A DNA stretch of 35,195 nt from positions 1 to 35,195 of the forward strand of contig JAFUMG010000042.1 in the NCBI GenBank assembly GCA_017473225.1. The letters run 5' to 3'. Source of the stretch: Oscillospiraceae bacterium (GTDB lineage: Bacteria > Bacillota > Clostridia > Oscillospirales > Oscillospiraceae). Below are positions 1 to 35,195 of the stretch, in pieces. The notes beneath the pieces were generated by a model. It had not been told where the DNA came from. It saw only the letters and a list, made by a program, of their open reading frames with translations, and ran no database searches. Position 1 is the stretch's first letter. Every line of letters begins with the position of its first letter. Position numbers and translations under genes: made by a program.

Positions 1-127
1 AGTACGAATTCGCCGAAATGTTGGTGGTTATTCCAGACTTCTGCTGCACAATCCCCCAGTCTCGGCTATCGCCGAGCCAGCCCCCTTTACACAAGGGGGC
101 CTTTGGGTGCGGCAGACAACTGACAGA
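1..127. repeat. Left-edge intergenic DNA, probable partial palindromic repeat
   Basis: No gene is visible here. The stretch contains a small hairpin (CTCGGC/GCCGAG near 61-76) and a second one (GCCCCCTT/AAGGGGGC near 80-100), and it runs directly into a terminal repeat at 128-140. Composition and arrangement resemble the right part of the elements at 7700-7911 and 16882-17047. It is therefore probably the truncated right half of another such element whose left end lies outside the window. This is inference from similarity of layout, not from a full alignment. Confidence 0.4.
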
Positions 128-140
128 TAAACTACAATTT
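128..140. repeat. Terminal inverted repeat (right end), overlaps serC stop
   Basis: TAAACTACAATTT is the right-end signature also found at 1495-1507, 7899-7911 and 17035-17047. Read on the minus strand, its outermost bases form the TAA stop codon of serC (139-141). Confidence 0.6.
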
Positions 141-1221
141 ACAGATTCTTTTCCTCAAATTCCTTCATAAACGCCACCAGCTTTTCGACGCCCTCGATGG
201 GCATGGCGTTGTAGATGCTGGCACGCATACCGCCGACGCTGCGGTGGCCCTTCAGATTCACAAAGCCAGCGGCTTCCGCTTCCTTGACAAATTTCGCGTC
301 CAGCTCCTTGTCGCCGGTGACGAAGGGGACGTTCATCAGGGAGCGGTCCTTCTTTTCCACGGTGCCGTGGAACAGCCTGCTCTCGTCCAGGTAGTCGTAG
401 AGGATCTTCGCCTTCTTTTCATTATATTCCTTCATGGCCCCAAGGCCGCCGCGGTTTTTCAGCCACTTGAAGACCTTGCCGCAGATATAGATACCGTAGG
501 CGGGGGGCGTATTGTACATGGAGCCGTTGTCGGCGTGGGTCTTGTACTGGAGCATGGTGGGCGTACCGGGAAGGACATCCTCGGTGATCAGATCCTCCCG
601 GATGATGACGATGACCACGCCGGCAGGGCCGATGTTCTTCTGGGCGCCGCCGTAGATGATGCCGTACTTGCTGACATCCACGGGCTCCGAAAGGAAGCAG
701 CTGGACACATCCGCCACCAGGGTCTTGCCCTTGGTATCGGGCAGCTCCTTAAACTTGGTGCCGTAGATGGTGTTGTTTTCGCAGATATAGACGTAATCGG
801 CGTCCTCGGAGATCGGCAGGTCGGAGCAGTCCGGGATATAGGAGAAGGTCTTGTCAGCGGAGGAGGCAATGGCGTTGGCTCTGCCGAACTTCTGGGCCTC
901 CTGCCAGGCCCGCTTGGCCCACTGGCCGGTGATGATATAATCGGCCACCTTGTTCTTCATCAGGTTCATGGGCACCATGGCGAACTGCTGGTGGGCGCCG
1001 CCCTGGAGGAACAGGACCTTATAGTTTTCGGGAATGTTCATCAGCTCCCGCAGGTCGGCTTCCGCCTCGTCGATGATCTGCTGATAGGCCTTGGACCGGT
1101 GGCTCATCTCCATGACGGACATGCCGGTGCCCTTGTAATCGAGCATCTCAGCCGCCGCTTCCTGCAATACCTCTTCCGGCAAAACCGCGGGACCCGCGGA
1201 AAAATTGTATACTCTGGACAT
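139..1221 (-). CDS. serC: Phosphoserine aminotransferase
   Basis: This 360-residue protein is a PLP enzyme that converts 3-phosphohydroxypyruvate plus glutamate to O-phosphoserine in cytosolic serine biosynthesis, and usually also acts in pyridoxal phosphate synthesis. The N-terminus MSRVYNFSAGPAVLPEEVL is the SerC signature. The PLP lysine lies in GGAQKNIGPAG (K195, close to K198 in E. coli). HRSKAY and the C-terminal GGMRASIYNA are also family-typical. Length matches the family. The start is supported by a GGAGG site 9-10 bases upstream. It lies downstream of apgM on the same strand with a repeat element between them, so co-transcription is likely. Its TAA stop lies inside a repeat terminus. 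The serA and serB partners are not in the window. Confidence 0.97.
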   Translation of the reverse strand: MSRVYNFSAGPAVLPEEVLQEAAAEMLDYKGTGMSVMEMSHRSKAYQQIIDEAEADLRELMNIPENYKVLFLQGGAHQQFAMVPMNLMKNKVADYIITGQWAKRAWQEAQKFGRANAIASSADKTFSYIPDCSDLPISEDADYVYICENNTIYGTKFKELPDTKGKTLVADVSSCFLSEPVDVSKYGIIYGGAQKNIGPAGVVIVIIREDLITEDVLPGTPTMLQYKTHADNGSMYNTPPAYGIYICGKVFKWLKNRGGLGAMKEYNEKKAKILYDYLDESRLFHGTVEKKDRSLMNVPFVTGDKELDAKFVKEAEAAGFVNLKGHRSVGGMRASIYNAMPIEGVEKLVAFMKEFEEKNL

Positions 1222-1247
1222 AGGATCATCCTCCTTACGATGATTTG

Positions 1248-1507
1248 AAATTGTAGTTTAGCGGGCAGTTAAAAAGAAGCACGTCATTGCGAGCCAGCGC
1301 GCACGCTGGCGTGGCAATCTCCCGGTCCTTCCGGGACTTTAAAGAGATGGAAGCGATAAATTATGCCCGGTAATACTAGGATTTTCAGCATCCGACTGCG
1401 TTGCGCCGCCGTAGGGGATTGCCACGCCAGTGTGAGCACTGGCTCGCAATGACAGCATATTTTTAGACGCCGCAACCACTATTCAACAGAGCGCCAAACT
1501 ACAATTT
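1248..1507. repeat. MITE-like element with AAATTGTAGTTT ends, copy 1
   Basis: A 260-bp element begins AAATTGTAGTTTA (1248-1260) and ends TAAACTACAATTT (1495-1507), a perfect inverted repeat. Inside are two 36-bp arms, 1283-1318 (GTCATTGCGAGCC...) and 1418-1453 (...GGCTCGCAATGAC), that can fold on each other. The copy at 21352-21611 is very similar in order and sequence, including the CAGTTAAAAAGAAG next to the left end and CCACTATTCAACAG next to the right. It fills the apgM-serC space and carries no protein. The short ORFs across it are translations of the palindrome. Confidence 0.75.
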
Positions 1508-2705
1508 ACCTTTTCAAAAATTCATCCATCAGCTTATAGCCGTCGGGCTGGTAATGGCCGGCGGCGGCTGCTTCTTTTTCATTATAATGGGCTGTTTTCT
1601 TTCGCTGTACCCGGCTGTCGTAGAGCACGTAGGGCACCGGGTCCGAGGTGTGGGTACGGCACCGGATGGGGGTCGGATGGTCCGGCAGCACCAGCAGCCG
1701 GTAATCCTCGCCGGAAGCGTCCATGGCTTCCTTCACCCGGGCGATCAGGCGGCTGTCCAGATACTCGATGGACTTGATCTTGTGATCGATGCTGCCCTGA
1801 TGGCCCATTTCGTCGGGGCCTTCCACATGGATGTAGGCAAAGTCCTTGCCCTCCTCCAGCAGCGCCTTCACCGCCGCGTCGGCCTTGCCCTCGTAATTGG
1901 TCTCCAGAGAGCCGGTGGCGCCGGGGACATCGATGACCTCCATGCCCGCGCCCACGGCGATGCCCTTCAGCAGGTCCACCGCCGAGATCATGACGCCTTC
2001 TAGGCCGGTCTTTGCCTTGAAGCTGCCCAAAGACGGCTTCGTGCCCGCGCCCCAGAACCAGAGGGAATTGGCCTTGTTCTTTCCCTCCGCCGCCCGCTGA
2101 AGATTCAGGGGGTGATCGTTCAGCACGTCGAAGCTCTTTTCCATCATGTCCCGGAACAGCTTGTTTTCCGGCAGGAAGGGGCCGATGACCTGCCCCAGAT
2201 GGTCGTGGGGCTGGGCCAGATCCAGCACCCTGCCCTTCTTCCAGATGGTGATATGCCGGTAGCTGGTGCCGGTATAGAATTGGATCTCCTCGGAATTGAA
2301 GGCCGCACGGACGGCGTCCATCAGGATATCCGCGTCCTCCGTGGAGATCTCGCCGGAGGAATGGTCCAGGATGGTCTTTTCGGCGTAGGGCTCCGTCTCG
2401 CTCACCGTGACGATGTTGCAGCGGAACACCACATCGGTCTCCTCCATGGGCACGCCCACGCTGAGGGCCTCCAGGGGTGACCGCCCGGAATAGTTGGCCG
2501 CCGGGTCGTAGCCCAGCACCGCCAGATTCGCCACATCGCTGCCGGGCTTCATGGATGCCGGTACATTCTTCACCAGGCCCATTTCGCCCTGGCAGGCCAG
2601 TGCATCCATGGCCGGGGTCGCGGCGCATTCCAGCGGCGTTCTGCCATCCAGCCGGTCCAGGGGCTCATCGGCCATGCCGTCGCCCAGGATCACGATATAC
2701 TTCAT
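1506..2705 (-). CDS. apgM: Cofactor-independent phosphoglycerate mutase, archaeal type
   Basis: This 399-residue protein interconverts 3- and 2-phosphoglycerate through a phosphoserine intermediate. It belongs to the alkaline phosphatase superfamily. The N-terminus shows the metal-site motif GDGMAD (D9), and MKPGSDVANLAVLGYDP carries the nucleophile serine near residue 56. A late HVEGPDEMGHQG and LPDHPTP provide further metal ligands. Length fits the ApgM type (about 400) and not the 510-residue GpmI. The start has a GGGAGG site. A minus-strand promoter is visible at 2754-2782. The stop codon TAA lies at the edge of the repeat element at 1248-1507. With serC downstream, the pair may channel 3-phosphoglycerate between glycolysis and serine. 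That pairing is an inference. Confidence 0.93.
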   Translation of the reverse strand: MKYIVILGDGMADEPLDRLDGRTPLECAATPAMDALACQGEMGLVKNVPASMKPGSDVANLAVLGYDPAANYSGRSPLEALSVGVPMEETDVVFRCNIVTVSETEPYAEKTILDHSSGEISTEDADILMDAVRAAFNSEEIQFYTGTSYRHITIWKKGRVLDLAQPHDHLGQVIGPFLPENKLFRDMMEKSFDVLNDHPLNLQRAAEGKNKANSLWFWGAGTKPSLGSFKAKTGLEGVMISAVDLLKGIAVGAGMEVIDVPGATGSLETNYEGKADAAVKALLEEGKDFAYIHVEGPDEMGHQGSIDHKIKSIEYLDSRLIARVKEAMDASGEDYRLLVLPDHPTPIRCRTHTSDPVPYVLYDSRVQRKKTAHYNEKEAAAAGHYQPDGYKLMDEFLKR

Positions 2706-2753
2706 AGTTCCATCCTCCCGTCTTCCGTATAAGGATAAATGTATTTTCTGTGT

Positions 2754-2782
2754 ATCTTATCACCTTTCGTCCCAAATTACAA
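2754..2782 (-). promoter_or_regulatory. Promoter of apgM-serC
   Basis: On the minus strand TTGTAA (2777-2782), a 17-base spacer and TAAGAT (2754-2759) form a fair sigma-A promoter about 50 bases ahead of the apgM start. It is divergent from the promoter at 2899-2927. Confidence 0.6.
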
Positions 2783-2898
2783 TATCCTTCCCGAAGATTC
2801 TCCACGATATTTTCGCAGAAAAATTTTCCTCCGCCGGCCCCGGTTTTGACGATCCCGCCGATTTGAATAAAATTGCTCGGAATATGGGGAAATCTGTA

Positions 2899-2927
2899 TT
2901 GTTTTTCCATTCCCGCCGTGATATAAT
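2899..2927 (+). promoter_or_regulatory. Promoter of the CotH/VTC/DUF4956 operon
   Basis: TTGTTT (2899-2904), a 17-base spacer and a perfect TATAAT (2922-2927). The predicted start of transcription near 2934 lies downstream of an ATG at 2926, which rules out that ATG and supports the GTG start at 2971. Confidence 0.75.
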
Positions 2928-2970
2928 GTTGGTTACGAATGCGAAAAACGACGCGAAAGGAGCAAACGAT

Positions 2971-5900
2971 GTGAAACGGACCAAATCCATCCTGGCGCTT
3001 CTCGCCTGCATCGTGCTGTTTGCCGGAGCGGTGTTATTTTCTCTTTACTTCTCCCGTGAGGACGGGACCGACTCCGAAAACACCAATCCGATCATCTTAA
3101 GTGAAATTCTGGCCAGCAATCTGACCTATCCCGCGCCCAACGGGGCATATCTGGATTTTGTGGAGGTCCGCAACACCTCCGACTCCCCCATAGATATTTC
3201 CGGCTACATGCTCTCCGACGACGGCGAATCCATCGGCTATACCTTCCCCAACGGCACGGTGATCCAGGCCCACGGTTATATCGTATGCTGGTGCGACAAG
3301 GAAAGCGAATCCGAAAAATATGCCACCTTCGGCATTTCCAAGCGGGGCGGCGACATCCTCTGCCTGTACAACAGCGCCAACGTGCTGGTGGACCAATATG
3401 AAGTCCCCCGGACCAACGACAACGTGCCCCTGATCCGGCTGGACGACGGCACCTGGTCCACCGGGGTCCAGGCCACCCCCGGCTATGAGAACACCGAAGC
3501 CGGCTACGAGGCCTGGCTCAAGAGCGAAGGCGGCGGCGTCACCGGCGTGGTCATCAGCGAGATCATGTCCGGCAACGGCTACGCCATCATCGACGGCGAC
3601 GGCCACCGGAGCGACTGGATCGAGCTGTGGAACCGCGGCGGCAGCACCGTCACCCTGGACGGCTCCTTCCTCTCCGACGATCCCGCAGACCGGACCAAAT
3701 GGATGATCGAAAGCCTGACCCTGGAAGCGGGCGAACGGACCGTCATCCGCTGCGCCGGCGATCTCGCCGCCGAGGGCGAAGCAGACTTTGCCCTGTCCCG
3801 CAGCGGCTGCACCGTGATCCTCACCGGCACCATGGGCAATACCATCTCCATGGTGGAGGTCCCCGAGATCGGCAAGGACTGCGCCTGGGCCCTGCAGGAT
3901 GACGACACCTACGCGGAAACCACCCTGGCCACCCCCGGCTACGAAAACACCGAAGCCGGCTACGCCTCCTGGCTCAGCGCCGTCGGCTATGAGACCCCCG
4001 AGATCGTCATCAGCGAGGTCATGACCGCCAACCGCAGCACCATCACCAATCAGGCCGGCCGCCTGTGCGACTGGGTGGAGCTCTATAACCCCACCGGCTC
4101 CGCCGTGACGCTGGAGGGCGCCTACCTGTCCGACGATCCCGCGGACCGCATGAAGTGGCCCATCCCCACCATGACGCTCCAGGCCGGTGAGCGGACAGTC
4201 ATCCCCTGCTCCGGAAGCGGCGCGCCGGAAGGCGAGGCTGATTTCTCCCTGAACCGGGACGGCTTCACCATGCTGCTGTCCGGCGCTGTAGGCAATGTCA
4301 TCGACCAGGTGGAGGTCCCCCGGATGGCCGAGGACCGGACCTGGGCCCTGCAGTCCGACGGCACCTACACCGAATCCGCCTACCCCTCCCCCGGCTACGA
4401 GAATACCGAGGACGGGTATCAGGCCTTCCGGGCCACCCAGAGTCCCTCCGGCGCCCTGATCATCAGCGAGGTCATGCCCTCCAACTGCATGTACCTGCAG
4501 CAGGCCGACGGCGAATTCTACGACTGGATCGAGCTGAAAAACACCTCCGAGATCACGGTCAATCTGGCCGATTACGCCCTGTCCGACGATCCCGGCGATC
4601 CCGACAAATTCCAGCTGCCCGCTGTGGAATTGCAGCCCGGCCAGTGCTACCTGATCATCTGCTCCGGCAGCACCGACCTGACCGACAGCAAATACACCCA
4701 TGCCCCCTTCACCCTGAGCCGGGAGGAAAGCTGGGTATACCTGAGCCGTATCGCGGACAGCAGCTGCTCCGATTACATCCGCGTTTACGATGTGCCCTAC
4801 CAGCACAGCGTGGGCAGAGCGGACGGCGAAAACGGTACCTTCTACTTCACCACCCCAACCCCGGGTACCGACAACGGAACCGGGGTTGCCTTTATCTCTG
4901 AGACCCCCACGGTGGAGACCCCCGACGGCGTTTACAATGACGTCCAGAACGTCACCGTGGTCCTCAACGGCGAAGGCCCCCTGTACTACACCACCGACGG
5001 CAGCGTACCCACCGCCAGCTCCAGGCAGTACACCATGCCCATCATCCTCAGCGCTACCACGGTGATCCGGGTGGTCAGCCTGGAAGACGGCAAGCTCCCC
5101 AGCGATGTGGTCACCGCCGCCTACATTATTAATGAGAACCATACGCTCCCGGTCATCAGCATCACGGCGGACCCGGACGAGATGTTCGGCGGCACCGGCA
5201 TCTACACCCAGTACTATCAGGACAAGGAGATCCAGTGCAACCTGAAGCTCTTTGAAGACGGCGAGGGCTTCTCCATCGACTGCGGCGTCAAGCTCTACGG
5301 CCATACCGGCCTGAAAAATCCCAAGAAGAGCTTCAAGGTCAATTTCCGGGGCCGCTACGGAGCCAGCTACCTGACCTATCCCGTCTACGGCGAGGACGGC
5401 CCCCAGGTCTATGACTCCCTGTGCATCCGGGCGGGCCAGGACTATCCCCTGTCCATCTTCCGGGACGAGCTCTTTACCTCCCTCTGCCGGGAATTCAGCG
5501 ACAGCGTGCTTGCCCAGCGGGACAAATTCTCCATTCTCTACGTCAACGGCGAATACTTCGGCATCTACTGCATGAAGGAGGCCTTCACAGAAACCTTCTA
5601 CACCCAGAACATGGGCGGCGCGGCGGAGAATGTGGAGATCGTCCAGGCCCCTGTGGATATGGACCACGAGATCTACCAGATCAACAAGTACTGCCGCACC
5701 AACAATCAGAAAACCGACGAGTATTACGAGTACCTCTCCTCCATCATCGATATCGACAGTCTCATTGACTGGATGATCATGGAGGGCTACTGCACCAACT
5801 CCGACGTCCAGCAGAATCTGCGCTACTTCCGCAGCACCGACACGGGCTACAAGTGGCAGTACGCCTTCTACGATCTGGACTGGACCTTCAATTACCACAC

Positions 5901-6264
5901 CACCTTCCGGCACATCTTCTCCTCCGATCAGACCTGGCAGCACATGACCATCACCAAGAATCTGATCAAGAATCCCACCTTCCGGGAAAAATTCCTCTCC
6001 CGGCTGTCCTACGCCATGGAGACCACCCTCAGCGATGAGAACGTCATCGCCCGGATCGAGTACTACGAAAACCTGCTGGACCCGGAGGTCAAGCGGGAGC
6101 GGGAGCGCTGGGGCGGCACCTACGAGGCCTGGAAGAACCGGGTCCAGGAGCTGAAGGACTTTGTGGTAAAGGAAAAACACCTGAGCTATATCCCGGACAA
6201 GCTGAAGCAGTACATCGGCCTGACCAGTTCGGAAGCCAGCACTTATTTTTCGAGGTGGGACTGA
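2971..6264 (+). CDS. Exported lamin-tail repeat / CotH-like protein
   Basis: This is a 1097-residue protein with an N-terminal hydrophobic anchor or signal (residues about 5-28). Four lamin-tail (LTD) domains start near residues 40, 193, 345 and 496, each with an ISE[IV]M...DW[IV]EL-like core and LSDD. A chitobiase/FN3-like domain follows near 645 (PLYYTTDGSVPT). A C-terminal CotH-kinase-like region spans about 727-1000 (YGHTGLKNPKKSFKVNFRGR, then FYDLDWTF). The LTD units are 151-152 residues long and end in the linker TPGYENTEAGY, so they look like recent internal duplications. The GTG start is chosen because AAAGGAG lies 7 bases upstream and the promoter TSS is at about 2934; the open frame itself extends further upstream. 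The CotH family includes a spore-coat protein kinase, but the substrate here is unknown. It overlaps the next gene by one base. Confidence 0.85.
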   Translation: MKRTKSILALLACIVLFAGAVLFSLYFSREDGTDSENTNPIILSEILASNLTYPAPNGAYLDFVEVRNTSDSPIDISGYMLSDDGESIGYTFPNGTVIQAHGYIVCWCDKESESEKYATFGISKRGGDILCLYNSANVLVDQYEVPRTNDNVPLIRLDDGTWSTGVQATPGYENTEAGYEAWLKSEGGGVTGVVISEIMSGNGYAIIDGDGHRSDWIELWNRGGSTVTLDGSFLSDDPADRTKWMIESLTLEAGERTVIRCAGDLAAEGEADFALSRSGCTVILTGTMGNTISMVEVPEIGKDCAWALQDDDTYAETTLATPGYENTEAGYASWLSAVGYETPEIVISEVMTANRSTITNQAGRLCDWVELYNPTGSAVTLEGAYLSDDPADRMKWPIPTMTLQAGERTVIPCSGSGAPEGEADFSLNRDGFTMLLSGAVGNVIDQVEVPRMAEDRTWALQSDGTYTESAYPSPGYENTEDGYQAFRATQSPSGALIISEVMPSNCMYLQQADGEFYDWIELKNTSEITVNLADYALSDDPGDPDKFQLPAVELQPGQCYLIICSGSTDLTDSKYTHAPFTLSREESWVYLSRIADSSCSDYIRVYDVPYQHSVGRADGENGTFYFTTPTPGTDNGTGVAFISETPTVETPDGVYNDVQNVTVVLNGEGPLYYTTDGSVPTASSRQYTMPIILSATTVIRVVSLEDGKLPSDVVTAAYIINENHTLPVISITADPDEMFGGTGIYTQYYQDKEIQCNLKLFEDGEGFSIDCGVKLYGHTGLKNPKKSFKVNFRGRYGASYLTYPVYGEDGPQVYDSLCIRAGQDYPLSIFRDELFTSLCREFSDSVLAQRDKFSILYVNGEYFGIYCMKEAFTETFYTQNMGGAAENVEIVQAPVDMDHEIYQINKYCRTNNQKTDEYYEYLSSIIDIDSLIDWMIMEGYCTNSDVQQNLRYFRSTDTGYKWQYAFYDLDWTFNYHTTFRHIFSSDQTWQHMTITKNLIKNPTFREKFLSRLSYAMETTLSDENVIARIEYYENLLDPEVKRERERWGGTYEAWKNRVQELKDFVVKEKHLSYIPDKLKQYIGLTSSEASTYFSRWD

Positions 6265-6947
6265 TGGAAAAAGGATACCGCAATGAACTGAAATACCTGA
6301 TTTCCAAAACCGACGCGGAGCTTCTGAAGCTGCGGCTGGCGGGGATCATGGAGCCGGACCCCCACGCGTGCCCCGCCGGGAAATACACCATCCGCAGTCT
6401 CTACTTCGATGATTTCTCCGGCACCGCTTTCTATGAAAAGCTGGACGGCATCGCCCAGCGGACCAAGTACCGCATCCGGTTCTACAATTACGACGCCTCC
6501 GTCATCAAGCTGGAGCGGAAGGAAAAGCTGGGCAGCCTGACCCGTAAGACCGCCCAGACCATCACCAAGGCCGACGCCCGGTCCCTAGAATACGCCCTGT
6601 CCAGCCGCTGCCCGGATAACCCCGAGGGACTGACCGAGGAGCTGCGCATCGGCTGCATGACCCGGGGCCTGCGGCCGATGGTGCTGGTGGACTACGACCG
6701 GACGCCCTTCATCTGCCGGGACGGCAACACCCGCATCACCCTGGACGAGAACCTGCGGACCCGGCCCTATATCGCCCACCTCTTCGCCTCCCCCCGGGCC
6801 ATGATCCCGGTGCTGGAGCCGGATCAGGTGATCCTGGAAGTGAAATTCGACGATTTCCTCCCCGGCTATCTGCGCGATGCCCTGGCCGGCATCCCGAAGG
6901 ACCCCATGGCCATCTCCAAATTCGTACTCTGCATGAATTATCTGTAA
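6264..6947 (+). CDS. VTC-domain protein (putative polyphosphate polymerase)
   Basis: This 227-residue protein has a VTC/triphosphate-tunnel fold. The basic and acidic strands line up as RNELKYLI, TIRSLYFDD, KYRIRFYN, KLERKEKLG, VDYDRTPF and VILEVKFDDFLP, typical of the domain that makes or binds polyphosphate from nucleotide triphosphates. It is a single domain, without the SPX or membrane parts of the yeast complex. The start at 6264 is preferred over an upstream ATG at 6255 because GAGGTGG precedes it and its ATG overlaps the TGA of the previous gene (translational coupling). In many Firmicutes this gene sits beside DUF4956 and CotH genes, as here. Polymerase activity is inferred from family membership only. 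Confidence 0.85.
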   Translation: MEKGYRNELKYLISKTDAELLKLRLAGIMEPDPHACPAGKYTIRSLYFDDFSGTAFYEKLDGIAQRTKYRIRFYNYDASVIKLERKEKLGSLTRKTAQTITKADARSLEYALSSRCPDNPEGLTEELRIGCMTRGLRPMVLVDYDRTPFICRDGNTRITLDENLRTRPYIAHLFASPRAMIPVLEPDQVILEVKFDDFLPGYLRDALAGIPKDPMAISKFVLCMNYL

Positions 6948-6966
6948 ACAGAAAGGACGCATCCCC

Positions 6967-7635
6967 ATGATCAACTTCTCCGACATCATCAAGGGAAAAT
7001 TCCTGGAGGAATTCTCCGCCATTTCCATGAGCGACGCCCTGGTGGCCATCGCCCTGTCCTTCGCCCTGAGCCTGTTCATCGTCTTCATCTATCGGGTCAC
7101 CTACGCCGGCGTCAACTACAGCCGCAATTTTACCGGCTGCCTGATGATGCTGTCCATGGTCACCACCCTGGTGATCCTGGTCATCAGCTCCAACATGGTC
7201 CTGTCCCTGGGCATGGTGGGCGCCCTGTCCATCGTCCGTTTCCGCACCGCCGTGAAGGAGCCCACCGACACCGCCTTCCTGTTCTGGGCCATCGCCACGG
7301 GCATCATCTGCGGAGCAGGCTATGTGACCATCTCCATTCTGGCGACGCTCCTGCTGGGCCTGCTGTTCGTGCTGGTCCATGCCTTTGCCGGCAAGCAGAA
7401 GTACGGTAGCTACATGATCGTGGTCCGCTGCGATGCGGACAGCCCCATTGAGGGGAAGCTCTCCGGCATCGCCGGCTACCGGCTGAAGAACAAGACCATG
7501 ACCGCCGGCTACACCGAGCTGGTGGCCGAGGTCAAGCTGACCGACGCGGCCGTGCAGCATATGGATTCCCTCCGGGAGGTCCCCGGCGTCCGGGAGATCA
7601 GCGTCATGAGCTCCACCGCCGGCAGCGTGCTGTAA
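6967..7635 (+). CDS. DUF4956 membrane protein
   Basis: This 222-residue protein has four to five predicted transmembrane stretches (about 27-47, 57-90 as a longer pair, and 102-140) followed by a cytosolic alpha/beta tail of about 75 residues. The conserved MVGALSIVRFRTAVKEPTDTAF segment around residues 80-101 is typical of DUF4956. AAAGGA precedes the start. It follows the VTC gene by 19 bases and is closed by a strong terminator. The conserved partnership with VTC-domain proteins suggests it anchors or helps polyphosphate synthesis or export at the membrane. That role is inference; no enzyme motif is visible. Confidence 0.85.
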   Translation: MINFSDIIKGKFLEEFSAISMSDALVAIALSFALSLFIVFIYRVTYAGVNYSRNFTGCLMMLSMVTTLVILVISSNMVLSLGMVGALSIVRFRTAVKEPTDTAFLFWAIATGIICGAGYVTISILATLLLGLLFVLVHAFAGKQKYGSYMIVVRCDADSPIEGKLSGIAGYRLKNKTMTAGYTELVAEVKLTDAAVQHMDSLREVPGVREISVMSSTAGSVL

Positions 7636-7645
7636 CATTTCTATT

Positions 7646-7685
7646 AAAACCGCCCCGAACGCAAACGCGTTCGGGGCGGTTTTTT
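7646..7685 (+). terminator. Intrinsic terminator of the CotH/VTC/DUF4956 operon
   Basis: A perfect 17-bp stem (7646-7662 with 7667-7683), AAAC loop, GC-rich core and T-run. It begins 10 bases after the DUF4956 stop. Confidence 0.92.
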
Positions 7686-7699
7686 GATGAGATGAGTTG

Positions 7700-7911
7700 A
7701 AATTGTAGTTTGTCGCGCTGGCGCGGGAGCGCCAATGGCTTCCCCCTGGGGGGAAGCTGTCATAAAAATCGGTACGATTTTTATGACTGATGAGGGGAGC
7801 AACGTTGAATTTTCGTACATTTCCGTTCAACGCAGTGCAGTCCCCTCATCCGCCCCTTCGGGGCACCTTCCCCCCGAGGGGGAAGGCATTGTGTACGATA
7901 AACTACAATTT
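7700..7911. repeat. MITE-like element with AAATTGTAGTTT ends, second cargo type
   Basis: A 212-bp element runs from AAATTGTAGTTT (7700-7711) to AAACTACAATTT (7900-7911). Its interior differs from the element at 1248. It has GGCTTCCCCCTGGGGGGAAG near the left, a TCATAAAAATCG/CGATTTTTATGA hairpin, and CCGCCCCTTCGGGGCACCTTCCC near the right. The copy at 16882-17047 has a related interior. It fills the space between two convergent genes and encodes nothing credible. Confidence 0.7.
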
Positions 7912-7940
7912 GAAATCACGCTCCAGAATTGGGTTTCCGC

Positions 7941-8558
7941 TCACTTCGCCAGCCGGACCACCGGCTGGGGGCAGGAGCGGCAGCGGAAAAGCTCATAATC
8001 CTGCCGGTAATACATCCGGAAGAATTGCTGCGCCCGCTCCAGGGCTTCTTCCTCCGCTTCCAGAACGGTGTCTTCCCCACCGGGGATATAGACGTTCACC
8101 ACGCGGGTCCCAACAGGATAGCAGTCCTCCCCCACCTGCAGGGGCTCGGCCAGGGTGTCCGGCTCAAATTCCAGACGGCCCAGCCGGAAGACCCGCATCT
8201 TGATCAGTCTGCCGCACCAGTCCCAGGCTCCGATGCCGGGGCGGCCGGTCTTTTCGGTGAAATCCCCGGCCCAGAGGGTAAAGTCCCGGAAAGTATCGAA
8301 AAAGATCTCCCAGTCCATGCCCCGGATAGCATACATATAATGGGTATCCATGGCCCAGCGCAGGTACAGCGCCAGCACCAGCAGGTCCGCGTCGGGCTCC
8401 TTCCGGGCTTCCTGCTCAAAGAGCGCCGGGTCCTTCTGGAACAGCTCCTTCAGCCGGTCGACGGTCTCCTCGGGGATCACGAATTTTTGCAGCGCTTCGA
8501 TGCTGACAGCGGGCAGCTTCAGCTTCTGGCCCAGCTGCAGCGGCGTCATTTTGGACAT
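7941..8558 (-). CDS. Putative GNAT-like acyltransferase-domain protein
   Basis: This is a 205-residue soluble protein. The central WEIFFDTFRDF...W and VFRLGRLEFEP segments recall the acyltransferase-domain (DUF5596-type, GNAT-like C-terminal) proteins of Clostridia, which are usually longer (around 300 residues), so this one may be a short version. A C-terminal helix (EAEEEALERAQQFF) ends in a region with CRSCPQP. No catalytic residue can be assigned with certainty. The start is supported by GGGAGGAA eight bases upstream and a promoter at 8586-8614. It stands alone, converging with the DUF4956 operon. The family assignment is from memory of motifs and should be treated as tentative. Confidence 0.6.
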   Translation of the reverse strand: MSKMTPLQLGQKLKLPAVSIEALQKFVIPEETVDRLKELFQKDPALFEQEARKEPDADLLVLALYLRWAMDTHYMYAIRGMDWEIFFDTFRDFTLWAGDFTEKTGRPGIGAWDWCGRLIKMRVFRLGRLEFEPDTLAEPLQVGEDCYPVGTRVVNVYIPGGEDTVLEAEEEALERAQQFFRMYYRQDYELFRCRSCPQPVVRLAK

Positions 8559-8585
8559 TTCTGATTCCTCCCAATATTTTTCTTA

Positions 8586-8614
8586 ATCATACCATTTTCT
8601 TTCCCATCGGTCAA
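8586..8614 (-). promoter_or_regulatory. Promoter of the acyltransferase-domain gene
   Basis: On the minus strand TTGACC (8609-8614), a 17-base spacer ending in TGG, and TATGAT (8586-8591): a sigma-A promoter with an extended -10, about 30 bases from the start codon. Confidence 0.6.
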
Positions 8615-8846
8615 CCAAAAGAAACGCCCCGCGCCCTATGAGCCTGTCTATCAAGAACACCCTGATTCTTTCAATAATTCTTTATTGATTGGAATGTAGA
8701 AAAGTTTCGTCGTTTTTTGGTCATTCTGCAAAGAGCATTCGTCCGCCGTAGACAAATTGAACAAGAAAAAAGGATTATTTAACAAAAAATTCCAATCCAA
8801 AGGCCTTTCTTCTCCTTTTTTATACAAAACATTCTCTTTAAAAAAC
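8615..8846. other. AT-rich intergenic DNA upstream of xdhA
   Basis: No convincing gene. The composition is far more AT-rich than the neighbours. A perfect small palindrome TCAATAA-TTCT-TTATTGA lies at 8671-8688, and GATTGGAAT (8687-8695) is answered by ATTCCAATC (8789-8797). These could be regulator sites or RNA structure. No known riboswitch consensus, purine class included, was recognised. Confidence 0.4.
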
Positions 8847-8875
8847 TTGACATCCAAGGCTGGTTATATTATAAT
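8847..8875 (+). promoter_or_regulatory. Promoter of xdhABC
   Basis: Perfect consensus: TTGACA (8847-8852), 17-base spacer, TATAAT (8870-8875). Transcription should start near 8882, giving a leader of about 90 bases before xdhA. A promoter this strong suggests either high constitutive expression or control by a repressor. Confidence 0.88.
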
Positions 8876-8971
8876 TTTTGATAGATAACACCCCGTTTAT
8901 CACTACTGCGTTATCCCGTTCCAAGAACAAAGAAGTATTGTAATCAACCCGCCAGGAAGGAGATTATTCTC

Positions 8972-11269
8972 ATGCAAAAAAAGTACACCGGCAAAAGCGC
9001 GATCCGCGTGGATGCCTATGACAAGGCCACCGGCCGCGCCAAGTATGTCGAAGACATGCTTCCCGACGGTGCGCTGATCATGAAGATCGCCCATTCCAAG
9101 ATCACTCATGGTTATGTCAAGTCCATCGATACCTCCGCTGCTGAGGCTGTCCCCGGCGTCGTCAAGGTCCTGACCTGCTTCGACGTCCCCGACATCACTT
9201 TCCCCACCTCCGGCCACCCCTGGTCCACCGATCCCCATCACCAGGACGTCGCTGACCGCAAGCTGCTGAACCAGCATGTTCGCTACTACGGTGACGATAT
9301 CGCCATCGTTATCGCCGAGAACTCCGTCGCCGCCACCCAGGCTGTCCGCCTGATCAAGGCTGAGTACGAGGAGCTGCCCTTCGTCCTGGATCCCCAGGAG
9401 GCCATGAAGGACGGCGCTCCCCAGATCCACGAGGAGTACCCCAACAACATTCTGGCCCACACCAGCTCCAGCATCGGCAACTACGCCGAGGCCATCAAGG
9501 AGCCCGGCCTGATCAAGATCGAGGGCTGGTACCGCACCCCCACCGTGCAGCACTGCCACATCGAGAACCACGGCGTTTACGCCTACGAAGAGAACGGCCG
9601 TGTCGTAGTCGTCTCCTCTACCCAGATCCCCCACATCGTCCGCCGTATCTGCGGCCAGGCTACCGGTCTGCCCTGGGGCAATATCCGTGTCATCAAGCCC
9701 TACATCGGCGGCGGCTTCGGCAACAAGCAGGACGCTCTGTACGAGCCTCTGGTTACCTGGGCAACCACTCAGGTCGGCGGCCGTCTGGTCCACTTCGAGT
9801 GCGAGCGTGAGGAGACCTTCGTAAGTAACCGTGTCCGTCACTCCATCACCACCCACCTGATCTCCTGGGTCCGCGAGGACGGCACTCTGGTGGCCCGTAA
9901 GGGCGAACAGTTCGCCAACAGCGGCTCCTACGCTTCCCACGGCCACTCCATCGTCGCCAAGGGCGCAGGCTCCATTCCTCAGCTGTACCCCGTCCCCAAC
10001 TACGAGGGCGACGCTTACTCCATCTACACCAACCGTCCCACCGCCGGCGCAATGCGCGGCTACGGCATGCCTCAGACCACCTTCGCTGTGGAGTCCCACA
10101 CCGATGACATCTGCAAGCAGCTGAATCTGGATCCCATCGAGTACCGCCGCCGCACCCTGATGCCTCAGGGCTATGTGGACAACTTCTCCAAGAACGAGCA
10201 GTACTTCGATTCCTTCAACCAGTGCCTGGACGAGGCCATCAAGGTCATGGACTACGACCGCAAGTACGAGGAGTACAAGAACCAGACCGGCCCCATCCGC
10301 AAGGGTATCGGCGTTTCCGTGTTCTGGTACAACACCGCTGTCTGGCCCATCTCTCTGGAATCCTGCTCCGTCCGTATGATCGTCAATCAGGACGGCTCCA
10401 TCCAGTACCAGACCGGCGAGACCGAGATCGGCCAGGGCTGCGACACCGCTTACTCCCAGATGGTCGCTGACGCTGTCGGCGTGCCTCTGAAGGACGTCCA
10501 TGTGGTCTCCTGCCAGGATACCGACGTGACTCCCTACGGCACCGGCGCTTACGCTTCCCGTCAGACCTACATCGGCTCCCTGGGCATCGCCAAGTGCGCC
10601 ACCGAGCTGCGTAAGAAGATCCTGCAGATCGCTCACGATCAGACCCGTATGCCCATCGAGATCCTGGATCTGGTGGACGGCAAGATCATCCGCACCACCG
10701 ACGGCCGCGTCCTGGAGACCCTGGGCGACCTGGCCATGGAGAGCCTGTACTCCCTGGAGGACAGCCACCACATCACCGCTGAGACCACCTGCCAGATCAA
10801 GTCCAACGCCTACTCCTTCGGCTGCTGCATCGCCGAGGTCGAGGTGGACATCCCCCTGTGCAAGGCCAAGCTGACCAAGATCGTCAACGTCCATGACTGC
10901 GGCAGCCTGATCAATCCTCAGCTGGCTGAGGCCCAGGTCCACGGCGGTATGTCCATGGGCATCGGCTACGGCCTGAGCGAGCAGCTGCTCTTCGACGAGA
11001 AGACCGGTAAGCCTCTGAACAACAACCTGCTGGACTACAAGCTGTCCACCTTCATGGATCATCCCGAGCTGGAGGTCCGCTTCATCGAGAACGCCGAGCC
11101 CACCAACCCCTTCGGCACCAAGGCTCTGGGCGAACCCCCCGCATGCCCCGTCGCTTCCGCGATCCGCAACGCCATCCGGAACGCCACCGATGTTTCCATC
11201 AATGTCTGCCCCATCAACCCCCATGTCCTGTACAAGGAGTTCACTGAGGCTGGACTGATCGTAGATTAA
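8972..11269 (+). CDS. xdhA: Xanthine dehydrogenase, molybdenum-binding subunit
   Basis: A 765-residue catalytic subunit of a three-subunit molybdenum hydroxylase, oxidising hypoxanthine or xanthine (or reducing urate in reverse). Molybdopterin-contact motifs are GGGFGNKQD (about 246-254), AMRGYG (about 361), GTGAYASRQ (about 525) and the C-terminal LGEPPACPVA with the catalytic glutamate near 721. Length and subunit order match E. coli XdhA (about 750). GGAAGGAG precedes the ATG. It is first in an operon with xdhB and xdhC. It is codon-biased towards CGT/CGC arginine, unlike the CGG-rich genes at 2971-7635, suggesting high expression. Substrate is inferred from the family and from guaD downstream; other aromatic heterocycle oxidases look similar. 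Confidence 0.93.
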   Translation: MQKKYTGKSAIRVDAYDKATGRAKYVEDMLPDGALIMKIAHSKITHGYVKSIDTSAAEAVPGVVKVLTCFDVPDITFPTSGHPWSTDPHHQDVADRKLLNQHVRYYGDDIAIVIAENSVAATQAVRLIKAEYEELPFVLDPQEAMKDGAPQIHEEYPNNILAHTSSSIGNYAEAIKEPGLIKIEGWYRTPTVQHCHIENHGVYAYEENGRVVVVSSTQIPHIVRRICGQATGLPWGNIRVIKPYIGGGFGNKQDALYEPLVTWATTQVGGRLVHFECEREETFVSNRVRHSITTHLISWVREDGTLVARKGEQFANSGSYASHGHSIVAKGAGSIPQLYPVPNYEGDAYSIYTNRPTAGAMRGYGMPQTTFAVESHTDDICKQLNLDPIEYRRRTLMPQGYVDNFSKNEQYFDSFNQCLDEAIKVMDYDRKYEEYKNQTGPIRKGIGVSVFWYNTAVWPISLESCSVRMIVNQDGSIQYQTGETEIGQGCDTAYSQMVADAVGVPLKDVHVVSCQDTDVTPYGTGAYASRQTYIGSLGIAKCATELRKKILQIAHDQTRMPIEILDLVDGKIIRTTDGRVLETLGDLAMESLYSLEDSHHITAETTCQIKSNAYSFGCCIAEVEVDIPLCKAKLTKIVNVHDCGSLINPQLAEAQVHGGMSMGIGYGLSEQLLFDEKTGKPLNNNLLDYKLSTFMDHPELEVRFIENAEPTNPFGTKALGEPPACPVASAIRNAIRNATDVSINVCPINPHVLYKEFTEAGLIVD

Positions 11270-11283
11270 GGAGAATCATAATT

Positions 11284-12165
11284 ATGTATGATATTAATGT
11301 TCTGTACCAGGCCAAGACGGTCCAGGAAGCCGTCGAGCTGCATCTGGCACATCCCGAAGCTGACATTATCGCCGGCGGTACCGACGTTCTGGTTCAGATG
11401 CGCGAAGGCAAGCGCGCCGGCAAGTCCCTGCTGAGCATCCAGGGCATCGACGAGATCCGCGGCGTTAAGATGGAAGAGGACGGCACCATCCGTATCGGTT
11501 CCCTGACCACCTTCTCCCACATCACCAATGATCCCATCATTCAGAAGTACATCAACGTTCTGGGCGAGGCTGTCGACATGGTCGGCGGTCCCCAGATCCG
11601 TAACGCCGGCACCATCGGCGGCAACACCTGCAACGGCGCTGTCTCCGCTGACTCCACCGCTACCCTGCACGCCTGGGAAGCCATCGTGGAGCTGACCGGC
11701 CCCGACGGCATCCGCCGCCTGCCCATCAACGAGTTCTACATCAAGCCCGGCGTGGTCGACCTGCGTCCCGGCGAGATCCAGACCGGCATTCTGATCCCCA
11801 AGGAGAGCTACGAGAACACCTACGGCCACTACATCAAGTACGCCATGCGTGAGGCTCTGGACATCGCTACCCTGGGCACCTCCGTCAACGTTCGCCTGTC
11901 CGCCGACAAGAAGACTGTCGAGCGCGTCCGCATCGCCTTCGGCGTCGCCGGCCCCACCCCCCTGCGTGCTTACACCGCAGAGGCCATCGGCAACGGCAAG
12001 CCCCTGTCCATGGAGCTGATCGAAGAGGTCGCCAAGAATGTCGTGCCCGACCTGCGCTGCCGTGACTCCTGGCGTGCATCCAAGGCATTCCGTACCCATA
12101 TGGCTGTGGAGTGCACCAAGCGCGCGTTCATTGAATCCGTCAAGCTGTGTGGAGGTGAACTGTAA
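11284..12165 (+). CDS. xdhB: Xanthine dehydrogenase, FAD-binding subunit
   Basis: A 293-residue electron-transfer subunit of the CO-dehydrogenase flavoprotein type. FAD-binding motifs are IIAGGTDVLVQ (28-38) and GGNTCNGAVSADS (about 113-125). The SWRASKAFR segment near the C-terminus is shared with E. coli XdhB (292 residues). It passes electrons from the Fe-S subunit to NAD+ or another acceptor. AAGGAG lies 11 bases upstream. It starts 14 bases after xdhA and its TAA overlaps the xdhC ATG by one base, so translation is probably coupled and stoichiometric. Confidence 0.93.
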   Translation: MYDINVLYQAKTVQEAVELHLAHPEADIIAGGTDVLVQMREGKRAGKSLLSIQGIDEIRGVKMEEDGTIRIGSLTTFSHITNDPIIQKYINVLGEAVDMVGGPQIRNAGTIGGNTCNGAVSADSTATLHAWEAIVELTGPDGIRRLPINEFYIKPGVVDLRPGEIQTGILIPKESYENTYGHYIKYAMREALDIATLGTSVNVRLSADKKTVERVRIAFGVAGPTPLRAYTAEAIGNGKPLSMELIEEVAKNVVPDLRCRDSWRASKAFRTHMAVECTKRAFIESVKLCGGEL

Positions 12166-12686
12166 TGGAAAAGCATCAGATTCAGTATCAGACTGTTCAC
12201 TTCACCCTGAACGGCAAGGAAGTGGAGCAGACCGTGGATGTCCGCGCATCTCTGACCGATATGCTGCGTAACGATTTCCACATGCTGTCCGTCAAGAAGG
12301 GCTGCGAAGTCGGCGAGTGCGGCGCCTGCACCGTGCTGATCGACGACGAGGCCATCAACTCCTGCCTGTGGCTGGCTGTCTGGGCAGAGGGCAAGAACAT
12401 CCGTACCCTGGAGAGCCTGGTGGGCCCCAACGGCGAGCTGTCTGACGTTCAGCAGTGCTTCGTCGAGGAAGCCGCCATCCAGTGCGGTTTCTGCACCCCC
12501 GGCTTCATCATGACCGCTCAGGAGATCATCGAGACCGGCAAGGAGTACACCGACGATCAGCTGCGTAAGCTGCTGTCCGGCCACCTGTGCCGCTGCACCG
12601 GTTACGAGAACATCCTGCGTGCCGTCAAGAAGGCCATCAAGAAGGCCATGTACAAGAACCTGGCCAAGGAGCAGTCCGCCGAGTAA
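12165..12686 (+). CDS. xdhC: Xanthine dehydrogenase, 2x[2Fe-2S] subunit
   Basis: A 173-residue iron-sulfur subunit. The first cluster uses the plant-ferredoxin pattern C47, C52, C55 and C67 (GCEVGECGACTV). The second uses QCGFCTPG (about 107 and 110) and CRCTGY (about 142 and 144). It relays electrons from the molybdenum site in XdhA to FAD in XdhB. GGAGGTGAAC precedes the ATG inside the end of xdhB. A terminator follows 14 bases after the stop, closing the operon. Nomenclature follows E. coli xdhABC, not the unrelated XdhC chaperone of other bacteria; no such maturation chaperone is in the window. Confidence 0.94.
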   Translation: MEKHQIQYQTVHFTLNGKEVEQTVDVRASLTDMLRNDFHMLSVKKGCEVGECGACTVLIDDEAINSCLWLAVWAEGKNIRTLESLVGPNGELSDVQQCFVEEAAIQCGFCTPGFIMTAQEIIETGKEYTDDQLRKLLSGHLCRCTGYENILRAVKKAIKKAMYKNLAKEQSAE

Positions 12687-12700
12687 ACCTACCAATTTTT

Positions 12701-12733
12701 CCCGGGTCTCACAAATGAGACCCGGGATTTTTT
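12701..12733 (+). terminator. Intrinsic terminator of xdhABC
   Basis: Perfect 11-bp stem CCCGGGTCTCA/TGAGACCCGGG with a CAAA loop and a T6 tail, shortly after the xdhC stop. Confidence 0.93.
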
Positions 12734-12789
12734 CTGTCAATTGTTCATCCTGCCCTGTTTCGGCCCATGATTTTCTACACCCTCTACCA

Positions 12790-12818
12790 TTGAATTCGAT
12801 ACAAAAATATGGTATCCT
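12790..12818 (+). promoter_or_regulatory. Promoter of guaD
   Basis: TTGAAT (12790-12795), 17 bases, TATCCT (12813-12818) preceded by TGG, an extended -10. It would give an unusually long leader of about 180 bases before guaD. Confidence 0.55.
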
Positions 12819-12916
12819 AATGATGTGTGATTTCGACGACAAATGATTCCTTTATCATCATACATACCAATGAAATCGGTGCCTGTGTCTCCACGGCCCG
12901 CCGGAAGGCCTGCCGC

Positions 12917-12944
12917 GAGTATCCAAACTCTGGATACTCTTTTT
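12917..12944 (+). terminator. Terminator-like hairpin inside the guaD leader (candidate attenuator)
   Basis: GAGTATCC (12917-12924) pairs with GGATACTC (12932-12939), followed directly by TTTTT. It lies between the predicted promoter and the guaD start, where an unconditional terminator would silence the gene. It may be a conditional attenuator. It is followed by two TTGTTCCCAAA copies (12952-12962 and 12971-12981). No ligand-binding RNA class was recognised in 12826-12916. Confidence 0.55.
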
Positions 12945-12951
12945 CATGTAC

Positions 12952-12981
12952 TTGTTCCCAAATCATACATTTGTTCCCAAA
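12952..12981. repeat. Direct repeat in guaD leader
   Basis: TTGTTCCCAAA occurs twice with a 19-base period just before the guaD ribosome site. It could be a protein or RNA regulatory site, or part of a promoter region. Function unknown. Confidence 0.4.
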
Positions 12982-13003
12982 CTTGAAAGGAGCCACCTGA
13001 ACT

Positions 13004-14269
13004 ATGAAAACGACCATTCTCCACGGCAACATCGTCTCCGCCCCCGAGCTGGGCAAGCTGGACATCACCGAAAACGGCTATCTGGTAGCCGAGGACGGCA
13101 TCATTGTGGGTGTCTATAAGACCCTTCCCGAAAAGTACGCCGGCTGTGAAGTGGAAGACTGCGGCGACAACCTGATCTTCCAGACCTTCTCCGACATGCA
13201 TCTGCACGCTCCTCAGTACGCGATGCTGGGCATGGGCATGGATATGCCCCTGATCGACTGGCTGAACACCTATACCTTCCCCACCGAGGCCCATTTCGCC
13301 GATACCGAGATGGCACGGAAGATCTATAAGCAGCTGGCCCACGAGCTGATCTCCAACGGCACCACCCGTGTCGTCATGTTCTCCTCCCTGCACCGTGAGT
13401 CCACTCTGATCCTGATGGAAGAGCTGGAGAAGGCCGGTGTCACCGGTTACGTCGGCAAGGTCAACATGGACCGCAACGGCGGCGAGAACTACCAGGAGAC
13501 CACCCTGGAGTCCATGGAAGAGACCATCAAGTGGCTGGAAGCCTGCAACTTCGAGCACATCAAGCCCATCATCACCCCCCGCTTCACCCCCACCTGCACC
13601 AATGAGCTGATGGAGTTCCTGGGCAAGCTGGCTACCGAGAAGAACCTGCCCATCCAGTCCCATCTGTCCGAGAACACCGGCGAGCTGGCATGGGTCAAGG
13701 AGCTGCATCCCGAGTGCGCCCAGTACTGGGAGACCTACTCCATGTACAACCTGTGGAACGACAAGACCGTCATGGCCCACTGCGTCTGGTCCGATGTCCG
13801 TGAGCGCAAGGCCATCAAGGACGCCGGCGTGTGGATCGCGCACTGCGGCGACTCCAACCTGAACCTGATCTCCGGCTATATGCCCATCCGTCAGATGCTG
13901 AACGAGGGCATGAAGGTCACTCTGGGCTCCGATATCGCCGGCGGCGACCGCATCTCCATGTTCGACGTCACCGCTTCCACCATCCGCGGCTCCAAGGCCC
14001 GCCGGATCATGGACAACTGGCAGACCGAGTTCCTGTCTGTTCCCGAAGGCTACTACCTGGCCACCTCCGCTGCCGCCGGTTTCTTCGATGAGAAGCCCGG
14101 CTTCGCCGCTGGCAACCCCCTGCACTGCATCGTGCTGAAGGACGACCAGCTGCCCGCAGTCCGCGAGCTGAGCGTTCAGGAGCGCTTCGAGCGCTGCATC
14201 TACCGCCGTCAGCCCGACGCCGTCCAGGCTGTCTGGTCCGCCGGCCGTAAGGTCTACACCGCTGAGTAA
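13004..14269 (+). CDS. guaD: Guanine deaminase
   Basis: This 421-residue zinc amidohydrolase deaminates guanine to xanthine plus ammonia. Metal ligands: HLH at 66-68 inside DMHLHAPQY, a guanine-deaminase hallmark, with SHLSEN, MAHCVW and GSDIAGG supplying later ligands. DMPLIDWLNTYTFP and TPRFTPTCTN are also typical of the family. AAAGGAG precedes the ATG. It stands alone between a long leader and a strong terminator, right after xdhABC, so its xanthine product is the substrate of the neighbouring dehydrogenase. Arginine codons are CGT/CGC-rich as in xdhABC, suggesting strong expression. One difference from many homologues is IAHCGDSNLNL in place of the usual NPxSN segment, but the active site otherwise looks complete. 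Confidence 0.93.
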   Translation: MKTTILHGNIVSAPELGKLDITENGYLVAEDGIIVGVYKTLPEKYAGCEVEDCGDNLIFQTFSDMHLHAPQYAMLGMGMDMPLIDWLNTYTFPTEAHFADTEMARKIYKQLAHELISNGTTRVVMFSSLHRESTLILMEELEKAGVTGYVGKVNMDRNGGENYQETTLESMEETIKWLEACNFEHIKPIITPRFTPTCTNELMEFLGKLATEKNLPIQSHLSENTGELAWVKELHPECAQYWETYSMYNLWNDKTVMAHCVWSDVRERKAIKDAGVWIAHCGDSNLNLISGYMPIRQMLNEGMKVTLGSDIAGGDRISMFDVTASTIRGSKARRIMDNWQTEFLSVPEGYYLATSAAAGFFDEKPGFAAGNPLHCIVLKDDQLPAVRELSVQERFERCIYRRQPDAVQAVWSAGRKVYTAE

Positions 14270-14286
14270 TTCCATACATAAAAATG

Positions 14287-14322
14287 ACTCCCGGATGCGA
14301 AAGCATCCGGGAGTTCTATTTT
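14287..14322 (+). terminator. Intrinsic terminator of guaD
   Basis: ACTCCCGGATGC pairs with GCATCCGGGAGT around a GAAA tetraloop, followed by a T-rich tail, about 18 bases after the guaD stop. Confidence 0.9.
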
Positions 14323-14375
14323 TCTACCTGTCAGACAATGAGATTGTATTTTTGTGTCCGTATTTATACGTCCCC

Positions 14376-14485
14376 GTAGGGACCGGCGTCCTCGACGGTC
14401 CGGCAGTAATTCGGCCCATTTTCACATCAGTTTCGGCGAATACGTAATCATTGCGTCGCGGACCGTCCAGGAGGCCGGTCCCTAC
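14376..14485. repeat. Intergenic palindromic repeat, third type
   Basis: A 27-bp arm starting GTAGGGACCGG (14376-14402) is answered by an imperfect reverse complement ending CCGGTCCCTAC (14459-14485). The 110-bp unit has no AAATTGTAGTTT ends and codes for nothing. It resembles dispersed palindromes common in clostridial intergenic DNA. Only one copy is in the window. Confidence 0.6.
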
Positions 14486-14525
14486 AGTGTATTGCATAAT
14501 TGATCGATAAGCTCATACCCCACGC

Positions 14526-14553
14526 AAAAAGGAGGCGCTTTCGCGCCTCCTTT
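14526..14553 (-). terminator. Intrinsic terminator of the CofE-like gene
   Basis: Stem AAAGGAGGCGC/GCGCCTCCTTT with a four-base loop. On the minus strand it is followed by T5, 12 bases past the stop at 14565. Confidence 0.88.
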
Positions 14554-14564
14554 CATATATTCCA

Positions 14565-15758
14565 TCAGTTGGTGTAGTTGTCGAAATAGCCCTGGATCAG
14601 GATGATGGGGGTGCCCTTGTCGCCGGAGCCGGAGGTCAGGTCACACAGGGAGCCGATCAGATCGGTCAGGCGGCGGGGGGTGGTGCCCTGCGCTGCCATG
14701 TTGCCCACCAGGCTGCTGCCGTCCTTGGCGCGGATGGCGCCTTCGATAGCGGCCTTCAGCTCCGCGCCGCTGAGGTTCGCGAAGTCGTTGTCAGCCAGAT
14801 ACTTCAGCTTCAGCTCGTTGGGGGTGCCTTCCAGGCCGGGGGTGTAAGCGGGGGAGACCACGGGGTCCGCCAGCTCCCAGATCTTGCCCATGGGATCCTT
14901 GAAGGCGCCGTCGCCATAGACCATGACTTCCACATGCTTGCCGGTCTTCTCCAGCAGGCTTGCCTGGATGGATTCGACCAGGCCCTGGCAGTCTCTGGGG
15001 AACAGCTTGATGGTGTCCTCAGTGGACTTGTTGGAGCCCAGCAGGCCGTACTTTTCCTGATAGCCGCTGCCGTCGATGGACTCGTTCAGGATGTCGTCCA
15101 GGCCGCAGACCTTCTCGGCGCCGGCAGCCAGCAGCAGACGCTTGGTGCGGGCACGGGTATGAATGTCGCAGTTCAGGACGTTCTTGGTATAGGGCAGGAT
15201 GGCCCGGCAGTCGTTGGCGAAGATGACCTCCACCTCCGCGCCCATCTCCTTGATCAGGTCGGAGTAGTACTGAACATAGTCCACGCCGGTGAAGGGATGG
15301 GGGTTAGCGCCGAAGAGCTCACGGTACTTTTCCAGGCTCAGGACATCGGAGTAAGGATTGACCTTGGCTGCGTCCAGCTGATCGAAGGAGACCAGCTCAT
15401 TGCCCACCTCGTCGGAGGGATAGCTCAGCATCAGGACGATCTTCTTGGCGCCCTTGGCAATGCCGCGCAGGCAGATCGCGAAACGGTTACGGGACAGGAT
15501 GGGGAAAATGACACCGATGGTCTCGCCGCCCAGCTTGGCGCGGACGTCGGCAGCGATGGCGTCGACAGAGGCATAGTTGCCCTGGGCACGGGCCACAACG
15601 GACTCGGTCACGGCAACGACGTCACGGTCACGCAGGGCGAAGCCTTCGCTTTCCGCGGCTTCCAGAACACTGTCGACGACGATCTTGGCCAGGTCATCGC
15701 CCTCACGGATGATGGGGCAGCGAATGCCTCTGGAGACAGTTCCGACTTTTCTTTCCAT
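14565..15758 (-). CDS. CofE-like coenzyme F420-0:glutamate ligase family protein
   Basis: This 397-residue protein has the F420-ligase (CofE) fold signature: RCPIIREGDDLAKIV near the start, AVTESVVARAQGN (about 50-62), then FPILSRNRFAICLRGIAKGAKKIVLML. A second half contains YGDGAFKDPMGKIWELADPVVSPAY. Authentic CofE adds gamma-linked glutamates to the deazaflavin F420. Bacteria of this kind are not known to make F420, and the protein is longer than the typical archaeal CofE (about 250), so the real substrate is probably a different cofactor or metabolite. It has its own promoter and terminator and sits between guaD and the selenium block. GAGG precedes the ATG. Family call good, function open. 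Confidence 0.75.
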   Translation of the reverse strand: MERKVGTVSRGIRCPIIREGDDLAKIVVDSVLEAAESEGFALRDRDVVAVTESVVARAQGNYASVDAIAADVRAKLGGETIGVIFPILSRNRFAICLRGIAKGAKKIVLMLSYPSDEVGNELVSFDQLDAAKVNPYSDVLSLEKYRELFGANPHPFTGVDYVQYYSDLIKEMGAEVEVIFANDCRAILPYTKNVLNCDIHTRARTKRLLLAAGAEKVCGLDDILNESIDGSGYQEKYGLLGSNKSTEDTIKLFPRDCQGLVESIQASLLEKTGKHVEVMVYGDGAFKDPMGKIWELADPVVSPAYTPGLEGTPNELKLKYLADNDFANLSGAELKAAIEGAIRAKDGSSLVGNMAAQGTTPRRLTDLIGSLCDLTSGSGDKGTPIILIQGYFDNYTN

Positions 15759-15821
15759 AATGAAACCTCATTTCCCCGGCGGGGTTGCCCAACCGGATAG
15801 AATCTTTAATCAACACACATT

Positions 15822-15849
15822 ATTATATCGCAGATGGACACATTTTCAA
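15822..15849 (-). promoter_or_regulatory. Promoter of the CofE-like gene
   Basis: On the minus strand TTGAAA (15844-15849), a 16-base spacer and TATAAT (15822-15827), giving a leader of about 57 bases. Confidence 0.75.
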
Positions 15850-15957
15850 TCATTTTTTTGTGAATTCGATGTCCATCCCGAAATTTTGTAGAACCTTACA
15901 AAAATCGCTTTTCCCGCGGCGCAACAATGTAAACAGGAAAATTCCGCCATAGGGCCC

Positions 15958-16866
15958 TCACAGCTCGAAGGTGCCATAGTAGTGCCGGCGCACAAAATCC
16001 ACAAATTCCTGAATATAGCCCTTCCCGCTCTGATCCCGGCGGTAGACCACATACAGGTCCCGGAAATTGCCCGAATCGGGCAGATCGAATCTCAGCAGCC
16101 GCTTCTCCTGGATGAAATTCCGGGCCGCCCGCTCGGAGATGACGGAGATACCCAGGCCTCCCGCCACCAGATTCTTGATGGCCTCCGGGTCATTGACCCG
16201 GGCAGAGATCTGCAGCTTGTCATCGGACAGGCCCATCCGCTCCAGGAACAGGTCGGCGCTCTTCTTGCTGCCGCTGCCCTTTTCCCGCAGGATCACAGGC
16301 TCCCGGAACAGCTCCTCCACCGGCGTCTCCTTCCGGGCCTGGAGCTTCAGGAAATGCTCCGTCACCGGGGTGATGATCACCATCCGGTCCCGGCAGAAGC
16401 TCTGGCAGACCAGGCTCTCCCGCTCGCAGGGCATACCGATGAGGCCCACGTCATAAATGCCGTCGATCAGGCCGTCCACCACCGCCTGGGAATCGCTCTG
16501 GTGGATGGCGAAATAGGCATTGGGGTTCAGCTTGCCGAATTTGGGCAGGACCTCCGGCAGCACATAGGCCGAGGGAATGGTGGAAGCACCCAGGTGGATG
16601 ATCCGCCGGGCGTCGGCGGAGCACTCATTCAGCATCCGGTCCCGCAGCTCCAGCAGGTTGACGGCGTACTCATAGAGCTTCATGCCCTCGGGGGTCACTT
16701 CGATATTCTTGGTGGTGCGCATGATCAAACGCACATTCAGCTCCTCCTCCAGGGCCCGGATGTGGGTACTGATGGTAGGCTGGGATATGTAAAGATTCTC
16801 CGCCGCCCGGGTGAAGCTGCTGTAGCGCACCACCGCGGCATAAGATTCCAGCTGTTTGAATTCCAT
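15958..16866 (-). CDS. LysR-family regulator of the selenium block
   Basis: A 302-residue LysR regulator. The N-terminal winged helix-turn-helix is YSSFTRAAENLYISQPTIST (residues about 15-34), followed by the linker helix and a periplasmic-binding-like effector domain from about 90 to 295. Clostridia carry a LysR subgroup associated with selenium metabolism genes. Its place directly after the cysteine desulfurase-like gene and opposite yedE fits that subgroup. The assignment is by context and overall resemblance. GGAGAG precedes the ATG. There is no room for a promoter between its start and the repeat element at 16882-17047, so it is probably read through from 18224. The likely target is the divergent promoter pair at 18255-18344. 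Confidence 0.83.
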   Translation of the reverse strand: MEFKQLESYAAVVRYSSFTRAAENLYISQPTISTHIRALEEELNVRLIMRTTKNIEVTPEGMKLYEYAVNLLELRDRMLNECSADARRIIHLGASTIPSAYVLPEVLPKFGKLNPNAYFAIHQSDSQAVVDGLIDGIYDVGLIGMPCERESLVCQSFCRDRMVIITPVTEHFLKLQARKETPVEELFREPVILREKGSGSKKSADLFLERMGLSDDKLQISARVNDPEAIKNLVAGGLGISVISERAARNFIQEKRLLRFDLPDSGNFRDLYVVYRRDQSGKGYIQEFVDFVRRHYYGTFEL

Positions 16867-16881
16867 ATTGCTCTCCGTTTC

Positions 16882-17047
16882 GAATTGTAGTTTGTAGTGC
16901 TGTTCACGAACCCACTTGGCTCTCCCTCTGGGAGAGCTGGCACGCCGAAGGCGTGACTGAGAGGGCCCTCTCCGCCCCTTCGGGGCACCTTTCCCAAAGG
17001 GAGAGGCAAGTTTGGCGCTCCCGCGCCAGTGCGCTAAACTACAATTT
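16882..17047. repeat. MITE-like element inside the csd-lysR transcription unit
   Basis: A 166-bp element from GAATTGTAGTTT (16882-16893) to AAACTACAATTT (17036-17047), one base off a perfect terminal repeat. The interior CTCCCTCTGGGAGAGCTGGC ... CCGCCCCTTCGGGGCACC resembles the element at 7700-7911 and forms long hairpins. It sits between two same-strand genes and would be part of their mRNA, where it could act as a processing or partial termination site. Confidence 0.7.
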
Positions 17048-17066
17048 ATACTATATTCTATAAATA

Positions 17067-18224
17067 TTATCCCAAAATCTCTTCCAGCGCCTTCAAGGCC
17101 TTCTCCACATCCTCCGGGGTGTTGCTCCAGCCGAAGGAAAAACGGATGGTGCCGGTGGGATAGGTACCCAGGGTCATGTGGGCCGAGGGGGCGCAGTGCA
17201 GGCCCACCCGGGTCATGATCCCATGGTCCGCGTCCAGCTCATAGGCCGCCTGGGACAGCTCCTTCGTCAGGGTCTGGATGCTGACCACGCCAGTGCGGCC
17301 CTGGCAGGTCCGCTTTCCGATGATCCGCAGCTTTCCCGCCGCTTCCAGGGGTGCCAGTCCCTCCAGGAACCGGGCGGTCAGGGCCAGCTCATGATCCCGG
17401 ACCGTATCAATGCCCCGCTGGGCCAGCCATTCCAGTCCCGCGTGAAGTCCCACGATGCCCGGCAGATTCATGGTGCCCGGCTCGAAGCGGTCCGGCATAA
17501 AGTCCGGGATCTCCTCCGTATGGCTGATGGAGCCGGTGCCGCCGGAGAGCAGTGGGTCAATCAGCGGGATCATCTCTTCCTTTAAAATAAAGCCGCCGAT
17601 GCCCTGGGGGCCCAGCAGGCCCTTGTGCCCCGTGAAGGCCAGGGCGTCGATGCGCATCCGCTCCATATCGATGGGCAGGACGCCGGCGGTCTGGGCGCAG
17701 TCCACAATGAATTTCAGACCGTGGGCATGGCAGAACTGCCCGACCTCCGCGATGGGCAGCACCGTGCCGCAGACATTGCTGGCGTGCATCATGGCGACGG
17801 CCTTCGTATTGGGCCTGCGCAGCTTTTCCAGCTCCTCCATTTTCAGCTCGCCGGTCTCGCCGCAGGGGATCCGGTCAAATTCCACCCCCAGCTTCTCCAG
17901 CTGGCGGAGGGGGCGCATCATGGCGTTGTGCTCCATGGAGGACACCAGCACATGGTCCCCCGGCTTCAGGAAGCCCTTCAGGATCACATTCAGGCTCTCC
18001 GTGACGTTCTTCGTAAAGACCACATTCTTGCAGTCGCCGCCGTGAAACAGCTCCGCCAGCATCTGCCGGGTCTCGAAGACGGTCTCCTCCACATCATAGG
18101 CTCCGTCGTAGCAGCCCCGGTTGATGTTGCAGCCCTGGGCCGTCATATAGGTGTACACCGCCCGCGGAACCGCCTCCGGCTTCGGGAAGGTGGTGCTGGC
18201 GTTATCCAGATAAATCTTCTCCAT
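17067..18224 (-). CDS. Cysteine desulfurase-family PLP enzyme (selenium-linked type)
   Basis: This 385-residue class-V aminotransferase fold protein is likely to liberate sulfur or selenium from cysteine or selenocysteine as an enzyme-bound persulfide. The N-terminal YLDNASTTFPKPEAV, the PLP lysine in FTGHKGLLGPQG (about 202-213), and the catalytic cysteine in RVGLHCAPSAH (near residue 340) are all present. This pattern fits the EF2568-type subfamily found with orphan selD and selenium-dependent molybdenum hydroxylases rather than housekeeping IscS. GAGGAG precedes the ATG. It has its own promoter (18255-18283), divergent from yedE. The selenium role is inferred from neighbours. Sulfur delivery to a molybdenum cofactor is the main alternative. 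Confidence 0.88.
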   Translation of the reverse strand: MEKIYLDNASTTFPKPEAVPRAVYTYMTAQGCNINRGCYDGAYDVEETVFETRQMLAELFHGGDCKNVVFTKNVTESLNVILKGFLKPGDHVLVSSMEHNAMMRPLRQLEKLGVEFDRIPCGETGELKMEELEKLRRPNTKAVAMMHASNVCGTVLPIAEVGQFCHAHGLKFIVDCAQTAGVLPIDMERMRIDALAFTGHKGLLGPQGIGGFILKEEMIPLIDPLLSGGTGSISHTEEIPDFMPDRFEPGTMNLPGIVGLHAGLEWLAQRGIDTVRDHELALTARFLEGLAPLEAAGKLRIIGKRTCQGRTGVVSIQTLTKELSQAAYELDADHGIMTRVGLHCAPSAHMTLGTYPTGTIRFSFGWSNTPEDVEKALKALEEILG

Positions 18225-18254
18225 TTGGGCTCCTCTGTTTCTCCTGTTTTGTAC

Positions 18255-18283
18255 ATGATAACATATATTTATTCAAATTTCAA
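18255..18283 (-). promoter_or_regulatory. Promoter of the cysteine desulfurase-like gene
   Basis: On the minus strand TTGAAA (18278-18283), 17 bases, TATCAT (18255-18260). It faces away from the yedE promoter, with only about 30 bases between the two -35 boxes, so one regulator (the adjacent LysR is the obvious candidate) could control both directions. Confidence 0.7.
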
Positions 18284-18315
18284 ATCAAATCAACATTTTA
18301 ATTAATAAATTTTAG

Positions 18316-18344
18316 TTGCCCGCTGAAAAACACCGTGCTATACT
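18316..18344 (+). promoter_or_regulatory. Promoter of yedE-tusA-DUF3343
   Basis: TTGCCC (18316-18321), 17 bases ending in TGC (extended -10), TATACT (18339-18344). The -35 is weak, which suits an activated promoter. Confidence 0.65.
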
Positions 18345-18378
18345 TGACTTATCCCAAACTATGGAGGTAGAATAAGAA

Positions 18379-19497
18379 ATGAAACTGAAAAATGAAAAGC
18401 TCGCCATCGCGCTGGCCGGTCTGGGCATCGGCATCATCGCGGCACTGCTGGTGCTCTTCGGCAATCCCACCAACATGGGCTTCTGCATCGCCTGCTTCCT
18501 GCGTGATACCGCCGGCGGTCTGAAGCTCCACAGCGCCGCCGTCGTGCAGTATGTCCGCCCCGAGATCATCGGTCTGGTGCTGGGCAGCTTCATCATGGCT
18601 TCCCTCAACAAGGAATGGGCCCCCAAGGGCGGCTCCGCTCCCCTGACCCGCTTCATCCTGGGCTTCTTCGTGATGGTCGGCTGCCTGGCCTTCCTGGGCT
18701 GCCCCTTCCGCATGATCCTGCGTCTGGCCGGCGGTGACCTGAACGCCGTCTTCGGCCTGATCGGCTTCGTTGCCGGCATCCTGTGCGGCGTGTTCTTCCT
18801 GAACAAGGGCTACTCCCTGAAGCGCACCTACAAGCAGCCCAAGCTGGAGGGCGCTGCCTTCCCCATCATCCAGGTGATCGTTCTGGTCCTGCTGGTGGGC
18901 TTCTCTTCCCTGCTGGCCTTCTCCGAGTCCGGCCCCGGCTCCAAGCACGCTCCCATCATCATCGCCCTGGCTGCCGGCCTGATCGTCGGCGCTCTGGCAC
19001 AGCGCACCCGTCTGTGCATGGTCGGTGGCATCCGTGACGCCGTCCTGTTCCGTGAATTCAAGCTCCTGCTGGGCTTCATCGCCATCTTCGTTGCCGCCCT
19101 GGTCGCCAACCTGATCCTCAACGGCACCCAGGAGGCCACCTTCTTCAAGCTGGGCACCCAGAGCCAGGCTGTCTCCCACAGCGCGCAGCTGTGGAACGTG
19201 CTGGGCATGATGCTGGTTGGCTTCGGCTGCACCCTGCTGGGTGGCTGCCCCCTGCGTCAGCTGATTCTGGCCGGCGAAGGCAACACCGACTCCGCCGTCA
19301 CCGTTCTGGGCCTGATCGTGGGCGCCGCTTTCTGCCACAACTTCGGTCTGGCAGGCGCCGCCGACTCCGTCAACGACGCCGGTGAGTACATCGTCGGCGG
19401 CCCCGGCATCAATGGCAAGGTCGCCGTGATCCTCGGCCTGATCGTGGTCACCATCATCGCCTGTGTCAACACCTTCGGCAAGAAGGAAGAGAAGTAA
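18379..19497 (+). CDS. yedE: YedE-family putative selenium transporter
   Basis: This 372-residue integral membrane protein has about ten hydrophobic segments and belongs to the YeeE/YedE sulfur-transport family. Four cysteine-containing motifs typical of these carriers are visible: MGFCIACF (about 34-41), LGCPFRM (about 113), RLCMVGG (about 212) and GGCPLRQ (about 290). They are thought to pass thiosulfate or a selenium species across the membrane by thiol chemistry. GGAGG lies 15 bases upstream of the ATG. It is first in an operon with a TusA-like protein and a DUF3343 protein, then selD. This is the usual setting of the selenium-linked YedE branch. Selenium as substrate is inferred from that context. 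Confidence 0.88.
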   Translation: MKLKNEKLAIALAGLGIGIIAALLVLFGNPTNMGFCIACFLRDTAGGLKLHSAAVVQYVRPEIIGLVLGSFIMASLNKEWAPKGGSAPLTRFILGFFVMVGCLAFLGCPFRMILRLAGGDLNAVFGLIGFVAGILCGVFFLNKGYSLKRTYKQPKLEGAAFPIIQVIVLVLLVGFSSLLAFSESGPGSKHAPIIIALAAGLIVGALAQRTRLCMVGGIRDAVLFREFKLLLGFIAIFVAALVANLILNGTQEATFFKLGTQSQAVSHSAQLWNVLGMMLVGFGCTLLGGCPLRQLILAGEGNTDSAVTVLGLIVGAAFCHNFGLAGAADSVNDAGEYIVGGPGINGKVAVILGLIVVTIIACVNTFGKKEEK

Positions 19498-19515
19498 TCG
19501 AAAGGAGCAATTACA

Positions 19516-19716
19516 ATGCTGGACGCAAGAGGACTTTCCTGCCCCGAACCCGTTGTCATGATCCGCAAGGCCATGGCTTCCAAGGCAAATGAATACACCA
19601 TGGTGGTCGATAACGTGACCTCCAAGGAAAATGTCACCCGCTATGCCGAGCATCAGGGCTACACCGTCACGGTGAGCGAGAACGGCGGCGAGTACACCCT
19701 GACTATTAAGAAATAA
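19516..19716 (+). CDS. TusA-like sulfur/selenium carrier (YedF N-domain type)
   Basis: This 66-residue protein has the TusA fold signature LDARGLSCPEPVVMIRKAM. The cysteine in CPEP (residue 9) is the carrier thiol. Full-length YedF has a second DsrE-like domain of about 120 residues; here only the TusA domain is encoded and no DsrE domain follows. AAAGGAG precedes the ATG, 18 bases after yedE. It probably accepts a persulfide or perselenide from the desulfurase-like enzyme at 17067 or hands on what YedE imports. That ordering is inference. Confidence 0.85.
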   Translation: MLDARGLSCPEPVVMIRKAMASKANEYTMVVDNVTSKENVTRYAEHQGYTVTVSENGGEYTLTIKK

Positions 19717-19728
19717 GAGAGTTTTATC

Positions 19729-19974
19729 ATGACTTACATTGCGACCTTCTTCTCCCACTTCGGCGCCATCCGGTATAAAAAGCTCTGCGAGAGCAAGGGC
19801 TGGCCCGCCCGGGTCATGCCGGTCCCCCGGGACCTGAGCAGCAGCTGCGGCACCTGCGTCCGCTACGAGGGCAGCGAGCTTTGTCCCTCCGACCAGATGC
19901 CCGAGGAAGTGGAGCAGATCGTTGAGGTGACGCAGAGCGGCTACGTCTGCCGCCACCGGGCAATGGACAGCTGA
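19729..19974 (+). CDS. DUF3343 putative Se/S carrier protein
   Basis: An 81-residue protein of the DUF3343 family. The opening MTYIATFFSHFGAIRYKKLC is typical, followed by VMPVPRDLSSSCGTCVRYEG with a CGTC pair (about residues 40-43) near a lysine/arginine-rich pocket. Family members travel with selenium genes and are thought to carry selenium or sulfur on the cysteine. It starts 12 bases after the TusA-like gene with a weak GAGAG ribosome site, so it may depend on coupling. There is no promoter of its own. Confidence 0.82.
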   Translation: MTYIATFFSHFGAIRYKKLCESKGWPARVMPVPRDLSSSCGTCVRYEGSELCPSDQMPEEVEQIVEVTQSGYVCRHRAMDS

Positions 19975-19983
19975 AAACATCCC

Positions 19984-20015
19984 CAGTAGGGAACGCTCCC
20001 GGGCGTTCCCTACTG
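19984..20015. repeat. Stem-loop after DUF3343
   Basis: CAGTAGGGAACGC (19984-19996) pairs perfectly with GCGTTCCCTACTG (20003-20015). No T-run follows, so it is more likely an mRNA-processing or stability hairpin or an intergenic repeat than a terminator. Confidence 0.6.
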
Positions 20016-20021
20016 AAATAT

Positions 20022-20191
20022 GTCATTGCGAGCCAGCGTGCACGCTGGCGTGGCAATCCCCCGGATTTTCCGGGAACCTACAAAGATAGGAACTGTAGTT
20101 TTCCCAGAGACACCAAAGTCTTTTGACATCCGGCCTCCATGCGCCGCCGCAGGGGATTGCCACGCCAGTGTGCGCACTGGCTCGCAATGAC
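20022..20191. repeat. Palindromic repeat copy 2, lacking terminal repeats
   Basis: The two 36-bp arms (20022-20057 and 20156-20191) and interior are homologous to 1283-1453 and 21387-21557, but the AAATTGTAGTTT ends seen on the other two copies are absent. It lies between DUF3343 and selD on the presumed operon transcript. With the hairpin just before it, it could uncouple selD expression from yedE. Confidence 0.75.
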
Positions 20192-20254
20192 AGCAAATTC
20201 GGGGCACCGCAGCAGCTTTTCAACAAAACAACAAACCGCAACAGGAGGAACTCA

Positions 20255-21292
20255 ATGGAAACCGAAGTAAAAATGACGAAGCTCGCCAAATGCGCCGGCT
20301 GCGGCGCCAAGGTGGGCGCGGGCACCCTGGCCAAGATGCTGGACGGCTTCAAGACCCACTATGACCCCAAGCTGATCGTGGGTTACGATAAGTCCGACGA
20401 CGCCAGCGTCTACTATCTGGACAAAAACACCGCCCTGGTGCAGACCACGGATTTCTTCCCTCCCATCGTGGACGATCCCTACCTCTACGGCCAGATCGCC
20501 GCCACCAACGCCATCTCCGACATCTACGCCATGGGCGGCGAGCCGAAGCTGGCCCTGAACATCATGTGCGTCTCCGACCAGATGGACAAGCACGCCGTTC
20601 AGGAGGTCCTGCGGGGCGGCTATGACAAGGCCTACGAGGCCGGCCTGATCATCACCGGCGGCCATACCATCAACGGCGCCGAGCCCATCTACGGCCTGGC
20701 GGTGTCCGGCTTCGTGCATCCCGACAAGGTGCTGACCAATTCCGGCGCGCTGCCCGGCGATGCCCTGATCCTGACCAAGCCCCTGGGCGTGGGCATCCTG
20801 ACCACCTCCGCCAAGGCGGACATGGTGGCGCCCGAGGTCATGGACCGGATCTACGCTCAGATGGCGACGCTGAACAAGGCCGCCCGGGACATCATGGTGA
20901 AATACAGCGTCCACAGCTGCACCGATGTCACCGGCTTCTCCCTGATGGGCCACGGCTACGAAATGGCCCAGGGCAGCGGCGTGACCCTGCATATCAAGAC
21001 CGCCGATGTGCCCTACCATCCCGAAGCCTACGAGCTGGCGGAGATGGGCTTCATCCCCTCCGGTGCCTACCGGAACCGGGAATTCGCCGAAGCGGGCGTC
21101 AAGAATGTGGCCGGCGTCAGCCGGGCGCTGCAGGACATCTTCTTCGATCCCCAGACCAGCGGCGGTCTGCTTTTCGCCCTGCCCGCTGAGGAAGCAGCGG
21201 AATGCCTTGCCGAGCTGAAGCAGTCCATCCCCGCGGCAGCCATCATCGGCTACGTCACCGAAGAGCTGGACGCTTCCATCTATCTGGAGTAA
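20255..21292 (+). CDS. selD: Selenide, water dikinase (selenophosphate synthase)
   Basis: A 345-residue enzyme making selenophosphate from selenide and ATP. The flexible N-terminal active-site loop reads CAGCGAK: C16 and K19 align with the essential C17 and K20 of E. coli, while the non-essential second cysteine is alanine. The enzyme uses cysteine, not selenocysteine. Further typical motifs: DDASVYYLD, TTDFFPPIVDDP, ATNAISDIYAMGG and GGHTINGAEP. The start at 20255 is chosen because AGGAGG lies just upstream; the longer open frame reads into the repeat. No selA, selB, tRNA-Sec gene or in-frame UGA is visible here. Together with the molybdenum hydroxylases this suggests the selenium-cofactor trait of orphan SelD genomes, although sel genes could be elsewhere. 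A terminator follows. Confidence 0.95.
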   Translation: METEVKMTKLAKCAGCGAKVGAGTLAKMLDGFKTHYDPKLIVGYDKSDDASVYYLDKNTALVQTTDFFPPIVDDPYLYGQIAATNAISDIYAMGGEPKLALNIMCVSDQMDKHAVQEVLRGGYDKAYEAGLIITGGHTINGAEPIYGLAVSGFVHPDKVLTNSGALPGDALILTKPLGVGILTTSAKADMVAPEVMDRIYAQMATLNKAARDIMVKYSVHSCTDVTGFSLMGHGYEMAQGSGVTLHIKTADVPYHPEAYELAEMGFIPSGAYRNREFAEAGVKNVAGVSRALQDIFFDPQTSGGLLFALPAEEAAECLAELKQSIPAAAIIGYVTEELDASIYLE

Positions 21293-21303
21293 ATGAACAG
21301 CCA

Positions 21304-21340
21304 AAAGCCCTGCCGGGAAAACCCCGGCAGGGCTTTGTTG
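21304..21340 (+). terminator. Intrinsic terminator of selD
   Basis: 14-bp stem AAAGCCCTGCCGGG/CCCGGCAGGGCTTT with a short A-rich loop and a T-rich tail, 11 bases after the stop. Confidence 0.85.
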
Positions 21341-21351
21341 TTCTTGGGTTC

Positions 21352-21611
21352 AAATTGTAGTTTATAGTGCAGTTAAAAAGAAGTATGTCATTGCGAGCCA
21401 GTGCTCACACTGGCGTGGCAATCTCCCGATTCTTCCGGAACCTTACAGAGAAGAAAACGGTAGAATGCACCTAGAAACACTCAGCTTTTTGGTGTCCAAC
21501 CGCATTGCGCCGCCGTAGGGGATTGCCACGCCAGTCTGCGGACTGGTTCGCAATGACAGCGTATTTTTTAGATGCCGCAACCACTATTCAACAGTGCGCC
21601 AAACTACAATT
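21352..21611. repeat. MITE-like element with AAATTGTAGTTT ends, copy 3
   Basis: A 260-bp element from AAATTGTAGTTTA (21352-21364) to AAACTACAATT (21601-21611), same length and layout as 1248-1507, with 36-bp arms at 21387-21422 and 21522-21557. It fills the space between convergent selD and the small membrane-protein gene, ending 8 bases from the latter's stop. Confidence 0.75.
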
Positions 21612-21618
21612 CCCCCCC

Positions 21619-21762
21619 TCACTCCTTCTTCCGATTCAGCGCAGCAATGATACCGACGCCGATGACGCTGATGGACACCACAGCGCCCCAGCCGTCGTTG
21701 TACAGCTCCGCGAAGCCGCCGGCAAGCAGGCTCAGGATTCCATAACAAATCGCTTCAAACAT
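21619..21762 (-). CDS. 47-residue predicted membrane peptide
   Basis: A small ORF of 47 codons plus TGA, beginning MFEAICYGILSLLAGG and ending AALNRKKE. It has two short hydrophobic stretches (about 4-17 and 26-42) separated by FAELYNDGWGA, and a positively charged C-terminus. A good ribosome site, GGAGGTACTGCT, precedes the ATG, and only 12 bases separate it from the stop of the amidohydrolase gene upstream, so it is very likely translated from the same mRNA. I do not recognise the family. It could be a small membrane anchor or partner of the amidohydrolase or a transporter accessory. Support is the ribosome site, spacing and hydrophobic pattern; function unknown. Confidence 0.65.
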   Translation of the reverse strand: MFEAICYGILSLLAGGFAELYNDGWGAVVSISVIGVGIIAALNRKKE

Positions 21763-21774
21763 AGCAGTACCTCC

Positions 21775-23358
21775 TTAAAGGATCTGCCCGCCGAAATGGT
21801 CGGTGAATTCGCCCTCAAGCAGGGCGGGCTTGCCCATGACGAACACCGTGTCCATGCCGGCGGCCAGCTGGTCGGGCTTCTGCCAGGTGCCGGTCTGGTG
21901 GATGTTGGCCAAATCGAACAGGCACAGGTCCGCGTCCCTGCCAATGGCGATCTCTCCCTTCTGCTTCAGGCCGAAGCGCCAGGCAGGCAGGCCGGTGATC
22001 TTGTGCACCGCCTGCTCGATGGTCAGACAGCCCCGCTCCCGGACATAGTGCTCCAGCAGTCTCGGGATATTGCCGTAAACTCTGGGGTGCATCAGGCCGT
22101 TCTCGGGATAGGTGGCGTCGGAGATGACGCTGGAATAGGGCTCCGCCAGGATCCGGTCGATGTCATCCTCGCTGGTGATCCGGTCAATCATGGCGGGAGT
22201 GCAGTGCTCGGAAGCCAGCAGGTCGAAGAGGGCGTCGTAGGGGTCCTTCCCCTGCATCGCCGCGATCTCGATGATATTCTTGCCCTCGTATGCCTGATTT
22301 TCCGGCAGGCGCAGGGAGGTGGCCTGGATATTCTCAAAGCCCACCAGCAGGGAGATGTTCTCGAAGTCCCTTCCGGTCTTCATGCGCTCTTTCATAATGG
22401 CCCGCTTTTCGGGGTCCAGCAGCGCCTCTGTCAGGGCATCCATGCCGCCGGCCTGGAACTCGGGCGGGAGCACATGGATCAGCTGAGTGGAGCCGGCGGG
22501 ATAGGGGTACACATCGCAGGTCACGTCCACCCCTTCCGCCCGGGCAGCCCGCAGCAGCTCGATCATTTTCGGCACGCAGCGGTCCCAGTTTCGGGTGCCG
22601 ATGGCCTTCAGATGGCTGATCTGCATGGGGGTATTCAGAGCTTTGGCAACGGTAAGCATCTCCTCCAGCGCCTCCACCACCTCGTCGCCCTCCTGGCGCA
22701 TATGGACGGTGATGACGGTGCCGGAATCCCGGAGGGGCTCCAGGGACTTGATCATTCCCTCGGTATCATAGAAGCACTCAGGGGCATAACCCAGACCCAG
22801 GCTGACGCCCAGAGCGCCCTCCGCCAGACCCTGCTCCAGCAGCTGCCAGATGAATCGGTACTGCTCGTCGCTGAGCTTTCCGTCGTAGAAGCCGGCGGCG
22901 CAGCCCCTGAGGGTGCCCATGCCCACCAGGATGCCCGAGTGGATCCGCTGGGGCACCCGGGACAGCTGCTCTTTATACTCCGCCACGGTGGTGAAATCGC
23001 AGCCCGCGGGCATATCGCCCACCACAGGGGCCAGATAATCCAGGATCTCCTGGCGGTGGGGCCCCCGGACCGGGCACATGGACAGGCCGCAGTTGCCGTT
23101 GATCACCAGGGTCAGGCCCTGGGCCAGCTCCGCCTTGCCGTAGCCGGGCCGGAAGGCCGCGGCCTCGCCATGTCGGTGGACATCGATAAAGCCGGGAGTC
23201 AGGAATCTTCCCCGGGCGTCGATGACCCGCTCCGCGGCGGCGCCCGCCAGGTCGCCCACCGCCTCGATCTTTCCGTCCCGGATGCCCACATCACCGGCGA
23301 AGGGCGCCTTTCCGGTCCCGTCCACGATCCTGGCATTTTGGATCAGATAATCAAACAT
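21775..23358 (-). CDS. N-acyl-D-amino-acid deacylase family amidohydrolase
   Basis: This 527-residue metal-dependent hydrolase is of the D-aminoacylase (COG3653) type. Motifs in order: FIDVHRHGE (H61, H63), INGNCGLSMCP with the metal-bridging cysteine, SLGLGYAPECF, TVHMRQEGDE, ISHLKAIG, CDVYPYPAGST, then SDATYPENGLMHPRVYGN and GRDADLCLFD. The metal ligands appear complete. The start at MFDYLIQNARIVDG is chosen because GGAGG lies at the right distance; an ATG two codons earlier is too close and the longer frame has no ribosome site. Its promoter is at 23390-23418. The usual role is release of D-amino acids from N-acyl forms. Beside purine genes it could instead open or deacylate a ureide-like intermediate; this is speculation. 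Confidence 0.85.
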   Translation of the reverse strand: MFDYLIQNARIVDGTGKAPFAGDVGIRDGKIEAVGDLAGAAAERVIDARGRFLTPGFIDVHRHGEAAAFRPGYGKAELAQGLTLVINGNCGLSMCPVRGPHRQEILDYLAPVVGDMPAGCDFTTVAEYKEQLSRVPQRIHSGILVGMGTLRGCAAGFYDGKLSDEQYRFIWQLLEQGLAEGALGVSLGLGYAPECFYDTEGMIKSLEPLRDSGTVITVHMRQEGDEVVEALEEMLTVAKALNTPMQISHLKAIGTRNWDRCVPKMIELLRAARAEGVDVTCDVYPYPAGSTQLIHVLPPEFQAGGMDALTEALLDPEKRAIMKERMKTGRDFENISLLVGFENIQATSLRLPENQAYEGKNIIEIAAMQGKDPYDALFDLLASEHCTPAMIDRITSEDDIDRILAEPYSSVISDATYPENGLMHPRVYGNIPRLLEHYVRERGCLTIEQAVHKITGLPAWRFGLKQKGEIAIGRDADLCLFDLANIHQTGTWQKPDQLAAGMDTVFVMGKPALLEGEFTDHFGGQIL

Positions 23359-23389
23359 GACCATTCCTCCTCGTTTTCCTGTTTTTGAT

Positions 23390-23418
23390 ATTGTAGCACT
23401 CCGGGCGGAGCTTTGCAA
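23390..23418 (-). promoter_or_regulatory. Promoter of the amidohydrolase and small membrane peptide
   Basis: On the minus strand TTGCAA (23413-23418), 17 bases, TACAAT (23390-23395). The spacer holds the dyad CTCCG-CC-CGGAG, a possible operator between the boxes. Confidence 0.7.
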
Positions 23419-23703
23419 TCACCGCCTTTTTCTGTATCTATTTCTTTTGGACCCAAAAGCTGGAAAAATATCCGGTGAAGGCCGCCTTTTTGTGGATATT
23501 TTCAGTCGGAAAATATGGAATTACCAAATGAGGCCTGGTATTTCTGGGCATACTGCCCAATTTGAGCTTGCCAATATCGGCAGTCTGCCATCAATTTTTC
23601 CTTGAATTTTGTAAAGTCTGATGGTATACTTTTTATAGGCCTAACCATTTTGGCGTCCTTGTTGCGCCCTTTTGGCGGCGGTATCCCCGGCTGTGCTTTT
23701 CCC
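23419..23703. other. AT-rich intergenic stretch between two minus-strand genes
   Basis: No firm gene. An inverted repeat AAAATATCC (23465-23473)/GGATATTTT (23494-23502) is present. An open frame on the minus strand (23502-23648, 48 codons plus stop) has an AAGGA box but rare codons for this genome (AGG, ATA, AGT) and no recognised relatives. A plus-strand promoter-like pair lies at 23602-23630. Confidence 0.4.
23602..23630 (+). promoter_or_regulatory. Orphan plus-strand promoter-like sequence
   Basis: TTGAAT (23602-23607), 17 bases ending in TGG, TATACT (23625-23630). It points into the 3' end of the regulator gene on the opposite strand, with no plus-strand gene downstream until ssnA. It may drive an antisense or small RNA, or be a chance match in AT-rich DNA. 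Confidence 0.3.
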
Positions 23704-23744
23704 AGGAAATAAAACAGCAGTCCGGAGATTCCCCGAACTGCTGT
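23704..23744 (-). terminator. Intrinsic terminator of the YheO/DauR-like gene
   Basis: On the minus strand ACAGCAGTTCGGGGA pairs with TCCGGACTGCTGT and is followed by TTTTATTT, about 20 bases past the stop at 23764. Confidence 0.82.
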
Positions 23745-23763
23745 AAACCGATATTCCGGACCT

Positions 23764-24411
23764 TTACTTATCCTTTTCGCCCTTGGCTTCATCGATGTAG
23801 CTGTAGAGCGTGTACTTGGAAATGCCGAAGTAATTGCAGACCCGCTGGCCGGCCTTGGTGATCAGGAACGCGCCGCTCTCATTCAGGAAGCGGATGGCCT
23901 TGACCTTGTCCTCCTTGTTCATCAGCGCCACAGGCTTGCCCACGATCTTCGAAGACTGCTTGATCAGCTCTTCCAGCAGATCATTGACATTGTGGGTGAT
24001 GGTCTCCGGCTCCTGGGAGGGCTCTTCCGGCGCGGTGAAGACATGCAGCGCGTCCTCCATGGCCTTCATCATGGTGATGTCGTAGTTGATGGCGAAGATG
24101 CCCACGGGCTTGCCGCTGTCATCCCGCAGGAAGATGGTGCTGGATTTCAGGATCTTGCCATCCTCGGTCCGGGTCAGGTAGGCCAGGCGGTCCTCCAGCA
24201 GCTTGGGATCAGCCTTCAGGGCTTCCCAAACCACATGGGAGGGGCCATCGCCGATGCGGCGGCCGGAAATATGACCGTTTTCAATGGCAACGATGGAGTG
24301 CTCCACCTCGGCGGCGCACAGATCGTGAACAACTACCTCACAATTCGGTCCGAACTGCCGGGCAATGCCCTTGGCAAGCTTTACACAGAAGTCGATTTCA
24401 GATACTTTCAT
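23764..24411 (-). CDS. YheO/DauR-like PAS-HTH transcriptional regulator
   Basis: A 215-residue regulator. The N-terminal YheO-like PAS domain (about 1-115) contains NCEVVVHDL, HSIVAIENGHISGR and the PAS core KSSTIFLRDDSGKPVGIFAINYD. A linker is followed by a C-terminal helix-turn-helix of the DauR type (about 155-210: RFLNESGAFLITKAGQ, then YFGISKYTLYSYI). Start at 24411: the upstream in-frame ATG at 24450 overlaps the -10 box of its own promoter and so cannot be used. GAAAGGGG precedes the chosen ATG. It is divergent from ssnA with about 200 bases between, making it the best candidate local regulator of the ssnA operon. The ligand is unknown; DauR itself senses an amino-acid pathway. Confidence 0.88.
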   Translation of the reverse strand: MKVSEIDFCVKLAKGIARQFGPNCEVVVHDLCAAEVEHSIVAIENGHISGRRIGDGPSHVVWEALKADPKLLEDRLAYLTRTEDGKILKSSTIFLRDDSGKPVGIFAINYDITMMKAMEDALHVFTAPEEPSQEPETITHNVNDLLEELIKQSSKIVGKPVALMNKEDKVKAIRFLNESGAFLITKAGQRVCNYFGISKYTLYSYIDEAKGEKDK

Positions 24412-24448
24412 AATAGACAGGGACCCCTTTCTGGATTTCTCTGGGTCC

Positions 24449-24476
24449 ATTATATCAGGTAAATTGAAAATTTCAA
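24449..24476 (-). promoter_or_regulatory. Promoter of the YheO/DauR-like gene with overlapping palindrome
   Basis: On the minus strand TTGAAA (24471-24476), 16 bases, TATAAT (24449-24454). The -35 lies inside the palindrome TTGAAA-A-TTTCAA (24464-24476), a plausible autoregulatory operator. Confidence 0.7.
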
Positions 24477-24484
24477 CGATTCCA

Positions 24485-24518
24485 GACGTAATTTTCGTCA
24501 GGAAAACAAATTTTTTGT
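24485..24518. promoter_or_regulatory. Operator-like palindromes upstream of ssnA
   Basis: GACG-N7-CGTC (24485-24499) is followed by ACAAA-TTT-TTTGT (24506-24518). The second resembles ACAAAAAGTTTTGT at 32520-32533 by the dpaL start region. No strong -35 box precedes ssnA (the best -10 is TATCAT near 24583-24588), which suggests activator control. Confidence 0.4.
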
Positions 24519-24612
24519 CAAAGTTGCAGGCTGAAACGCAGTGCTACGCGCACGGGCCCGGCTTTAAAATAAGAAAAACTTATATCATATTCATCCAAAG
24601 GAGGCAAACATC

Positions 24613-25956
24613 ATGCTGTTAGTAGGTAACGGTAGACTCATCACCCGCGACCCTGCAAATCCCTACCTGGAAGACGGCGCTGTCGTCATCGACGGCGAGC
24701 TGGTCAAGGAGGTCGGCACCCTGGCCGCCATGAAGGCCAAGTACCCCGAAGCTGAATTCGTAGATGCCCAGGGCGGCGTTATCATGCCCGGTCTGATCAA
24801 CGCGCACACCCACATCTACTCCGGTCTGGCCCGGGGCCTGTCCATCGCCGGCAAGAACTCCCGGAACTTCATCGAGGTCCTGGAGGACACCTGGTGGAAC
24901 ATTGACCGCCACCTGACCATGGACGGCACCAAGGCCTGCGCCTACGCCACCGTTCTGGACTCCATCCGCAACGGTGTCACCACCATCGTCGACCACCACG
25001 CGTCTTTCTGTGAGATCCCCGGCACCCTGTTCGCCATCAAGGACGTCTGCAAGGAGCTGGGCATCCGCGCCAACCTGTGCTACGAGGTCTCCGAGCGTGA
25101 CGGCGAGATCAAGACCGCCGAGGCCATCCAGGAGAACGCCGAGTTCGCCCGCTGGGCCGCCGCTCAGAACGACGACATGATCTCCGCCATGTTCGGCGGC
25201 CATGCCCTGTTCACCATCTCCAACAAGACCTTTGAGAAGATGGTCGCCGAAAACAACGGCCTGACCGGCTTCCACATCCACGTTGCCGAGGGTCTGAACG
25301 ACGTTTACGACTCCCTGAACAACCACCGCTGCTACCCCATCGAGCGTCTGGAGAAGATCGGCGGCATCCTGGGTCCCAAGACCATGCTGGGCCACTGCAT
25401 CCACCTGACCGACTCCGAGCTGGACACCATCGCCGCTACCGGCACCATGTGCGTCAACAACCCCGAGTCCAACATGGGCAACGCCGTCGGCTGCAGCCCC
25501 GTGCTGAAGATGTTCCAGAAGGGCATCCACGTCTGCATGGGCACCGACGCCTACACCCACGACATGCTGGAATCCCTGAAGGTCTTCCTGATCATCCAGC
25601 GCCACAACGCCCAGATGCCCAACGTGGCATGGTGCGAGGGCACTGACATGCTGTTCAAGAACAACGCCAAGATGATGGCCAAGTACTGCAAGAAGCCTCT
25701 GGGCATCCTGGCCCCCGGCGCCGCTGCTGACCTGTGCATCTATGACTACAAGCCCTTCACCCCCTTCTCCGACGAGAACATCGACGGTCACATGATCTTC
25801 GGCATGATGGGCAAGAACAACCGCACCACCATCATCAACGGCAAGGTCCTGTACAAGGATCGCGAGTTCGTGAACATCGACGAGGACGCCATCAACGCCT
25901 GGACCATGGAGCAGTCCAAGAAGCTGTGGGGCGAACTGAACAACCGCGTCTACTAA
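24613..25956 (+). CDS. ssnA: SsnA, selenium-linked amidohydrolase
   Basis: A 447-residue amidohydrolase, close to the length of E. coli SsnA (442). The metal-site pieces are in order: INAHTHIYSGLARG (H65, H67), DHHAS, FHIHVAEG (about 222), MLGHCIHL (about 262) and MGTDAYTHD (about 313). The family is named for its link to selenium-dependent molybdenum hydroxylases and is required for anaerobic urate use in gut bacteria carrying this cluster. The substrate is probably a purine-ring derivative opened or deaminated after xanthine or urate is modified; the exact reaction is not readable from sequence. AAAGGAGG precedes the ATG. It leads the ssnA-ygfK-xdhD-ferredoxin operon and has CGC-rich, high-expression codon use. 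Confidence 0.93.
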   Translation: MLLVGNGRLITRDPANPYLEDGAVVIDGELVKEVGTLAAMKAKYPEAEFVDAQGGVIMPGLINAHTHIYSGLARGLSIAGKNSRNFIEVLEDTWWNIDRHLTMDGTKACAYATVLDSIRNGVTTIVDHHASFCEIPGTLFAIKDVCKELGIRANLCYEVSERDGEIKTAEAIQENAEFARWAAAQNDDMISAMFGGHALFTISNKTFEKMVAENNGLTGFHIHVAEGLNDVYDSLNNHRCYPIERLEKIGGILGPKTMLGHCIHLTDSELDTIAATGTMCVNNPESNMGNAVGCSPVLKMFQKGIHVCMGTDAYTHDMLESLKVFLIIQRHNAQMPNVAWCEGTDMLFKNNAKMMAKYCKKPLGILAPGAAADLCIYDYKPFTPFSDENIDGHMIFGMMGKNNRTTIINGKVLYKDREFVNIDEDAINAWTMEQSKKLWGELNNRVY

Positions 25957-25975
25957 TTTCATAAATCCTTTGCGG

Positions 25976-25998
25976 CCGGGCTCCCCACCGGAGCCCGG
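25976..25998 (+). promoter_or_regulatory. Intercistronic stem-loop between ssnA and ygfK
   Basis: Perfect 9-bp stem CCGGGCTCC/GGAGCCCGG with a 5-base loop and no T-run. Likely an mRNA processing or stability element that adjusts ssnA relative to ygfK. Confidence 0.5.
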
Positions 25999-26035
25999 TC
26001 TCCCGAAATCACATAAACATTGGAGGAAAACAATC

Positions 26036-29026
26036 ATGGCAGATATTATGCGCCCCATTCCCTTTGGCCAGCTGATGACTTGGATCCTGACCGAAAACAA
26101 GGAGCATGGCAGCATCTTCGGTGTTGCTAAGCAGGTCCATCACACCACCGGCAAGGCTCTGCCCATCTTCGACGAGAAGATCGAGACCCCCTACGGCCCC
26201 GCCGCAGGTCCCAACTCCCAGCTGGCACAGAACATCGTCGCCGCTTACGCAGCAGGCTCCCGCTTCTTCGAGCTGAAGACTGTTCAGCAGATGGATGGCG
26301 AAGAGCTGAGCGAATGCGTCAACAAGCCCTGCATCACCGCGGGCGACGAGTGCTACAACTGCGAGTGGTCCACCGAGCTGTACGTCACCGAAGCATACGT
26401 CGAATACGTCAAGGCATGGTGGGCATGTAAGCTGATGGCCAAGGAACTGGGCATGGGCGATCCCGATGGCTTTGTCTTCAACATGTCCGTTGGCTACAAC
26501 CTGGCTGACATCAAGAAGAACAAGACCAACTCCTACATTGATCAGATGATGGACGCTTCCCGCACCGAGATCTGGAACTCCTGCAAGAACTGGACTCTGA
26601 ATAATCTGGATATGTTCGAGAACGTCGATGCTGACTACGTCAACAACATCTCCGCTCGTATCTCCAACTCCATCACCGAGTCTACCCTGCATGGCTGCCC
26701 CCCCAGCGAGATTGAAGCCATCGCTCGCTACCTGATCACCGAGAAGCACCTGAACACCTACATCAAGTGCAACCCCACTCTGCTGGGCTATGAGTACGCC
26801 CGCGCCCGCATGGACTCCCTGGGCTTCGACTACGTTGCCTTCACCGACAGCCACTTCCTGACCGACCTGCAGTGGTGCGACGCCGTTCCCATGTTCGAGC
26901 GTCTGATCGCCCTGTGCGAGCAGGAAGGCGTGGAGTTCGGCCTGAAGCTGACCAACACCTTCCCCGTCGACGTGGAAGCCGGCGAGCTGCCCTCCAACGA
27001 GATGTACATGTCCGGCCGCTCCCTGTACCCCCTGTCCATCTCCCTGGCCCGCCGTATCACCGACCAGTTCAACGGCAAGCTGCGCATCTCCTACTCCGGC
27101 GGTGCGGAAGCCCGGAACATCAAGGCCCTGTTCGATGCCGGCATCTGGCCCATCACCATGGCTACCACCATCCTGAAGCCCGGCGGATACGAGCGTATGA
27201 CCCAGATCTACAACGAGCTGGGTGACTGCGGCGACCAGCGCTGGAGCGGCCTGAACGTGGAAGCTGTCCGCGCTCTGGACGACGGCGTTGCCACCGACGA
27301 GCTGTACCACAAGCCCATCAAGCCCCTGCCCGTCCGCCACATCGGCAAGCAGGTCCCCCTGGTCGACTGCTTCAACGCTCCCTGCCGCAACGGCTGCCCC
27401 ATTGAGCAGGATATCCCCGCTTACCTGACCGCCGTCGGCGAGGGCCGCATGGCTGACGCTCTGAACATCATCCTGGAGCGCAACGCACTGCCTTTCATCA
27501 CCGGCACCATCTGCCCCCATCACTGCGGCGACAAGTGCATGCGCAACTACTATGACGACCATGTCAAGATCCGCGAGGCCAAGCTGACCGCCGCCAACGG
27601 CGCTTACGAGGAAGTCATCGCTTCCCTGAAGCCCGCCGCTCCCGTGGCTGGCAAGAAGGTCGCCGTCATCGGTGGCGGCCCCGCCGGTCTGGCTGCCGCT
27701 TCCTTCCTGTCCCGCGCCGGCATCGACGTCACCGTCTATGAGCGCACCGACAAGCTGGGCGGCATCGTCCGTCACGTGATCCCCGAGTTCCGTATCTCCA
27801 CCCAGGCCATCGACAACGACGTGGCTCTGTGCAAGGCATACGGCGCCAAGTTCGAGCTGAACACCGAGGTCACCTCCGTTTCCGACCTGCTGGCTCAGGG
27901 CTACACCGACGTCATCGTCGCTGTGGGCGCCTGGAAGGCCGGTGCTTCCGGTGTTGAGTACGGCGAGACTCTGAACGTCATCAAGTTCCTGTACGCCGCC
28001 AAGAACGCTCCCGAGACCCTGAACCTGGGCAATGACGTCGTCGTCATCGGCGGCGGCAACACCGCCATGGACGCTGCCCGCGTGGCAAAGCGCCTGGGTG
28101 CTGCCAATGTCCGTCTGATCTACCGCCGCACCAAGCGCTACATGCCCGCCGACGAGGAAGAGCTGGCTGAGGCCATCGAAGACGGCGTCGAGTTCATGGA
28201 GCTGCTGGCACCCATCGGTGTCAAGGACGGCGTCCTGACCTGCGAGGTCATGAAGCTGGGCGCTCCCGACGCTTCCGGCCGCCGCGGCGTTGAGGCCACC
28301 GGCGAGAAGGTCGAGGTCCCCGCTTCCATCGTCATCACCGCCATCGGTGAGAAGGTCGAGACCGGCCTGTACGAGGGCATCGGCGTTGAGCTGACCAAGA
28401 AGGGCACTCCCGTCGTGGACGAGAACATGCAGACCTCTGTCGCTCACGTTTACGCTGTCGGCGACGGCCGCCGCGGCCCCGCCACCATCGTTGAGGGCAT
28501 CGCTGACGCCGCCAAGGCTACCACCGCCATCGCCGGCTACGACTTCGGCAAGTACACCGAGGCCAACATCGAGCCCGATTACCAGAAGGTCCTGGACAAG
28601 AAGGGCAAGCTGTGCACCGACTGCTCCAGCTGCGAGAGCTCCGGCTGCCTGGGCTGCGCCACCGTCTGCGAGACCTGCGCTTCTGTCTGCCCCAACCGCG
28701 CAAACGTCGCCATCGCTGTTCCCGGCATGCGTCAGCGCCAGATCGTCCATGTGGACGGCATGTGCAACGAGTGCGGCAACTGCCTGATCTTCTGCCCCTA
28801 CGATTCCCGCCCCTACAAGGACAAGTGGACCCTGTTCTGGACCGAGTGGGACTTCGAGAACTCCACCAACGCCGGCTGGCTTGAGCTGGGCGACGGCAAG
28901 GTCAAGGTCCGTCTGGGCGACTCCGTCAAGGAGTACGTCGTGGCCGACACCAACTGCGGCCTGTACGAGCCCCTGCGTCAGGTCATCCTGGCTGTCGAGA
29001 AGGACTACGCCTACCTGCTGAAGTAA
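26036..29026 (+). CDS. ygfK: YgfK-type iron-sulfur flavoprotein (annotated as putative selenate reductase subunit)
   Basis: A 996-residue multidomain oxidoreductase, near E. coli YgfK (about 1030). Residues 1-420 form a dihydroorotate-dehydrogenase/dihydropyrimidine-dehydrogenase-like half (TPYGPAAGPNSQLAQNIVAA; STLHGCPPSEIEAI). About 447-500 is a GltD-like cysteine cluster (CRNGCP, CPHHCGDKC). A flavin domain starts at GGGPAG (about 545), with a pyridine-nucleotide motif IGGGNTAMD (about 671) and VGDGRRG (about 808). The C-terminus has ferredoxin-type clusters (CTDCSSCESSGC; CNECGNCLIFC). The architecture resembles dihydropyrimidine dehydrogenase rearranged, which suits reduction of a purine-derived ring. 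The selenate label is historical. The ATG at 26036 has TTGGAGG; the longer frame does not. Confidence 0.93.
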   Translation: MADIMRPIPFGQLMTWILTENKEHGSIFGVAKQVHHTTGKALPIFDEKIETPYGPAAGPNSQLAQNIVAAYAAGSRFFELKTVQQMDGEELSECVNKPCITAGDECYNCEWSTELYVTEAYVEYVKAWWACKLMAKELGMGDPDGFVFNMSVGYNLADIKKNKTNSYIDQMMDASRTEIWNSCKNWTLNNLDMFENVDADYVNNISARISNSITESTLHGCPPSEIEAIARYLITEKHLNTYIKCNPTLLGYEYARARMDSLGFDYVAFTDSHFLTDLQWCDAVPMFERLIALCEQEGVEFGLKLTNTFPVDVEAGELPSNEMYMSGRSLYPLSISLARRITDQFNGKLRISYSGGAEARNIKALFDAGIWPITMATTILKPGGYERMTQIYNELGDCGDQRWSGLNVEAVRALDDGVATDELYHKPIKPLPVRHIGKQVPLVDCFNAPCRNGCPIEQDIPAYLTAVGEGRMADALNIILERNALPFITGTICPHHCGDKCMRNYYDDHVKIREAKLTAANGAYEEVIASLKPAAPVAGKKVAVIGGGPAGLAAASFLSRAGIDVTVYERTDKLGGIVRHVIPEFRISTQAIDNDVALCKAYGAKFELNTEVTSVSDLLAQGYTDVIVAVGAWKAGASGVEYGETLNVIKFLYAAKNAPETLNLGNDVVVIGGGNTAMDAARVAKRLGAANVRLIYRRTKRYMPADEEELAEAIEDGVEFMELLAPIGVKDGVLTCEVMKLGAPDASGRRGVEATGEKVEVPASIVITAIGEKVETGLYEGIGVELTKKGTPVVDENMQTSVAHVYAVGDGRRGPATIVEGIADAAKATTAIAGYDFGKYTEANIEPDYQKVLDKKGKLCTDCSSCESSGCLGCATVCETCASVCPNRANVAIAVPGMRQRQIVHVDGMCNECGNCLIFCPYDSRPYKDKWTLFWTEWDFENSTNAGWLELGDGKVKVRLGDSVKEYVVADTNCGLYEPLRQVILAVEKDYAYLLK

Positions 29027-29040
29027 TCCCATCATTACCC

Positions 29041-29065
29041 GGGAGGGGGAGCTTTTCCCCCTCCC
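29041..29065 (+). promoter_or_regulatory. Intercistronic stem-loop between ygfK and xdhD-like gene
   Basis: GGGAGGGGGA pairs with TCCCCCTCCC (10 bp, 5-base loop). A T6 run lies only 11 bases past the stem, so partial termination is possible but a processing hairpin is more likely. Confidence 0.5.
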
Positions 29066-29097
29066 CATCCAAACTTTTTTCAAGAAAGGATTCCGCT

Positions 29098-31674
29098 ATG
29101 AGTACCTTTACCGTAAACGGCGTCCAGCGTACTACCAATGAAAAGAAATCTCTTCTGCGTTATCTGCGTGATGACCTGCATCTGACCTCCATCAAGGACG
29201 GCTGCAGCCAGGGCGCCTGCGGCGCCTGCACCGTCATCATCGACGGTGTGACCTGCAAGTCCTGCGTTCCCACCACCGACCGTCTGGACGGCAAGACCAT
29301 CGTCACCGTCGAGGGCCTGAGCGACTGGGAAAAGGAGCTGTACACCTATGCCTACGGCGAAGCCGGCGCTGTTCAGTGCGGCTTCTGTATCCCCGGCATG
29401 GTCATGTGCACCAAGGCCCTGCTGGATCAGAACCCCAACCCCACCGAGGATGAGATCAAGTACGCTCTGCGCAACAACTATTGCCGCTGCACCGGCTATG
29501 TCAAGATCATCGCCGCCGTGAAGCTGGCAGCCAAGATCAAGGCCGCCGGCGCCATCCCCGAGGCCTCCACCACCGACTGGCACGTGGGCAACCGCGTCCA
29601 CCGTCTGGACGTGGCTGAGAAGGTCCTGGGCTATGGCCAGTACCCCGATGACATCTACCCCGAAGACACCACCTATGCCGGCGCCCTGCGCAGCAAGTAC
29701 GCCCGCGCCCGTGTTCTCTCCATCGACACCTCCAAGGCCAAGGCCCTGCCCGGTGTCGTCGCCGTCCTGACCGCCGAGGACATTCCCGGTGAGAACATGA
29801 TCGGCCACCTGAAGCATGACCAGTACACTCTGGTCCCCGTGGGCGAGCTGACCCACTACCTGGGCGACGCCGTCGCTCTGGTCGTCGCCGAGAGCATGGC
29901 GATCGTTGAGAAGGCCAAGAAGCTGATCAAGGTCGAATATGAGGTTCTGCCCGCTGTCCACAGCATCGAGGAAGCCAAGGCTCCCGGCGCTCCCCTGGTC
30001 TTTGAGACCGACAAGTCCAATGTCCAGGCCCACGAGCACATCTCCCGCGGCAATGCCCGGGAAGCCATCGCCAACGCTCCCCATGTGATCACCCATCACT
30101 TTGAGACTCCCTGGACCGAGCACGCCTTCCTGGAGCCCGAAGCCTGCGCCGCGTATCTGGATGAGGACGGCGACGTCTTCATCTACTCCACCGACCAGTC
30201 TGCCCACCAGACCCTCCATGAGTGCCAGCTGCTGCTGGGCACCAAGAAGGTCAAGGTCCAGAACGCCCTGGTCGGCGGCGGCTTCGGCGGCAAGGAGGAC
30301 ATGACCGTCCAGCATCTGGCCGCTCTGGCTGTCTACCATACCCACCGCCCCGTCAAGATGAATCTGACCCGCGCCGAGTCCCTGCTGGTCCATCCCAAGC
30401 GTCACCACTTCGTCATGGACTTCACCATGGGCTGCGACAACGACGGTAAGATCCTGGGCGTCCGGGCCGTCTGCGAATCCGACACCGGCGCTTACGCCTC
30501 CCTGGGCGGCCCCGTCCTGCAGCGTGCCTGTACTCACGCCGCCGGTCCCTACGCCTACGAGAACTTCGAGATCGAGGGCACCGCTTACTACACCAACAAT
30601 CCTCCTGCGGGCGCGTTCCGTGGCTTCGGCGTCACCCAGACCTGCTTCGCCACCGAATCCCTGCTGAACATGATGGCCGAGAAGATCGGCATCTCTCCCT
30701 GGGAGATCCGCTACCGCAACGCCATCCGTCCCTGGGGCGTCCTGCCCAACGGCCAGATCGTCGACGATTCCACCGGCCTGGTGGAGACTCTGGAGGCTGT
30801 CAAGCCCTACTATGACGAGGCTGTGGCCGCCGGCAAGCCCGTTGGCATCGGCTGCGCCATGAAGAACGCCGGCGTCGGCGTCGGCATCCCCGATACCGGC
30901 CGCGTGAAGCTGCTGATCGAGAAGGACCAGAAGGTCCACATCTACTCCGGCGCTTCCTGCATCGGCCAGGGCCTGGGCACCGTCCTGGTCCAGAACGTGG
31001 TCGAGTACACCGGCCTGAACCGTGACGACATCGTCTACGAGCGCTCCAACACCTGGTACGCCCCCGACTCTGGCACCACCTCCGGCTCCCGCCAGACTCT
31101 GGTCACCGGCGAGGCCTGCATCCGGGCCTGCCGCCTGCTGAAGGAAGCTCTGGATTCCGGCAAGACTCTGGCTGATCTGGTCGGTCAGGAGTTCTACGGC
31201 GAGTATCTGGCCAAGACCGATCCTCTGGGCGCCAATGTGCCCAACCCCGTCTCTCACGTTGCCTACGGCTATGCCACCCAGGTCTGCATCCTGAACAAGA
31301 AGACCGGCAAGGTCGAGCAGATGATCGCTGCCCATGACGTGGGCAAGGCCGTCAACCCCCTGTCCTGCGAAGGCCAGATCGAAGGCGGCGTGGTCATGAG
31401 CATGGGCTATGCCCTGCGTGAGGACTATCCCATCGACGAGAACTGCAAGCCCCTGGAGAAGTACGGCTCCCTGGGCCTGTTCCGCGCACACGAAATTCCC
31501 GAGATCAAGGCAATCGTTGTCGACAAGCCCGGCCTGAACGTAGCGGGCGGTGCCATCGGTATCGGTGAGATCACCTCGATCCCCACCGCTCCCGCCATCA
31601 CCGAAGCCTACTACCAGTGGGACGGCCAGCGCCGCTACAGCCTGCCCATCTCCGGCACACCTTATAAGAAGTAA
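29098..31674 (+). CDS. xdhD: Selenium-dependent-type xanthine dehydrogenase, fused Fe-S and Mo domains
   Basis: An 858-residue protein fusing a 2x[2Fe-2S] domain (C36, C41, C44, C56; then QCGFCIPG and YCRCTGY, residues 1-150) to a molybdopterin domain with GGGFGGKED (about 393), GAFRGFG (about 505), SGTTSGSRQT (about 658) and GIGEITSIP with the catalytic glutamate near 824. There is no FAD domain, unlike the xdhABC enzyme. The length and fusion fit the XdhD/Se_dep_XDH type, thought to carry a labile selenium on the molybdenum instead of sulfur; no selenocysteine codon is used. AAGAAAGGA precedes the ATG. It lies between ygfK and an RnfB-like ferredoxin that could act as electron partner. It probably acts on purines; direction and exact substrate are open. 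Confidence 0.92.
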   Translation: MSTFTVNGVQRTTNEKKSLLRYLRDDLHLTSIKDGCSQGACGACTVIIDGVTCKSCVPTTDRLDGKTIVTVEGLSDWEKELYTYAYGEAGAVQCGFCIPGMVMCTKALLDQNPNPTEDEIKYALRNNYCRCTGYVKIIAAVKLAAKIKAAGAIPEASTTDWHVGNRVHRLDVAEKVLGYGQYPDDIYPEDTTYAGALRSKYARARVLSIDTSKAKALPGVVAVLTAEDIPGENMIGHLKHDQYTLVPVGELTHYLGDAVALVVAESMAIVEKAKKLIKVEYEVLPAVHSIEEAKAPGAPLVFETDKSNVQAHEHISRGNAREAIANAPHVITHHFETPWTEHAFLEPEACAAYLDEDGDVFIYSTDQSAHQTLHECQLLLGTKKVKVQNALVGGGFGGKEDMTVQHLAALAVYHTHRPVKMNLTRAESLLVHPKRHHFVMDFTMGCDNDGKILGVRAVCESDTGAYASLGGPVLQRACTHAAGPYAYENFEIEGTAYYTNNPPAGAFRGFGVTQTCFATESLLNMMAEKIGISPWEIRYRNAIRPWGVLPNGQIVDDSTGLVETLEAVKPYYDEAVAAGKPVGIGCAMKNAGVGVGIPDTGRVKLLIEKDQKVHIYSGASCIGQGLGTVLVQNVVEYTGLNRDDIVYERSNTWYAPDSGTTSGSRQTLVTGEACIRACRLLKEALDSGKTLADLVGQEFYGEYLAKTDPLGANVPNPVSHVAYGYATQVCILNKKTGKVEQMIAAHDVGKAVNPLSCEGQIEGGVVMSMGYALREDYPIDENCKPLEKYGSLGLFRAHEIPEIKAIVVDKPGLNVAGGAIGIGEITSIPTAPAITEAYYQWDGQRRYSLPISGTPYKK

Positions 31675-31691
31675 AGGGGGATATTTGAATT

Positions 31692-32186
31692 ATGGCTGTT
31701 AAGAAGAAGTTCCCCTACAAGGCCGCGGTCGTGGCCTGCAACGGCGGCTGCCGGGCCAGCAAGACCCCCGACGCCAAGTGCGTTTACGGCTGCATCGGCT
31801 GTGAGCAGTGCGTCATCGCCTGCAAGTTCGGCGCCATCCACATCAATGACCTGGGCGTCGCCGAGGTGGATGAGGAAAAGTGCATCGCCTGCGGCAAGTG
31901 CGCCACCTACTGCCCCCAGAACCTGATCCACATCCACGAGTGCGCCAACTACATCGTGGTCAAGTGCTCCAACCACGACAAGGGCAAGGACGCCCGTGCC
32001 GTGTGTGAAGTCAGCTGCATCGGCTGCGGCATGTGCGAGAAGGTCTGCACCGCCGGCGCCATCCACGTTGTGAACAACGTGGCCGTCATCGACGACAGCA
32101 AGTGCCTCAGCTGCGGCATGTGCGCTGTCAACTGCCCCCGCGGCGCCATCATCGACACCCGCGGTGTCCTGACCGGCAAGTATTGA
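31692..32186 (+). CDS. RnfB-like polyferredoxin
   Basis: A 164-residue protein with four cysteine-rich ferredoxin-like segments: CVYGCIGCEQCVIAC (about 31-45), CIACGKCATYC (about 64-74), CEVSCIGCGMCEKVC (about 106-120) and CLSCGMCAVNC (about 138-148). It also has VACNGGC near residue 15. The layout closely follows the cytosolic half of RnfB, but the membrane helix and the RnfB N-terminal cluster are missing. GGGGGA precedes the ATG, 18 bases after the xdhD-like stop, so it is in the same operon. The upstream XDH has no FAD subunit, so this protein is a likely electron carrier between that enzyme and YgfK, a hydrogenase or an Rnf complex. That role is inference. Confidence 0.85.
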   Translation: MAVKKKFPYKAAVVACNGGCRASKTPDAKCVYGCIGCEQCVIACKFGAIHINDLGVAEVDEEKCIACGKCATYCPQNLIHIHECANYIVVKCSNHDKGKDARAVCEVSCIGCGMCEKVCTAGAIHVVNNVAVIDDSKCLSCGMCAVNCPRGAIIDTRGVLTGKY

Positions 32187-32195
32187 TCCCTCCCC

Positions 32196-32220
32196 CATCC
32201 GGCGGCTCCGCCGCCGGATG
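32196..32220 (+). promoter_or_regulatory. Stem-loop after the polyferredoxin gene
   Basis: CATCCGGCGGC pairs with GCCGCCGGATG around TCC. There is no T-run, so termination would be inefficient or factor-dependent. It may leave read-through to dpaL. Confidence 0.5.
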
Positions 32221-32231
32221 GTACGGATGAA

Positions 32232-32535
32232 TTACCAAACTTTTTGTCAGGTACCCCATGGTGAATATCACCAAAGGGGCACCCCCTTCGGGCCCTATCC
32301 GGGAGCCCTGCTGTATTGTGTATTTTGCACAAGGCCGATAGGCCCCACTTTTGCCATCGGCAAAGCCGGGTTTTATCCCCCAAAGCATCAAAAAACGATA
32401 CGGCAGAATGCCCAAAAAACAGGGTGTTTTCTCCCCCGAAAACCCGAAATTTTCTCCAATAATTTGGCGAAAAACATCTTGACTTTCGGCCATGGCATGG
32501 TATTATAGATGTATACCAGACAAAAAGTTTTGTAA
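32232..32535. repeat. 22-bp inverted repeat flanking the dpaL promoter region
   Basis: Left arm 32232-32253 (TTACCAAACTTTTTGTCAGGTA) is given here only by position and core AAACTTTTTGTC. The right arm 32514-32535 is its reverse complement at 20 of 22 positions. The right arm covers the predicted transcription start of dpaL. Between them lie the palindrome TGGTGA-ATA-TCACCA (32259-32273) and G/C-rich hairpins, and no gene. Paired operators for DNA looping, or a small mobile element, are both possible. Confidence 0.6.
32479..32506 (+). promoter_or_regulatory. Promoter of dpaL-ygeY
   Basis: TTGACT (32479-32484), a 16-base spacer ending in TGG, TATTAT (32501-32506): an extended -10 sigma-A promoter. 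An inverted repeat TGGTAT-N9-ATACCA (32498-32518) overlaps the -10 and start point, and ACAAAAAGTTTTGT (32520-32533) lies just downstream. Both positions would suit a repressor. Confidence 0.68.
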
Positions 32536-32581
32536 CCAGAAAAATTTTTAGCATACTAATTTATTAGGAGGCAAAGTAACG

Positions 32582-33796
32582 ATGGAACCCAAAATGAAAT
32601 GGAAACTGAACACCATGCCTAAGGGCGATGGCAACGAGCTGGAGATCATGTCCCTGGATAACGTCGCCAAGGCACGTGCTTTCCACGAGAGCTTCCCCCA
32701 GTACAGCATCACTCCTCTGGCCAAGCTGGACAAGATGGCTGACTACCTGGGCCTGGACACCCTGTGCATCAAGGACGAGAGCTACCGCTTCGGCCTGAAC
32801 GCATTCAAGGTCCTGGGCGGCTCCTTCGCTATGGCCAAGTACATCGCCAAGGAACTGGGCAAGGACGTTTCCGAGATGACTTATGACTATCTGACCAGCG
32901 CCGCTCTGAAGGAAGAGTTCGGCCAGGCTACCTTCTGCACCGCTACCGACGGCAACCACGGCCGCGGCGTGGCATGGGCTGCCAACAAGCTGGGCCAGAA
33001 GGCTATCGTCCACATGCCCAAGGGCTCTTCCAAGACCCGTTTCGATAACATCGCCAAGGAGAACGCCAAGGTCACCATCGAGGAAGTGAACTACGACGAG
33101 TGCGTCCGTATCGCTGCCGCCGAGGCCGCTTCCGTTGAGCACGGTGTCATCGTTCAGGATACCGCCTGGGAAGGCTACACCGAGATCCCCAGCTGGATCA
33201 TGCAGGGCTACGCCACCATGGGCTCCGAAGCTCTGGAGCAGCTGAAGGGCTACGGCGTTGAGCGCCCCGACGTTGTCATCCTGCAGGCCGGTGTCGGCTG
33301 CATGGCCGGTGCTATCTGCGCCTACATCGTCAACTCCTTCCCCGACAATCCCCCCAAGATCGTCATCGCCGAGGCCGGCATCGCCGACTGCCTGTACCAG
33401 GGCGCTGTCGCCAACGACGGCAAGTACCGCATCGTTGACGGCGATCTGCAGACCATCATGGCTGGCCTGGCTTGCGGCGAGCCCAACATCGTCTGCTGGG
33501 AGATCCTGCGCAACCACGTCACCGCTTTCTGCTCCTGCCCCGACTGGATGGCAGCTAAGGGCATGAGAATGCTGGCAGCTCCCGTCAAGGGCGACCCCGC
33601 TGTCTGCTCCGGCGAGTCCGGCGCTATCGGCATGGGCGTCATCGCTTCCCTGATGACCGATCCCGACTACGCAGAGCTGAAGGAAGCTCTGGGCCTGAAC
33701 AAGGACTCCAAGGTCCTGCTGTTCTCCACCGAAGGCGACACCGATCCCGACAAGTACAAGAGCATCGTCTGGGGCGGCGAGTACGCTACCGTGTAA
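32582..33796 (+). CDS. dpaL: Diaminopropionate ammonia-lyase (YgeX)
   Basis: A 404-residue PLP enzyme (E. coli YgeX 398) that splits 2,3-diaminopropionate into pyruvate and two ammonia. The PLP lysine is K76 in RFGLNAFKVLGG. The phosphate-binding loop region includes ATDGNHGRGVAWAA (about 119-132) and the C-terminal glycine-rich SGESGAIGMG. TAGGAGG precedes the ATG. In urate-degrading gut anaerobes this gene belongs to the yge/ygf set and provides the carbon exit to pyruvate and energy. Its promoter is separate from the ssnA operon, and ygeY follows 52 bases downstream with its own strong ribosome site. Codon use is that of a highly expressed gene. Confidence 0.96.
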   Translation: MEPKMKWKLNTMPKGDGNELEIMSLDNVAKARAFHESFPQYSITPLAKLDKMADYLGLDTLCIKDESYRFGLNAFKVLGGSFAMAKYIAKELGKDVSEMTYDYLTSAALKEEFGQATFCTATDGNHGRGVAWAANKLGQKAIVHMPKGSSKTRFDNIAKENAKVTIEEVNYDECVRIAAAEAASVEHGVIVQDTAWEGYTEIPSWIMQGYATMGSEALEQLKGYGVERPDVVILQAGVGCMAGAICAYIVNSFPDNPPKIVIAEAGIADCLYQGAVANDGKYRIVDGDLQTIMAGLACGEPNIVCWEILRNHVTAFCSCPDWMAAKGMRMLAAPVKGDPAVCSGESGAIGMGVIASLMTDPDYAELKEALGLNKDSKVLLFSTEGDTDPDKYKSIVWGGEYATV

Positions 33797-33848
33797 ACCC
33801 TAGCAAGGTCTATTTACATAATCAATAATTTCAAGGAGGAAACTACCA

Positions 33849-35195
33849 ATGGTTAATGCAAATCTGGACTACGCTCAGATCAAGGCTGCCGCTGAAGGCT
33901 ACAAGGCTGACATGGCTGCTTTCCTGCGTGCAATGATCTCCCACCCCAGCGAAAGCTGCGAAGAGGGCGCGGTCTGCGAGTGTATCAAGGCTGAGATGGA
34001 AAAGCTGGGCTACGACGAAGTTGAGTTCGACGGCCTGGGCAACGTCATCGGCTGGATGGGCACCGGCGACAAGATCATCGCTATTGACTCCCACATCGAT
34101 ACCGTCGGTATCGGCAACATCAACAACTGGACCCATGACCCCTACCAGGGCTACGAAGACGACGAGGTCATCTACGGCCGCGGCGGCTCCGACCAGGAGG
34201 GCGGCATGGCTTCCGCTACCTATGGCGCTAAGATCATGAAGGACCTGGGTCTGATTCCCGAGGGCTACAAGATCATGGTCATCGGCTCTGTTCAGGAAGA
34301 GGACTGCGACGGCATGTGCTGGCAGTACGTCGTGAACAAGCACTTCCCCAAGAAGGGCATCAAGAAGGAGCAGGTCGAGTTCGTTATCTCCACCGAGCCC
34401 ACTGACGGCGGCATCTACCGTGGTCATCGCGGCCGTATGGAGATCCGCGTTGATGTCAAGGGCGTTTCCTGCCATGGCTCCGCTCCCGACCGCGGCGACA
34501 ACGCGATCTACAAGATGGCTGACATCCTGCAGGACGTCCGTGCTCTGAACGAGAACGACGCTGCTGACGAGACCGAGATCAAGGGTCTGGTCAAGATGCT
34601 GGATCCCAAGTACAACCCCGATCACTACGAGGATGCACGTTTCCTGGGCCGCGGCACCTGCACCACTTCCCAGATCTACTTCACCTCTCCTTCCCGCTGC
34701 GCTGTTGCTGACTCCTGCTCCATCTCCATCGACCGTCGTATGACCGCCGGTGAGACCTGGGATTCCTGCCTGCAGGAGATCCGCGATCTGCCCAACGTCA
34801 AGAAGTATGGCGACGACGTCAAGGTTTCCATGTACATGTACGATCGTCCCTCCTGGACCGGCGAAGTCTACGAGACCGAGTGCTACTTCCCCACTTGGAT
34901 CAACAAGAAGGAGTCCGCTCACGTCAAGGCTCTGGAGGACGCACATCTGGCACTGTTCGGCGACACCCGTACCTGCCCCAACTCCGAGATCGCCAAGGCT
35001 AAGCGCGAGGGCCGTCCCCTGACCGACAAGTGGACCTTCTCCACCAACGGTGTCGCTATCCAGGGCCGCTACGGCATCCCCTGCGTTGGCTTCGGCCCCG
35101 GTGCTGAGTCTCAGGCTCACGCTCCCAACGAGATCACCTGGAAGTCCGACCTGGTTACCTGCGCAGCTCTGTACGTTGCCGCTGTCAACCTGTAC
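33849..35195 (+). CDS. ygeY: YgeY-type M20 metallohydrolase (3' end outside window)
   Basis: An M20-family zinc hydrolase, open for 449 codons to the window edge with no stop. Metal-site motifs: IDSHIDTVG (H82, D84), [18 protein letters not shown] (general base and ligand), STEPTD, and a late SQAHAPNE histidine. The central [24 protein letters not shown] dimerisation-domain entry is typical; only part is quoted. Family members cleave amide bonds of carbamoylated or acylated amino acids. In this cluster YgeY probably releases the diaminopropionate that DpaL consumes, which fits the gene order. It is already longer than E. coli YgeY (about 403), reflecting extra segments in the second half. AAGGAGG precedes the ATG. 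Confidence 0.93.

Follow-up and report, generated by a model that had tools for sequence, protein, structure and literature searches.

The window analysed here, a stretch of 35,195 nucleotides on contig JAFUMG010000042.1 of an Oscillospiraceae assembly (GCA_017473225.1), probably carries a nearly complete reductive urate-degradation island of an uncultured gut bacterium, with its own selenium-cofactor supply and with a ferredoxin that feeds a selenium-type xanthine dehydrogenase (Se-XDH); the probability of this reading is put at roughly 0.65. The pathway is known in kind from the reductive urate route published in 2025 (Li et al., 2025; PMC12507026), as is the mixing of such genes with selenium genes, which Haft and Self (2008; PMC2276186) described for Enterococcus. 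The new part is a gene previously read as 'RnfB-like', which encodes a ferredoxin paired with the FAD-less Se-XDH.

In the proposed pathway, whose step chemistry is taken from the available text of Li et al. (PMC12507026) and was worked out in other species, GuaD would convert guanine to xanthine, XdhABC (with FAD) would oxidise xanthine to urate, and the FAD-less Se-XDH would reduce urate to 2,8-dioxopurine. The ring would then lose its aromaticity and be opened through YgfK and SsnA, its ureido groups would be released by HyuA, by YgeW with carbamate kinase, and by YgeY, and DpaL would yield pyruvate and ammonia. Labile selenium would be supplied and inserted by SelD, YqeB, YqeC, the small carriers, YedE and the desulfurase, while the 164-residue ferredoxin would pass low-potential electrons to the [2Fe-2S] domain of Se-XDH, substituting for the E. 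coli FAD subunit YgfM.

Gene content of the island

Gene families were assigned by NCBIfam and Pfam profile scans, with bit scores compared to curated cut-offs; apart from the shortfalls given below, the families score far over cut-off and in frame. On the forward strand, xdhA, the Mo-binding subunit of an FAD-type xanthine dehydrogenase (8972..11269; NF043082, 1173.8 bits, cut-off 780; 44.5% identical to E. coli XdhA), xdhB, the FAD subunit (11284..12165; NF043083, 411.7 bits, cut-off 310), and xdhC, the 2x[2Fe-2S] subunit (12165..12686; NF043084, 249.8 bits, cut-off 217), are followed by a guaD-like guanine deaminase gene (13004..14269), the product of which is 31% identical to E. coli GuaD. 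Three reverse-strand genes encode a CofE-like protein (14565-15758), a selenium-metabolism LysR regulator (15958..16866; NF040786, 302.5 bits, cut-off 250), and an EF2568-type cysteine desulfurase or possible selenocysteine lyase (17067..18224; TIGR01977, 444 bits, cut-off 377) that is below the cut-off of the SclA model (429.5 versus 525 bits). Forward-strand genes then encode a transporter of the YedE selenium family (18379..19497; TIGR04112, 496.1 bits, cut-off 200), a TusA-like carrier of 65 residues (19516..19713) that covers only the N-terminal domain of YedF (TIGR03527 match, residues 2-63), a DUF3343 Se/S carrier (19729..19974; PF11823, 54.6 bits, cut-off 25), and the Cys form of SelD (20252..21292, start estimated; TIGR00476, 391.8 bits, cut-off 125). 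A D-aminoacylase-type amidohydrolase of COG3653 (21775..23418, reverse strand; PF07969), possibly UacY, has D-aminoacylases as its closest solved relatives and probably starts about 55 bases inside the called frame. The gene for a PAS_6/HTH_22 regulator (23764..24450, reverse strand; PF08348, PF13309) is divergent from ssnA, and such a regulator is the nearest listed upstream gene, likewise divergent, at 12 of 49 retrieved ssnA genes.

The remaining genes are all on the forward strand. They begin with ssnA, for the aminohydrolase that would open dihydro-yanthine (24613..25956; TIGR03314, 538.6 bits, cut-off 455.5), and ygfK, for the putative flavin/Fe-S yanthine reductase (25970..29026; TIGR03315, 1300.7 bits, cut-off 835.3), 44.6% identical to its E. 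coli counterpart and with a probable start about 70 bases downstream of the called one. Se-XDH follows (29098..31674; TIGR03311, 1187.1 bits, cut-off 830.5) as a fusion of 2x[2Fe-2S] and Moco domains that lacks an FAD domain, and then come the RnfB-like four-cluster ferredoxin of 164 residues (31692..32186; Fer4 domains), dpaL/ygeX, for diaminopropionate ammonia-lyase (32582..33796; TIGR03528, 609.3 bits, cut-off 532.3), and ygeY, an M20 hydrolase gene cut by the contig end (33849..35195; TIGR03526, 584.1 bits, cut-off 321.5).

The sequence-only reading had proposed one purine-degrading unit interleaved with selenium supply, and the gene content bears this out: xdhABC, selD, yedE, ssnA, ygfK, Se-XDH, dpaL and ygeY are real by their scores over family cut-offs, as is the EF2568-type desulfurase-like gene. 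Its guaD is the best-matching family (TIGR02967) but falls under the equivalog cut-off (305.4 against 375.4 bits), and of its two small Se/S carriers the DUF3343 protein stands, whereas the TusA-like one is below the YedF cut-off (58.9 against 110 bits). To call the unit 'self-contained' was too strong, the only purine-permease match in the genome (PF00860) being on another contig (C88), outside the cluster. That reading had also passed over the selenium-type LysR regulator, the PAS_6/HTH_22 regulator, the CofE-like protein and the ssnA-RNA-like element described below.

Continuation of the island beyond ygeY

Several E. coli cluster members absent from the window had been expected just past ygeY or else to be replaced by other genes. 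Another contig of the same genome bin, C9, overlaps the ygeY end of the window by exactly 141 bases in a comparison of contig ends, and reading on through it reveals ygeW, carbamate kinase (arcC), hyuA (D-hydantoinase/dihydropyrimidinase; 486 bits, cut-off 393), yqeB (TIGR03309, 352.8 bits, cut-off 220) and yqeC (TIGR03172, 197.8 bits, cut-off 73). In three congeners (L085, L109 and L130) ygeY, ygeW, arcC and hyuA lie on one contig; together with the overlap, this contiguous order places most of the 'missing' genes just past ygeY. The gene order from ssnA to ygeY also recurs in three congeners, and the three nearest carriers of the island are gut genomes labelled Oscillospiraceae or Clostridiales. 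In tblastn searches of the window contig and C9 (E 0.01), E. coli MocA (ygfJ) had no match, as was also true of XanQ and UacT, and the sole match of YgfM was a weak one inside xdhB (E 6.5e-4).

With C9, the reductive uricolytic set of YgfK, SsnA, HyuA, YgeW, YgeY and YgeX is encoded in full. The COG3653 gene had been offered as a substitute for an absent member, but replacement of YgeW is ruled out by the presence of YgeW on C9; the gene is additional and co-occurs with ygeW in the lineage of the window. The selenium-dependent molybdenum hydroxylase gene trait is present as selD in the window and yqeB and yqeC on C9, and Se-XDH is proposed as the carrier of the labile selenium. As to whether SelD is an orphan here, with neither a selenocysteine nor a selenouridine system in the host, no SelB over cut-off and no MnmH match were found in the genome, a bin that is 78.6% complete.

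That the two contigs are not neighbours, so that the island is smaller than described, is very improbable. Branch points in an assembly graph can also give overlaps, and the genome is a bin of 97 contigs; against this stand the contiguous order in the congeners and the tetranucleotide composition of C9, which correlates at 0.90-0.94 with that of four window parts. Among those parts, the xdhABC-guaD and ssnA-ygeY segments correlate at only 0.81-0.84 with the other two, which may reflect codon bias or transfer, and at 0.93-0.96 with congener L085. Contamination of the bin was also considered: apgM, on the window contig, has matches of 62-77% identity in 11 of 24 congeners and of 44-64% in 10 of 15 non-congeners, identities that speak against it, but the other 13 congeners lack a match and the apgM of one genome from another family (64%) exceeds those of two congeners.

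A ferredoxin gene paired with Se-XDH

The ferredoxin gene starts 17 bases after Se-XDH and has dpaL downstream. Among 80 retrieved Se-XDH loci, this ferredoxin gene is adjacent at 49 and a ferredoxin domain is fused to Se-XDH at 6; at another 6 the contig ends early, and at 19 the ferredoxin is absent. Of the adjacent ones, 47 lie at -39 to +49 nucleotides downstream, one at +356 and one just upstream, and the hosts include named strains of Schaedlerella arabinosiphila, Coprococcus catus and Blautia. Only part of the Se-XDH tree shows the pairing: with the early contig ends excluded, the ferredoxin is adjacent or fused in 52 of the 53 loci with a Se-XDH that shares at least 69% identity with that of the window and in 3 of 21 below that value. 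On a tree of 113 rows, its presence requires three changes (label 'none'), against a shuffled mean of 36.8 with none of 500 shuffles that low; for fusion the number is four, against a mean of 5.9 with 3 of 500 shuffles that low. Across 48 loci the pair is constant while the flanks vary. The six fusion genomes have no separate copy of the small ferredoxin at E 1e-15. It is also found in none of 39 relatives outside the genome itself, 31 of which have matching frames, 204-429 residues long and 38-51% identical, that are interpreted as RnfB, and none of these relatives without the small ferredoxin has a Se-XDH over cut-off. In a phylum-wide sample, an adjacent Fe-S ORF was seen at 0 of 37 Se-XDH loci (40 retrieved, three below the score threshold); the Se-XDHs that lack the ferredoxin, here and at the 19 loci above, must therefore have another donor.

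Full-length RnfB was rejected as the identity of this gene, which lies between Se-XDH and dpaL and encodes no N-terminal part. In comparison with RnfB structures (PDB 7zc6_B, 9eri_B), the product aligns with residues 113-263 of 7zc6_B and lacks the N-terminal part and membrane anchor; at 164 residues it occurs as a stand-alone protein or as a Se-XDH domain. The suggestion that the RnfB-like gene replaces an absent member, made with no role stated, holds to the extent that the ferredoxin may stand in for YgfM as the point of electron entry. The physiological electron donor of XdhAC was called undiscovered in a 2025 commentary (PMC12990295); a ferredoxin had already been suggested by Li et al., with no gene named in the available text (PMC12507026), and none is named for urate reductase in the open-access literature searched. 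For the donor that supplies urate reductase in the cell, the 164-residue ferredoxin is a good candidate.

Direction of electron flow and the role of Se-XDH

Whereas gene content and order, family membership and the recurrent, sometimes fused pair are direct observations, we infer a urate-reductase role for the window Se-XDH, its partnership with the ferredoxin, and a flow of electrons from the ferredoxin to the enzyme. Alternatively, the ferredoxin could work with YgfK, in a step of maturation or in general metabolism and lie where it does incidentally, which is quite unlikely. This would accord with the cysteine-rich, Fe-S-like motifs of YgfK and with two genomes, an Oscillibacter sp. and a sister, in which a ferredoxin of 54-57% identity occurs and the stretch read contains no Se-XDH; from its genes, that locus reads as a PFOR/CoA-transferase operon, and the ferredoxin family is thus not exclusive to Se-XDH. 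It is countered by the six natural fusions with their four changes on the tree, by retention of the pair as flanks change, and by the 12 of 49 ferredoxin loci at which ygfK is not seen in the retrieved stretch, although flanks of nearly 10 kb on either side are available at only 4 of those 12.

A natural fusion cannot tell an electron donor from an acceptor, and Se-XDH could be oxidative, a second xanthine dehydrogenase with the ferredoxin as its acceptor, leaving XdhABC or another Mo hydroxylase to reduce urate. This is unlikely, though several points favour it. The TIGR03311 model takes its name from xanthine dehydrogenase activity, and EF2570 is cited as a selenium-dependent XDH by Johnstone and Self in the available text of PMC11448449. 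The proven urate reductase, E. coli XdhD (Li et al., 2025; PMC12507026), is closer to XdhA of the window, at 310 bits and 29.5%, than to the Se-XDH there, at 220 bits and 26.6%, and the assignment as urate reductase therefore rests on operon context, much as Li et al. relied on proximity for C. difficile XdhD, at 25.6% identity (PMC12507026). Moreover, Glu606 of E. coli XdhD sits in an insertion missing from the window Se-XDH, and a further Mo hydroxylase is encoded elsewhere in the genome (C41:12784-15456). As a marker of urate reduction, Glu606 is uninformative: it is missing from all 112 other aligned Se-XDH rows and from XdhA, and is present in 3 of 7 XdhD-like rows. Against an oxidative Se-XDH, its gene runs with ssnA, ygfK, dpaL and ygeY, all acting downstream of urate, whereas XdhABC sits with guaD and scores as a xanthine dehydrogenase equivalog. 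By position, Se-XDH is proposed to fit the reductive uricolytic cluster as its urate-reducing Mo-hydroxylase; sequence comparison gives it no advantage over XdhA as a relative of XdhD.

An ssnA-RNA-like element

Just upstream of ssnA lies a putative cis-regulatory element resembling the ssnA RNA (RF03031; 24522..24567, forward strand; 30.6 bits, below the gathering score of 37.3, E 1.4e-6). It spans positions 1-48 of the 48-position model with both stems paired and is the sole match among those listed in the genome at E 0.001; of four loci scanned, the L107 and L109 copies pass the gathering score. The twelve significant matches, five of which went into the model, all lie upstream of ssnA in sense orientation. 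In an alignment fitted to the model, 91 of 91 pair cells in 11 distinct rows are standard, and one pair is changed on both sides, which 57 of 500 shuffles reach, so that covariation is not above shuffles. Folding of the ssnA leader showed no excess stability (z -0.29), no known riboswitch was over gathering score in the window or C9, and no ligand is named for the ssnA RNA in the open-access literature searched. A shared palindrome, ACAAA-N-TTTGT, occurs upstream of ssnA in 3 of 49 regions and upstream of dpaL in 2 of 31, where shuffling gave means of 0.19 and 0.21; every occurrence belongs to the window or its congeners, and the motif stands as a lead.

Comparison with known systems

The purine/selenium region of Enterococcus faecalis, EF_2563-EF_2582 (PMC2276186), shares selD, yqeB, yqeC, a SirA-like gene, the EF_2568 lyase and Se-XDH (EF_2570), as well as ygeWXY, hyuA, yqeA, ygfK and ssnA, in one region. 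Unlike the window, it has no separate xdhABC and no guaD in the rows of Table 1 covered, which omit EF_2571, 2572, 2574 and 2576; the word ferredoxin does not appear in the available text of that paper. The yge/ygf region of E. coli K-12 shares xdhABC, guaD, ygeWXY, hyuA, yqeA, yqeB, yqeC, ygfK and ssnA, while its mocA, xanQ and uacT have no counterpart found on the window contig or C9. In E. coli, XdhD acts with NADH and a copurifying protein interpreted as its FAD subunit, YgfM (PMC12507026, available text). The first 170 residues of E. coli XdhD contain no cysteine, whereas in the window Se-XDH all eight cysteines of the clusters (36/41/44/56 and 94/97/129/131) are kept; unlike the E. coli system, this Se-XDH is flanked not by YgfM but by ygfK and the ferredoxin gene. 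Clostridioides difficile, according to the available text of PMC12507026 and PMC11448449, shares an XdhD with no FAD subunit, selenium-dependent use of urate and the D-aminoacylase-type UacY; there, UacY replaces YgeW/YqeA and UacX replaces YgfK, in contrast to the island described here, which keeps YgfK and YgeW/carbamate kinase and adds a UacY-like gene.

Implications

Bacterial breakdown affects the urate load in people, and the bacterial route was worked out in 2025 (Li et al., 2025; PMC12507026). In a fuller but tentative scheme, held at somewhat less than even odds, a dedicated four-cluster ferredoxin, adjacent to Se-XDH across one large clade and repeatedly fused to it as domains, would donate to urate reductase, pyruvate from the last step could recharge it via pyruvate:ferredoxin oxidoreductase, and the ssnA RNA ahead of the operon would act as a riboswitch that senses urate or 2,8-dioxopurine. 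The substrate of SsnA, whose gene lies next to this RNA, is now known, which leaves a short list of ligands for the RNA. The loci described here name a gene candidate for the urate-reductase donor, together with natural fusions of the two proteins.

Gene Content and Continuation of the Purine and Selenium Cluster

Family scans confirmed the gene list that a sequence-only reading had proposed for the window, which is 1 contig (C44) of a 97-contig genome bin of 78.6% completeness. From left to right, xdhABC is followed by a guaD-like gene. Next come three genes on the minus strand, for a CofE-like protein, a selenium-type LysR regulator, and an EF2568-type desulfurase. Behind them lie yedE, a TusA-like carrier, DUF3343, and selD, then two more minus-strand genes, for a D-aminoacylase-type hydrolase and for a PAS_6/HTH_22 regulator, and finally a run of ssnA, ygfK, the selenium-type xanthine dehydrogenase (Se-XDH; 29098-31674, plus strand), a small ferredoxin (31692-32186, plus strand), dpaL, and ygeY. 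By coordinates, 13 bases separate ssnA from ygfK, 71 separate ygfK from Se-XDH, 17 separate Se-XDH from the ferredoxin, and 395 separate the ferredoxin from dpaL. This last gap includes a promoter-like site (32479-32506) that is weak, given four such sites in the region versus 3.0 in shuffles.

The CofE-like F420_ligase protein (14565-15758, minus strand) is full-length (397 aa) and has no relative in the fetched stretches of 80 related loci. A row of CotH/LTD, VTC, and DUF4956 proteins occupies 2551-7635 (plus strand). Two palindromic elements of ~180 bases (20015-20199 and 21380-21565; 75-82% alike) bracket selD, and letters resembling them occur upstream of ssnA in the congener locus L085. 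A shorter palindrome, ACAAA-N3/4-TTTGT, lies upstream of 24613 (ssnA) and 32582 (dpaL) in the window and is found in some congeners.

The sequence-only reading had suggested that ygeW, hyuA, yqeB/C, ygfJ, and ygfM either lie just beyond ygeY or are replaced by other genes. The final 141 bases of the window are identical to one end of C9, a second contig of the same bin. Reading C9 onward from this join reveals ygeW (793 bits, cut-off 500), a carbamate kinase gene, and a D-hydantoinase/dihydropyrimidinase gene (hyuA), followed by a second selenium-type LysR, DegV, a MarR-like gene, yqeB, a MogA/MoaB-like gene, yqeC, and then a pyr operon. The order ygeY-ygeW-arcC-hyuA is also present on single contigs in three loci taken to be congeneric (L085, L109, and L130). 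The first alternative is therefore correct for ygeW, hyuA, yqeB, and yqeC. mocA (ygfJ) was found on neither contig, and the only match to E. coli YgfM on the two contigs is confined to the interior of xdhB.

Within the genus, the trait is patchy: Se-XDH exceeded the cut-off in 4 of 136 genomes, including this one. The window contig appears to fit the genus by its apgM, which was matched in 11 of 24 congeners at 62-77% and in 10 of 15 other genomes at 44-64%. The two catabolic stretches (8900-14300 and 24600-35195) depart in tetranucleotide composition from the rest of the window (correlation 0.81-0.84) but agree with the L085 locus (0.93-0.96).

Proposed Urate Pathway and Selenium Use

A recent study that used enzymes from E. 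coli and C. difficile (Li et al., 2025; PMC12507026) assigned the steps of urate degradation as follows: XdhD converts urate to 2,8-dioxopurine, YgfK carries out reductive dearomatization, SsnA and HyuA open the rings, YgeW or UacY and then YgeY cleave the ureido groups, and YgeX converts diaminopropionate to pyruvate. A homolog by family is present here for each step from YgfK onward. The first step is proposed to be performed by Se-XDH, based on its position in the gene run; by sequence, E. coli XdhD itself resembles Se-XDH (220 bits) less than it does the window's XdhA (310 bits). Judging from the families encoded, guanine and xanthine would enter via guaD and xdhABC. A UacY-like hydrolase (21775-23418, minus strand) co-occurs with YgeW and carbamate kinase in the window's lineage (the window and three congeners); Li et al. 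(PMC12507026) describe UacY and YgeW as alternatives.

Growth of C. difficile on urate is reported to be impaired without selD or yqeB (PMC11448449). No SelB above cut-off and no MnmH match were detected in the 78.6% complete bin, which would be in line with the use of selenium for molybdenum hydroxylases alone. A further molybdenum hydroxylase of this genome, below the Se-XDH cut-off, is encoded on contig C41 (12784-15456, minus strand).

An RNA Element Upstream of ssnA

Scanned permissively against Rfam, the ssnA leader returned a single match, RF03031 ("ssnA RNA"; 30.6 bits, E 1.4e-6 for 261 bases), and this was also the genome's only match (E 2.2e-6) when 398 genomes were searched. With strict filters, 4 of the 398 had a match at E 0.001 and 1 reached the gathering score. 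A model built from five copies and run on 122 sources recovered 12 significant copies, including those five. Every copy precedes ssnA on the sense strand, at a distance of 18-112 nt in the 10 of 10 measured; the window copy lies ~45 nt before the gene, and the L051 copy also precedes it. Among the 49 ssnA genes of the 80 loci, most have no copy of the element. Its pairing is complete; neither its covariation nor the folding stability of the window leader exceeds that of shuffles. It is hypothesized that the element is a urate or yanthine riboswitch. That RNA can bind such ligands is known from the xanthine/urate riboswitch NMT1, and the word ssnA does not occur in the available text of that paper (PMC7373994). 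The PAS_6/HTH_22 regulator (23764-24450, minus strand), which is divergent from ssnA and is the nearest listed upstream gene for 12 of the 49 ssnA genes, is a candidate urate regulator.

Pairing of Se-XDH with a Small Ferredoxin

Se-XDH carries both [2Fe-2S] motifs and the Moco domain and lacks an FAD domain. The best matches among solved structures are the aldehyde oxidoreductases 1dgj and 1sij, Desulfovibrio enzymes that likewise lack FAD. Whereas Se-XDH keeps its [2Fe-2S] motifs, the first 170 residues of E. coli XdhD (L006, 23317-26187) contain no cysteine, and its ferredoxin-like domain should therefore hold no such clusters. During purification, E. coli XdhD was accompanied by a protein regarded as its FAD subunit (Li et al.; PMC12507026). 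The adjacent 164-residue ferredoxin, the proposed electron carrier of Se-XDH, has four CxxCxxCxxxC motifs, and each of their 16 cysteines is conserved in 49 or 50 of the 50 rows aligned. Two RnfB matches of equal score on separate contigs of the bin (C3, 21331-21714; C8, 12138-12521) are perhaps a strain duplicate.

Across the best 80 of 109 Se-XDH loci from named genomes, the ferredoxin is adjacent in 49, a ferredoxin domain is fused to the Se-XDH C-terminus in 6, the sequence ends too early in 6, and neither arrangement is seen in 19. For one of these 19, L145, a copy lies at another place in the genome. The fusions differ: that of L154, whose N-terminus is cut by the contig, is RnfB-like by NCBIfam, with four clusters in the same frame as Se-XDH; that of L129 (5898-8894) belongs to a different ferredoxin type, with four motifs (32% over 116 residues); and those of L111, L122, L123 (4266-7202), and L131 have two motifs each. 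No separate small ferredoxin copy was found in any of the six fused genomes at E 1e-15. On a 113-row tree made by a quick method, in which 33 of 110 inner branches are open, presence of the ferredoxin requires 3 changes and fusion 4.

In a broader sample of the phylum, Se-XDH exceeded the cut-off in 39 of 398 genomes, including this one. Forty loci were fetched (38 of the 39 genomes plus two weaker matches), and none of the 37 that passed the score threshold had a neighboring ORF on the same strand that carries a 4Fe-4S motif; thus, the ferredoxin belongs to one part of the Se-XDH tree and not to all of it. Nor is the ferredoxin family exclusive to Se-XDH. Relatives 54-57% identical occur in an Oscillibacter genome and in a sister genome on the tree (L174, 9671-10351, and L175, 1508-2032, both minus strand), where the 20 and 9 kb read contain no Se-XDH. 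They stand in a PFOR-like operon, next to genes that read as PFOR and CoA-transferase, and this neighborhood hints at a carrier of low potential.

A table published in 2008 already showed selenium and purine genes intermixed (PMC2276186), and a 2015 paper proposed YedE, YedF, DUF3343, and a selenium LysR (PMC5322559). Li et al. (2025; PMC12507026) suggested a ferredoxin as the donor for C. difficile XdhD. So far as the open literature searched shows, it is new that a UacY-like gene occurs together with YgeW; also new are this particular ferredoxin, its pairing with Se-XDH across a clade, and its fusions.
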